64,000 nt of DNA from Allodiplogaster sudhausi (lineage: Eukaryota > Nematoda > Chromadorea > Rhabditida > Diplogasteridae), in the NCBI GenBank assembly GCA_945643635.1, contig CALZFC010000268.1, forward strand, positions 937,501 to 1,001,500, given 5' to 3'. This document shows, piece after piece, positions 1 to 64,000 of the stretch. A program made the translations under genes and the position numbers. How positions within the stretch are numbered: position 1 is the first letter of the stretch; each line of letters begins with the position of its first letter. The notes below the pieces were generated by a model, which was not told the DNA's origin, made no database searches, and saw only the letters and a program-made list of their open reading frames with translations.

Positions 1-59
1 AAAGACTTTGGGACTTTGTGCGATATCACTGTTGAGAGTTGGCGAAAGAATTAGATGGA

Positions 60-245
60 AATGAGGCATTTAAGGGTGTATATGGATAGAGAGAGAGAGA
101 GAGAGAGCGAGAGGGATAGTGAAGGAGAGAACAAGAATGAGAGAGAGAGATGGAGGGAGAGAGCGATAGAGAGAGGAGGTAGGGAGCGAAAAGGAGGGAG
201 AGAGCGATAGAGAGAGAGAGAGAGAGAGATGGAGGGAGAGATCGC
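60..245. repeat. GA/CT microsatellite tract
   Basis: Impure (GA)n with AGAGAGAGCGAG and GGGAGAGAG variants. It creates a false Ser/Leu-rich ORF on the minus strand. The DNA from here to 986 holds no gene that I can support. Both strands are open for about 150 codons at 263-815, but neither reading shows a known motif, and no splice or codon signal favours either strand. Confidence 0.85.
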
Positions 246-827
246 TTCAATCTATTTTGAAATTAGAGAAGCGCTCGTTTACTCGCTTCAGTAGACTTGG
301 AAGTAATGAGCCTAGGCTGCCGGCTTCCATAAGTCTCGACTATTAGATCATTGACATCATCTCGGGAGCTTCTGCTGTGTGGCCCAAGAATAACCACATC
401 CGGTGACAGAGGCCGAATCTTGCGCGGCAGAGAGCCCGCTAACGATTCGCCTGCCACAAGCCCAATTCTTTTGTTTGCCAAACCCGGCAAGTCTAGGGTG
501 CTAGATTTAAAAAATTTTCGTTTGAAAGCTAGAACCAGGAGTTTGTGTGATAGCATCCACATATGCGCACTCTCTCCGAGCGATGCAGAGAAGCGGACAT
601 TTGTCCTGAAAGATTTGAAGGACTGTAAAAGGAACATCAGGGTTACGGTAGCCAGTATTTCTTGGCAAATGGCCAAAAAAAGGGTGTTGTCCTCTGACAT
701 CAGTCTGAAGAACGCCAAGGGTAGTGTAGTGATTGAGCGGGCATTCCGAGAGGTGCTCATCGCTCTCAAAGGAGGCGAAATGCTCGGGAGAGAGCATCAT
801 GTTCATCTGGAATGATAGCTGAGATTT

Positions 828-892
828 TTGGCCTGGTGGTAAGCTGCCGAATCACTTGTGCTGAAGGGCCAGGGTTCGAATACGGTGCAAGG
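828..892 (+). other. tRNA-like / SINE-head sequence
   Basis: A B-box-like GGTTCGAATAC follows an A-box-like TGGTGGTAAG at about tRNA spacing. The T-arm stem does not pair properly (CCAGG opposite TACGG), so this is more likely a tRNA-derived repeat or a decayed tRNA than a working gene. Confidence 0.3.
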
Positions 893-986
893 TTTTGTAG
901 GGCGCCCAGATTTCATAAGAACAAATTACGTAAATCAAACACTTTTTGATATACTTGCTATGAAAAATAATTAATTTGAAAACAAA

Positions 987-2798
987 TTAATGTACATGAG
1001 GATGTAACGGCATGTGCAGTCGACCAGGCAACCAGTAGGCGCTGCTAAACTTGGAGTGAAGAAGATTGACGAAAAGAGAAATGACCGCAAGGCCGACCAG
1101 GGTGTAAAAGAGTTGAGCGAGTAGAATGGGCCATGTGGAATCTGGGTGGAGAAAAACTTTCTCAAAAGAAACCAACTCAAGTTTGAATTCGCACGCTTTT
1201 CCCTGATGATCAGGGGCTCTCATGCGCCATATCATAAATCACAGAAATGACACGTACTCACCATCGCTTTCCGCGTCCCGCATGCCAATAGTAGTGAGCT
1301 CATTGAAGACAGCGTAGAATGCGGCGTTGGCATCGAGCCAAGGCATGCGTAGGCGCACGACGATGCAGCCGAGCGTAAGCCAGCCAACCAGCGCGAACAC
1401 TGCGACAGCGACCTGGGAGGAATTGGCGGGAACATTTAAAATTCAAATGCTTCGAACCGAACACTGCGACAGCGACCTGGGAGGAATTGGCGGGAACTTT
1501 TAAAATTCAAATGTTTCAACCCGAACACTGAGACAGTAACCAGGAGGAATTGGCGGGAACATATAAAATTTAAATTTTTCGAACCGGTATGCCAAGAAGT
1601 CGCTCGCTGTGCGCTAGGCGATAGTCTCGTTGTTCTCTCGTCTTGGAGGAAGCCTGGCCAAGACTGCGCTCGAGTGCCTCCTCAGGCTCTGCACGAAGGG
1701 TGCAGAAGCGGAAAGCGGCCCAGCAAGCTTCTAGAAAATTATTGTATTTTGTTATGTCCTTGGGTTAACAATATCTTTCGATAATGTGTCACTGTCGAAC
1801 AAACCTCTTCCTACCGTGTGTAGGGATACAGTCTGCCTTCAAGGCTTCAACCGGGTCACCTCTAGTACCCACGCACAAGCGTCGGGCAATAGAGCACCCT
1901 TCGGTGGCCCTAGCCAGAGGTCACGCACAAGCGTCGACCGGGTTGCGCACAAGCGCCAACCGCTTCACAGATCAAACACTGTGAGCCTTCGGTCACGCAC
2001 TCGCGTTCAACGGGGAGAAGACCTTCTTAGACTGCGGAAGACGCCGGAGAAGATGTAGAAGCTTTATTAGCTGAGAGAACAGTAGAACTGTAGAACGTTG
2101 TTAGCGACAATGGATAGCGAGGTCGACAAATGCCGCACCCTACATCGGGCGTATTTATAACAACATGGCCATACATAGTGGGCGTGGCCAATTAACGAGT
2201 GAGAGGCGAGGGAGGCTACTGGACAGTAAGAGAGAGAGAAGTAGCCTTAAGATGTATGTATAATAACTGTGTATAGCGAATGCTAATAACATAACATATT
2301 TAAATTTTGAATTTCCCACCAACGCCTTGTTTTTTTTTTTTAAATAATCGTCAGAATGATGCACTAGGCCTTTTTCGTTATAGTCGGAAATTAATGAACT
2401 GTTTCTTTGTTACTGCACTTCCTTAGCCATTTCATAGGAAATCACGGGCCCAATCGCGCAAGAATTGCTGGAAATGGCTTTGTAAAAGAGAGGAGAGAGA
2501 GCGAGAGACAAAGAGCAGCGACCCTTCCCTCAATTGGCACTCTCCTGAGAGAGATAAAGAGAGGGCGTGGAGAGTGAGAGCTACAGTGTTTAAGTGAGGG
2601 AGAGTAGTATTGACAGAGCGAGGGAGAAAGAAAAAAAAGAATGATGAGAGAGGAAAAGAGGGTGAGAGAGGTAGAGATAGAAAGAGATCTCTCCATTGTC
2701 ACCCATCCAGATTGCATAGGGTGCATGAGAATGCATCCCCAGGGTGAATGTGCACATCTACTATGTCATCTGCAACGACCACCCACTTTGCAGGTCTC

Positions 2799-2838
<40 letters not shown>

Positions 2839-3775
2839 ATCTCTCCTTCTCTTCTTCTGTCTTTCTCTCTCTCTCTATCTCTCTTTTCTTTCCTCACTTT
2901 ATGTCTTTCATAACCTCTCTCTCTCTCTCCCTCTCTATTTTTTTTCTCTCATACTCCCTTTTCCTCTCGTTCTCCTTTCTCTATCTCTCTCTCTCTCCCT
3001 CTCTCTCTCCTCGCTATCTCTCCCTCTGTCTCTCTCTCTCTCTCTATCCACGTTGGAATTCCCCAGGCGCATGCAACCCTACTACTGTGTTTTGAGTCGC
3101 ATTCCACGAAGCTCATCTCCCATTTTTTTCCTCCTTGTCATGATTATCGCACTATCGGGAATAAGCAATCGCAAGCATGAGTGTGTAACACTCTATGCAA
3201 GCGTGGTTTTCACGCTGGCTGTCGGAATTCGCCTTAAGATCCTGCTGATAAAGTAAGCACGAAGTGTCTTGTGCAGGAAGCGCGTTTTTTTTTATTCCAT
3301 CACTTTTACTTTCACCAAGTCTCGCTAAGAAAAACAAGGATAGAGGAGACCGCCAGTGAGATAGCGCGTACCAAGCCGTTGGCACGGGGCGTATAAGTGC
3401 CAGAGAGCGAGAGAGAGAGAGAGAGAGAGTGAGAGCTGTGAGAGAGAGGAGTGTGAGAGAGAAAGAAAGTGAGAGAGAGAGAGAGAGAGAGAGAGAGCGT
3501 ACCAAGCCACTTGCACGGGAAGTAGAAGAGGAGAGCGATGAGATAGCCGAGATGCTTAATGACGATAACGGTGAATGGCAGGCCAACGATGGCAATGGCC
3601 ATGGAGAGGACACGGCCGGCACACGTGGCAGGCGCGGTGGGCGCGCCGATTGAGGTGATTGTTAGGAAGACCTGAGCGGATTTGGGGTGGTGCGGTGTCT
3701 TTGACTGTCTGGCTCTCTCTCCGTCCCTGTCTGGCTGTCTCAATCTCTGTCTCTCTCTCTCTCTCTCTCTCTGCC

Positions 3776-3810
<35 letters not shown>

Positions 3811-4192
3811 GTCTTTTTCCCTCCTTTCCAAACTCAAAATGCTAACAAAAAGGAGGGAAGAGATGAAAGTGCAGGACTGAGGCTGAAGAGGTGGCCGAAG
3901 CTTGAGCTCCTGCTCATAGGCCTCAAGACGTTCGTTGATAATGCTCATAAGGAATTGAGACTTGCTGGAATAGAGAGAAGTTAGGGAATTGAAGGTAAGG
4001 TAGCCTAAGACTTAAGGATAGGGTAGCTTAAGGCTAAGGTACGCTTAGAAAGAGTTAAGAACCTGTCATGGATATAGACGAGTAAGCGGGTGTTGTTGAA
4101 GATGTGCGGCAAAAGCTCATTAGCGATAAAGCTGTGTGGAAAAAAATTTCTCTTTCTCTCACTCGCTCTCTCGCTCGCTCTCCCTTTCTCTT

Positions 4193-4223
<31 letters not shown>

Positions 4224-4800
4224 TGTTCTCTCTCTCTGTCTCTCTGTCTCTCTCTCATGTTCTCTCTGTCATCTCTTGTTTTTACATTACAATTCTCTCG
4301 CTCTCTCCCTCCTCCAACTTAGTATTTTTGGCAATGATCCAAGCTCCAAACCTCTTCCGCTCCTCGGCCATCCTTGCCAAGTACATTGCACGATGCGCTC
4401 TCGCTTGAATTGACTCCACCAGATAGAAGGCAGTTGCAGAGCAGAGAATGAAAGAGACATACGAGAGAAGCAGAAGGATATGACCGAGCTGATAACGATG
4501 ATAGACTCGCTTGAGGTAGAGAATCAGGCGGAAAGCCTGAAAGAGGGAACGTATAGGTTGTATTATGCAAATATATATATATATATATATGTTTTTTTTT
4601 TCTAACACGTAGAACTGAAAATGTTTAATATTTTTTGTCTAATTTGGACATCTTTACATATAGGTTTCGGCTAACACGAACAGTTCTAAGAGTGGGATTA
4701 ATTTATTTGTCCCTTGTTTGGAAATATTTAAGTTATATAAAAAAAAATTTTATTAAAAAAAAAGCTTCAAAAGGCTTACCTGCTCATTGGAGATGCACAT
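987..4800 (-). CDS. Two-pore-domain (K2P/TWK-like) channel homologue with both selectivity filters altered
   Basis: Eight exons, all phases closing, give 355 aa: 4780-4800, 4319-4536, 4063-4131, 3878-3964, 3503-3708, 1585-1730, 1262-1412 and 987-1156. The K2P order is clear: M1 (about residues 25-46), a helical cap region (about 47-130), pore 1, then M2 with the family's T..GR and G.P hallmarks (TCAGR at about 160, VGLP at about 173). A cytoplasmic linker, M3 (about 250-268), pore helix 2 and M4 (about 308-332) follow. K2P channels normally carry TTIGYGN and TTIGFGD filters. Here pore 1 reads TITSIGAPTAP (residues 148-158) and pore 2 reads ELTTIGMRD (287-295), so both G-Y/F-G signatures are missing. 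Potassium conduction by the usual mechanism is therefore doubtful. The start is a 7-codon exon whose ATG follows an in-frame stop. The final residues HPHVH are followed directly by a stop. Confidence 0.85.
1394..1585 (-). repeat. Three tandem ~63-bp copies of an intron-acceptor-exon junction
   Basis: Copies at about 1394-1458, 1459-1522 and 1523-1585. Read on the channel gene's strand, each holds a short AT-rich intron starting GTTCGAA or a variant, an acceptor-like TTCCTCC(CAG) and the first ~19 bases of exon 7 (GTCGCTGTCGCAGTGTTCG in the intact copies). The copy farthest from exon 7 has lost the CAG. Confidence 0.85.
1740..2160. other. Intronic segment with short CGCACAAGCG repeats
   Basis: Lies inside the long intron 5 of the channel gene (1731-3502). 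ACGCACAAGCGTCG/GCGCACAAGCGCC occurs several times at 1870-1955. The stretch ends near TATTTATAACA. The composition differs from the CT-rich DNA around it, so it may be an old insertion or LTR fragment, but I see no target duplication. Confidence 0.3.
2799..3052. repeat. CT microsatellite in channel intron 5
   Basis: Impure (CT)n/(TCTC)n. Similar tracts lie in other introns of the same gene: GA on the plus strand at 3400-3499, CT at 3739-3812 and CT at 4143-4312. At 3346-3400 there is a short near-copy of the end of exon 5 (GTGCCAACGGCTTGGTACGC against GTGCAAGTGGCTTGGTACGC), probably a remnant of a local duplication. Confidence 0.8.
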
Positions 4801-5920
4801 TTGTCATGCAGCGCTTATAGGTAGGACTATAATTGAGTTTTTTTTTCTCGTGATTTTGGGAGGACAGCTGGCAGATACTTGGAGAGTGGTCTAGCTTCTA
4901 ACTTGCTGATGGAGAGAGAGCGAGAGTGGAAAGTGATTGAGATAGGGCGGAAGAGGGAGAGAGGGATAGAGAGAAATGAGGGCAAATGAGAGTGCGAGAG
5001 AGGGCGAGAGAAAATATAGTGATAGTTTGAGAGACAGAGAGAGATAGAGAAAGTGTGTTAGAGCGCGAAAAGCTTGCATCACAATCATCCGTCTTCCGCC
5101 TGCGTCTCTCATATTTCCATGTATTCTCTTCAATCATCTCTAGTCCCTAGCACTCCTTGTAAGATAAACCCTTGGGATACGGAGAGGGGACATATCAATC
5201 ACGAATGAGAGGGAGAGAGAAAAAGGGAGACAGCGAGAGCGAGAGAAAGAAAGAGAGGGAGGGAGGGAGAGAGGGAGGGAGACTGAGAGAGAAGAAGACG
5301 ACAGAGTGAAAATGCAATGCGGTCAACCAGAAGAGAGCATATGGTGAAATTCACAATTATGGGGCAAGTATGCATCTTGGGGGTATATCGGGGCATTTTC
5401 CCCCTCTCACAATACTCGATTACTGGAACTTGTGGCTGTGAATGGAGAATGTTGAACAAATTAAGTCGAAAGAATTATTGACAAAGACATTGAACATTTT
5501 GTTTTAATGTATTTTATATTGTATTCATTTAGTTTAAATTGTCCGTTGGTTTCGCAGAAATTTCTTTTCTCTATGCATCAAAAAGTTTTAGACTCATGGT
5601 AAGAGAAATGTCGATTCTGCTATGTTAGCACGTAGAGATGAATTTCCAACTTGACTTGCGCTGGCGGGAAATGAATTACTTTGGGGATTTAGCCAAATCT
5701 CACTGCGAGTCACTGCTCTCGCGTGGATTTTAGCAAGCATTTCGGACTTTTTCGTTGCTACCCTTTGAATACTGCCCCTAAAATGTTAAACTAATTTTTA
5801 AAGTTATGTTTACGCGAACTAATGTTTTCTACGCATCAAGTACTTTAGTGCTAGTGAAAAGATACTGTAGTATTTTTACCGCTTTTTTAAAAAGAAATAT
5901 TTAATCTATGAATTCTTCAG
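4801..5920. other. Intergenic, divergent promoters
   Basis: Separates the minus-strand channel gene from the plus-strand gene starting by 5921. It contains impure GA tracts at 4909-5052 and 5206-5295. 5460-5900 is AT-rich and may include the unrecognised 5' exon(s) of the downstream gene. No ORF here can be supported. Confidence 0.5.
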
Positions 5921-7934
5921 GTAGCTCCTGTTCTGGTGCTTGGCGAGCTTTTCGGTGAAGATTCGCGCGGATCGTGCAAGCTGTGCGGTCTACTTTCGAG
6001 AGGTGTGTTTTTATTTTAGTTTTATTTTTTTATTTATATTAAATAAATCTACTTCTAACGATAAGTTGTTAAGTTACCTATATATTTCCTTCTTTATTAA
6101 TAAAGAATGAGTACGGGACCTACAATTTTGGATAAAAACAGCTAGAAGGCAGTAAATATCAAGTTTTGCCGGCATATTACCTAGGATTCTTCCTTGTTTG
6201 TGATTATTAAAATCTGAAATTCCTTAAAAATCTCCGATTTTTTTGTGGAATGCTGTGTCTTTTTTTTTAGCCAAAATTAGTGTTTTTTTATATTTATTTT
6301 TTCAAATGGACATTTTGTTATATATTTTTTAGTTAGTCAAGTAATTATGTATATTTTCATAATTTGTTTTCTCTCGCCAGACGGCATTCCTCGCGCACTC
6401 CTGGACTTGCTGTGCCAGCTGCCGATTGAGAACCTCACGCATCCGACACTCCGCGCGGCTCGAGCAGTTCTGGTTAGTAGACTAATAATATATTTATTTC
6501 CCTATTTATTTTTTAGCAAAGGAAAAATTATATAATAACTTTGTTTTAAAAAATGTGTATATATGTAAAAAAAAAATTCCTGAAATATTCTCAATACCAT
6601 GTGGAGTGCCAAAGCAGGGCTGCAGTTTTTTTTATTAAAAAAGTTTCTGTTCGAAGCAAAAAACTCGAGGAATAACTCGAAAAATATGTCGATTGATTTA
6701 AATATAGCAAAGTTTACTGCTGGAAGAAGAAGAAATATATCGATTGACTATTTTTAATCTTTCCTTCAAGGCCCTCCTGACGCGGATGTGCTCGTACTCT
6801 GAGTGCTGGCGCGCGCTCTCCGTGCTCTCTCTTCCAGAGGCACTCTGCATCCAATTCGACGTCCTCAAGACGCCGCCCAAGCAGCTCTTCCTCGATCCGA
6901 CCAGCATTAACAAGTGGGTGGATTTCTGGATGTTTTTTTATACGTATGGCGTGTTAAAGAATTAAGAAAAAAAAATTTTATTGGTATATATTTTTTTATT
7001 TACGAATTTTATTTGCTTATTTGTGTGCATATTTCATTCATTTATTTTTTTTGTTTATCCACATTTTCCTTTTTCAGGCCTGGCTGCGAGGCGCGCGTAT
7101 ACGGCGCACTCCTCGACGACGTCTTCCATCTCTGCATGGCACTCCTGACGAATGCCGCATGGAAGCAGCTGTCCATTCAGGTGGCTAGGTCTTTCTAGGC
7201 GGCCGTATATTAGGCAATTTGAACTTCCCGCCAAAAGTTAAAACTACCTAGCATTAGGCTTGAAAATAAATTTTGCTTCTACAAGTCGTCATTTGAAGTT
7301 TTTAAATTATCGACTGACATGGATCAGTATTTTTCATTGTGTAAGAGATCTTGAGTTCGTTGTAGTTTTTTTTTTAGATAATTCGGCTATTTTTTATTAT
7401 TAAAATATATTTATAGAATGGTAAATAAATTTATGAATGAATAAATAGAAATGCCCTCAGGTGCTCTCTCTCTTGGACTGCGCATCCGATCTGCTGTCTC
7501 AACTGCTGCGTGCCGAGGTGGCGTGCAGTGTGGTAGAGACGGCGACGTCGATTCTTGTCTACATCCACGAACATGGTCTTTTTTTAATTAGTAAATTGTT
7601 ATTATCTCTTTTAAAATAAATTAGTTTTTATTTACTTGTTTCTATTAGAAAAAATTGAGCAGGGCATGAAACAGGAAAAGATTTTTATTTCAGTAATAAT
7701 CTGTTAAAAATCTTTTTTTCCTGATTCATGAACCAAAAAATTATTTGATATCTTCTTGCAGACATCGAAGCACGACCGTACATTAACGAATCTCGTACGC
7801 TTTCCGCATTGAAGGAAAGAGGAGACCGGAAGAAGGGTGGAGGAGGAGGATTAGGAGTTGAAGAAGCCCCCCAGACTGGCTACTCTTTCATCGCACCAGG
7901 CAGACTCTTCCCGAGCCAAGTTGTCAGGTCCTAA
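5921..7934 (+). CDS. Alpha-helical (ARM/HEAT-like) protein, family unknown, 5' end unresolved
   Basis: Six spliced segments with TTTTCAG-type acceptors run in one frame: from 5921 (VAPVLVLGELFGEDSRG), 6381-6472, 6771-6911, 7079-7180, 7461-7571 and 7762-7934. The product is dominated by Leu/Ala-rich amphipathic helices (LLDLLCQLPIENL, VLSLLDCASDLLSQLLRAE), like an ARM/HEAT solenoid. It ends in a charged, Gly-rich tail (DRKKGGGGG) and FPSQVVRS. There is no signal peptide or membrane segment. The first exon is not identified, so the protein is partial here. I noted a loose resemblance to the C-terminus of SCAPER but cannot support it. Exon coordinates may be off by a few bases. Confidence 0.6.
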
Positions 7935-8615
7935 GAAGAAGAAGAATACAGTACTATTCATTTAGTTTTGACTATAGTATTATTACTATTGTCAGTATTA
8001 TTATTGTTGCCACTGTTATTGTTATGGCTCTAGGTTTTTTTTCTGACAAGTTTAACATGCCCATACCATGAAGTATTTTTATTTTCCTACAAACTCTTCA
8101 GTAACAATTCGGTTGTCATTTCACTCTACTGTCACAGACTATTTGGATTTAAAGTGGAAAACGTTTAAGCGGGCGATCATTTTGTGTTGCGGACGTATCA
8201 GTGTTGGTATTAATTATTATTATTCTGTGACCTTTTTGTTAGTGTTTGTTTTTGACGATCTCTATTCGTGCTGTATTCTCGAATTGTTCACACCAATATT
8301 TTTATTTACATCCTGTGTTTCAGAAATTAAATAAAGAAAATGTGAATCCACCTCAATACAGATTTATCAACACATCTCAAGAATATGACGGAGATGCGGA
8401 GCGAAATATGTACAATGAGGGCTAGGATACGGTAAGTGGCTGGAGGGGTACGGTATGAGAGGATACGCTGTATCTTATGCTTTGTCGGACGACCTTACGC
8501 AGTTCGCGATTGCATGCGAGAATTGCAATGCTGGAAAGTGTAAATTTTTAGAGGCCATTTATCACAAAAATTTTTTTATCACCTATTAGATAAATTACAT
8601 AATAGAAAAAATTCA
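7935..8615. other. Convergent intergenic region
   Basis: Lies between two convergent genes. AT-rich, with an ATTATTATT-type stretch near 7975-8010 and AATAAA at 8330. No gene seen. Confidence 0.5.
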
Positions 8616-9009
8616 TCAGATGAACGGGAGAAAATGTTTGTCCAACAGCTGATTATGAATAAGATAATCTGCTGCGTGAATAAATGTTGACAACCTATCA
8701 CCGCCGACCGATGCGAGCCAAGCCAGCGTGGTCAGCATGACCCATTTGTCTGGTGGCAAAAGTGGCCCAAGCACGAAAGTGAGCGAGATGTCAAAGACGA
8801 AGAGGCACGTCTGAGCGCAGGACTAAAAAAATACAGTACTATGATAATATAATATTAATATAATAATTATAAGAATTAATAACAATTAATAATACTAATA
8901 TAATAATTTTAACAATTATTATTAATGATAATAATAATTAATAATAGTAATATAATAAATATAACAATTAATAATAATGATAATAGTAATAATAATAATA
9001 ATAATAATG

Positions 9010-9041
<32 letters not shown>

Positions 9042-9042
9042 C

Positions 9043-9092
<50 letters not shown>

Positions 9093-11290
9093 TTCTTTCA
9101 TCATTGAATAATGTGACTACACTAGATACATATATTAAAACCGTCTCATGAAAAACTACATGCAATTTGATAGAGAGAATGTAATACATACACATGTATG
9201 TACATAACATATGTATGTATGTATTCTTATTGTACATTAGTAAGTTCTCTTGTTAAGGATGATGAAAATTAAAATAACTTCACAAGTGGGAGCATGCAAC
9301 CTTCATAATCACTCATTTTGTTCATGTGATAATGCAATCAAATACCTGATAAAGCATCTGCATCTCTTTGGAGTTGTCTCGATTCAGCTGCTGAGCATTT
9401 GTACACAGTGTCGAGCGCATCTCAACGAAAGGATTGAGGTAGTAGACCTTTGCACCGAGTTCTTTATACATTTTGGAACACTTACAAAATTTTCTTGCCT
9501 AATCATAGAAAATTCAAAGGACGATGTAAGAATTCAAAATTTCCTCGTTTGAAAAAGTTATTAAAGAAGAAAAAAGAAACCCCACTCGATGTTGCAACGC
9601 AGAAAAAGGGCTAAATATTTGTAGGCGCGCATTCGAGACGGCCTTGATCTACTACTGCAGAATGATTTCGTTTCAAATTAAAGAAAAGAAAACCTTGGCA
9701 CGATGTTGGTGAAAGCGAACGAAAGAGAGCAAGTCGAGGATGACGTCGGCGACGAGCATTGCAAAGTAGCGCGCGAATTGGGTGAAGAAGCGCATGCGAA
9801 CGCACTCGACGCTCTGGCTGAAGACGAACACCCAGTTGGCGCGGTCGACGTAGAAGCCGCAGCTACCTTGAAATAGGTCTAAGTCCCGTCAGCTAGCTTG
9901 AAATCAGTCTAAATACCGTCAGCTGGCTTGAAATTGGTTTTCAAGAAGCAAAATTAGAGACAGTGGAAGCATAGTCATAGAGGATTACATCATGTTTAAC
10001 AAGTCTCTTTAAAAGAGCACACCAAACCCTCCCGAAAATCTACATATTTGAACGTTCCTGAACATTGTAGTTGCGCGTCTGTCTAACAATAAGACTCATG
10101 CTCTGTCGCCTTTGTGTCAGGCAAAAGCGCGCGAATTCAAAAGTGAGTTTTGGGTGAGCTCCTTTAAGAGTGTCGACCAACTCGAAAAGTGAATGTAAGC
10201 CTGAATGACGAAGGCGCCGGCGAGTGGAAGGCTGAGAAGGCAGCGGAAGAGCAGGCGCCGCCGCGCACTCCGCCAACCGACCACGACGCGGAGGGGAAAG
10301 AAAATGATGACGAAACGATTGGCAGCGAGGACGACACGACAATAGATGACGAACTCGTAGAGACACTCGAGCACAAACTCCGTGGACTGCGCGTGGACGC
10401 CAGCGAGCAGGAACTCGAGCTTGCTATATTTGCAAGGATTAGTAATTATCCTCTAGGACATATGGGTATCATATTTCCTAGTATTTCGGTATTATTTGCG
10501 CATATCGTATTATATGGGTTTATTGGACACATGGGTACTACGGCGAATGTTCATGTATTTTACGCAAAAAATTTCCACCCTCCTTTATCCCTCTTCTTTC
10601 CATTCAATCGCCGGAGCGGTCCATTAAATAGGCTGTTCATGAAGCCTAAAACTACCGTACTTTACCGTACTATTTGCACTAAAAGTCTCTCGTCTTGCAT
10701 ATTTTCTTGAGGATTACGCTAATCTCTATTATCATTGGACTTTGATTCATTAAACTGTTATAGAAGATAGAGCTGACAACATGAAGGTAGGCGCGACGAC
10801 GAACGAGAAGATCGCCTGGTGGCAGAGGGCGGCGAGAGTCAGGCAGAAAGTGGCGCGGCCGAAGAAGGATGTCGCAATGTGGCGGACGCGCCGGAGGAAC
10901 ACCGCCACCGTCAGGCAGCCAACGGCGCCGCAGAGGGATGTCTTAAAGGAGGGTGGTGGTTACCTGGCAAATTACATATGTACATATGTGAGGTTTCCAA
11001 TTAATGCGAAATGATTCACTTTAACCAGCCATATGTTAATTATTCACTGAACGGCTCCTTTAACCAAAAGGTATCGTCAAAGGTTCTTTGCCATTCTTCC
11101 TTATATGCAGAATATGTATTATATTGACATATGTACATATGTACATACGTATGTATGTATGTATAAACACTCTTTTGAAATATGAATGTTTAAGTACATT
11201 TTAATTAAAGCCTCATTTAATGTTATGTGATTTAATAAAATCTTAGCCTACTAAAAAAATGAGAACAGCTGAGAGTTGGTTGTCTTCCAT
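8616..11290 (-). CDS. srx-type seven-transmembrane chemoreceptor (nematode GPCR)
   Basis: Six exons with every phase closing give 307 aa: 11252-11290, 10781-10941, 10182-10423, 9694-9866, 9346-9447 and 8616-8822. The start exon MEDNQLSAVLIFL runs into TM1. The order then matches nematode srx-like receptors: SFFGRATFCLTLAALCHQ in TM2, a TM3 ending in AANRFVIIFFPLR (compare the family's NRF...FP), then TM4. TM5 runs into VILDLLSFVRFHQHRAK, the third loop carries KEMQMLYQ ahead of TM6, and the last helix contains HAADYLIHNQLL. Such receptors usually act in sensory cilia and couple to G proteins. The ligand cannot be inferred. The last intron holds a long (AAT)n microsatellite. Confidence 0.88.
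8868..9091. repeat. (AAT)n microsatellite
   Basis: Imperfect AAT/ATA trinucleotide array in the last intron of the receptor gene. It gives false poly-Ile and poly-Asn ORFs on the two strands. Confidence 0.9.
10050..10160 (+). repeat. Dispersed repeat with core GCGCGAATTCAAAAGTGAG
   Basis: In a receptor intron. A diverged copy in the same orientation lies at 14893-15006 (CTACATATT...CATTGT...TGTCAGGCAAAAG..GCGCGAATTCAAACGTGAGTTTT). A reverse-strand copy of the core is at 1165-1213 in the channel gene, and half of it forms a hairpin at 56079-56130. Confidence 0.6.
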
Positions 11291-12097
11291 GAAGTCGGAG
11301 TAGATGTCTTGGCGAAAGAATATGGTCCGCGTAGGAAGGAGGCTGGAGAGGCAGAGAAAGAAAGAAAGAAGAATAATTAGGAGAATATGTATGCTGAACA
11401 AATGTCCAGACCAATGGCCAGAAAATACATATGCTAGCATGATATGAAAAAAGTTGCCATCCATGTTCACATGAATAGACAAAAAAAAATTTACACGAAA
11501 GACAGGTGAAATGGCATTCGAGCGCATGAGCGAATCTTTTACAGCAGGTGTGATTTTCCAAGCAGCAATTTCATTGGGTGTAATTTCACTTGGCTATTTC
11601 AGGTAAGTACACTTATGATCTCGTTCAAGAGTTTCAACAGCATGTGTGAATTCAAAGTAATATTTTCATCTTCAAAACTGATGCTTCTTTGAGTGTTAGA
11701 TCAAAAATCATTATATATTTTTGCAGTTCTGATATCAACAGTTTACGAAGCAGCATTGGAAAATTGGTTTGAGACGGCTAAGTAAATGAGAGAGTAAATC
11801 ATTTATAATACGCAGTTACCTTATTTTTATTATGTAGTACCCCTTCCTCTATTAGAACCCCCCCCCCCCCTCCCAACTCCAATAGTGCCAATCTTCCTAA
11901 TTGTAAGCGAGCTCCCGGGTTCATGAAAAAGGAACGGCTAAAGAAGAGAAGTGGGTGGGGGGTGAGACAATCATGTGAATATTTGTATACGTAATCCGGC
12001 AAGTAGATATGTACATATGAACGAGCCATGCAGGAAACGACATGACGCACGCGAGGCCGAACTGCTCTCGGAGAAGTCGCCAGCACGAAGAGAGAGA

Positions 12098-12139
<42 letters not shown>

Positions 12140-12256
12140 GACAGAGGCTGACAATGAGAGGAGCGAGATAGTGAGAGAGATAGAGATAGATAGAGAGATA
12201 GAGAGAGATCGTGAGAGAGAAGAGAGTGAGATCGTGAGAGAGAAGAGAGAGAGATG

Positions 12257-12303
<47 letters not shown>

Positions 12304-12801
12304 CGGAGATTGGGACACCAAGCTGCCATGCATCTTGATAAACTGAATGTAATTCCAGAAATTAATATCATATTTGAAAAAAAGAGTTAATACGAACACA
12401 TAAAGCATTGTGTTCCTCCAAACTGCTCGATTTCGTTTCCATTCAGCGCCCATTCCATATCTCACTGCAGAGATCGCGGAGCATATGCACATATGGATTA
12501 TTATTCATTGAAAAAACTACATACATATGTATGTATGTATGCACATACAAGGAATTCCTCATAATGTCATTCCAAATATGAGTTAGAAAGGCGTGAGTAA
12601 AATATTCTCTGTTTTGTTTCGCGCCGACTGTCTGCAACAGATTTTTGAATTGATTTTCGATATCACATCAATTTTCAAAAATAGCACTCCAATCGAAGAA
12701 GTAAATTGTATTGACGCATCACTTTCCCATAACTTGTTGTGATACAACAACCATTATGCGACAACATTTATTACTAAGAACATTTTGACATAACTTCTTG
12801 G
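11291..12801. other. Intergenic with microsatellites
   Basis: Contains a poly-C run at about 11859-11872, a long GA tract at 12078-12301 and TATGTA-type repeats (ACATACATATGTATGTATGTAT near 12522). The long minus-strand ORFs at 11799-12492 are the reverse of the GA tract and are not genes. Confidence 0.6.
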
Positions 12802-13908
12802 TTAGCAGAATCCGACTAGTTTGCAGACTTTTTCGGGAGTTTCCTTCTCCAGAATGTGCTTGACGAAGTGCTCGATGACCTTGCAAATCAGAAGAGCTAT
12901 ACTTGTTTAATTTCACAAAGTACATTGTTTTTGTTGTTGTTACAATGTTACTATGATATGTGTTACTTTAATAAAGTATTATATGTTTTTGTAAAGTTAC
13001 TGTATGATTGTTTTTTTTCTCATATGGTTTATGGTTAGCTTTTTTTATCCTATGGTAACTGTATCATAATTTTTTGTTCTAAGGATACTGTTATTTTGTT
13101 TAAAAAGTAATTCTGATACGTACCTTATTAACCTCGAACTTGCACTCGGGTGCGAGAATCTCCAATTTGTCGCAGTACTTGTCAGCCTTCTCTTTGAGCC
13201 ATTTCTCTGTGAACTGCTCGCCAAGTTTTTCAGCCTCCTTAAATAAAACCAAATTCAATGATATAAAAAATTTAATCACATATATATTTAATATCATATT
13301 AAAACATTATAACATATACAACCAGAAAATAATACCAATGTATGTACATACATATGTAAATATGTGTGTCGCAATAAGTGTAAAAGTGTTTTGGTGTCCA
13401 TGAATTCGCTAGTCTACAAAACGGTGCACAATTAATATATTGCCATTTTTGTTGCATTTTATTATTGCACAGAAAACTTGAAGAACGTCCTTATTGTCAG
13501 AATACACTTTCATTAAGAATACACTTGTCTCAGAAAGCCGTCCAAAAAAAAAAGATTCCTTTTGAGAATTGAAATTCTACGAGCACTAATTTTTTGTGTG
13601 TAATGCGAAGCAATCCAGTGAAAGCAATCACACCTCAACAAGGTCTTTGCAGAGGTTGCAGTATTGTCCGTGAAGGATCTAAAGAAATATTACATTTTTG
13701 TAGGCTAACTTGTGAGTCAATGTAAGAATATGAACTTCTTGATTTCACCCGTTTTCCATCTTCCATCCATATCTGAAGACTCTATGCCTTGTTAATTAAA
13801 TATTTATTTAATGAATAAATTAATATCTTAAATTGGTAAGCAAACCGGGTCTGCGTGCGAAATAACGGCGAGGACTGCGAAGAATACGGCGATGACGACA
13901 GAAACCAT
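12802..13908 (-). CDS. Saposin-like (SapB) secreted peptide, caenopore type
   Basis: Four exons (13846-13908, 13634-13678, 13124-13237, 12802-12879) total 300 nt and encode 99 aa. Residues 1-19 are a signal peptide (MVSVVIAVFFAVLAVISHA). The mature part has six cysteines in saposin-B order: CNLC near the start, YCDKLEILAPEC in the middle, and VCKLVGFC at the end, separated by Glu/Lys-rich amphipathic helices. Single-SapB secreted proteins of nematodes (spp/caenopores) are usually gut membrane-permeabilising or lipid-binding antimicrobial peptides, and that role is inferred by family. The exon 1 donor (GTTTGC) is weak; the other junctions are standard. The last residue is the sixth cysteine. 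Confidence 0.85.
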
Positions 13909-14548
13909 ACTTCTGAAATTAGGGGGAGTTAATGCATTTAGGAAGACGGATTTGATATAGAGTGGGTAAGTTGAGTCAAAGAAGCTCCATTTGATAAGAA
14001 AACAGTCGTTTGGCTTCCAAGTTGAGAAATGAGAGAAGCTGTCTACATTTGAATGCCTATGAAGCAGTCTCAATTAAGTTATAAGCATTTGAAAGCCATG
14101 AATCTCAACATTCACAAAAAAGTCATCAGCGATGTACATATGTATGTACATGGAAGAACATGGAAGATGAAGAAATTCTGCTATCATCGAATTCTCTCAT
14201 AGAAATCATCGGAATTCACAGAATTCAAATAATGAGCAGGCAAAGAAAAAGAAGAACGAAAAAAGCTGCAGCAAAAGATAACTACTGACTCGACATTTGT
14301 CTAAATGCCCTGGAAAAATTCATTTGAACTATAATCTCAAAATTTAGCAATAATGCTTATTATTTTCATAGAACATACAACTTACAAATGCCATTCACTT
14401 TTCAGTGGAATGAAAACATTGACTGAAAAACAAAAGAAAAATAAACTCCCTTCACTCTTCCTCGCGCTCATCGTCGAGAGCGGTTGCCTTTTAGCCGCAG
14501 CCTCGACAGCGAAGCAGAAGAGGGAGAGAGACAGCGAGAGAAAAAGAG
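13909..14548. other. Divergent promoter region
   Basis: Separates the saposin-like gene (minus) from the MSP-like gene (plus). Contains ACATATGTATGTACAT at 14137. No gene seen. Confidence 0.45.
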
Positions 14549-16712
14549 ATGCCCGGCTCAATCTCGCGTGAGAAACTTGTGAGAGGCGTAATTAGCGACA
14601 ACGACGAGTTGGCCGAGGTATTTTCCTGTTTTAATATTATCTTATCTTTCCTTAATATGGAAAAGTTAAGCGGACTATTAAATAGTATTGTTATTATTTA
14701 ATTATTTTTATAATTATTGAACGATATTCTCAGCAGGCCTTTCAATTTGAGATCTGAAATTGGAGTTAGATCGGGATTGGAGTGAGCTTAGAAGAAGCAA
14801 AAGCCAAGATTACAAAATCATTCTTTAAAAAGTTTTAGTCGCATTCACATCGCAGAAGATAATAATATCCAATTAAATTAAAACGACGCAGGAATCTACA
14901 TATTTTAATCTTTCCCGACCATTGTTATTTCGGCTTCTCACTAAAACACATGTGCTTACTTGCTTACGTGTCAGGCAAAAGGGCGCGAATTCAAACGTGA
15001 GTTTTTGGCTACTTTAAGGAGCTGACCGCGCTGTGCGTGGTGGTCGAGCCGTCGGTGGTTGCTGTCGGCGCGTCGCGCGCCGCCTCCCTCCACCGCCACG
15101 TCGTGCGCAATCTCTCCGGCTATGACGTCATCTGCCGCCTCCGAACCACCGCGCCCGACAGCATGCACTCGCCCGATGCAAAGGCATCTTACTTTTTCTT
15201 TTAAAGGAGCGCGATTATCCTGAGAAATTTTGCATTTGTGCTACTTGCGAAATAGCGCTCGAAAATGAGAGCGCCTAGACAGGGTAGACGCGGCTATTTG
15301 AATATGAATAATTTTTTCGGTGATCGTACACGTTTTAGGAAGAGAAAATTTTTTTGTCTATTACATTTACTCGTGGGACTCCTCAGGTATCAAATAATTC
15401 ATGCACATTTTTAATTCTTTGCCAAGTTTCATAAATTGACATTTCTTTTCTCTCTCGGATTTGCCGTTATTGATTTTTTGTTGAAAAAAAAATAACAATA
15501 TTATCTCTCTTCAGAACATTGCCAAGATCGCGAGGAACTCGACGGCCACGTTCACCGTTGTGAGAGAGAGCGGCGAGCCGAGGAATGAGAAGGTGCTGAG
15601 AATTTGAGGATTAAAAAAAATCTAACAAAGATTTTTGAGTATTTATTAATATGATTATTCTGAAGTTTTGAATTTTTTAATTATTTCAAATAATAATAAA
15701 TTTTTAAAAATATATAATTTTGTTTAATTAAAAAAAAAAAAAAAAAAAAGTACATGAATTTTTTTAAGTATGCAAATAATTTCACAGGTCTTCGTGGAGG
15801 TGCTTCCTGCGCGCGCCGCCACCTTCGACAGCATCCTCTCTGGCTACCGTGTCGTCATCCGCTACGCGTGTCCGCCGGCCGCGTTGCGGCAGCTCGCGCG
15901 CCTTCACTCGGAGCACCTGCCCGTCTCGCCGGCCCTCGCGCGCCTCCTCGACCAGGCTGGCGCGCGCGAGGCTGTCGCGCCGCCGCCGTGCGAGACAACG
16001 GCAGCCTCCTCGTCATCGTCTTCTTCTTCGCGTACAGCACCGAACACCATCGACGCGTGGTGAGGGATTCCGTATTTTTTTTCCATTTGTCCCCCGGGGT
16101 GCTATTTTTCAATACCCTTGCGAGGGAGTGGCAATATTAGACTGAAGAGTTCTACTCGAGAGTGGAGCACTATTTTACAATGTTATCCAGTAAAAGTTTG
16201 AGAACAAAATTTTGTTCTCAAAAACAAAGGGAATAATAGCTCAATGGAATTATCTCCCAAAAGCCGCATCGATCCGTGGTGAAGGATTATGATCTCGCTG
16301 TTCAAAGGTGGAAATTAAATTTTGAATTCCCGCACTCCCCCCTCCCCCAGAAAAGTGAACAGCTCCTCAATGTCGACGAACACATAGGAGCCGTCCATTT
16401 TGCTAGCACTTGTTTCATTCCTCTTTTAAAAGTTTCCCTGTGCACTCACGCTGTCTTTCTACATTTTCTTTCACAATAAAAGTTTAAAGGATATGACTTT
16501 ATTATAACTATTCTTTCCGTTAATTCTTTGCTCTACTGAACACGGCTTGCAGTGAGTTCGCCTTGCTGACCGCAGCTCTCGCGCAGAACTACGAAGCCGA
16601 ACTGGAAGCGGGCGCGCTGGAGGGAGAAAAGGAAAAGGAGCGAGAAGGAGAGAAGACGGACAACGAAAAGGACAAGAAGAAGAAGAAGGAAGGAGAGGGA
16701 GTGAAGCTGTAG
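14549..16712 (+). CDS. MSP-domain-like protein
   Basis: Exons 14549-14617, 15019 to about 15171, 15515-15592, 15788-16059 and 16553-16712 join in frame. After a short N-terminus (MPGSISREKLVRGVISDNDE) there is a beta-rich region that fits a motile/major sperm protein domain: VEPSVVAVGASRAASLH, then VICRLRTTAPD, STATFTVV and KVFVEVLP as successive strands. The fold match rests on this strand pattern, not on a search. A Ser-rich linker and an acidic/lysine-rich tail (KEKEREGEKTDNEKDKKKKK) follow. Exon 2 has no GT donor before its stop codon; GAT|GCAAAG would be a GC donor that keeps the frame. The role is unknown: either a sperm or a VAP-like adaptor is possible. Confidence 0.6.
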
Positions 16713-17097
16713 AAGGAGAGGTGAAAAGGAAGAAGGAGAGTGTCAAAGAAAGTAGAGAGTAGTAATCCTTCTCAGTCACGATGACAAGTGAATAAATGTT
16801 TGTTTCATAATCTTTTTTTTCGTTACGTCAAGCACGGAAATCCTGCTGACTATTTCTAAAGCATATTTTATACAGAAGAAGATTATGAAACGTATTTATT
16901 GCGTCATGTTATGAAGTTATGACACGTATGCGAAGCTGAATGGATTAGTCATCCTTCTCGCGCCTAGGCTATGAGATATTTGCACTGCCAACGCCTTTCA
17001 TCAATGGAGATGTTGACAGGAATGAAAGGCAGAGGGTGGTAGGGGAAAAGAGGATGGGGTTGATAGAGCCTAGAGGCGAAGGTGTCATAGAGATATT

Positions 17098-17128
<31 letters not shown>

Positions 17129-17336
17129 AAAGAGAGAGAGAGAGAGGCTGTGTGAGAGAGGTAGAAACAGAGAAAGAGTGAGATAGAGAAAGAGACTGAG
17201 AGTAAGAGATGGAGTGAGAAATAGTGAGGGATGAAAGAAATAATGAGAAATGAAAGAGATAAAGAGAGCCAGAGAGAGAGAGTGAGAGATAGAGTGAGAA
17301 AAAGTGAGAGAGAGAGAGAGCCTGAGAGTGAGAGAT

Positions 17337-17377
<41 letters not shown>

Positions 17378-18457
17378 GCAGCCTGATGGAGCGAAGAGCC
17401 ACATTAGCTGAGCAAATCTCCCTTGACGAACAGCCGAGACTCCTGGAAAGTAATATGTTGATTCAGACGGCGACACTCGCGTTCGCTTTTGCCAAGTTGG
17501 CTGCCAAGCTCTTCCCCAAGGTGGCCGTAGGGAGAGAGAGAGAGAGAGGGAAGAGAAGGAGAGAGAGAGAGAGAGGGAAGAGAAGGAGAGAGCGAGCGAG
17601 AAAGTTAGAGAGAGAGAAGAGTGAGAGAGATAAAGGGAGAGCGAGGAGAGAATGAGAGAGCGAGAGAGAGAGAGAGGGAGACCGAGGAGAGAATTAGAGA
17701 TCGAGAGAGCGATGAGTTAGAGAGGGGCTAGAGAACTCTGAAAAAAGGGAAGAAGTGAGAAGTGAGAAAATAGGGAAACGATGAAGAAAAAAAACCAGGT
17801 GCAAAGTGTTCCCAACCGTTTGATCGCATAAAAGGTGAGGATTGCCAACGGGAAATCATCAGGCACTCACTTCGCCCTTTCTTCCTTTCACAACTCCGAA
17901 TTTTTGCTTCATTTTTTTTCTCTCTGCGAATTTTGTTACGTTTCGAAGCACTTATCCACATACATATGTAAATCCATCTTCATCATGCCCTAAACTTCTG
18001 CAACAACATGTCTAATTAGGATAGGTTTCAGCGTGCTAATTTCAGCTGATAATTAATTAATTCTTTCACTTTTGTTTTAATCTTGCAACCTGCCCTTCCT
18101 TATTAGTTTCGTATAAAGACGCATAGATGAATGTCGGTCTTTGCTCCAACAACTCGATTTTTTCCTGATTCCCAATTTATGATTGCAGTCCCGATTTAGG
18201 CAAGAGCCGTAGTAAAACTTGTTCTGAGCCTAATTAGGCTTCTATAAGTGGCGCATTACTTTTATGAAAAAAAAAATCGGTTAAAAATAGTACTAATTAG
18301 GGCGCTGATTGCGCATGAAGCCTTTAATTGCCCGGGTTATTTCTGTAGTAGTGTCAGGAAGATCCATAACCTATTTATACCTGCAAATTGTCTTAAAATA
18401 AATTCTGGAACGGTGCCAAAAAAACGCCTTCTTGCCAACTTGCCAGGGTCATAAAAC
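16713..18457. other. Intergenic with GA tracts
   Basis: GA microsatellites at 17100-17374 and 17527-17712. Between them, about 17376-17526 is a unique GC-richer stretch open on the plus strand (AFAFAKLAAKLFPK), which could be an isolated exon, but no partner exons are seen. Confidence 0.4.
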
Positions 18458-19521
18458 ATGCGCGCCGCCTTCGTGCTCTGCCTGCTCGCCGTGTGCGCGA
18501 CGACGTCCGTGCAGGCGGGCATCTGGGACGACTTCTTCGACGCCTTCTTCGGAGGGGTACGGTATCTGTGTTTTCTTTGACGGGTTACGGTAGCTGAGAA
18601 ATTCTTGAAGCTTCTGTGAGCTGATTTGGTTACGGTAGCGAAAAAATTTTCTCTTTCTCTCTTTTTTTTCTAAATAAATTCATATATTGTTTACAATTCA
18701 CTGTACTAAGAATATGTATAAATATACATATAAGTACGTTTCTTGAAGGGAATAAAGAAAAACGAATAGACCATTATGCCATATTCACTTCCACGTCACA
18801 TGTAGGCGTACGAAAATAAAGTAAAACTTCACGTAAAATGAAAATAATGTCTTCAAAAACGCTTTAAAAAGGGCTAAATAACAGAAACAGTATGCTTATA
18901 TATTTCCATTTTCAGGAAGTCGACTTCGCGGGCAACAACGGCACGAAGCCGGAACGCGGCGGCGGCTCTTCGTCGGAGGAGTCCGAAGAGGTCGTGGAGG
19001 AGGGGGAGGGATCCGGAGAAGCTGACGCATCGCCCGAGGAGGAGGAGCAATCCGGCTCCGAGGTCGACTCCGCGTCGCCCGAAGAGGAGTCCGGCTCGGA
19101 TGAGAGCTCTGGCAAGTCGGAGGAGGTGCTCACAGAGATTATCTTCATTATCATTACCACTATTATGGAATATTTATTTTGAATGTTTTTAATGGTTTTT
19201 TTTTTTTTAGAAATAATCTTCGAATGTTGTTTCATCAGCAATATTAGGAGGCTTTACCAATAAAAATATGAGGTATTTACTTTTTAAAAAAAATGTCGAT
19301 AAAGAATAGGTGGGAAAGCCTACTTTCAGGTCTCCGTAGCGCCCGATGGAGAGGGTGAGGGTGAGGAGGGAAGCGAGGACGCGTCAGAGGAAGTAGAGGC
19401 CACGTCTGAGGCTCCCGAGGGAGAGGTCGATGCGGGAAGCGAGGACGCGTCGGAGGGAGTCGAGGCCACTTCCGAGGCTCCGGAAGGCGAGGGAGAAGAC
19501 GATTCGTGGTTCAAGAAATAG
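18458..19521 (+). CDS. Secreted, highly acidic Glu/Ser-rich protein
   Basis: Three exons (18458-18556, 18916-19125, 19330-19521), all phase 0, encode 166 aa. A signal peptide (MRAAFVLCLLAVCATTSVQA) is followed by GIWDDFFDAFFGG and then low-complexity Glu/Ser/Gly sequence in exons 2 and 3. Exon 3 carries two near-identical copies of GSEDASE.VEATSEAPEGE and ends DDSWFKK. There are no cysteines after the signal peptide. It is very likely extracellular and disordered, with a calcium- or mineral-binding or coat role possible but unproven. AATAAA lies at 19750. The codon bias is GC-rich at third positions, unlike the array to the right. Confidence 0.85.
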
Positions 19522-20140
19522 ACGACGACATTTCCACCCATCGTGGTGATCCCCCCCCCCCCATTCCACTGCCCTCACATTGTCTAACTTACAACCACCA
19601 ACGAGACTATTTATTTTCGCGCCAAACTAATTTATTCTCCCCTTTTCGTCACTAACAATAAGCTCCTCCTCTTTCTTACACTCGAACTCTGTAATAATGA
19701 CGACCCCCGCCTCGACGTGCCATATCTTGCAATATACAACTTGTTTGAATAAAAAAACAACAAAAAAATTTACGAACTATTTTAACGAGGCAAAAAAATA
19801 TTTACATATGTTTTATATTGTTTATTATTAATCGAGACCCAAAAAGTTACTATCTTCATGGGAAGAAAAACAACTGTTTTTCGTCAGAAAACCACTTTTT
19901 TGCGACTAATGTAACCTGAGACTGAATGCATGAATGGTACATATGCAAAGCGCCACACAGAACTGAATTTACATATTCTTATTTTGAAGATATTATCGAG
20001 CTGTATAAGATATTTGATTTTCATTAACTATGAATGCTAATGAGGGGACGAGCATGGATGAAGGAAACGTGTGGAATGCTCAATAGCAAGTTCGGAATGA
20101 GTATTGAAATGTTAATTTTTTTCAACAAAACGTGGAAAAA
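19522..20140. other. 3' flank and array upstream block (A/D type)
   Basis: Poly(A) signal near 19750, then AT-rich DNA. From 19975 to about 20060 the sequence matches 39384-39470 almost base for base (TTTTGAAGATATTATCGAGC and on), marking the start of array unit A. Confidence 0.7.
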
Positions 20141-20217
20141 TTGCTCCGAACCTCATCATTCTCCCGAGCTGCTTGGCCTGCGAGTGGTCGCCTCTCCGAT
20201 CAGCTCTCGGGCTGTCT
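20141..20217 (+). promoter_or_regulatory. Conserved core upstream element of array unit A
   Basis: TTGCTCCGAA.CTCATCATT followed by CGAGTGGTCGCCTCTCCGAT and GCTCTCGGGCT. The same block precedes units B, D, E and, diverged, F2; C keeps only the first part. It lies 30-110 bp upstream of each ATG and is better conserved than most introns, so a core promoter or 5' UTR role is likely. Confidence 0.6.
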
Positions 20218-20245
20218 CCGTCTCTCTCCTCCCTTCGCCTCTCGG

Positions 20246-23200
20246 ATGGCGCCCTCTCGTGCTGCCTGCTCTCTTGCATTCTGCCTCTTCGTGCTCGCGC
20301 TTCTTCATTCGACTTCCGCCAGCGCTTGCAAACGCAACACGATATATGTATGTAATTATGTTCTTTAAATTTCTCAACTTTCTTCAATTAGTTCCTGGGA
20401 GTACTATTATGCAATGTCCTTTGATGGAATTTCAGCGAAAGTTATCCGCTCTGAATCCAACGCTGGCTTATTTGAACTACTAGCTTTAGACATCTCATTT
20501 AACGGTGATCTCATTCGCGTCCTTACTGTATATCGCGCTCCGTCCGCATCCGCTGAAGGCAATTCTATTCTTATAAAATCACTCCGAGATCTCAGTACTT
20601 GCCCGCAGCCATCCATATTGCTAGGTGATTTCTACTATCCTGACCTTTACTGGTCGCTCCCTTCCCCACCCCAGGTCGGCAGTCCTTCCCATCCCTCCAA
20701 ACTTTTTCTTGACTTTACTACCTCCTCTTTCTTTGCTCAGCTAACACCCTTCCTTACCTGTAACAACCACATCTTAGATCTCGTTCTGTGTAATACACCT
20801 AATCTTTTATCTTGTGTCAGGGTAGGCCCCCCATTTGCTTCATCGGATCACAATACTGTAACTTTTTCCCTCTCTTTATCATTCTCAGCACCATCATTTA
20901 CTTATGTTAAGGATTATTCTATGTGTGACTTTATGACTGCCAATTCATTTCTTCTTTCCTACGATTTCCCTTCATCTTTTTCCTCTGCTCGTGTCATAGA
21001 CACTATGTATTCTCAGCTTGTAAATGCCCTCCTCGCAACCGATTCTCTTTTTGTCCCCTATAAGAAGGTTAGCCTTCATGGTGAACGCCTTCCAGATCAT
21101 ATTCTACATTTACAACAGAAACGATACCGACTTTGGCTTGTCTCCCTCTCTAGCCATCCCGCTTCCTCCGATTCAGATTTTAAAAGTGTTAATGATCGCT
21201 ATAATAAGGCAGTTGAAAAATACGCCCATAATGTAGAAAAGCATATAATTCGATCTACGAATAATTCATTGTTTTTCCGATATATCCGTAATAGGACATC
21301 TTCTAAACCTCGTGGAGTTGATACACTTTCTAACGCTGCTGGTAACGACTGCTACTCTGATGTTGATAAGGCCGAACTCCTTGCTGAAACTTTTAGTAAT
21401 AGTTTCACCTTAGATAATGGTGTATTACCATCGCTCCTTCCTTCCTCCCCCCGTACTCCTTTTGAGTTTATCTTTGCAAGGCACGACATTTGTCGAGCTA
21501 TCGAGATTTGGCCAAATAGCTCATGTATTACTCCTGACCATTTCAACATTAGGTTCATTAAGAATTTGGCTATCCCAATTAGTAAAGCTCTGGAATATAT
21601 TTTTAATTTCTCCCTCAACTCTGGTACTGTCCCCTCTATCTGGAAGCATTCTATCGTAGTACCTATTAAGAAGAAATCACCCTTTTCAGATCCAACCAAT
21701 TACCGCCCAGTCTCCATAACTTGTATGTTTTCTAGGCTATTTGAAAAACTACTATGTCGTAGGTTGTCCGTATGATGTAATGACAATTACATTTTACCTG
21801 ACGAACAATTTAGTTTCCGCGCTAAACGTTCAATAGAATTCCAACTACTTGATAGTCTTGAACATTGGACCCATTCTCTACATATCGGAAATTGCACTGA
21901 CATTGTATATTTTGACCATGCTAAGGCATTTGACCGAGTAAGTCACAGTAAGCTCATTCATAAGCTTAAGAATTTCTCCTTTCCTGATATTATTATTCGT
22001 TGGTTAAGCAATTTCTTGTCTAATCGAACATTTTCTGTCCGAGTAGGCAAATCACTCTCCTCTCCTCGAACTGTTATTAGCGGTATCCCTCAAGGAACCG
22101 TCATCGGTCCCCTCCTCTTTATCCTTTATACTGCCGACCTCCCTCCCCTTGTTTCTGCCCGCGGCGCCAGCGCCCGCTGCTTTGCTGATGATCTTAAAAT
22201 TTTCTACTCTTTTCCACCTTCCCATCCCGCTCCTAACTTACAGGAAGCAATCAATGTTGTCTCTTCTTGGGCTGACTCCTGGCAGCTGTGTCTAAGGCGT
22301 ATCTAATTTTACGTTCTCTTCGCACTAGGAATAAAGATGTTTTAATTTCTGCATATACCATCTATGTTCGGTCAATTCTAGAAAACTGCACCACCGTTTA
22401 CTCCCCCTCTCTCTTAAAGGATATCCGTGTTTTAGAAAAAGTTCAGAACTATTTTACTCGTTTTGTATTTCGTCGATGTCTTGGTTACGCCGCTATTTCT
22501 CTCCCTTCTAGCGAAGAACGTAATCGCATTCTTTGTATTCCATCTCTGAAATCTCGTCGGGATGACAATGACTTTACACTTGCGCGTCGTTTTATCTTTG
22601 GTCATAGGAAAATTTGTTGTAAATACCCTCATCATTTTCATTTCAGTAATTCGCGAACGCGTGGCTTGTCATTCCAAGTTGTCTGCCCTACCGGCCGCAT
22701 TAAGGCACGATCCCACTCGTTCTTTGTTCGCGCCGCGAAGATGTTTAACTCAATTGCTAAGTCTACGACCTTTCCCCCCTCTATTATCTCTTCCAACCGC
22801 GTGCTCACTGCTGTCTCATGATATTACTGTGCCATTTATACAATTCTATCTGTTTGTTCCATATACTTTACATGTTTATTTTTCGCTAATTTCTACCCAC
22901 GTGTCACTCCGGTGCCGTAAATAAAGTATAAGTATAAGTATAAGGAAAGGCTTCTAACAGAAGTGAAGGGCTGCTAATTTTGAACTCCTTGAACAATCTT
23001 CAGCCCGACCCGACTTTAGACCAGAGTTGCACGCGGCCCGGGCCGGCTGGCCCTAATTTTAAAGGCCGTTATGGGCCCGGCCGAGCCGAGCCTATCCTTG
23101 GACCTGGAGCCCTATTGGGCCCGTTTTTCGCAGATTGGCTTTCATGCTCATTTTTAGGGTACTAATTGCTACAACTGGGACAATGGAAGAAAGTGCCATG

Positions 23201-24901
23201 AGCCATGCTACTTCTGGTCAACTGAAGTACTTCGATGCGTCCACAACTTTGGCAGCGATGGCAAGACATCGCAAGATTGCGAACGTGGCGTAGGCAAGAA
23301 AATCACAATCGGTTTGAATTTGTGTTAGACATATGTAGATAATACAAAAGGACAACATTTTAGTTATAACAAATGCGAATGGCATAATATATATATTTGA
23401 TATTAATTATGCAGATAACTAAATAGCTATGAATATCCACTTGAAGTTCGGATTTTAGAGTGGCAAAGAGGTCGTTCCTGGAACATAAAGGCAGTCTGCG
23501 GAGATGAGGACAATGACTGTCACCTCGACAAAGGAAATTATCCCGAAGCCTCTTCCAACATCATTGCTTTTCTTGCAGAAAGCCGCATGCAAAGCCAATC
23601 CGTCGGAATTTTGCATTTGGCTAACTTTGATCATGTTACAGCAAGAGTAAATTAAACTCAATACAATATTTTCTTTCCTTAGTATACTCTCACTATTAAA
23701 AAAACTTTGAGACAATATCAAGAAAATAATGATATGAAAAATCCATTCATTTTTCACAGGTGAAAGCGATTCTAAGTGGCGCATATCTCCCGTTCAATAG
23801 GTGAGCTTTTTTAATCATGAAAGTGCACAGTCGCAAATTATGGATTGGAAATAATAATAAAAAAAACATTTAACGTATGCAAAAGAATGAAATTTTTGAC
23901 CATTGATACACGAAATTGGTTTTGTTAAGGAATAGAAGATTAAATCAAACTAGCGACACCTAAACAATATCATCAGGAAATCTGCAGAAGTTTTGTTTTC
24001 ATTTGAAAAAGTATTGTTTAAATTAATTTCAGCACCACAACCACCACAACCACCACCACGACCACCACAACCACCACCACCACCACAACTACCACAACTA
24101 CAACAACTACCACAACTACCACAACTACGACCCCTTCTACGACCACGTTAGTGTCTTAAAGGAATGTTCTTTCTGATCACGGTAATTAATTTCATTCACA
24201 ATGAACATGCTCACACACATTACAGCCCGAGCAGCACATCTACCACCACCACCACCACAGAGCGCACGACGACATCCACTGCCATATGGAGGTGCCTGAA
24301 TTTTTTGTCATTTTCTTTTCTGCTTTCTCCTTTGCTCGGAAGTGAACGAAATGCCGTCTTTAACTTCCACCACTGCGTTTCAATCTTTCAATTATTCAAC
24401 AATTCTCGACTGCTATTTTCAAGAAGCGGCTTTCTGCCGTAAAGGAAATTGAATGGAAGTACGAATACCTTCAGCAAGGGGGAGCCGCTGCAATTTGAAA
24501 CTGAATTTACTTTCAGTGGTTGCTCTACTTTTAGCGCATGCTTACATATGTTCATTATACTCATTTTAGTGACGAGAATGGCGAAGGAAGTTCTACAGTG
24601 ACTGATGTTACGGAAGCAGAACTTTCCGACGACGACGATGAGTTATTAGTATTTAAAGTTAATCTCGATACGCAAAATTACTTGATTTAATTATTTAGCA
24701 AACTTCCATTTGAAGAGGCAAATTTATTTTAATTTAGTTTTAATTTCATCACTAATTTAATGTTTTTAAGGGCTCTATTAAGGCTTTGAACTTTTTTTAA
24801 GGTCTACTGAAGCCTGTTTCACAATCTACTTCGCCGTCCTCTTCTCTGAAATGTTCATTGCATCAATTACTTTCCTGCTCATTTACCCTTTTGGTATTTG
24901 A
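20246..24901 (+). CDS. Array unit A: Cys-rich ectodomain, long poly-Thr stalk, type 1 membrane tail
   Basis: Exons 20246-20347, 23158-23311, 23459-23634, 23760-23800, 24033-24146, 24226-24291, 24570-24671 and 24802-24901 total 855 nt (284 aa), all phases closing. A signal peptide (MAPSRAACSLAFCLFVLALL, then HSTSA) leads to the ectodomain NCYNWDNGRKCHEPC...CVHNFGSDGKTSQDC and AVCGDEDNDCHL. The linker VKAILSGAYLPFNR and about 35 mostly Thr residues follow, then an acidic exon (SDDDDELLVF) and the membrane tail IYFAVLFSEMFIASITFLLI. A retrotransposon and a GC-rich insert enlarge intron 1. The seventh exon ends AC|GCAAAA, so a GC donor is needed. Unit C has AG|GTGAAA there. AATAAA starts 2 bases after the stop codon. 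The family is not recognised. Confidence 0.72.
20430..22944 (+). mobile_element. 5'-truncated non-LTR (CR1/jockey-like) retrotransposon, inactive
   Basis: Encodes the C-terminal half of an AP-type endonuclease (LLGDFYYPDLYW, where LLGDFN is usual, and SSDHNTV). A reverse transcriptase follows, with TNYRPVSIT, YFDHAKAFDRV, GIPQGTVIGPLLFILYTADL and CFADDLKIF. An in-frame TGA lies at 21773-21775. Near 22290 a deletion with frameshift removes the segment after SWADSWQL. The 3' end is a (TATAAG)n-like tail at about 22928-22944. It inserted in the same orientation into intron 1 of array unit A, splitting sequence that is continuous in units C and E. Confidence 0.9.
23025..23150. repeat. GC-rich insertion next to unit A exon 2
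   Basis: GGCCCGGGCCGGCTGGCCC and GGGCCCGGCCGAGCCGAGCC occur here and in no other unit. It follows the ancestral acceptor position (GACTTTAG at 23013-23020), so the present acceptor TTTTTAG at 23151-23157 comes from the 3' edge of the insert. Confidence 0.6.
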
Positions 24902-25015
24902 TGAATAAAGTTATTCTGTTGAATTTATCTTCTTGTTGACAAAGATCAGGTAATCGTCATAAGAGGAGAATTAGTTCTTTGGCAAATACAAGAGAAAGAG
25001 AAATAGAGACCGGTG

Positions 25016-25053
<38 letters not shown>

Positions 25054-26170
25054 TGCGAAGGAAGGTGCAGGTGCTGCAAACTGAGAAGAAATCGTTGATC
25101 TAACGATATTCCCGAGCCCACCATCAGTATTGCTATGGGAAGGCAGTGGGGAAACAGTCCACACTGTCAAAGGAAAGGTATCATCGGCTTGCTCATAGTC
25201 GTCCGAAGTGTATTGCGGAAGCGTTTGACTGGGAGGTCCCATGTTCGATGCCCGGCCGAGAACATATTCTTGCCGCTCTCTAGAGAAATTTTTTTCCATT
25301 TTCTTGTCATTTACGCATAAACTAAATGAGAATCTCAAACAAAACAAAAGAACAGACTCAAAAACCTAGAACCACTCCAGAAAAAAATTTCTTTTGTAGT
25401 TTGTAGACCTGTCTGCTGGAGCCAGCTTCCTTCTCAGTCAGCAAAAATCACGACCAGGCCCGTGCTAAATGCAGTAAACTCCAAACATATGAGAATACAG
25501 TCATTTACGAATCTTTTTTGCAAAACGGACTTCACTGTCGTATTCTCCATATTCGAAATAGGTTACCACACAAGCGAAATGGCACGAAAACGCTTATTCA
25601 GCGAGCTATTCCAGTTCATATTATTTATATCAATATTATTAATATTATTAATATTATTAATATTATTAATATCGGACCCAATAATGTTGGGCGGGACTGT
25701 ACATAAAGGAGCCCTGTTTTGTTTTTGTCCTTGGAAACGATGGCATTTGGGAAAATTCAATGTTATTGTTGAAGGAAAACGAAGGTCGCGGCCAGGCATA
25801 AAAAAATAACGAAATGTAACACCCACAAACTTTCATGGATCAATATTCCCAGATGACAATCAAAGTGAATTGGAATTCCGCTAGACTAGGTTTCGCAAGC
25901 TGAAAAGTTGTGGTGAAGTTACGAAAGGCTTCAATAGACATATGCAAACCTTTTGAGAACCTGTATTTTTCGCTAAGAATAGTGAACTTTTCCCTTTCTT
26001 TCTCTCTCTTTTTCATTCTGCCCCACCCTTCACCCGCCTTTTTTTCTCAAGAATTTCCATCCGTGGAAGTCATAAGAGGAGAACAAAGAGCATTCCGAGA
26101 AATTGACTTTCATCGAAGAAACAAGATATTCCTAGACTGATCACTTGTCATTGTCCGTTTTTGCTCCAGA
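24902..26170. other. Intergenic after unit A
   Basis: The first ~60 bases after the stop codon match the 3' flank of unit C. Then a GA tract (25016-25052) and an (ATT)n run at 25625-25670. A tRNA-like stretch sits at 25195-25262 (GCGTTTGACTGGGAGGTCCC, then GTTCGATGCCC), with the anticodon region shortened. No gene seen. Confidence 0.5.
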
Positions 26171-26204
26171 AATCGCACAGCATAACAGGCAGCCGGCACT
26201 AATT

Positions 26205-26309
26205 GTAAGTGAAAAATAAGAGAGCTGCCGTCTTCTTTCTCGTCATTCTCTGTGCGGTGGTCGTGTAAGTTTGAAGAAATCTTTATGTTCTATTTAAGTT
26301 AAATTTATG

Positions 26310-26349
<40 letters not shown>

Positions 26350-26515
26350 GTATATGAATATATCAATGGATATATTGTATTTTAAGGTTCGCTGAGTGAG
26401 CCAAATGTAGAGAAGTGCCGCATCGCTGCGGAGAAGGCCGTTTCGAAGTAAAAGAAGAGAGCGGCAGAGGTTAAGCAAATTGGAAAAAATGCATTGTCGA
26501 GAAATGCATTCTAAA
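26205..26515 (+). pseudogene. Decayed small secreted peptide gene
   Basis: A signal-peptide-like exon reads NKRAAVFFLVILCAVVV with ATA in place of the expected start ATG and a donor GTAAGT at 26265. After about 115 bases, VEKCRIAAEKAVSK is followed by an in-frame TAA and then KKRAAEVKQIGKNALSRNAF with a stop codon, as if a Lys codon had become TAA. It looks like a small cationic secreted peptide of nematode type that has been lost. No other copy is seen in the window. Confidence 0.4.
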
Positions 26516-26589
26516 CCATGGTGTGAGTTTCGTATTATCTTAAAAAAATATATATATACAATAAGATAAAATAAACTATTTAAAAAATG

Positions 26590-27237
26590 TTTCTAGAAAT
26601 GAAACCATGGAAACGACCGATGGATATCTTTCGAACTCATATCAGGCAAAAAAGATGCAATTTCCAGAGTGAATTGTGGTTGTTTTATATTGAGAGCTGC
26701 AGTCATCAGCTCGCTTTTTTCAGAAAGGATACACAAGTTATATTAAAAGGCAAGGAAAATTTAACATCGCAGTCCATGAAACAGTGTCAGAATGAAACTG
26801 CTCAATTCAAATCGATAAAATGTTCCTATCGTGAGTGAAATTCAACGAATCGATTTAAGTACATTTGGCTTAATTTGAAAGAAACATGTGCTTTCTATTC
26901 TTTCTCATTTGAAAGGAATCATCTCATCGGAGTATGCAATGAAATAGCGAATTTTGACGATTGGATTCGGGGAAACTGGAAGACTCGGTTTCACAGCTTA
27001 TTTCAGCAGCCAGGCCAGCATCTGCCAACAAGGAAGGCAACAACCGTCCTCGAAGAACCAGCGAGGATAGAATGATTATGTATTAATGCGTGAAAAATAA
27101 GAATGCAAATAAAAAAGTGGCTATGCTAATGAGGGGACGGGCAGGCATGAAGGAAACGTGCGGAAGTGGATATTCCACTGCAGCAAGTTCGAAATAGATC
27201 AAAATGCAAAATTTTGTTCCAAAACAACGTGGAGAAA
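26590..27237. repeat. Upstream duplicated block of units B and E (copy 1)
   Basis: Closely matches 43290-43898, including TTTCGAACTCATATCA, GAATCATCTCATCGGAGTAT and CAGCCAGGCCAGCATCT. The open frames inside differ by stops and indels between copies, so this is shared flanking DNA, not coding sequence. Confidence 0.8.
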
Positions 27238-27310
27238 TTGCTCCGAAACTCATCATTCACCTGCGCTGCTTCTCCTGCGAGTGGTCGGCTCTCCGATCAG
27301 CTCTCGGGCT
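27238..27310 (+). promoter_or_regulatory. Conserved core upstream element of array unit B
   Basis: Same element as upstream of unit A, with TCTCCTGCGAGTGGTCGGCT in place of TGGCCTGCGAGTGGTCGCCT. Confidence 0.6.
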
Positions 27311-27360
27311 TTCTCTTTCGCTCTCTTTCTCTCCCCTCTCTCCTCGTCTCTCTTCCCCTG

Positions 27361-28969
27361 ATGGCGCCCTCTCGTGCTACCTGCTCTCTCGCATTCTGCC
27401 TCTTTGTGCTCGCGCTTCTTCATGCGACTTCCGCCGGAGAATGCCACCCACCCTTTAAAATTGGGTTCTTCAACATTGGGTTCTTCCAAGAGGTTTTCAT
27501 TTTCTCAACCATTTTGAATTTCCTCAATTGGTACTTCTTTAGTTAAAGGTGTCCTAACAGAAGGGAGAGGGCTACTAAGTTTGAACACTTATTACAAACT
27601 TCATCTCGACTTGACTTTTCGAATCGAAAATGCTTCAACTGGGACAATGGAAGCGTGTGTGACGAGCTATGCAAGGTTTTTTCCCAATATTTGCCCACAA
27701 ATTGCGTCCACTACATTCGCAGCGATGGCAAGAATTCGCAACAATGCGAGATGTTGGCATACAGAAAATTCGAAATTGGTTAGAATTTGTGATATTTTAC
27801 ACTATACATACATATATCTTAGATGTATGGCTGTATGAATGTCGGAATTTAGTGTGGAGCAACGGCCCTTTCGACAAGATGAGGGTGGTCTGCGGAGCAT
27901 CGAACGACAAAAGCTGCCAACTCGATATGAGAGAGTATCGCAATGCCACGGCCAACATCATTGCCTATCTTGGAGAAAGCCGCATGCAAAGCCAATCCGC
28001 AGGAACTTTTCCATTGGCTAACCTTGATCAGGTTACAGTAATACTAAATTAAACTTAGTACAATCTTTCTTGCTTCAGTATACTCTCATTATTAAAAAAA
28101 AAACTACTTTTAGAAGATGTCCAAAATAAAAATATGAAAAATCCTTTCATTTTTCACAGGTGAAAGCGATTCTTAATGGCACATATCTCCCGTTCAATAG
28201 GTGAGATTTTCTATCATTAAGGTATGAATTATGGACTGATGACGAAAAATAATTTGCATATAAAAAAATTAATTTCAGCACAACCACCACGAGCACTTCC
28301 AAGACCACGTTGGATTTCTTATTTTTATATTTTTATTCCAGTCATTTCCCGTCAATTTAGTTTTATACCCTATAAACAAAAGGAAACATTGCAGCCCAAC
28401 AACGACTTCCACCACTGAGCCAACGAAGACATCCACCGCCATGTTGGGAGTCTAAGAAGAATTTTTAAATTCATTTTTGTTCGATGAATTTTAAACACGA
28501 CGAACCAAGGAATAAATTGCAGCCCAAGCCCATGACGCACTGAGCCAATGACGACATCCACTTCCATGTACGGACATTAAAGAAGATTTTTTGTCGTATT
28601 TGGATCTTGCTCGAAATTTAGAGAAGGAAAATGAATAAAAAATATATCTTTTGTAAAGTCAGAAAAATACATAAGAGAGTTTAATGAAGAGAAAACATTA
28701 TCTGTGAAAATTCCCTATTTATGTTTTTAGCTCGTCCTTTCTGCAAAAAGTAGCGCTGCCGCATCTGAAGCCGATCTACACATTTCCCGTACGCTATAAT
28801 AATAATAATAGAAATGTTTACTTCTATGATAAAAATTGGTTTTCCTAAAGGATAATTCCCTTTAAAGTTCTTCTGGGTCGGTGTGGCCTTCTTCACTGTC
28901 GCCGTTCTGATTTCTCTGGCTGTTATTGTGCTTCAGTGCTGCGAGATCGATTCCGTTCTCACATCCTAA
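27361..28969 (+). CDS. Array unit B: Cys-rich ectodomain, Thr-rich stalk, type 2 membrane tail; one lost acceptor
   Basis: Exons 27361-27492, 27622-27778, 27853-28031, 28160-28200, 28279-28308, 28395-28442, 28731-28788 and 28868-28969 give 248 aa. The signal peptide is as in A. The ectodomain has FNWDNGSVCDELC...CVHYIRSDGKNSQQC and VVCGASNDKSCQL, then VKAILNGTYLPFNR and two Thr-rich exons. SSFLQKVALPHLKPIYTFP and the tail FFWVGVAFFTVAVLISLAVI complete it. The exon 2 acceptor reads TTTTCG where units C and E have TTTTAG, so this splice may fail. A further Thr-type exon (28523-28567) holds an in-frame TGA but is in phase 2-2 and can be skipped. The stop codon is followed at once by ATGAATAAA. 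Confidence 0.55.
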
Positions 28970-29418
28970 ATGAATAAAACTTGTTGTTTTTGTATGATTT
29001 CGAGACAGAGGCAAAAATTGATTTGGCTATCGAAGACAATACATTGTTGCTTAATGCTCGATTTGAACGGAAGCTTGTCGAGAAAAAAAAGTTATTTGAC
29101 ATATAAATAACGTTTTTTGTGTGAGACAAGAGATTTAAGAGAGCTCTCATCTTTCCCCCTTGAAAGAAACCAATCATCTCTTACCAAATAATTTCGGAGT
29201 ATGCAATGTAATAGGCATAGTCTGATGATAAGATGGAAGAGTGGGTTTCACGGTTTATCTCAGCTACCAGGCCTGCATCGACCATCAAAGAGGGGAAGCA
29301 ACCACTCACGAAGAGCGAGCGAGCTATAAATACAATGACTATAAATACAATGCGAGCAAACAAGAACGAAAAAAATGCATCAAAATGCAAAATAGTGCTC
29401 CAAAACAACGTGGTCAAA

Positions 29419-29455
29419 TTGCTCCGAAACTCATCATTAACCCGAGCTGGCTTCC
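29419..29455 (+). promoter_or_regulatory. Partial core upstream element of array unit C
   Basis: TTGCTCCGAAACTCATCATT and CCCGAGCTGG are kept. The CGAGTGGTCG...CGATCAG part is deleted, so the CT-rich leader follows directly. Confidence 0.5.
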
Positions 29456-29511
29456 TCTGCGCTCTCTTTCTCTCCCCTCCTTCCCTTCTCTCTCCTCGTC
29501 TCTCTTCCCTG

Positions 29512-31549
29512 ATGGAGACCTCTCGTGCTACCTGCTCTCTCGCATTCTGCCTCTTTGTGCTCGCGCTTCTTCATGCGACTTCCGCCGGCGAATGTCACCC
29601 ACCCAAAACCTTACCCAGAAATACCCAGGAAATTGTAAGATTTTTTTTCTTCAAATATTCCTAATTTTCTCAAATCGTACCCTGGGCACTATTATTCAAT
29701 GCCCTATCGGGGAGGGAAGCCCTAACAGAAAGGGAAGTGCTCGTACTTTTGAACGCCTATTACAAACTTGATCCCGACTTGACTTTTAGATTGTTTCATG
29801 CGTCGACTGGGACAATGGAAGTCGGTGTGAAGAGCGCTGCAATAAGCTGCCAGAGAAATACGGAAATTGCGTCCACTACATTTACAGAAATGGCAAGACA
29901 TCGCAACAATGCGAACGCGGCGCACTCAGAGAATTCACAATAGGTTATAATTTGCGATAATCATATTTTGCACTTCTTCACATATACATAAATAAGAGTA
30001 AACGCCAACGTTTACAATAATAAAATTTGGGAATGACGGAATATTTAAATTACCATTACTTGTAAAGACAACATGAGAAACTATCGCGAGGCAATTACCA
30101 ACATCATTGCCTATCTTGGAGAAAGCCGAATGCAAAGCCAATTCGCCGGAAAGTTGCCTTTAGATGGCTTTGATCAGGTTATAGAAACAATAAATTAATT
30201 AATGTACACCATTTTGCTTCACTAGTAAACGGTAATTTTGTAAAATAAAATTTTTAAATAACTTTATCATAATGTATAAAATTAAAATTAAAAACTCCAG
30301 TCATTTTTCACTGGTTAAAGCGATTCTAAACGACACATATCTACAGTATAATACTAGGTGATCTTTTTAATCATGAATGTACACAACCATGAATTATGGC
30401 TTGAAAATAAGATAAAAAAGATTTTTGCATTTTAGTATTACGATAAAGAATAGAATAAAGAGTGAAAAACAAAAGCTATCGCGCCACCTCAATAATCTCA
30501 GCAGGTAATGTTCAGGCGTTTTAGCTATGTATATTAGAAACATTGCAGCTCAACGCCGACCGCGACCAGTACAACCGAAACTTCCACTGGGCCAACGACG
30601 ACATCCACTGCTATGCTGGAGAGACTAAGAAGATTTCTTTTTCTTTTTTTCGAATTTTTAAATTTTTTATTGAGAAATATAAAATTTGCGAGACTCATGT
30701 GGGCTAGAGTAATAATTGCATGAATCTAGTGCCACTACGTGACTTATGAAAAGAGTAAGGGATGAGATACTAGTCACGTAGAGATAACTTGAACAACAAA
30801 CAACACTGTAGCTTAAAGCTTTCTCTAAAGCAACTAAATTGCAGCCCAACAACGACCACGACCAGTTCAACTACAACCATCACCGTGCCAATGACGACAT
30901 CCACTACCACGTGGGAGAGTCTAAGAATATTTAGTTATTAATCAACGGCTTGCGTGCATTCTCGGAATTGAAAAAAAAAATGCCGACTTCGACTTCCACC
31001 ATAGAGTCTTACAACAATTCCTTTATAATTCATTGAGTTGTCCAATGATTTTCGAAGAAGCGCCGATATTAGACATCGGACTTGTAAACCACACTCTAAT
31101 CCTCGATTGCTATTTAAAAGCAGCGGATTTCTGCCATAAACGAAATAGCACAAATGAAGGAGTACTCCTTCAGCGGAGGGATAGTCGGAATTTGAATTGA
31201 ATTTCTTTCTTTTCGGTGGTTGCCCAACTTCTTAGCCTTTTTATCTGTGCACAGTATACTTATTTTAGAGACGAGAATGACCAAGTTGTCGACGACGACG
31301 AAGAATTGTTCGAATTTGAAATTTATCTTGATAGGTGAAATTAGTTGATCGAATTATCTAGCGAATTTTCGTTTCGAGAGGCAAGTTTAAGTGAATTTAA
31401 TTTTAATTTCATCACTAATTTAGTTTTTATGGGCTTGAAACTTTTTCAGGTCCACTGAAGCCTGGTTCGCAATCTACTTCGCCGTCCTCTTCTCTGAAAT
31501 GTTCATTGCATCAATTACTTTCCTGCTCATTTACCCTTTTGGTATTTGA
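29512..31549 (+). pseudogene. Array unit C: degenerate copy with type 1 membrane tail
   Basis: Exon 1 (29512-29634, METSRATCSLAFCLFVLALL) and exon 2 (29790-29943, VSCVDWDNGSRCEERC...CVHYIYRNGKTSQQC) are intact. The first half of exon 3, with its two cysteines, is replaced by unrelated sequence, leaving only NIIAYLGESRMQSQ near 30100. The exon 4 acceptor reads CACTG instead of CACAG. Thr-rich exons follow at 30549-30614 (donor GC) and 30845-30910, then an acidic exon at 31269-31334 (VVDDDEELFEFEIYLD) and the tail at 31450-31549 (IYFAVLFSEMFIASITFLLI). The last exon and its 3' flank are nearly identical to unit A, pointing to recent conversion. Confidence 0.7.
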
Positions 31550-32003
31550 TGAATAAAGTTATTCTGTTGAATTTATCTTCTTGTTGACAAAGATCAGGAA
31601 ATCGTCATAAGAGGTGAATTTATTAAGAGAAAACATTGCCATGACGATTAGTTCTTTGGCAAATACATTTGTATTGCACGCTACCAGTGTCCATTGATCC
31701 AAATCGAAATAATACACCCAAACGACATTGGGTTTTGTGACCTGGGCTGAAAGTACTACTGACTTTCCTGGGTTTGCTATAAAGTCATCCCCCAGGGTTT
31801 TCTTACTTTTTGCCCCGTGGACCCTAGCATAAGTTGCGTCCTATCGCTCTGCACACAATAAAGGAAGCGCTAATTGTAAGATCAACGTTTCTGGCCACGA
31901 TTTGAATCCCTCAAACGGATCCTAACGCGACCTGAATTTAGCCATTGCAAATCGTTCCTTTGGAATCGCTGGTGAGAAGGAATGAATCACGAATTTTACA
32001 CCA
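31550..32003. other. Intergenic after unit C
   Basis: The first ~65 bases match the 3' flank of unit A. No gene is seen before the foldback element. Confidence 0.5.
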
Positions 32004-33523
32004 GCCGCACGATTAATCTCCCTCGAGGACACAGACAAGCGTCTCTGACATGTCCAGGACATTTTATTGTCCACGACATTTCAGAGACAGTTGGGAGACA
32101 TGTCAGGAACAAATTTTCCAAAATGAGCAGCGAATGGAGGCGTCCAAATTTATGGTTCTATATATTTGTCCTTTATTTTCTTTATATGACATGCTCACGT
32201 TGCATTTTTTGACAATGGAGAGCAAAGAACATTGCACAAAACAGCATTGGATATCAATGATCTTGGCAACACTGACAACTTTTGAGTTTTTAATACTTAT
32301 AATCAGCATTAGAAAACATTATTGCAGATATTTTGAATTCCTTTCCAGCAACAAATCGCCGATAAAAGTAAACTCCATAGATATCTCCTTCCATTACTTC
32401 ATTATGTCAAAACACAAAGAGTTATGAATAACAAGTTTATCAAAAAAACAAGAGGCAGAGAGCGAAAGACTTAGTCGAGGAGGCCGAATATCATGTCATT
32501 TTACTCCTCCTTCTCTTCCTTCTTCTCCGTCTTCTCCTATTCCGGAGCGGTGGCCGGCGCGGCGGCGGCAGCCGCAAGCAGCCGCGGCTCCGCCTCCCTT
32601 CGAGCCACCGGCAAACTGTTCGGGCAGCGACTTGGCCGCCAAACGAGTCTCTACCCAGCTGCAATCACAACAAGCTGATTGCAATCACAACAAGCTGAAC
32701 ACAACAAGCAACGAAAGGGCAACAATTATGGAAAAGACGATTTAACAAACATTCCCTTGCTTTACTATAACTTAGGGTAACAGGAATATCTTGCAAGAAT
32801 ATTTTGTAGCCCACTTCAAAAAACTAAAAAAAACACGAAGAAAAATATGATGAACAAGCAAAAAAAAAAGAGAAACGAAGGAAGACCGCTCCTTCTCAGC
32901 GTCTTCGTCGATACCAACGGAACTGAGGATGTTCTGGAGTTGGAAGTGGAAGTGCTTTGCCACCACGAACGCCTAGACGTAACGAACATCTTCTGAAAGC
33001 GGAAAATATTTTTTTATTCGCCGGTCAAGTGGGCGGATCTCATCTATTTAATCATCATAACGTATTTGAGAACAAATCACAGAATTATGTTAGCAAAACG
33101 ACAAAGGATGCGAATTAAAAAAAATTTTTTTTTTGAAAACTGCTTCTCCTACCCAAAGTAGCAGCTACAGTACGTATAAACAGTACGATTGAGCTTTCAA
33201 TGAGACAAAGTCATAACTTTTGTCTCGGAGACACGAAATGACATTCGGCGTGTTTGTTTCGCCTCTCTTCAAATTGCATACTCTCTCGCCTTCCCAGGAT
33301 GTCATGGACATTGTCCCAGACATTCTCAGTGTCTTGGACATAATATTTTTCCAATAGTGTCTGCGACATTTCAAAGACACCTGAGAGACCGATGCGAGAC
33401 ACGTGTATTAACATAGGTATTTTTCTTAGTGTCTGCGACATTTGTCTGCCACCCCAGAAAATGTCCTGGACATATCCGAGACGCTTGTCCGTGTCCTCGA
33501 GGGAGATTAATCGTGCGGCAGCA
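32004..33523. mobile_element. Foldback (inverted-repeat) element carrying a ribosomal pseudogene
   Basis: The left arm at about 32004-32073 (GCCGCACGATTAATCTCCCT and on) is matched in reverse at about 33459-33523 (ending AGGGAGATTAATCGTGCGGC) with few differences over about 65 bp. Inside each arm are many short GTCCxGGACAT/GTCTGCGACAT repeats. No transposase ORF is visible, so this is a non-autonomous element. The outer ends and any target duplication are not clear. A P2 pseudogene occupies 32471-32990. Confidence 0.7.
32471..32990 (-). pseudogene. 60S acidic ribosomal protein P2 pseudogene
   Basis: Read on the minus strand: RYV, a stop, then AFVVAKHFHFQLQNILSSVGI and DEDAEKE match the P2 N-terminus. 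After an intron-like gap come AAKSLPEQFAGGSKGGGAAA, then in a shifted frame AAAPATAPE, a stop, EKTEKKEEKEE, a stop, and NDMIFGLLD with TAA. The last part corresponds to the eukaryotic P1/P2 end (SDDDMGFGLFD). At least three stop codons and one frameshift make it non-functional. An intron-like interruption ending TGATTGCAG suggests a DNA-level copy and not a processed transcript. Confidence 0.8.
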
Positions 33524-33671
33524 TTCACCAGAATTTATCATCATCATACTCCTAAAATTTCTACCTATTCTTGAAGAATACGAGAAATCGAATTTCACAC
33601 TCGGCATATTTTTTCCATCGGCATCCCTCTATTATTTTTTTTTAATTTCCCGCCACTTTTTAGCATATTCA

Positions 33672-34469
33672 ATGATAATCGGATCCTCCTCTCCGCCTCA
33701 CCCTCATTTCTTCTTCCACTCACCGAATCTCACTCATTCTCCCTCGTGGCGCTCGTCGCGCCCGGTCGGTTCTCTTCCGCTCTACTCGCAGGTCTCTTCT
33801 TATTTCAAGGTAATCCCCTCGTTACTTTTTTCCTTTATTATATCAATCCCTTATCTTTGGAGAGACCTTATTAAAGCTCAGCCTATTCTACAATTAAAAA
33901 TAACTAAACCTCTCAAAATGTTAAAGGGAATAATGTTTCTTTTCTAATATGTTTAAATAAATGAAACTAGTTTATTTTTTCAGAGAGTCGAAAGAAGACG
34001 CTTCGAGAATGCCGTCGATCTCATCCGAGCTGGCGTCACTTACGGCGATCGACATGACTCCTGCCAACTCTGAGGTAAAGCCAGGACCCTCCTCTTCACC
34101 TCTCTCTCTCTCTATCTCTCTCTCTCTCCCTCTTCTCTCTCTCTCCAGAAGACGGATGAGGAACCATTCGTGATGGAGCCATGGAAGAGATGCAGCTATG
34201 TTGAGCAGCTGAGGAGACAGCGAGACGACGAGAAGGCGCAGAGGAACAAAGTTAGAGACGCAGAGGAATCTCTCTCTCTCGCTCTCTCTCTCTCTCTCAA
34301 CAACCTCTTTCTCTTTTGGGAGGAAGACTATTTTAAAAAACCTCAGCCTGGTGGATTTTAGACTAAGTAGTGAAAAATTTGTTTTGTGGTTTCTAAAAAA
34401 AATGGGAACAACTCGGTTGAGTCCTGTTTTCATATTTAAATCATCTCAAATCTCTCTTTCTCTCTCCCC

Positions 34470-34509
<40 letters not shown>

Positions 34510-34918
34510 CTTTCTCTCTCTCTCTACATCTCTCTCCTTTCAGCGTGCTCCCTCTCCCGGTCTCTTTCGCTCTCCTCCTCCGCCTTCTCGCTTCTCGGAT
34601 GGCTTTCTGAACAAGGAAGAGCGCACCACTCTGAGGTGGGTAGATGTCCCCCCTGACACTCCCTCCCTCTTGTCTTCTTTTCTTCCATCCCTCTCTCTTT
34701 CTCTCTCTCACGCCCATCTCTCTCTGCCTCCTTCTGATCTTTCTCCTTCTCTCTCTCTCCCTCTTTCTCTCTTTCTCTCCCTTCTATCTCTATTTCAGCC
34801 GCCCAACTGCAACTGCAGAACGGCCCCATCCGGCATCTTTCACTCCATCCACGAAGACATTCTTGTCGGGACAGAGAGAAAGGGCTCAAGATACCCTCTA
34901 TCTTGACGTTTTCTCCAG
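33672..34918 (+). CDS. Unrecognised Pro/Ser/Arg-rich protein
   Basis: Probable exons are 33672-33809, about 33988-34074, 34149-34250, 34544-34635 and 34799-34918, separated by CT-filled introns. The frame closes from the second exon on: SKEDASRMPSISSELASLTA, then TDEEPFVMEPWKRCSYVEQL with a charged helix (RRQRDDEKAQRNK), APSPGLFRSPPPPSRFSDGF, and RPTATAERPHPASFTPSTKT. The first junction is unsure: the strong acceptor TTTTTTCAG gives the wrong phase and CAGAGAG|TCG would be needed. Either the reading continues to a stop codon at 35010-35012 or another exon follows. It is likely a disordered intracellular protein. No domain recognised. Confidence 0.45.
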
Positions 34919-35012
34919 GTCTAAGATGCCGAAGTGCCTCATTATTCGCTGTAGGCCTAGATTAACATATTCCTGGTGCAGTACGGTAGCTCTAGAATAC
35001 CGTACTCTTTGA

Positions 35013-37674
35013 GGGATACTGTAGGACAGCCGCCTACATAGCATGGTCATCACATTTTCTGAACTGTGAATACAGGCTGTAGTGTTCGTGAGAGAAGGGC
35101 GCGTTATGGCTTATTTGTGTCTCCGTTAAAAGGCAAAGGAACGTCTTTGAAAGTATAGAAATTATTTAGGGAAAAAGTGAAATTATTATTTTTTCTCTAT
35201 GCAATAGCAATAATGAAAGGTGATTTTGCTGTCGTTCTCGATATGTAATATGATCCGTTCTTCATTGAAGAAACTTTATTGTCAATGCAATAGTAGTATT
35301 GAAAGTAATGTTGATTCCATACTCGAAATGGAATATGATTATCATTTATTGTCTAATGTAGTAAGGTCAAAATGTTGACAGTTTCCTCCTCAATGATTTT
35401 CAATCATTCTTGGTACATCGAAATATTACAAACATCATGGTGAACAAGAGTGCAAGTACTCTACATACATTGTTTATTGAACACAGAGGCAGGAACATAT
35501 TGAAACGAAATCGTATTATTAATAATAAATTTACTGTGGGGGCACCACAGGGGGTGGGATATGCTATTGAGTTTGAGGCTGAAACACATACATATGGGGT
35601 TCTATCACTAAGGAAAGCGCAGTAGAAGTTTAAGAGACCACATAACTTCACAATTTTATCATACTAAAAATAATAGAAGTTGAATCAAAGATCTAAGAAA
35701 AAAAGATTAGGGCTATAGAAAGATAGTGTTTCTAATCTAATACGTTGTGGTTTTTTAGATGACAGACTAAAGAAACGAGAGTTCGCAGGAATGGTGGATC
35801 GGTATCTAAATTGTGCTGGACTAACAATAAGAAGATTATGTTTGTTTAGGTAATCCAATATGAGGATAAAAATTATACGTTCTATTACCTTGGAGGTTAA
35901 GGAGATTGGACAGAAGGGTTCCCGGGATCGGACAGTTCCCGGGGCAATCGACTAACTAACATTGACAAATAATTCAAGCTTATGATTTCTTCTTAGACAT
36001 TCTATAAAAAGGTAAGATGAGTAGAAGCTGTCAAACATGTGGTAACAGATAATGAAGAAAGGATCGTCTTTCACATCGTCACTTTCAATATTACTAGTGC
36101 ATAGAGTAGGAAGCAATGTAACTATTAGACTATCGCTATCAAATTTATTGTTCGTTCTAGTTGTCTTCCTTGGCGTTGGCAATGTCTTCTTTACTTACGT
36201 CCAACTGATAAGATATATGGGTTAACCATTCATTGACAATACGTTTTGTATGTACATAATATTCATAAGTTGCATACTTGAATTGGTAATGCGAACTGAA
36301 CTTATTGGATATACATTAGTTATGTATCTGACTATTGAACTATAACAAGAATTTTTTGGTCAGTTGTGTATTCTAATATAATTGTTTTTCTGTAGAACTT
36401 CCTCGTATCACAGCTTATTTGTTATAGGCTAATCGAATTAAATAACATTACTTTGTAACGTGCGTTCATCACTTTTGTTTCTTGTAACAATCGACTTACT
36501 AACATTGACAAAATAATTTACGCCTGCCGATTGGAGTTCATAAAATACTTGGTCATCATTTTAGAGGTAGATGCATACTATAAAATATGTATGTTTCTTC
36601 TTCCTGGAAAAAATTATAATGGACTTGGAAAAATACGATGGTGAGACTTGGAAAAATACGATGGTGAATTATTCTAGGTAGGCTTTTGAACTTGGAATAA
36701 ATTATTGTATCACTTGAACATATATCTATGAATGCCTATATCTTTGTAACTGATATTACAGGGAGGCCGATAGCTTTCTTCCTTCATTTATTTATTTCGA
36801 GATTTTCGATAATAATTTCTCTTACTTTATACACAGCTATTGACATCCCTCACTTGCTGTCTTCATTGTACTATATGTATGCACTAACGATTCATGTCTT
36901 TGCATTGCCAACTGTCTTTGTACTGCCTAAATGTTGGGCCCAATATACTAAATAGTGTACATTGAAATAGTTGTTCTTAATTTATGTTTGTACATTTGAG
37001 AATATTTCCGTACAGTTTGTTCATCCTCTCACTACTCATTCTTCCTGGACTTGTGAAAATGCAATGATATAAATTCATGGAGTGTTTGGAGTTGGGAATA
37101 TATTATTGTATAACTTGTCACTTGTACATGTACGTATGTATGCGCACATGTTCAATTGGGAGCTGGTATGACGGTCGATTGGCTCATTGACTCATTGGTA
37201 GTGGTTCGTTTACAAATCAAAAATTCCGATGTTGCATTTCTCCTTTAGGCAAATTCAATTGCTGTATTTATTCGGGACTTGTGATACATATGTCTACTGG
37301 CCGAGATCTGGACTTTTGAAAATACTACGAGGAGTGAATCTCCCCTGGGGTATGATCTGTGATCTCTGATGTATGATCACATTCCACACGAATGTCTACA
37401 TCTTCACTTGCAGCTTGTTAAGATGACCATTTGGCCCATTGGAAACGTTACAACTTTCGACGCAAGCGACTCGGGTTCTAGTCCTTTCGAGACAATATCA
37501 ATTGCTGTATTTTTTCAGGACTTGTTATACTTACTAGCCGAGACTTGAAATGATACCCTATAACCGATGTTCAGGCAAATCAATTAATATTATTAGAAAA
37601 ATATTTAGTCAAACAAATGTTGGTCAAAATGATCGATTTGTACTTCATTGGTATATACATCAGTTACAGAGATG
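35013..37674. other. AT-rich gene-poor region
   Basis: No ORF above background and no splice chains that I can support. It contains a small direct repeat (GGAAAAATACGATGGTGA, twice, at about 36629 and 36650). The base composition changes from CT-rich to AT-rich near 35050 and stays so to about 38750. Confidence 0.5.
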
Positions 37675-37682
37675 TATAAATA
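37675..37682 (+). promoter_or_regulatory. TATA box of the small CxxC gene cluster
   Basis: TATAAATA, 27 bases before the first ATG. Between them is CTTCTCTCTAG, which could be a trans-splice acceptor. Either way the leader is extremely short. Confidence 0.5.
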
Positions 37683-37708
37683 GACCTCTCACTTCTCTCT
37701 AGTCATAC

Positions 37709-37990
37709 ATGATGTCTGACCGAAAGAATCCTGTTGAGGCTAAGAAGCCTGAGTCTGCTATTACTCCTTCTGTTGAAATTAAGTCGGAGAAAGAATCTGT
37801 TAAGATTGAAGCTGAAAAGGATCTTCATTGTGGTGACTGTGATATTGCAACTGGTTTTAGTCTCCGTAGGCATATGAGGCGTATGAATCCTACTGAGGAG
37901 AGAACCACTCGTTATATTCGACCCGTTGGAACTATTAACCTATTGGTTGACGAGCAAGAGAACCTTTATGTTCAGTTTCGTGACGTGTAA
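37709..37990 (+). CDS. Small CxxC protein 1 of the compact cluster
   Basis: Single exon, 93 aa, starting MMSDRKNP. The N-terminal half is Lys/Glu-rich; then DLHCGDCDIATGFSLRRHMR resembles a partial C2H2-type finger (C-x2-C...F..L..H) without the second histidine. It ends VDEQENLYVQFRDV. Its stop TAA (37988-37990) shares its last base with the ATG of the next ORF. It has its own TATA box. I do not recognise the family. Confidence 0.55.
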   Translation: MMSDRKNPVEAKKPESAITPSVEIKSEKESVKIEAEKDLHCGDCDIATGFSLRRHMRRMNPTEERTTRYIRPVGTINLLVDEQENLYVQFRDV

Positions 37991-38352
37991 TGTCTCAATC
38001 CTCTGAGTCTTCTACTTCATCCCACCCACGAAAACGTAGAAAGGAATCTCATAAGGTTTGAATTATTAAATTGTATTAATTACCATATTTTTATTTATTT
38101 TAGAAATCTTTTAACGATCTGGTGGAAGCTTACAAACCACCCGAAATTATTCGTCCTGCGATTATCCGTGAGCAGTATTTAATATTCTTGGCAGTTTGTC
38201 AAAAGTGTGCAAAGAGAAATGCCTCTACCTCTACATCACGTAAAATTAGTCTTAGTTTATGTGAATCGTGTCATCAAGCAAATCGGAATATACAGACAAC
38301 CATTTTTCACAATATCGTTGTGAAGAATGGAAACGATCGTGTCAATATTTAG
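37990..38352 (+). CDS. Small CxxC protein 2 of the compact cluster
   Basis: Two exons (37990-38055, 38104-38352) around a 48-base intron encode 104 aa. It begins MSQSSESSTSSHPRKRRKES, with a basic cluster that could be a nuclear localisation signal. AYKPPEIIRPAIIREQYLIF and a CQKC...CESC pair 17 residues apart, typical of a zinc ribbon, follow. The start overlaps the previous stop codon as TAATG, so both may be read from one mRNA. The function is unknown; a nuclear zinc-binding protein is the simplest guess. Confidence 0.6.
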
Positions 38353-38381
38353 TGTTAACTATTCAACAGAGGAAGACGGTG

Positions 38382-38643
38382 ATGTCTCAGGTATGTCTTT
38401 ATATTTTCTATTTTTTATAACTTTAAAATTTTAAGATACACTGGACCCCTCAATGGAACAACTTGCTGGAAACTGGCATGAATGGCATGAACCACCTGGA
38501 ATCGCAGATATTCGTTGTCTCAATTTTCCTTGAACCCTTATTGTAAATTTATGCCGTGTATGTGCAAAATTTAATGCCGAACAGCAAGATGGAAAGATTG
38601 AATTGATTCTTTGTAAACCTGTTGTGTTACTTACAAAACTGTG
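38382..38643 (+). pseudogene. Degenerate paralogue of small CxxC protein 2
   Basis: ATGTCTCAG then a 45-base intron (38391-38435). The following frame reads EPPGIADIRCLNFP, a TGA, then LCRVCAKFNA...KIELILC, which aligns with KPPEII..., VCQKCAKRNA and KISLSLC of the gene before it. The in-frame stop and loss of the second CxxC argue for a pseudogene. A start inside the upstream frame is also possible. Confidence 0.5.
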
Positions 38644-38845
38644 AACAATATCAGCTTTTATAATATTCGTGTTAAAGATGTTCATGATTCATTGCAATAA
38701 ATATATTTTTTAAATGTTTGAGAGTTACATGACGATGTAAAATGGTTGAAAATGTTGAAAGGTATGTACACTTATACATTCCACAACGAGCATCCAGAAA
38801 ATTATGAATCATCTTGACAAGAAGACAATGTAGTGTGTTGGTACT

Positions 38846-38900
38846 GTCTTTGTTGGGTGATCCTTAAGGTCCCCGGTTCGAGTTCTCTTAATCAAGGACT
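38846..38900 (+). other. tRNA-like sequence
   Basis: A B-box-like GGTTCGAGTTC lies at 38875-38885. The A-box side (TGTTGGTACTGTC) is weak and no full cloverleaf is apparent. Confidence 0.25.
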
Positions 38901-39160
38901 TTTGTGTTCTTTGATTAATGTAATGGGTGGAGCTTGGGATACGGAAGTGAGAGATTATAGAGAAAGAGAGAAATGGACGTGGCTTAGAGATCCGGAAGAG
39001 TGATTCATTGTTAAGTCTGTCTCCTTGAAGTGTGGTTGTTTGTTTGAGAGAGAGATATAGATTTAGATAGTGACGTCATTTAGTTACATGTATGTATGTG
39101 AGTCATTGTGATTACGAAATGTGGGCGGAGCTTAATTACGTTGCGTTACGTTACTACGTT

Positions 39161-39290
39161 ACGTTAGGGGCGGGTCCTATTTACGTTAGGGGCGTGGCCT
39201 ATTTACGTTAGGGGCGGGGCCTATTTACGTTAGGGGCGGGGCTTATTTACGTTAGGGGCGGGGCCTATTTACGTTAGGGGCGGGGCTTAT
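39161..39290. repeat. 22-bp minisatellite, six units
   Basis: Unit ACGTTAGGGGCGGGGCCTATTT with variants GGGTCC, CGTGGCC and GGGCTT. The last unit is cut at 20 bases. Each unit holds a GGGGCGGGGC (GC-box-like) core. Confidence 0.95.
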
Positions 39291-39548
39291 ACGGAACACA
39301 AACTATAATCACAAACTACAATGATCACAACACAAAGCACAAAGATCACATTCTGGTCACCAAGACCCCCACTATCATCATCATATGCTTATTTTGAAGA
39401 TATTATCGAGCTGTATAAGATATTTGATTTTCATTAACTATGAATGCTAATGAGGAGACGAGCATGGATGAAGTATGCGTGTGGAATGGGATATTTCTCT
39501 ACAGCAATGGCGAAATGAGCGTTAATTCTCCAAAACAACGTGGACAAA

Positions 39549-39620
39549 TTGCTCCGAAACTCATCATTCACCCGAGCAGCTTGGCCTGCGAGTGGTCGCC
39601 TCTCCGATCAGCTCTCGGGC
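39549..39620 (+). promoter_or_regulatory. Conserved core upstream element of array unit D
   Basis: Near-identical to that of unit A, and preceded at 39384-39470 by the same ~87-bp block as unit A. Confidence 0.6.
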
Positions 39621-39653
39621 TGTCTCCCTCTCGCTGCTCCCTTCGTCTCTCTG

Positions 39654-41524
39654 ATGGCGCCCTCTCGTGCTGCCTGCTCTCTGCCATTCTGCCTCTTTGT
39701 GCTCGTCCTTCTTCATTCGACTTCCGCCGGCAAATGCCACCCAGCCGCGACTCCACTTGTTTGGTGGATCGAAGCTGTAAGAATTTTCTGCACACATATT
39801 CCTAATTTTCTAAAATTACACCCAAAGCACAATTATTCAGAGTGCCCTTCAGGGGAACAGAAGGTGAACGCAACAAATTTTGAACGCCTACAACAAACTC
39901 GAAATTTTGAACGCCTACAACAAACCCGATTTGAATTTTAGGTTACTTCCTGCGTCGACTGGGACAATGGAAATCGTTGTGAGGAGAAGTGCACGTTGTT
40001 CGCGAGAGGCGACAAACACTGCGTGCACTACATTCACGGTGACGGCAAAACATTGCAAGAGTGCGAACGAAGCGTATCCAATGAAGTCGTAATAGGTTAG
40101 AATTTGTGATAATAATATTTTGCACTATGTCACGCGAACACAGGCAATAAAAGGACAAAAATTCCGTTGAGAATGTTTCATGTTGCATTCTCAAAAAGGC
40201 TCAAAATAGCTGTGAATTTCTATATGAATTTCGCAATTTAGAGTATCGCAACGGTAGTTTCTACAACATGAAGGCAGTCTGCGGAAATAGCGACAATGAC
40301 TGCTATCTCGACATGAGAGAATATCCTAACGCCACGGACAACATCAATGCATATCTTGGAGAAAGCCTCCGCCAAAGCCAATCCAACGGAACCTTAATTT
40401 TCGAAGACTTTTATGAGGTTGTAGAAGCACTAAATGAATTAATGTAGACCAGTTTGTTTTGACTATTAAATGGTAATTAAGAACAAATTTATTAAAATAA
40501 CTATAACCTAATGTTTAACTATTTTAATATGTCAAATGATTTCGATTTTCACAGGTGAAAGCGATTCTAAATGGCACGTCACCACCATATAAGAGGTGAA
40601 CTTTTTAATGAGGTAGAAGGCATCCACGAATGATGGATTGAAAATGAAAAAAAATTCGCCGTAAGCAAAGAAGAAAATGGATGATGCAGTCTGAGGTGAA
40701 AGTTAAAACACCAAAAAATAATGGTTTTGAAATTAGGAAATACATTTGAAGAATAGAGGCTAAAAGTAATCCATCACCACCTCAACAATCTAATCACAAA
40801 GTGTTCAGGCGTTTTATCATCAGAAAAATAATGAAAATTAAATTTTTTTAAAAATTAATTTCAGCACAAGCACCACCAACACGCCTGCGAGCACTTCCAC
40901 GACCACGTTAGTGTCTTATTTTTCTTCCAGTCGTCTTCCGTCAAATAGTTTTATTCACTATAAACAAAAGAGTACATTTCAGCGCAACAACGACTTCGGC
41001 CAGAACAGCAACCACTGATCCAATGAAGACATCCACCGCCATGTTGGGAGTCTTTCTTTTTTAAAGTCATTTTTGATCGACGAGTTTTAATCACAATGAA
41101 CCAAAGGGTAACCTTCAGCATACTCGTTTTCGCTCTTGCTCGAAATGTAATGAAACTTTTGAAAAACTTCATATCGCTTCGTAAAGTCAAATAAATACAA
41201 AAGAGAGTATAATGAAATACAAATATTTATGTTTTATATACGAAAATTCAAATATTTATGTTTTTAGCTCGTCCTTTTCGCTAGAAGAAGCGCTACCCCA
41301 TATGAAGCCGATTTACACGTTTCCCGTATGTAGAATTGCTTACGATAATTTTAGAAGATAATATTTTATCCTATAATTTTACTAGAATATTACAAAATAC
41401 TAAAGGAACCTTCCATTTTCAGTTCTTCTGGGTGGGCGTGGCCTTCTTCGCTGTCGCCGTTCTGATTTCTCTGGCAGTCATTGTGCTTCAGTTCTGCGAA
41501 ATCGATTCCGTTCTCACTTCCTGA
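39654..41524 (+). CDS. Array unit D: intact Cys-rich, Thr-stalk membrane protein (type 2 tail)
   Basis: The reference member: exons 39654-39776, 39942-40095, 40242-40417, 40555-40595, 40865-40906, 40983-41042, 41268-41325 and 41423-41524 give 251 aa, all with GT-AG junctions. A signal peptide (MAPSRAACSLPFCLFVLVLL, then HSTSA) leads to GKCHP. Exon 2 is SCVDWDNGNRCEEKC...CVHYIHGDGKTLQEC and exon 3 is MKAVCGNSDNDCYLDMREY, with NAT and NGT sequons. The mature part has eight cysteines up to the linker VKAILNGTSPPYKR. Two Thr-rich exons (STSTTNTPASTSTT and TTTSARTATTDPMKTSTA) form a mucin-like stalk, followed by EEALPHMKPIYTFP, the membrane helix FFWVGVAFFAVAVLISLAVI and a short tail CEIDSVLTS. 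It is predicted to sit on the cell surface. AATAAA starts 4 bases after the stop codon. The family is not recognised. Confidence 0.85.
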
Positions 41525-43289
41525 ATGAATAAAGCTTGTTGTTTTATGTGATTTCGTACGGAGCCAAAAATTTATTTAGCCATCGAAGTATGCATCTAGG
41601 TATATAGCTTAATGCTCGATTTAAACGGACACAAAAAAAAAATTTTTTTTTGTTTGCCATGAACGAGTTCTCCGAAAGACGCATGAAGTCTTTTAATGTG
41701 CGTGAGTATACTTAACAACGCTTGTGGATTATTTACTGGTGTCGCGCGGAGCGGCGTGGTGGTCGAGGGAGTTGAGATTTTGGGATGCGGTTTTTTTAGG
41801 ATGGTAAATGAATATTGGGGCTACGTTTTGGTATGGGTTTGGTATTTTTGGGTTTGGAGTTTGGGGTCGACACCGGCGGCCAAAGTTTCAACTTTTTGGC
41901 GCAACGTTGCGCTAGGTTGGCCATTTTAAGCGTTTGTATCTTTTGAACGGAGAGGAGTTGCTGAATGAAAAAATATGACTCGATAGCCGATGTCTTAATT
42001 ATTAAGATTCCTTATTGGTTTGTTGATAGTGCCTCAGAGTTGGCCAGGGGGCGTGGCCAAAATTTTACCCCATTTTTTGGCCCTTTTTTGCTCTGTATTT
42101 GCTCACTTTTTCAAAATCTGTACCCGAATTTCTTTGTTTCGACATATGTCATGTAGTTTTGGACGGCGCATCGACTGATCTATTGCAGATGTCCTGAAAG
42201 TACCAATATCGATAGATACGAGCCAAAAACAGGCGGACCCATTTTGTTAGGAGCGAACATTTGAAAAATCAATAATCGGAGATTAGTTATTGGACCTGAA
42301 CGGGACATTCAGAATATTGTACAGTTTTACGAGGGCTTTCATATGAGCCTACTCACGTTTGGCTGGGTTTCCAAAAAAGTGTCCTGATGGGGCCGTGAAA
42401 TGTCAAATTTTTGGGAGGCCATTTCGGCGGCTGTTTCTTCTCGGGGATTGGCCATATGGCAACGTTTATATATCATTCTGTAGCTTTTGCGAAGGCGAAC
42501 AAATGTCTCATACAAAACGTTTTTATACAACGATGTTTTTGATCTACTTTTGGGGTCAGCATGTTTAGGCCACTTTTTCGACCATACCTATCACTGACAC
42601 TTATTGGGGAATATTTTTTATTAAGATAGAGCCTAAAATTAGCTATCGAATGATATAGTGTTTGTCGGTATTCGTTAAGGCATATTCGAGATATGAATTA
42701 TTTTGTGGCTTTTTGGTACATTTTCATCTCACGCAGATATTCTACCGACCCAGGTTCGGAGTCGCGCGCGGGCAAACCCTTTTGCGCGCTTTTGTATGAC
42801 TCCAAATTAAACAAAGCCTATGCTAGGACATAACCAAGACTCCAAGGGAGATAATGGGTGGAAAATGTGATACCAGGTCCCCCCATAGCTCCGCTAGTTA
42901 CTATATGTACATAGATATGAACAGACTCCTCAATAGGATTGCTGACATTAAGAATGAGAAAAATAATAGAAAGTGAAATGTAAAATTATGTTTTTGTTGA
43001 CAGTTTTCATGATTTACACGAAGAAGTTGAGTTCTTGGAAGCGTTAAATCATCTTCTCTCTATTTTTCTGGTCTTCTTAATCGAGTTGGCAAGCGTTCCG
43101 GGTTCCAAGCATTTCACTAATCATATGGTAAGGAAAACGTTTACATGATAAACTTTCCCATCATAAGTATTTTGCGTAACTCTTTAAGTCAATTTAATTT
43201 TTATGAAGGGAATTCATATGTATGTTAAATGCTAGTTCAATCCATCGAGTTCTTCTGTAACCACGATTAAAGCTTTCCAATTCCCAAAC
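41525..43289. other. Intergenic, repeat-like DNA
   Basis: 41560-41690 is the 3' flank shared with other units (CATCGAAG...TTAATGCTCGATTT). About 41730-42900 has an even GC content unlike its surroundings, with GGGGGCGTGGCC and GCGCGCGGGCAAACCCTTTTGC. It could be a dispersed non-coding repeat, but I find no ends or coding potential. Confidence 0.4.
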
Positions 43290-43898
43290 GAATGCTCTTT
43301 CGAACTCATATCAAGCAAAAAGGCGCAATTGCCAGAGTGAATTGTGGTGCTTTATATGGAGAGCTGCAGTCATCAGCTTTTTTCAAAAGGATATACACGT
43401 TTTATAAAAGAAAAACCAAAATTAGGATAGCTGTCCATGAAACAGTGTCAAAATGGAACTGCTCAATGCAAATCGATAATATGTTCCTTGGCGAACGAAA
43501 TTCATCGAATCGAATTAAGCAGATTTGGTCTATCATGAAAAAACATGCGCTTTCTATTCTTTCTCATTTGAAAGGAATCATCTCATCGGAGTATGCAATG
43601 AAATAACGAATTTTGACGATTGGATACGGGGAAACTTGAAGACTCGGTTTCACAGCTTATCTCAGCAGCCAGGCCAGCATCTACCAACAAAGAAGGCAAC
43701 AACCACCCTCGAAGAACCAGCGAGGAGAGAATGATTATGTATTAATGCGTGAAAAATAAGAATGCAAATAAAAAAGTGGCTAAGCTAATGAGGGGACGGG
43801 CAGGCATGAAGGAAACGTGTGGAAGTGGATATTCCACGGCAGCAAGTTCGAAATAGGCATCAAAATGCAAAATTTTGTTCCAAAACAACTTAGAAACA
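43290..43898. repeat. Upstream duplicated block of units B and E (copy 2)
   Basis: Partner of 26590-27237, same orientation, with small indels. Confidence 0.8.
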
Positions 43899-43975
43899 TT
43901 GCTCCGAAACTCATCATTAACCCGAGCTGCCTGGCCTGCGAGTGGTCGGCTCTCCGATCAGCTCTCTGGCTTTCT
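43899..43975 (+). promoter_or_regulatory. Conserved core upstream element of array unit E
   Basis: TTGCTCCGAAACTCATCATT, CCTGCGAGTGGTCGGCTCTC and CGATCAGCTCTC are present, matching unit B at the diagnostic GGCT position. Confidence 0.6.
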
Positions 43976-44023
43976 CTGCCGCTCTCTTTCTCTCCCTTCT
44001 CTCTCCTCGTCTCTCTTCCCCTG

Positions 44024-45731
44024 ATGGCGCCCTCTCGTGCTACCTGCTCTCTCGCATTCTGCCTCTTTGTGCTCGCGCTTCTTCATGCGACTTCCGCCGG
44101 CGAATGCCACCCACCCTTCATTCGCGGCGTTATTGGCGGAATCTTCGCAGATGTAAGAATTTTCTTCAGATATTCCTAATTTTCCCAATTGGTTCTCCGG
44201 TGCACTCTTATTCAATGCCCTTTAGTAGGGGGGGGGGTTCTAAAGGAAGGGACTGCAAACAATTTTGAACGCGCACAGCAAACTTCATCCCGACATGACT
44301 TTTAGGTTTCTGAATGCCGGGGAAAATGGTGTAAGGATATCTGCGCTTGGTTGTCATTCGAAACCGAAGATTGCGTCCACAACATCGACAGCAATGGCAA
44401 GAGATCAAAACACTGCATCAGCGGCTTTGATGATACGATAATCAAGATTGGTTAGAATTTTTAGCAATAGCATGTTTCACTGTATTTCGTATGCACGCAT
44501 ACATACTAGTCAAGGACAACAATTATTGTTATAACATTTGTGAATGATGGAGTCTTAATGTTTTCCATTAATTTTCTGCTGTATTCTAAAAAAAAATAGA
44601 GGTATGAATGTCTTAATTTAGTCTGGCGCGACGGTCGTTTCTTGAATCTGAAGGTAGTCTGCGGAGTGAAAGAAAAGGACTGCTACCTCAACATCATCGA
44701 GTATCCCAACGCGACTTCCAACATCCTTGCCTACCTCGGAGAAAGCAGCATGCAAAGCCAATCCGCAGGAACTTTTCCATTGGCTAACCTTGATCAGGTT
44801 ACAGTAGAACTAAATTAAACTCAGTACAATCTTTATTGTTTCAGTATACTATCATTATAAAAAAAACTACTTTTAGAAGATGTCCAAAATAAAAATATTA
44901 AAAATCCTTTCATTTTTCACAGGTGAAAGCAATTCTTAATGGCACATATCTCCCGTTCAATAGGTGAGATTTTCTATCATTAAGGTATGAATTATGGACT
45001 GATGACGAAAAATAATTTGCTTAAAAAAAAATAATTTCAGCACAACCACCACGAGCACTTCCAAGACCACGTTGGATTTCTTATTTTTATATTTTTATTC
45101 CAGTCATTTCCCGTCAATTTAGTTTTATACCCTATAAACAAAAGGAAACATTGCAGCCCAACAACGACTTCCACCACTGAGCCAACGAAGACATCCACCG
45201 CCATGTTGGGAGTCTAAGAAGAATTTTTAAATTCATTTTTGTTCGATGAATTTTAAACACGACGAACCAAGGAATAAATTGCAGCCCAAGCCCATGACGC
45301 ACTGAGCCAATGACGACATCCACTTCCATGTACGGACATTAAAGAAGATTTTTTGTCGTATTTGGATCTTGCTCGAAATTTAGAGAAGGAAAATGAATAA
45401 AAAATATATCTTTTGTAAAGTCAGAAAAATACATAAGAGAGTTTAATGAAGAAAAAACATTATCTGTGAAAATTTACTATTTATGTTTTTAGCTCGTCCT
45501 TTCTTCAAGAAGAAGCGCTGCCGCATCTGAAGCCGATCTACACATTTCCCGTACGCTATAATAATAATAATAGAAATGTTTACTTCTGTGATAAAAATTG
45601 GTTTTCCTAAAGGATAATTCAATTTAAAGTTCTTCTGGGTCGGTGTGGCCTTCTTCGCTGTCGCCTTTCTGATTTCTCTGGCAGTCATTCCTCTTCAGTG
45701 CTGCGAGATCGGTTCTGCTCTCACTTCCTGA
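44024..45731 (+). CDS. Array unit E: Cys-rich ectodomain, Thr stalk, type 2 membrane tail
   Basis: Exons 44024-44152, 44306-44450, 44622-44797, 44923-44963, 45041-45070, 45157-45204, 45493-45550 and 45630-45731 give 242 aa with all phases closing. Exon 2 (SECRGKWCKDIC...CVHNIDSNGKRSKHC) has lost the WDNG motif and is the most diverged in the array. Exon 3 has VVCGVKEKDCYLNIIEY. From the end of exon 3 on, the gene is nearly identical to unit B, including the optional exon at 45285-45329 with the same in-frame TGA. The tail is FFWVGVAFFAVAFLISLAVI. The poly(A) hexamer is AATACA here. A run of ten G lies in intron 1 (about 44226). Confidence 0.8.
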
Positions 45732-46441
45732 ATGAATACAGCTTCTTGTCGATTTGGCTATCGAAGACGATATATTGCTTAATGCTCGATTTAAACGAAC
45801 ACATGTCGAGACACACAAAAAGGTGTTTGATATATCATATAGCGTTTCTTTTTTGTGTTTCATGAATGTTACGAATGGCTGACAATGAGTGATAGGTTAG
45901 CTCGCCTTCAAATAAAATTCTCCTTTCTGTAGAAAGACAAGAGTTATGTTCTCCAAACTGTTACGCCGTCTCTACAATGCTATTTAACCGATCCTGAAGA
46001 ATTAACACATTCGATTGTAAGCTAGATTCCTAACATTAGAATGAATCGTAAACAAGTAGCACAATGTAAATACATTGAACGAGTTCTCGGAACGCTTAAG
46101 TGATAGACGATGAATTGATTTAGTGTTTTAGATTTATACAGCTTCCTCAATAGGTTTGCTGGCATTGAGAATGCAGAAATAACCACCACAAAAAAATCTA
46201 TTCAGTCGATTCAGTGTAAGATCATTCCGAAGAGCAAAGTTAAGCTAAGTTAAATCCACTCACTCCCTAGTTGAAGTCGAAATTTGCGATGCCTGGGGCA
46301 GCACACGTAAGAATACGAAGAGAAGTAGCATTTCTTCAGCAAGTAGTGTAGAATAGTATTGATAAAATAAATATTTAATCACATTACTATTATTATTATT
46401 GCGCAAAAGCAAATTACGAGGAAAACCAAGATTTGAATTTC
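45732..46441. other. Intergenic between units E and F1
   Basis: Starts with the shared 3' flank (GGCTATCGAAGACGATATATTG...GTCGAGACA). No exon 1 or exon 2 of the family can be found before F1, so the 5' end of that unit is missing. Confidence 0.55.
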
Positions 46442-47666
46442 TGAATTTAGAGTGGCGAGACGGTAGTTTCTGGAACATGAATGCAGTCTGCGGAGAGGAT
46501 AAATACGACTGCTACCTGAACATCGCAGAGTATCCCAACGCGGTGTCCAACATCAATGCCTATCTCGGTGAAAACTGCATGCAAAACAAATCCGATGGAA
46601 AGCTACCTCTGGCAAACTTTGATCAGGTTGTAGAAGCATATAAATAAATTAATGAAGACTATTTTGTTTCACAAGTAAGCGTTAATAAAAAAAGATAATT
46701 AAAATAACTTTAACCTAATGTAAAAAAAAGTAAAAGTAAAGAATCCATTCGTTTTTCACAGGCTAAATCGATTCTAAATGGCACGTCCCCACCGTATAAG
46801 TGGTGGGTGAGCTTTTTAATCATGGAGGTACACAACCACGATTTATAGATTGAAGACGAAAAATAATTTGTCGTTTTATTTTCATCAGAAAAATAATATA
46901 AATTAAATATTTTAAATTATTATTTCAGCACAACCACCACCACGCCAACCAGCACTTCCACGACCACGTTAGTTTCTTATTTTTCCTTCCAGTCATCTTC
47001 CGTAAAATAGTTTTCTTCATTTTAAAGAAAACTGTACTTTGCAGCGAAAGAACGACTACGGCCAGTACAGCAACCACAAGCACTAAGCCAATGAAGACAT
47101 CTACTGCCATGTTGGGAGTCTAATTAGAATTTTTTAAAGCCATTTTTGGTCAATGAATTTTGATCACAATGAACCAAAGTGTAAATTGCAGCAAAACAAC
47201 GGCCTTGACCGCTGCAACTACCACCACCGCTGAACCATTGACGACGTCCACTTCCATGTATGGACATCAAGAAGTGTTTTTCGTCTATCGCTCTTGCTCG
47301 AAATTTACAGAAGGACAAATCGATTTAAAAATACGTATCGCTTTGTATAGTCCAATAAATACAAAAAAGATTATAATGAATATAAAAATATTATCTACAA
47401 AAATTCACTATTTATGTTTTAAGCTCGTCCTTTCTGCAAAATCTATACGTTTCCCGTAAGCGCAAATGCTTAAATTATATTTGAAGATAATTATATTATC
47501 CTAACCTAATTATAATGTGATAAAATTGATTTTCAACCCCATTGAAGGATTTTCCCCTTTAAAGTTCTTCTGGGTCGGCGTGGCCTTCTTCTCTGTCGCC
47601 GTTCTGATTTCTCTGGCATTCATTGCGCTTCAGTGCTGCGAGATCGATTCTGCTCTCACTTCCTGA
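46442..47666 (+). pseudogene. Array unit F1: exons 3 to 9 only
   Basis: Begins after TTTAG with EWRDGSFWNMNAVCGEDKYD in exon 3, then AKSILNGTSPPYKW. Three Thr-rich exons follow, including an open version of the exon that carries a stop codon in B and E (TALTAATTTTAEPLTTSTS). The next exon is shortened to TCGTCCTTTCTGCAAA joined to ATCTATACGTTTCCC, which leaves one extra base and a frameshift. The final exon (FFWVGVAFFSVAVLISLAFI) is intact. No signal peptide exon is found, so this is a remnant. Confidence 0.75.
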
Positions 47667-48358
47667 ATGATAAAGCTTGTTGTTTTTGTATGATTTCGAA
47701 CAGAGACAAAAATTCATATTGCTTAGTGCTCGATTTAAACCTACAGTAGCTCATTGGATTAAGGGTGTTCTCTCTCTTTGTGGATACGATTCGTACGGAT
47801 CCCTTTTTGTAGAAAGACAAGAGATTTAACAGCAACACCTATTGATAGAAGCGAATCTTAATCGATCAATGAAACATGAGAGAAAAAAGGCGATAGAAGC
47901 CGATGGACGAGAATTTGAGATAAACTGAGAGACGACTTGTATGTATGTCTGAGCTTCTCCCTTAGAATCCATCAGAAGGGTAGGTCGTATAAAAAAATAT
48001 TTAGCTATCGAAGACAATACATTATTGCTCAATGCTCGATTTGTTCGGAAGCTTGTCGAGACAAAAAAGGTGTTTGACATATCAATAACTTTTTTGTGGT
48101 TGTCATGAATGATACGAACGGCTGAGTTAAATGTTGGCTCGCCTTTTAAATCCAATTCCCTCTTTTTTTGAAAACAGACAAGAGATATAACAGCAAGACT
48201 TTATTAGTAGAAGCGATTTAATCGATCAATGAAACGTAACAGTAAAAGGCAGATGGAAGCCTGGACGAGAACTTGAGATCAACTGAGAATTTGAGAACAG
48301 CAAAGCTGAACTGAGCATGAAAATGAAGACCTTGTCTCAAAACGAGCTCACGTAGCAA
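47667..48358. other. Intergenic with duplicated 3' flanks
   Basis: Holds two relatives of the array 3' flank (AGACAAGAGATTTAACAGCA at 47815 and AGACAAGAGATATAACAGCA at 48176; GACGAGAATTTGAGAT at 47908 against GACGAGAACTTGAGAT at 48262). This shows a further local duplication ahead of F2. Confidence 0.5.
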
Positions 48359-48430
48359 GATTGCCTTGAAACTCATCATTATCCCGAGCTGCTTGGCCTG
48401 CGAGTGGTCGCCTCTGCGATCAGCTCACGG
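48359..48430 (+). promoter_or_regulatory. Diverged core upstream element of array unit F2
   Basis: TTGCCTTGAAACTCATCATT and CCTGCGAGTGGTCGCCTCTG, with several changes from the A/D form. Confidence 0.55.
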
Positions 48431-48507
48431 GCTGTCTCTGTCGCTCTCTCACTCTCTCTCTCCCTCTCCCCTCCCTCCCATCTCTCTCTCCTTTCTCTCT
48501 TCCTCTG

Positions 48508-49677
48508 ATGGCGACCTCTCGTGCTGCATGCTCTCTGACAGTGTATCTCTTCCTGGTCGCGCTTCTTCATGTGACATCCGCCGGCAAATGCTACCACGTA
48601 CCCAAGTGGGGGCTTGTAGAACAAGTAATAATATTCGTCAATTACTCCAAACTTTCTCAATTAGTTAGATCGTGTGATATTATTCAGTGCCCGTTGGTAG
48701 AAGGAATTCTTACTGAACCGTGAGAGCAACTAATTTGGAAGTCTTACTTCAATCTTCATGCCGACTTGACTTGTAGGATGTTACATGCTACAACTGGGAA
48801 GAAGGAAGCACTTGCGACGAACTCTGCTCGTTTCGGCTCGGATTTCCTGACAGATATTGCGTCCACATGTTGTACAGCGATCGCAACACATCGCAACGCT
48901 GCGAATACGACGAATCAGAGAAAATCACGATTGGTTAAAATTTGTAATAATAATATTTTGCACAACATCACGTACATGCATGTAGATAAGTAATGACTGC
49001 AATTATACTTGTAACATTGAAAAAAAATTCAGATTTTTTTTATTTGCTATTAATTATGCTGAATAAAGGTATTTCTGCTATATTTGTAAAGGCTCAAAAA
49101 TATTTGTAAAAAAAGATATCTGTGTGATTGTCAAATTGAGAGTGGCGCGACGGCCGCTTCTTGAACATGGAGACAGTCTGCGGTTCGAAGAACGACTGCT
49201 TCCTCAACATCACAGAGCATCCCAACGCCACGTCCAACATCAATGCATTTCTTGGAGAAAGCCGGATGCAAAGCGAATCCAACGGAACCTTGACACTGGC
49301 TGACTTTTCTGAGGTTGCTGAATAGCTCTAGATTAATTTCAGTACACAATAATTTTGTATTTAAAATAAAAATAAAACAAAGTGCAAAGTATGTCCGGCT
49401 AAATGTTAGAAAAAAAATCTTTCCATTTTATAGGTGATTGTGGTTCTAAAGGGCGATTATCTGGCGTATAACACGACTAGGACCGCGTTAGCTTCTTAAA
49501 AGAATATAGTTTTTATGATAAAGTAATTACTTATCTTGAAGTCATTTTTCATCATTAGTTTTCTTCATAATGAGACAACAAAGGCTTTACTGCAGCTCAG
49601 CAACGACTTTATCAAAAGCCACGAATTGGCTGGCTGTACTTCTCGCGTCCTTCTACATTCTCTTGAATTACCTCTGA
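48508..49677 (+). CDS. Array unit F2: short member with a hydrophobic C-terminus and almost no stalk
   Basis: Five exons (48508-48624, 48777-48933, 49141-49313, 49434-49486, 49596-49677) total 582 nt, 193 aa, phases closing. The signal peptide is MATSRAACSLTVYLFLVALL, then HVTSA. The ectodomain has TCYNWEEGSTCDELC...CVHMLYSDRNTSQRC and TVCGSKNDCFLNITEHPNAT. The linker exon runs straight into the remains of the first Thr exon (YNTTRTA). The last exon reads SATTLSKATN followed by WLAVLLASFYILLNYL and a stop. A hydrophobic end with no cytoplasmic residues fits either a GPI-attachment signal or a simple tail anchor. The exon 3 acceptor is TTGAG, not TTTAG. Confidence 0.75.
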
Positions 49678-50616
49678 AACCTTCACACGATTTGATTGCA
49701 TATTTGTATATAAATACTGTCGCCGTTCGCACACTGGAGGCAGGCCACATGTAAAAACATGTGATTAAGTAGCGTCTGGACCAAAAATTTATTGCTGAGA
49801 TGTTCTAGATTAAATTGAAACCATTTATCCAACAAAAAACTAACCTAAGATCAATGAAACTAGCCATTTTGTCCAGCAGGCCTAAATGTGCTACCCCGGA
49901 GATTTCTTGATTTTTTTCTATCGTACTTTTCTGGATCAATGAAACCAATATTCTGCTACTGAAGATCTATTATTTCGAAGAAGCTACCCTAAAATTTTCA
50001 TTAACTTTCATGCACTTTAAAGGAAAATATGAATGAAAAACCAAACGTTGATAGTCTTTTGGCGGTGATGTTTATCTCTCTTCTCTTACCCTTTTTTCAG
50101 GAGTCCCAGAGTATTCCTTGAAGTACTCTATTGTTATAATTAAAATACCATGTGAGACTCACCCATTCCCAAATACTTATATGATTCCTTTACTGATGTG
50201 CTCACTTCACTTCGCTCCCTGTCTTCACTCGCAAGCGGTCGTCTCTACTCTGTTCTCTCGGAATAGAGCTCGCTGTCGCCTTTCGCCTTGGCTACCCACA
50301 CGCACACCTTTATCATCACCACGTAACTGAAGAGATACTACGCGTCGTTATTGCATATTTTTTTGTTAATCTTACCACGTATGTAAGCAGTTTGGGAATG
50401 ACTTACAATTAGTCATGCTCCGAGGGTTTCTAATCTTTTAATCTTTTATTGTCACGCTCATTCCTTCGTCTCAAGATTACTTGTCCCTCCAATCAAGAGT
50501 TATCTTTCAAGATCTAAAACTTTTCACTTTTCTGACCATTTTATATATCATTATTAAAAATATCGTATTCATAAGGTTTAAGAATAATTGGATAGTCATT
50601 GCATTTTTTTTCTCCA

Positions 50617-50656
<40 letters not shown>

Positions 50657-50967
50657 TCTCTATCTCTTTCTCTCTCTCTCTATCTCTCTCTCTCTTTCTC
50701 TTTCTCTCTCTTTCTTTCTCTCTCTCTCTCTCGCATTCTCTCTCTCCCTCGGAACATTCAAATCCGCTCTAGCTATCTCTCTCGTCTTGTCAGCTTTAGG
50801 CGTGGACCATCTCCCTGAGCATGGAGACTCCACGTCCATTGTACGACTGGCAACTTCTTATCTACATATCATTTTTATCTCCCTGCCTCGCTCTCTCTCC
50901 CTCTCTCTCTCTCTCATTTTCTCTCCCTTTTCCTCTCACTCTCTCACTTTTTCTCTCTTCCCTTCAC

Positions 50968-51014
<47 letters not shown>

Positions 51015-51692
51015 ACCCACCCATTCTTTTCGCTTCTTCTTCTTCTTTTCAAACTCTCTTCCCTCCCTTTTTGAAGCACCCCACCCAAGGCCCATGCTTA
51101 CCATGAGGCACAACGTCCAACGCATGCATACACACACACATGTTGTTGCTCTCGACCCGCTCGCTTGCTTGTCATCGCTATCTGTAAATATTATCAAAAA
51201 TATGAGTATTTTTTTGTCATTTAACACAAGCATCCTTACATTTTCATATACATATTACACATCTATTTTTTTTTATATATTTAACGATGTCAAATACATA
51301 AATGACGCTTCAATTGGAAAGATAGTGTTAGTCATTATTTAACGTTTTTAAACGTCCCGCTGTAAAAACAGCGGATTTTTTCTTCCATTTCACAGATTTA
51401 TTGATTTCCTCTCTGAAATCAGCAAACAAACCTCATGATGCTTTATTCATCACATTTTGTTTGTGATCGAGTGTTTCCCTTCCTTTCCTTTAACACGTTA
51501 TAGCCTTCGATTAGTCATCCCTTTAGCGTTTCCAAAATTCTGCAACTCTGGAAAATAATTCTTCTCTCGTGAACTTGAGAATTACTCATTCCATCCAATA
51601 ATCACATTGTTTATTTGTTTTCCTAATCGTATAGTAAGAAAAAAAAAGTGCACTTTCAGGTAATTTATTCCCGTTCGCCCGCTTTCTCTAGA
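49678..51692. other. Intergenic with long CT tract
   Basis: No array exons remain. Impure (CT)n covers about 50616-50750 and 50880-51020, producing large false Ser/Leu-rich ORFs. 5' exons of the prominin-like gene may be hidden here. Confidence 0.5.
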
Positions 51693-54677
51693 ATGGCTTA
51701 CTCGGCTGGTGAGAGATAATTTTCATTTGAAAATTTTCTTCTTTAATTTTCTCTCGTCTATATACATATTACGCTATATTTTGCAATTCAACGTATGGCA
51801 TTTAAGAATAACAAATAAAATAACTTTTTTATCTTTTTGATAAATAATAATTATAGAAGAAAGTAAATTCGAATAAAATAAATTTCTCCGTTCAGTCAAG
51901 CAATGCGTGAACGTATCGATGAAGATAAAGGACATTGACGGAGATTACGGTAGCCGTGAGGGATTCTACTCGATTGGCAAGGGCATCGCCTCAGGACTCC
52001 AAGGACGCATTCCGGATGAGACGCTCAAGGTGTTCAAAATAAAATGGCGGGAATCTTTAAAATATTATTTCTAAACTAAAACTATACTGTGCATTCGCGC
52101 GGTGTCCTACGATCATTTAGAATGTAGTATAGTTTCAAGGTAATATCAACGAGAGTAAAATAACACTTTCACTTTTTTCGATAACTATTGAAAAAATGAA
52201 TAAATGAACAATTTAAAAAAAAAACCTTTTTTTCCAACAGGCCCTGCCCGATCTCATCTTCAACAACAAGGGCGACCCTGGACAAGTGCTGACTGACTTT
52301 GCAAAGGCGCAGGTATAAACTTTATTATATTTTAAATATATATATATATATGTATATATGTGTAAAATATTTTCTTTCCATATTATTTATTATTATTATA
52401 AACATACCATTTCGCAATTTTTATTTTATTCTGCTTCTTCTACGACTTTTTGGTTCATTTTGAAATTTATTTTTCTTTTCTTTCCTTCTCTTTACCGGTG
52501 TGTATTTACAATTAGTTCTTTTATAGTGACTAAATATTAAAGCAAGCTGTGATACTTTTTCTTCTTCTTCTGACACGCAACATCTCTAGTTGCCTTTTCT
52601 CTTTTTGGATTGTCACGAGTTATTTGGAAATTACTTTGGCGTAAATATCAGTCTCTTTCTTTCTCTCTCTCTCTCTCTCTATTTTCTTTCCCTCTGTCTC
52701 TCTCTCGCAATCTCCATGTCTCCCTCTCTCTCTCTCTCTTTCTCACTCTCTCTCCCTCCCTCTCTCTATTTTCTTTCTGACTCACTCCGCATATTTTCCA
52801 TCCACATGACCAGAGGTCTCATCGTGGCCTTGCATACTTGGCTAATTCTCTTTGTCTCTTGTCACCTCTAGTCTAGCTGCTTTTCTTATCTTATCTCATC
52901 TTCAGATGAACTTCTCGTTCCTTACTTCTTGTTAGTCCATTTCTCTGCAAATTGCTTAATTGTGATAGCAACCCGCCCTTAATTTTCCCTTCTAAATAAT
53001 CCTTCTTATTGTAATGCAATACTCCGCCTTATCAGTGGTGCGCTTTATTTTACCTCCTTTTCAATCGCATACCGCGGTCCATGGGCACTCCCTTCTTCGA
53101 TTCTTTACCTTTTCCTTTCTCTCTTTCTCTCTCCTTCTCTCTCTCTCTCTCTTACTCATTCTTATCTCCCAACCTCCAATGTAATCGCCTCTGCCCAGTC
53201 ATCTCATCACTTCTTGTGTCATTCTGGGCGTTGGCGCCCTGGAAGAAGCGCTTTGCACAAGATAGGGAGACTACATTGCCGCCCAGAACAAAAGGAACTG
53301 TGAACGAGAGAGAGAGAGAAAGGGAGAGAGAAAAAGAGAAGAGAGAAGACGAAAGAGAGAAGCAAATAGAGAGAGAGCAGGAGGAAAAAGTGTCATTTTA
53401 AAAAAACCAAAAAAAAACTTGCTAACGTTCAAGAATAGTGCAAAAAGTATTCACGTTGAATATGGTAGAAACTATATTTGATTATTCAAACCATGACACG
53501 ATTCAGCGATGATTCAGATTACAGAACTCTATGCACTTGTCATCCGGTAATAAAGAACTGATAAGGAGAGAACAGCGATTGGGGATGACGGACTTGCCCA
53601 TTAAACTAGAGAAAAGGGAGAGAGAGAGGTGGGTGAGAGACAAGGAGAGATGGGGGAGATTAAGGGAGGGAGAGAGAGTGGGGGAGAGCGAGGGAGAGAG
53701 AGGTATATTGAGAGAGAGATGGAGAGAGAAAGAGAATGAATGAGAGAGGTATCCAGAGAGAGAAAGAGGGAGTGATAAAGCGACAGAGAGAAGGGGGGGG
53801 GGACAGCGAAAGAGAGGGAGAGAGAGAGGGAGTGAGAGGGAACGGCAAATAAAAAAGGATTACTCACTTTGCATCATGCCGTCCTGTAAGGTTGTAATCC
53901 ATAAGGAGATGCCACGAAGAGGGCAAACATAATAAATAGTGGATCGAGGAGCAGAATGGGAAAGTTCAGAGAGAGAGATAGAGAGAGAGAGTGTCAGAGA
54001 GAGAGATAGAGAGAGAGAGTGTCAGAGAGAGACTGAGGATGTCAGAGAGAGAGAGAGAGAGAGAGAGATGAAAATTTGTACATGTCCAGACATCGCAAAC
54101 GAAGCATGCCAAAGAAGAATGACCGACGAATCTAGGACGCAACGTTCGGTTAAATAATCAATAACTATGGAAGGGAGTGACGAAAATGTATGCACGTTGA
54201 TCAGAAAAGATGGCCATGTAGTCACATATACAGTAACGATTATTTATTACAGTTACATTTGCGGTCGCAAAAAAAGAAGAAAGCCTTTTAAACCATGGTA
54301 TACGAGTTTACTTACTTTTACATGCACAGCATGTCTATTGTTTTACCATTGCAACTCTCTTTCTCTCTCCCTCTCTCTCCCTCTCTCCCTCTCTCTCCCT
54401 TTTCCAGGCCGGCGGCATCGCCTTCTTCTCCATCGGCATCATCCTCGCTGCCGTGCTCTTGATCATCTCCTGCATTCTCTGCTGCGCTCTCACCTGTTGC
54501 TGCTCCAGCAAACGGCCGACGCCGAAGAAGGTGCTGGCACGGTGCCAAAAAAAATTTTCTTCTCTTTAATCCGTCTGTCTCTCTCTCTTTCTTTTCTTCG
54601 TGTCAACCTCTTCGTCTAGTAATCTCTCTTTCCACCTTCTCTAAACGTACGCATCTCTACCTTATCTGTCACTCATG

Positions 54678-54721
<44 letters not shown>

Positions 54722-57203
54722 TCTCTCTCTCTCTCTTTTCTTTTCTCTTTCTCTTTCTCTCTCTCTCTCTTTCTCTCCCTCTCTTTCTCCAGAAGACTTC
54801 CGGCATCTTCGTCTCTATCCAACTCCTCCTAATCCTCGTGGCTGGCGCCTTCGTCCTCACTGGCGTCATCCTCTTCTGCCTCGCTGTCGATGATCTCTTC
54901 GATGGCATCGAGCGAATCCCAGCATCCATCGCTGTCATCGCAGCGAGTACGAAGTCTTTAGAGTGGGCCGTGATTTAGGAAAACTATTTTTAGAGAGACC
55001 GTGATTTAGGACATTAAAAAAAAATTTATTTTGTTGCTATCTACATATTTATGCTTATCTATTCTTTCTCGTATATTTGATCATTTTTTTAGTTAAAGCT
55101 TCTTCTTCACGCTAGTTAGAAAATAGAGCAATTTTCCCTTTTGGTCTAAATGATTTATTTAGTTAAATAAATTCAATTAATTTTTTTATGACTTCAAAAA
55201 TTAAATATGCATATTTTTTTAAGATATCGTCCAAATCGGCGGCGCTACCACCGTCCAACTCGGCTGCTTCGTCGAGGCTGGCTTTGGCGAGTTCAGCCAG
55301 GAGGTTAGGTCGATGTATTTAATTTTTCAGTAAGTCAATAAATGAAGAAACATTAAATAGGTTGAATTCATTTGCAACTGTGTAGCGATGTAATCATTTT
55401 TTTTCACATTTTTTCAATTCATATTTTTGTTACACATTTCACCACCTACCGTAATATCCCCCCAATCTATATCCGCTGCCAAATAGTGATGATTCATAAT
55501 TAATTCTCAGTTCGATTCCGTGAGTCACACGCTTCCCGCTCGCTTCTTCCATGAGTTTGGACTCCAGCAGCTGAGAGATGTCCGGGCTATCTTTTCTCTT
55601 ATTAATATTGTATTATTTGTTTTATTGCAGACGTTCCCTGATAGGAAAGCCTGATTCAGTATACATAATAACTTATAAAAGATTCAGAATCTATAATAAC
55701 TTACAAAAGGTTCAGAATCCACAATAACTTAACAAAACCGAATGCTCGTCTACCCATAAAGCATTCATGTCGATAATCGAATGTTATGTACCCACATTCA
55801 TTTTGTCATAAACTCTCTCTCTCTCTGTATTTACAGATGAACCTTGACATGTTGACAACTCTGTCGGGAATTAGCGAGGATGCGGGCAAAATCTCTGAGG
55901 TCTGGCGATTCTTGCGTCGATTTAATTTTTTTTTTTGCAATTCAGATATTTAAAGGTGGGAAAAGTTATATCTGTGAGATTTCAATTCACTCTCCTTTGC
56001 ACGCGTGCTATTTTAACGTGTGGGCATGTACATACTATGTATCATGCGAAATCACACGCGCGGGAGTCACACTGTGTATTTGAAATGCCGCGCGTTCACC
56101 CCAGACAGGGTGAACGCGCGGCAATTCAAACGTGCATTTTAATAATTTTTTGGTCATTGGTCTTCATTTATATTTTTGTCTACTTTTCAGGGAGTTTCCA
56201 AATTAGATTGCACAGGCGCCGGCGACGAATGCACGAAAACAATAACCGCCCTTGGAGAAATAAAAAAGGAATTCGCAAAGGACTACTTCGCCATTACAGT
56301 ACGCTCCTGAACAATTACACTAAAAATAAAGAGATAATTTTTTTACTTTTTCACTTGCCATTGCGATTAATTAATTAATTATCACTATTGGAGGCATTAA
56401 TATTCTGCATCGAAATTTGTATGAGTTTTATTCAAATCAAATACATGTTTTTTTTTAAATTTTCCTTGAATGTTAATTTTTATATTTTGCTTTTTTTTAG
56501 ACTCTCTACGGGATAAATACAACAATAAATGAAATATTCGCGAACATTGAGAAGAGCATCGATGTCCCGGTATCAAACGGAATTCGTATTGTTTTGAAAC
56601 TTCTAAAAGACTGGCATTACAGAGCCGCATGATAATAATTTTTAAATACTATATCATTATTTTTTTATTTATTTTACACATAGCTGTAAAGCGCCCCCAT
56701 TTTCAAATGTCTGACATGACATTATTATTATATAAGTGCATATATGCCTCTTTATATATGTACATGTGTGTAAGGTAATACTTCTTCGAAAATACAAAAA
56801 AGATCACGGCTTCTCTTCAGGGCCTCAAAGACACGCAAAAAGACTTTGAAGACGCGCGAAGGAGCGTAAATGTTAGTTTACTTTTAAGTGATTTTTCTAA
56901 CATTCCGATTATCTTTAATAATAGTAAAAGTACGGTTAGATATGGGAGAAATGCGTATTTTAAATGTTTCTATTAACGGAAATTTTTGAAAAATACTTTG
57001 TTTAGAATAATAATACTAAATAATTTACATTCGCCTCGTAATTTACGTTATATTACAGGAGACGCTCGTTTCAATTTCAAGTGCCGTGGATACGGTGAGC
57101 AAGAATATTGAGGACGTCGAGGACCAGGCGGAGAAGATAAAGAAAAGCATCGATGAGGTTCGCAGATGTTTCTCTATCTCACTCCCTCCTTTCCCTCTCT
57201 CTT

Positions 57204-57245
<42 letters not shown>

Positions 57246-58659
57246 TTTCCAGTTCTCTGCCATCGACTGGGTCAAGGCGGGCTTCAAGCTGCTCGTCACC
57301 GGTCCTGGTGCCCTCATGCTGCTTGCACTGTTCATCGCCGCCGTTGCCGCCGTTTTCCGGCTCGCTAACCTCGATGTCGGTTGATCGATAATCAACCAAC
57401 ACTTTCTTTAAAAACATATATATATGTATTAAACATAAAGGAGTGCCTTGATCTTGCGCCATCGTGCTTGAGAGGCAGATGATGGCGATGGTGCCGGGCA
57501 TCAAGAAGAGCGCGGCAAGACGTGGAAATATTTTAAATTAACAAAAATAAATAAAATTCTCATGTTGAACAAATTTTTTCCTTAAAGAATTTTATATTTA
57601 ATAAAATAGTCATTTTTTTCATTTACTGTGCACCCATTGCATCACTGTAATTTCCCTCTAGACGCCGCCCAACAGACGCAGCTCGCTCTCATCGTCGACC
57701 GGCTGCGTCATGACAGCACTCGCAGTCGTCGCGCTCTCGTTTGCGTGGATCGTTATGCTGACTGCAAGGTTTAAAAAAATTTCCCGCCTACAGTCAATTT
57801 GAATTAAGGGAGCTTTTTATTCCACCAATTAAAAAAAAATCAACTTTCCTCCAGCGTCGGCTTCGCCGGCGGCTATGGCGTCGAGGCGGTCTGCTATCCA
57901 ATGTTTGAGGTAGATCAAATTATTATTTATTACATAATGATTTTTAATGATATAATGATAACTCATGGTTAATAAACTTTTCATAAATAAAGCAGTTATT
58001 TCAGATTGTATCCTTTTTTCTCCTTTCCTTCTCATATAATGCAGAATGGGAATCATTTAAATCAGAAATATTTTCGATTCTTTTTACTACGACCAATTAG
58101 AAACCGGGAGCAGCCAAAAGAAGGGTCTTCTTGGTGGTATTATGGAATTTTGTATAAAAAAAATTTGCAAGAAAAACTTCACATCAGTTTTTTCATAAGA
58201 TGACGTCATCATGAGACCATTTGAGGACGAAGAGATGCGCGTTTACACGGTCGCCGACGTCGCACTTGACATCAGCCTCACGGGCATGGATGGCCAGCCA
58301 GTCCACATCAAGTTTTCGTCAGAATGTTTTTTTTTCTATAACTTAGCACTTATGAAAATATACGACGCAGCTCTGTGCAACATTTGTTGGAACGATGACA
58401 TTCTTAGCCTTCACAAAGAAAAGATAATTTCCGTATCGTTGAAGCACCGAAAAATCAAACTGGAATCAAAGTTTTTGCCTGATCGGAGGGCGAGAGAGCA
58501 TGTGATTTAGTGAGAAAGCGACGCAAAGCGCAATGCTGTCTGTTCAGGGAGGTGCTCAAGCAATGCAAGGCGGGCGCGACCGTCTTCAATGTCTTCAACG
58601 GATCGCAGCTGATCGACATTGGTGACGTCATCAACTCGGTCAACACGACGATGCTTAAG
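51693..58659 (+). CDS. Prominin-like multi-span membrane protein, C-terminal part not found
   Basis: Seventeen segments chain in frame: 51693-51708, 51896-52029, 52241-52312, 54408-54530, 54793-54946, 55224-55303, 55511-55579, 55837-55899, 56191-56298, 56501-56569, 56821-56871, 57059-57157, 57253-57375, 57662-57768, 57855-57909, 58226-58311 and 58548-58659. TM1 (GGIAFFSIGIILAAVLLIIS) runs into the Cys-rich turn CILCCALTCCC typical of prominin loop 1. TM2 is FVSIQLLLILVAGAFVLTGV. A large helical ectodomain follows, then TM3 (GALMLLALFIAAVAAVF), TM4 (VMTALAVVALSFAWIVML) and the start of the third ectodomain (KQCKAGATVFNVFNGSQLID). Prominins bind cholesterol and mark membrane protrusions. The first exon lacks a signal peptide, and TM5 is absent up to the window end, so both ends are uncertain. 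The 55511-55579 segment is the weakest. Confidence 0.72.
56079..56130. repeat. Near-perfect 23-bp hairpin in a prominin-like intron
   Basis: The left arm 56079-56101 (TTTGAAATGCCGCGCGTTCA, then CCC) pairs with 56108-56130 with one mismatch; the loop is CAGACA. The outer part carries the GC...AATTCAAACGTG core of the dispersed repeat seen at 10118 and 14984. Confidence 0.9.
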
Positions 58660-59796
58660 GTTTGCATTACAAGTTGCGTGTAGATTACAATTCACCCTTA
58701 ACAGAATAAACTTACTATACCTTAACTAAGAGAGTACAACTTTATTATAACTTAATTTGCTTAGCATAACTTTATTATAACCTAATTTACTTTGTACAAC
58801 ATAATTATAACTTAATTAGTTCGCTATAAGTAAATAGGTGGGTAGATGAAAAGAAATAAAATACATAATGTTACATAAAAAAAACAGTAAAACAAGTCGT
58901 TTCCACCCATTACGGAAGTTCATTGGTATGTGCATATAAGACAGTGTCAATTAAAAAATTTGGTTTTTTTCTGCAATTTTCAGTTTTGCTGTTATTTTTG
59001 GCAAATTTGGCAGGTCAAACGACAAGCAAATGTGGCAATATTTTATTCACATATTCAAAGTTGTCATGACAAATAAGACGGTCAATAGAAGTGACGGACA
59101 CAATGTACAAGCGAAGAAAATGGATGATCCACAGAAATATGCTCTAATTGTTGCCAAGCCGGTTTCGGCAAATTTAACAACAACAAAATTTGGTGCGGCA
59201 AAAATGAAGGCAGTTAAATGTGGATGGGTAGCATGCCAAATTTGATGGCCCCAAATTTTTCCATGGCACAGTTAGCAAGGATCCAAAATTTTGAATGTAT
59301 TGGCAAGTCTATCAAGTATGGAAAATGTCACTGCCAAAATAAACAGCTATCAGAATTGGCAAGACGATTTGACATTTTTAACAGCTGATAAATGTGCCAC
59401 GAGGAAGCGGCTGTCGGCCGAGCAGCTTGGCAAATTTGACAGCCATCAAAAATGGCAACTTGGCAAATTCAGCGGGCATCAAAAATGTCAAGCCAAATTT
59501 TCGACCCTTCAAAAGTGGCAAGCCACTTTTAACGGCTATAAATAATGGCTGGCAGTTTTGACGGCAGCCAAAAAAGGCAAACCCTTTTTTCGACCGCAAA
59601 AAAGGCTCATGGCATAATATTCCTATTAAAATAGCATTTAGCCCTCTTTAGATCACTAAATTCACACATGCATCCTTATATAAAAAATAAGAAACAATAA
59701 AAACCCTATTCACGATCACTCATGAAACAAGAGAAGAGAAGAGAAGAGAAGAGGTCTTCATGCTTAAATGGAGTTCTGACCACTGGAATAAGCTAT
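58660..59796. other. Repeat-rich DNA after the last prominin-like exon
   Basis: CTTTATTATAACTTAATTTGC-type short repeats lie at 58738-58815. Degenerate TTGGCAAATTTGACAGCCAT/CAAAAATGGCAA units lie at 59385-59600, and (AGAAG)n at 59730-59752. No exon with prominin character is seen. Confidence 0.5.
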
Positions 59797-61340
59797 TCTT
59801 CAAGTGTCGAGGAGCATGTCCTCCTGTGACTTGCCCATTGAGAATCCTTGCCCTCGCACGATATCGTAAATGGATTCCTCTTCAACAACATTGCCTCGAC
59901 TGTTCGGTTGCACGTCTGGTATCTTTCCAACAGATCATCCATCCATCGCTGACGATCCCAGGCGGAATGGCTGAAAAGAATTGCACTCAAAAATAAATTC
60001 TGCTATTACGGCGAAAAAGATTTTTTTTGCTGACACTTGCCCCAGTTTGTTAGTTGATGATTGTAAGATGTGAAGGAGCGAGCGAGACAGGGGCAAAGCT
60101 GCAGAAGGATGAAAGAGAGAGAGAGAGAGAGGGAGAAAGAGAGAGAGAGACAGGGAGAAAGAGAGAGTGAGATAAAAAGAGAGAGAAGGATAGGGAGAGA
60201 AAGAAAGAGTGGAGCGAGAATGAGACAGCGGAAGAGGTAGAGAGAGATAGTTAGAGAAAGAGGCACAGGTATCAGCGAGAAAAGGAGAAGGAGAGTCTCT
60301 CTCTCTCTCTGCCACTAACGAAATTCCTTAGAATACAGCTAAAAACAACATGCAGCAAATAAATTTACTGTCTCTAAATTGGTGTCTGGCATTAAAAAAA
60401 ATATCAATCAGTTTAAATAGTAGAGTTATTTCCGAAAACGAAAAATACAGTAGCCCTTTAGGACCCTCTCTTTCCCTTCGGGACTCCCTCTAACCTTGTG
60501 CTGTCTCTTCTTGAGTGCGAGTGCGAGGGGCGTTCTTCCCTTCTTATCTCTATGCAACATCGTCCGCTTCGAGTAGAATGGCCAGCGACTCTTCACTCCC
60601 TTCCACAGCTGCCGAGTGCGCAGCGGTGCGACCTTCACCGTCCTGAGTGAGATGGAATAAATAAAAAATTAATTAAAAGAACTAAACAAAGGATGGAATT
60701 CAGATAGACCAAGAATGTATTCACCTAACACCAAGTCCACTTTACTCACTAATCTACAGTAATCCATACACCAACCTTTCATAAGTGTAACAAGTAACAC
60801 ATGCAGCGAAAAAAATTTCACTCTAGACTGTTTGGAAGAACACGATAGAGTAAGAAGGGTTCAGGCCCCGGAAAGCAAATAGGGGAGAAGAAAAACTGAA
60901 TTTGTATGTCAAAATCTGGCGGGATGTGGCCCCGGGGAGACCCAAAATGAAGGTGGGTACGTGTAAAATAGACAGTAACTTGTCACCCATGCATGATGCA
61001 TTTATCTAACAATATACTGTCTTTACCATCTATAACCTACTGTAATGCTTAAAATTGACATCCCATTATTGTAACCAGTAAAAAAGCTGTATTAAAAATT
61101 GACAATATTTTCAAAAAATTAAGTCGGAAGTATATATTTGTTCTTTTAAACCCATAACCATAAGAAAATCTGGACAACACCCACCACTCGCGAGCCGCCT
61201 CTCAATGAGAGGGCATCCGTGGACGCCGGCGCCCGATGCTGGCGACTCCAGTCTGGCCCCGGCTGCGACAAGGGCGCGTACCACTTCGATTAGTCCGGAA
61301 GTGGCACGCTGTCTCCACGCAGCTGCGGCCGTCCGCAAAT
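59797..61340 (-). CDS. Ankyrin-repeat protein, partial, with an apparent frameshift
   Basis: Exon 61185-61340 reads AAAAWRQRATSGLIEVVRAL, then VAAGARLES and HGCPLIERRLAS, which fits one ankyrin repeat. Exon 60495-60642 reads GEGRTAAHSAAVEGSEESLA, ILLEADDV, then after one extra base (near 60555) HRDKKGRTPLALALKKRQHK, which is the start of the next repeat. Without the extra base the two repeats join cleanly. A 3' exon at 59797-59990 is open in two frames (VQPNSRGNVVEEESIYDIVR or TCNRTVEAMLLKRNPFTISC), so the C-terminus is undecided. The first exon is not found. The frameshift may be a sequencing error or mean a pseudogene. Confidence 0.5.
60108..60310. repeat. GA tract
   Basis: Impure GA microsatellite in an intron of the ankyrin gene, ending in TCTCTCTCTCTCTC at 60295-60310. 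Confidence 0.85.
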
Positions 61341-61341
61341 C

Positions 61342-62480
61342 TAGAGCAGTTAAATAATACTTCAGCGAACAAAAAGGTGGTTCGAGGTTCACCCAAAATT
61401 GAGTAAGTTCCGAAGCGCATAGAAAAATATAATCCTTGAGCATTCAATACGCTTTATATGTCCTCATTTTTTCTTAGCATTTACTATTTTGCTCGAGTCT
61501 ACCGTAATCTTACAGTACTCCGCGGTCATCCCAACCGTAACCACTAACCAACTTTCTGAAAAATAACTGCTAAGTATCCCTCATTATAAAAAGGTTTTGG
61601 ATAAAAAAGTATATTGTTCTAGCCAATTATTATAACTCGATAAATTTGAATTTAAAAGTGACGTCTAACCTAAAATAAAACCGAATAACTAGAATAAAAG
61701 CGAAAACTACCTTAAATCAAGCCCGTTTAGCAAGCCACTTGATCGTGAGAAATAAAAACCAAAACTTCAAAAGATTCAACTTGCTCAAAAGAAGAATTCT
61801 AACGAGCAAAACAATATTTGTTTTTGCCCGTGGAAATGACCTAATCATAAATCATAAAATGAACGTGTATAAAACAAAACAAACATCAAAGAGAATGCCA
61901 AAACCTCAAAGTGGTACGTCGGGCTGGTCGCGCCAGGGTGTCGCGGCGTCTATGTCGGCAGGGGAGGGGGCGCGAAGCGTCTAACGACTCTTAAAGTGTA
62001 CAGAATAACAGGCCAAGAAAAAAGGAAAAGCATAAACAACAACATGAACCCGTAATCTCGCCTATTACTGAATGAGCTTCATTTTCCGTTTGTTAAAACT
62101 GCGACGCGACCGCAACGCGTTCAGTTAATATTTTGCACGGGGCATTCTGCACGGTGCACGTAATTACGGAATGATGAATTGCACGGTACATTTGAACATA
62201 TTTGATTACTTGTGCGTAATTTTTAAATATATGCACGGTGCACGTGTTTAAAAATAACGTGAACCGTGCAAATTATCACTAATGGTCGACGGGCAATTAA
62301 TCCCATGTCATTAGGTGCGCCGTACTGCATCGTGCGCCGTGCAAAAAATTAACTGTCGCATTTCGAAATTCTCGGTAATGCTGTAGCGTTTGTTTTCGTG
62401 GATCCTTTCTGCAAGTATTCTTTTCATTTATTTAATGTTTGACGACGAATATTTGCTTCTATGTTTTTCTTGCGATTGTA
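61342..62480. other. Upstream region of the ankyrin gene
   Basis: AT-rich, with ACCGTAATCTTACAGTACTC at 61501 (a TACxGTA-type motif that recurs at about 34980-35030 and 18556-18635). GCACGGTGCACG-type repeats run from 62134 to 62350. No gene seen. Confidence 0.4.
62134..62350. repeat. Dispersed GCACGGTGCAC palindromic repeats
   Basis: GCACGGTGCACG at 62149 and 62234, shorter GCACGG at 62135 and 62191, and CCGTGCAAA in the other orientation at about 62272 and 62337. The core GTGCACGGTGCAC is nearly self-complementary. Confidence 0.6.
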
Positions 62481-63516
62481 GTCCCGCCATCCACGCAACG
62501 GCATCGAAATGAAGCACCAGGGCGGCAAACGACTACGGGCGCCAGGGTCGATGCCATCTCTAACGGTTAGAAATTACGTTTTAGGTTTATTTTTATTTAT
62601 TTAACTGTGTGGTATTTGAAGTGTTTGTTTTATTTGAAAATGGCGTAGGCATTTTGTTCTTATTTAAGTTTGTTTTTCACTGGAATGAAATCCAGTAGTT
62701 GTTTTAGAATAAAAATCAATGCAATCATTCTTAACGGTTCATTAGACAGTTCATTCTTTTTGGGAACAGCTTTCAGATTATTTTTCCAGTAGCTGATACT
62801 TTTGTTTTCCTTTTCTAAGGTCGAGCATTCATATTGTATAGTGGGAAATCAAATGAAATTCTTTTCTTTTATCCTTTTTTAAAGATATTCCATTCAGTTT
62901 AAACTTTTTTGTGGTGGCGACTACGCGGAAATACCGCAGGACTCGTCCGCCGACGCCTAGGGACTCGACTTCCTCTCCATTGGTTAAACATCGTCTTTTG
63001 GCTTTATTTTTATTTGTCTAATATTACAGGTATTTACTTTTGTTTTAAAACGGGGTAGGTATTTTGATTTTTTAAACTTGGTTTCACATAATATTAAAAT
63101 AAAGCAGTTTTTTAATGATAAAATCAAGATAATATTTCTTAAAGATTCATTTGATAATGCATTTTTTGTTTTGAAAATAGTTTTAACATGAATTTCCTTT
63201 TAGCCGATTAACGTAGGAGCGAAACTTTTGTTCTCCTTTCGCCAACCCGTATTATTTTTTCACGAAATGGAGTAGATTAGATGTGTGATAGGAATGAACT
63301 TTCCTTGACTGTTAAGGGGGAAAACTTTCATTAAAGCACGTTTGTTGACCAACGGTCTTTGTTGTTTCTTGGTATCAACAATTATTGATATTTAAATGAG
63401 GGGGAATCTAATTCAGGAGTGGATGGAGGTGCCCCCGGCCCTCAGATTCTTTGGTGGCGGCATCGATGACGGTCGGTCCTGGTGGCGACGGACTTGGCCG
63501 CGCCCTACGCCTTTGT
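62481..63516 (+). repeat. Three GC-rich exon-like blocks in a ~450-bp degenerate tandem repeat
   Basis: GC-rich islands at about 62481-62572, 62920-62988 and 63415-63515 sit in AT-rich DNA. The first two are followed by matching sequence: a GGTTA donor-like site, then TTTATTTTTATTT, and later GGCGTAGGCATTTTG against GGGGTAGGTATTTTG. The first reads SRHPRNGIEMKHQGGKRLRA after TTGTAG on the plus strand, but the later blocks do not keep one frame. This may be repeated exons of a fast-evolving or non-coding transcript. Confidence 0.4.
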
Positions 63517-64000
63517 GAGTATTTTTCTTTTTTTGAACTTTTCGTAATATATATTGTATACAACAGGCTGCTTCTTTTAATGTATTCTTGCTTATCCGGT
63601 ATTTTGTTTCATTGCACAAATCCAAGTTAGCATCGCCATAATGAATGTAAGTTGTAAACAGTGTCAGGGTACGGTATGCATACTGTAGCGGCGCAGCCTT
63701 CTTTAGTGATGATTCAGGACTTTACCTGCTGCCGGTACAAGGGTAATAGTCCAAAATTAATCATTTTGGGCGTCGCGCCCATAATTTTGCGCTATTGTAT
63801 CGTAATATCTCTGAAGGAAAAAAAGCCATCTAATCCATTCTTTTCGAGTGAATTGAACCAGGAAATCCACAGTACAAAAGAAGAATTCCTTTAAGATGTG
63901 GAGTTGTTAGTGTTCCTATTTAATCGTAACTTAAACTGAACAAACAAGTTGTGGATATTCCATTTATCCCGTAACCCTGTTCCTTTTTCTTTATCCTTGG

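What the first reader, a model, noticed from the sequence alone, without database searches (positions are those of the whole stretch)
20246..49677. Seven-unit tandem array of an unrecognised, apparently nematode-specific surface protein family
Seven units in the same orientation share a signal peptide exon (MAPSRA.CSLAFCLFVLALLH), a two-exon ectodomain (W..G..C...C...CVH......G....C, then VCG...DC.L), a linker exon and Thr-rich exons before a membrane segment. The mature ectodomain and its cysteines are kept while surrounding residues vary strongly. Signal, Cys-rich head, mucin stalk and anchor suggest a cell-surface recognition, adhesion or glycocalyx family expanding locally. I match it to no family that I know.
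Basis: partly seen in the sequence, partly recalled or inferred. Interest (0 to 1): 0.92.

Follow-up and report, generated by a model that had tools for sequence, protein, structure and literature searches.

The report
Nematode surface proteins with shuffled heads
A roundworm genome carries a cluster of genes for probable sugar-coated surface proteins whose tips match no catalogued protein domain and appear to be swapped between neighbouring genes, which would be a way of making many different surface tips.

Summary
The array is real: seven same-strand units at 20246-49677, six with a signal exon. Eight exons with matching phases give the 251-aa protein at 39654-41524. It is less tidy than described: D and E have GT/AG borders throughout (E only if one stop-bearing Thr cassette is skipped), G has a weak acceptor, B a lost one, A a LINE in intron 1, C lacks the first third of exon 3, F lacks the signal and first head exon. 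Anchors come in three kinds.

Pfam, NCBIfam, PDB and two protein-database searches gave no credible relative. The genome is a nematode's (SL1, SL2 RNAs) and holds at least 66 matches to the signal exon.

New: units B and E are 92% and 98% identical on the two sides of the disulfide head but 65% within it, introns included, so heads have moved as segments. Distant paralogues have ten cysteines in Ly6/uPAR order; the window heads lack exactly C7-C8. Other Ly6 signatures fail and the structure prediction failed, so a three-finger fold stays a hypothesis.

Best reading: membrane-tethered, probably O-glycosylated recognition or decoy proteins whose heads diversify by segment exchange. Ligand, tissue and expression are unknown.

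The parts
20246..24901 (+). Unit A: e1 20246-20347 (signal + Cys), LINE in intron 1, e2 23158-23311, e3 23459-23634, e4 23760-23800, Thr exon e5 24033-24146, Thr exon near 24226-24285 (its donor not resolved), type-2 anchor exon 24802-24901 (read by eye)
   Evidence: anchor 97% identical to that of unit C
20430..22943 (+). Non-LTR retrotransposon (endonuclease and reverse transcriptase pieces, frame interrupted) inserted in intron 1 of unit A
   Evidence: Pfam PF14529 and PF00078; absent from contig C175 at 123502-123505
27361..28969 (+). Unit B: e1 27361-27492, e2 to 27778 (usual acceptor lost; nearest in-frame AG gives 27580), e3 27853-28031, e4 28160-28200, e5 28279-28308, e6 28395-28442, e7 28731-28788, e8 28868-28969; cassette e6b 28523-28567 has an in-frame TGA
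27456..27960 (+). Head segment of unit B that differs from unit E (65% identity; flanks 92% and 98%)
29512..31549 (+). Unit C: e1 29512-29634, e2 29790-29943, exon 3 truncated at its 5' end, type-2 anchor exon 31450-31549; probably not functional as a complete head
39654..41524 (+). Unit D, complete 251-aa gene: e1 39654-39776, e2 39942-40095, e3 40242-40417, e4 40555-40595, e5 40865-40906, e6 40983-41042, e7 41268-41325, e8 41423-41524
   Evidence: GT/AG at every junction, phases 0,1,0,2,2,2,0
44024..45731 (+). Unit E: e1 44024-44152, e2 44306-44450, e3 44622-44797, e4 44923-44963, e5 45041-45070, e6 45157-45204, e7 45493-45550, e8 45630-45731 (e6b 45285-45329 carries TGA; 242 aa if skipped)
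46451..47667 (+). Unit F: fragment from exon 3 (46451-46626) onward, Thr exons and type-1 anchor; no signal exon or exon 2 found; end read by eye
48508..49677 (+). Unit G, 193 aa: e1 48508-48624, e2 48777-48933, e3 49141-49313, e4 49434-49486, e5 49596-49677; ends in a short, moderately hydrophobic tail (NWLAVLLASFYILLNYL), possibly a GPI signal
   Evidence: KD19 peak 1.46; GPI reading is inference

Best explanation
These are genes for small surface glycoproteins: a cleaved signal peptide, an ~80-105-residue head with eight cysteines (probably four disulfides), a Thr/Ser-rich stalk, probably O-glycosylated, made of interchangeable phase-2 cassettes, and a membrane anchor. The head works as an exposed recognition or decoy module. 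In the tandem array, head segments (from just after the signal peptide to the middle of exon 3) are moved between units by unequal exchange or gene conversion, while signal/upstream region and stalk are homogenised, so new heads appear on a constant display platform. Shown from sequence: architecture, family size, segmental mosaicism. Inferred: O-glycosylation, surface exposure, disulfides, a three-finger-like fold, and recognition as the function.
For: In 31 of 60 exon-3 places in the loci held, all four exon-2/exon-3 borders were found in the expected phases, 30 of them without a stop; the commonest are ttttag| (13 of 31), G|gttaga (15), atttag|AGTGG (15) and CAG|gttaca (11) (the script looked for GT/AG near the expected ends). 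The five units with an assembled head (A, B, D, E, G) each have eight cysteines in the mature head, and the KD19 peak of B, D and E is 2.6-3.0. Stalk Thr+Ser+Pro is 54-95%. Family size: 66 signal-exon matches on 23 contigs (94 candidates scored) and, by hand count of the rows listed, about 88 exon-3-type places on 26 contigs. B against E: 5' part 753 of 819 columns identical, head 317 of 484, exon-3 end plus stalk 807 of 826, anchor 266 of 299; Fisher head against flanks p=1e-54, columns taken as independent. Introns 1 and 2 inside the head segment (65%, 73%) are as diverged as its exons (50%, 62%, 70%), so a segment was exchanged; codon selection alone would not do this. E's head matches C175 units at 80-82%; B's exon 2 is nearest unit C (75%), while B's 5' part, stalk and anchor are nearest E; A and C share a 97% anchor but unlike heads. 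Ten-cysteine paralogues; C7 and C8 both present in 5 of 32 heads, both absent in 27, one alone in 0.
Against: No transcript, protein or population data. Several units are damaged, so birth-and-death without selection for diversity would give a similar picture. dN/dS between close heads: 20 pairs passed the identity cut among 30 heads; 9 exceed 1 (one with no synonymous change), 11 lie below 1, lowest 0.29; no significance test was run. B's exon 3 is within the window still nearest E (80%). Unit G's tail is only moderately hydrophobic (1.46). The structure model was unusable (pLDDT 50, pTM 0.29). C1-X-X-C2 fails and the final CN is rare; no profile detects three-finger homology. The five heads with C7/C8 come from one region, so the joint absence may be a single event; three other heads lost single cysteines, and V1 and V2 lack C3.
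Confidence: 0.5

Rival explanations
1. Structural glycocalyx or apical-matrix mucins: the stalk matters, the heads are only folded caps under weak constraint, and the mosaicism is neutral recombination within a tandem array.
For: B and E are nearly identical in stalk and stalk or anchor blocks are often the best conserved between units; 11 of 20 close head pairs have dN/dS below 1 and none was shown to exceed 1 significantly; in the two C18 stretches read, distant paralogues look like multi-domain Thr-rich proteins; several units are damaged.
Against: Cysteines and a head motif persist in 24 aligned heads at 27-51% identity to unit D, which neutral caps would not need; unit G has almost no stalk (13 residues).
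Confidence: 0.3
2. Membrane-tethered three-finger (Ly6-like) modulators of receptors or channels, each unit with its own partner, as known for Ly6 proteins of other animals.
For: Ten-cysteine order in distant paralogues and the C4-x6-C5 spacing of the two V-type heads; absence of C7/C8 is also reported for one domain of schistosome SmLy6D (PMC4492491, passages); one head gave a sub-threshold DUF753 hit, 0.072, a family recalled as three-finger-like.
Against: C1-X-X-C2 not met, CN ending in 4 of 50 exon-3 pieces; no PF00021 hit; no usable fold.
Confidence: 0.2
3. Largely a decaying array: most units are pseudogenes, with few expressed copies.
For: Units C and F incomplete, B with lost acceptor, G with weak acceptor, A with LINE, stop in e6b of B and E; on C175 a signal exon directly adjoins stalk sequence with the head missing.
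Against: D and E have open frames with GT/AG borders (E with e6b skipped) and G is open too; 30 of 60 paralogue places examined splice without a stop across the head.
Confidence: 0.15

Closest known systems
Ly6/uPAR (LU) three-finger domain proteins (PF00021; human CD59, C. elegans ODR-2, schistosome SmLy6)
   Same: Small Cys-rich extracellular domain of matching length, membrane-tethered; distant paralogues have ten cysteines in LU order, and the window heads lack the C7/C8 pair, as reported for the first domain of SmLy6D (PMC4492491, passages read).
   Different: No C1-X-X-C2, CN ending rare, C9-C10 usually too long, about 30 more coded residues of exon 3 after the last cysteine, mucin-like stalk, TM anchor; no profile match.
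ET module (PF01684, recalled as a nematode Cys-rich extracellular module)
   Same: Nematode, Cys-rich, extracellular; a C-x-C near the end in the distant heads (recalled likeness).
   Different: No hit in the head scans against Pfam; none in the genome search, whose control did not ring either.
Schistosoma mansoni polymorphic mucins (SmPoMuc; PMC2576457, abstract and section list seen)
   Same: Mucin-type multigene family whose members frequently recombine.
   Different: Fluke, not nematode; no homology tested or claimed; an analogy only.
TGM family of Heligmosomoides polygyrus (PMC10516467, passages read)
   Same: Lineage-restricted nematode Cys-rich modules, each domain coded by two exons.
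   Different: CCP-like multi-domain proteins with 4 or 6 cysteines per domain; no relation shown.

Membership tests
Ly6/uPAR (LU) domain | Eight or ten conserved cysteines (PMC4492491) | tested here: met
   Eight in 5 of 5 assembled window heads (A, B, D, E, G); ten in the C18 distant heads counting the Cys of the preceding Thr exon. That they are the same positions as in LU domains is not shown
Ly6/uPAR (LU) domain | C1-X-X-C2 spacing | tested here: not met
   First to second head Cys separated by 9 (A), 14 (G), 16 (D), 18 (E) and 33 (B) residues (positions)
Ly6/uPAR (LU) domain | Last cysteine followed by Asn | tested here: not met
   1 of 32 aligned heads; 4 of 50 distinct exon-3 pieces; none of the window units A, B, D, E, G
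Ly6/uPAR (LU) domain | C8-C9 separated by 0-1 and C9-C10 by 3-5 residues | tested here: not met
   C8-C9 spacing 1 in 5 of 5 heads that have both; C9-C10 is 6, 7, 6, 6, 5 in A, B, D, E, G, so 1 of 5 in range
Ly6/uPAR (LU) domain | Domain length about 60-110 residues | tested here: met
   First to last head Cys span 79, 105, 86, 85, 84 residues in A, B, D, E, G
Ly6/uPAR (LU) domain | Profile match PF00021 | tested here: not met
   None (24 heads) or 39 (4 distant heads); whole-genome search also empty but its control did not ring
Ly6/uPAR (LU) domain | Three-finger fold | tested here: inconclusive
   AlphaFold2 model of unit A head with intron read through: pLDDT 50.3, pTM 0.29
Ly6/uPAR (LU) domain | Disulfides 1-5, 2-3, 4-6, 7-8, 9-10 (from the cysteine numbers in PMC4839075) | not testable with these tools
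   Only joint presence/absence of C7 and C8 seen: both 5, neither 27, one 0 of 32; one head lost C3 yet keeps the N-terminal Cys
ET module PF01684 | Profile match | tested here: not met
   genome search empty, control silent
Mucin-type glycoproteins | Thr/Ser/Pro-rich O-glycosylation stretch | tested here: met
   Stalk T+S+P 0.95 (A, partial), 0.60 (B), 0.57 (D), 0.60 (E), 0.54 over 13 residues (G); glycosylation itself not tested

The most novel reading that the evidence does not exclude
A nematode repertoire system: tethered three-finger-like heads on mucin stalks, diversified by cassette exchange of the whole disulfide core between tandem units and haplotypes, serving individual-level recognition of microbes, hosts or conspecifics, comparable in logic to recombining recognition families of other animals.
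Probability: 0.12. Interest if true: 0.85.

Novelty: new variant of a known kind. Interest (0 to 1): 0.5.

Why it matters
If the heads bind something, this is an unlisted animal surface family with at least 66 signal-exon matches in one genome and a visible way of making new binding heads on a constant stalk and anchor. Exchange by segments, with introns carried along, can be tested directly by sequencing several individuals, and the cysteine-order hypothesis by one structure. It would add a nematode case to the animal surface families that diversify by recombination. If the heads bind nothing, it is a lineage-specific mucin expansion of ordinary interest.

Tried and rejected
Profile and PDB scans gave only weak hits that I judge to be chance: eleven families over 24 heads, best LPD15 0.025, Adeno_terminal 0.031, GF_recep_IV 0.038 and DUF753 0.072 (one head; recalled as three-finger-like, so noted under the Ly6 rival); BDV_G 0.06; LIC_14007 0.15; an insecticidal crystal protein 0.78; urokinase protease domain 0.038; antibody heavy chains 0.012. 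Two searches of 5.8 billion proteins returned none at E<=10; I do not know how many nematode proteins that database holds. Genome searches with PF00021 and PF01684 were empty, but their controls did not ring, so they say nothing. The idea that C175 is simply the other haplotype stays open: ribosomal L22 gives two places (C92, C240), ribosomal S8 one, and the DNA at window 55900-57600 only one full copy. Positive selection was not tested for significance. In one search the exon-2 row of unit B was read in the wrong frame and its values are discarded. Paper searches showed no paper on such a family in their listings (one returned none at all); that is no proof of absence from print.
Full report
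OBSERVATION. The seven same-strand units are real. Direct-repeat search recovers six signal-exon regions, seven exon-3 regions and shared Thr and anchor exons; self-BLAST gives unit-to-unit matches down to E=0. Unit D (39654-41524) assembles into 251 aa with GT/AG borders at every junction and phases 0,1,0,2,2,2,0. Unit E gives 242 aa if one Thr cassette is skipped, and G 193 aa. The rest are imperfect. A has a LINE in intron 1 (endonuclease and reverse transcriptase hits). B has lost its usual exon-2 acceptor. C has lost the first third of exon 3, including the VCG cysteine, with an in-frame TAA just upstream of what remains. F has no exon 1 or 2. B and E share a Thr cassette with an in-frame TGA that must be skipped, which the phase-2/phase-2 borders allow. 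G's exon-3 acceptor is weak. Anchors are of three kinds: type 1 (B, D, E, F), type 2 (A, C; 97% identical to each other) and a short terminal hydrophobic tail in G (KD19 peak only 1.46).

ORGANISM. The genome (351.8 Mb, 382 contigs) carries tandem genes with the SL1 leader and an Sm-like site. The SL1 RNA model gives 26 matches, none over the curated cut-off (50 candidates scored), and the SL2 RNA model 17 matches, all over the cut-off (48 scored). It is a nematode; that SL2 points to Rhabditina is recalled knowledge. The species was not identified, so free-living or parasitic is unknown.

FAMILY. The signal exon is matched at 66 places on 23 contigs (94 candidates scored, lower bound), including all six in the window. 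The head query gives 151 matches (list cut), of which by hand count about 88 are exon-3-type places on 26 contigs, some of them of the distant type. Of 60 exon-3 places in the loci held, 31 could be given all four borders and 30 of these have no stop. The commonest borders are ttttag|, G|gttaga, atttag|AGTGG and CAG|gttaca. A second array on C175 (112-147.5 kb) matches the window: of 111 pieces of 200 bases or more, the 21 at 82% or better reach 82-90% and include DNA between units; it lacks the LINE and differs in unit order and heads. It may be another haplotype or a duplication; tests were mixed.

DISTANT PARALOGUES. Relatives with heads of a second type lie at C18:5.68-5.78 Mb, C175:22-55 kb, C262:0.43-0.50 and 0.87-0.90 Mb and on a few other contigs. 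In the two C18 stretches that I read (L049, L050) the same exon scheme recurs, and head exons repeat between Thr-rich exons, so multi-domain mucin-like genes are likely there. These heads have ten cysteines, the first in the Thr-rich exon. Two further heads (V1, V2 in L049) have eight in the exons found, with C-x6-C, C-x13-C and C-x-C-x2-C spacings.

HOMOLOGY. No credible hit: Pfam for one chain, 24 heads and four distant heads; NCBIfam for three proteins; PDB; 5.8 billion proteins twice. The best sub-threshold hits are listed under Tried and rejected and I regard them as chance.

FOLD HYPOTHESIS. Human LU domains pair cysteines 3-26, 6-13, 19-39, 45-63 and 64-69, that is 1-5, 2-3, 4-6, 7-8, 9-10 (PMC4839075, passages). 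A schistosome Ly6 domain naturally lacks C7 and C8, described there as the fifth disulfide (PMC4492491, passages). In 32 aligned heads here, C7 and C8 are both present in 5, both absent in 27, and never one alone. The five come from one region, so this may be one event. Against: C1-X-X-C2 fails, C10-N holds in only 1 of 32 heads and 4 of 50 exon-3 pieces, C9-C10 is usually too long, three heads lost single cysteines, one of which keeps its supposed partner, V1 and V2 lack C3, and the AlphaFold2 attempt, possible only with an intron read through, was unusable. I put a three-finger fold at roughly 0.4 to 0.45.

MOSAICISM. Aligning B (26627-29123) with E (43296-45857): upstream region plus signal peptide 92% identical, head segment 65%, exon-3 end plus stalk 98%, anchor 89%; Fisher p=1e-54 with columns taken as independent. 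The drop starts right after the signal peptide (about 27450) and ends inside exon 3 past its two cysteines (about 27970). Introns 1 and 2 within the segment are as diverged as its exons, so a segment has been replaced. Nearest relatives differ by block: within the window, B's 5' part, stalk and anchor are nearest E, its exon 2 is nearest C (75%), and its exon 3 is nearest E again but at 80% (C175:142.1k at 84% overall). E's head is nearest C175 units at 80-82%. A and C share an anchor but not a head. On C175 one E-type signal exon adjoins stalk sequence directly, with no head. Direction, timing and mechanism (gene conversion or unequal crossing-over) are not resolved.

SELECTION. In pairs of window units the anchor exon e8 has dN/dS of 0.10-0.38 (three pairs); exons 2 and 3 range from 0.30 to 1.14 over 25 pairs (B exon-2 rows discarded for a frame error), so the ranges overlap slightly. 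Among 20 close pairs of 30 heads, dN/dS ranges from 0.29 to 2.5, with one pair having 8 replacement and 0 silent changes; 9 exceed 1 and 11 do not. This shows weak constraint in the heads and does not show positive selection; no significance test was run.

MECHANISM. Signal peptide and anchor place the head outside the cell (inference from standard topology); the Thr-rich stalk is a candidate for O-glycosylation, and N-glycosylation sequons occur in the heads of B, D, E and G but not in A's. A constant platform with exchangeable disulfide heads fits recognition, decoy or self/non-self roles better than enzyme or channel roles, but a plain glycocalyx with neutral caps remains a serious rival.

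COMPARISON. It works like recombining polymorphic mucins (SmPoMuc, PMC2576457, abstract read), without being one, and perhaps like Ly6 proteins, without meeting the Ly6 membership tests. I file it as a new variant of a known kind: a mucin-stalked Cys-rich surface family, probably lineage-restricted, on which my paper searches found nothing.

Noticed in passing
window 20430-22943: A LINE with endonuclease and reverse transcriptase pieces sits in intron 1 of unit A; the matching place on C175 is empty, so the insertion is absent from that copy.
   Followed up: partly
G000 C9:407271-407354 and 409239-409322: The two best genome matches to the signal exon lie on a contig where the listed head matches show no head exon; the signal exon may be shared with other genes.
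   Followed up: no
G000 C27:1593891-1595020 and C35:2590981-2592082: In both places a distant exon-3-type head match lies within about 1 kb of an SL2 RNA gene; perhaps a duplicated block, unexplained.
   Followed up: no
L039-L042: SL1 RNA genes in arrays, period near 452 bases in L039-L041 and less regular in L042; leader canonical but the whole scores about 31 bits below the Rfam cut-off.
   Followed up: partly
G000 C175:127861-129097: A signal exon directly followed by stalk sequence, head missing: a natural head-deleted unit.
   Followed up: partly
window 39150-39300: Short GC-rich direct repeat (taggggcggggcc-like) just upstream of unit D.
   Followed up: no
window 24574-24700 and 31269-31340: Units A and C carry an acidic exon-like stretch (SDDDDELLVF, VVDDDEELFEFE) before the type-2 anchor (read by eye); not seen in the type-1 units.
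   Followed up: no
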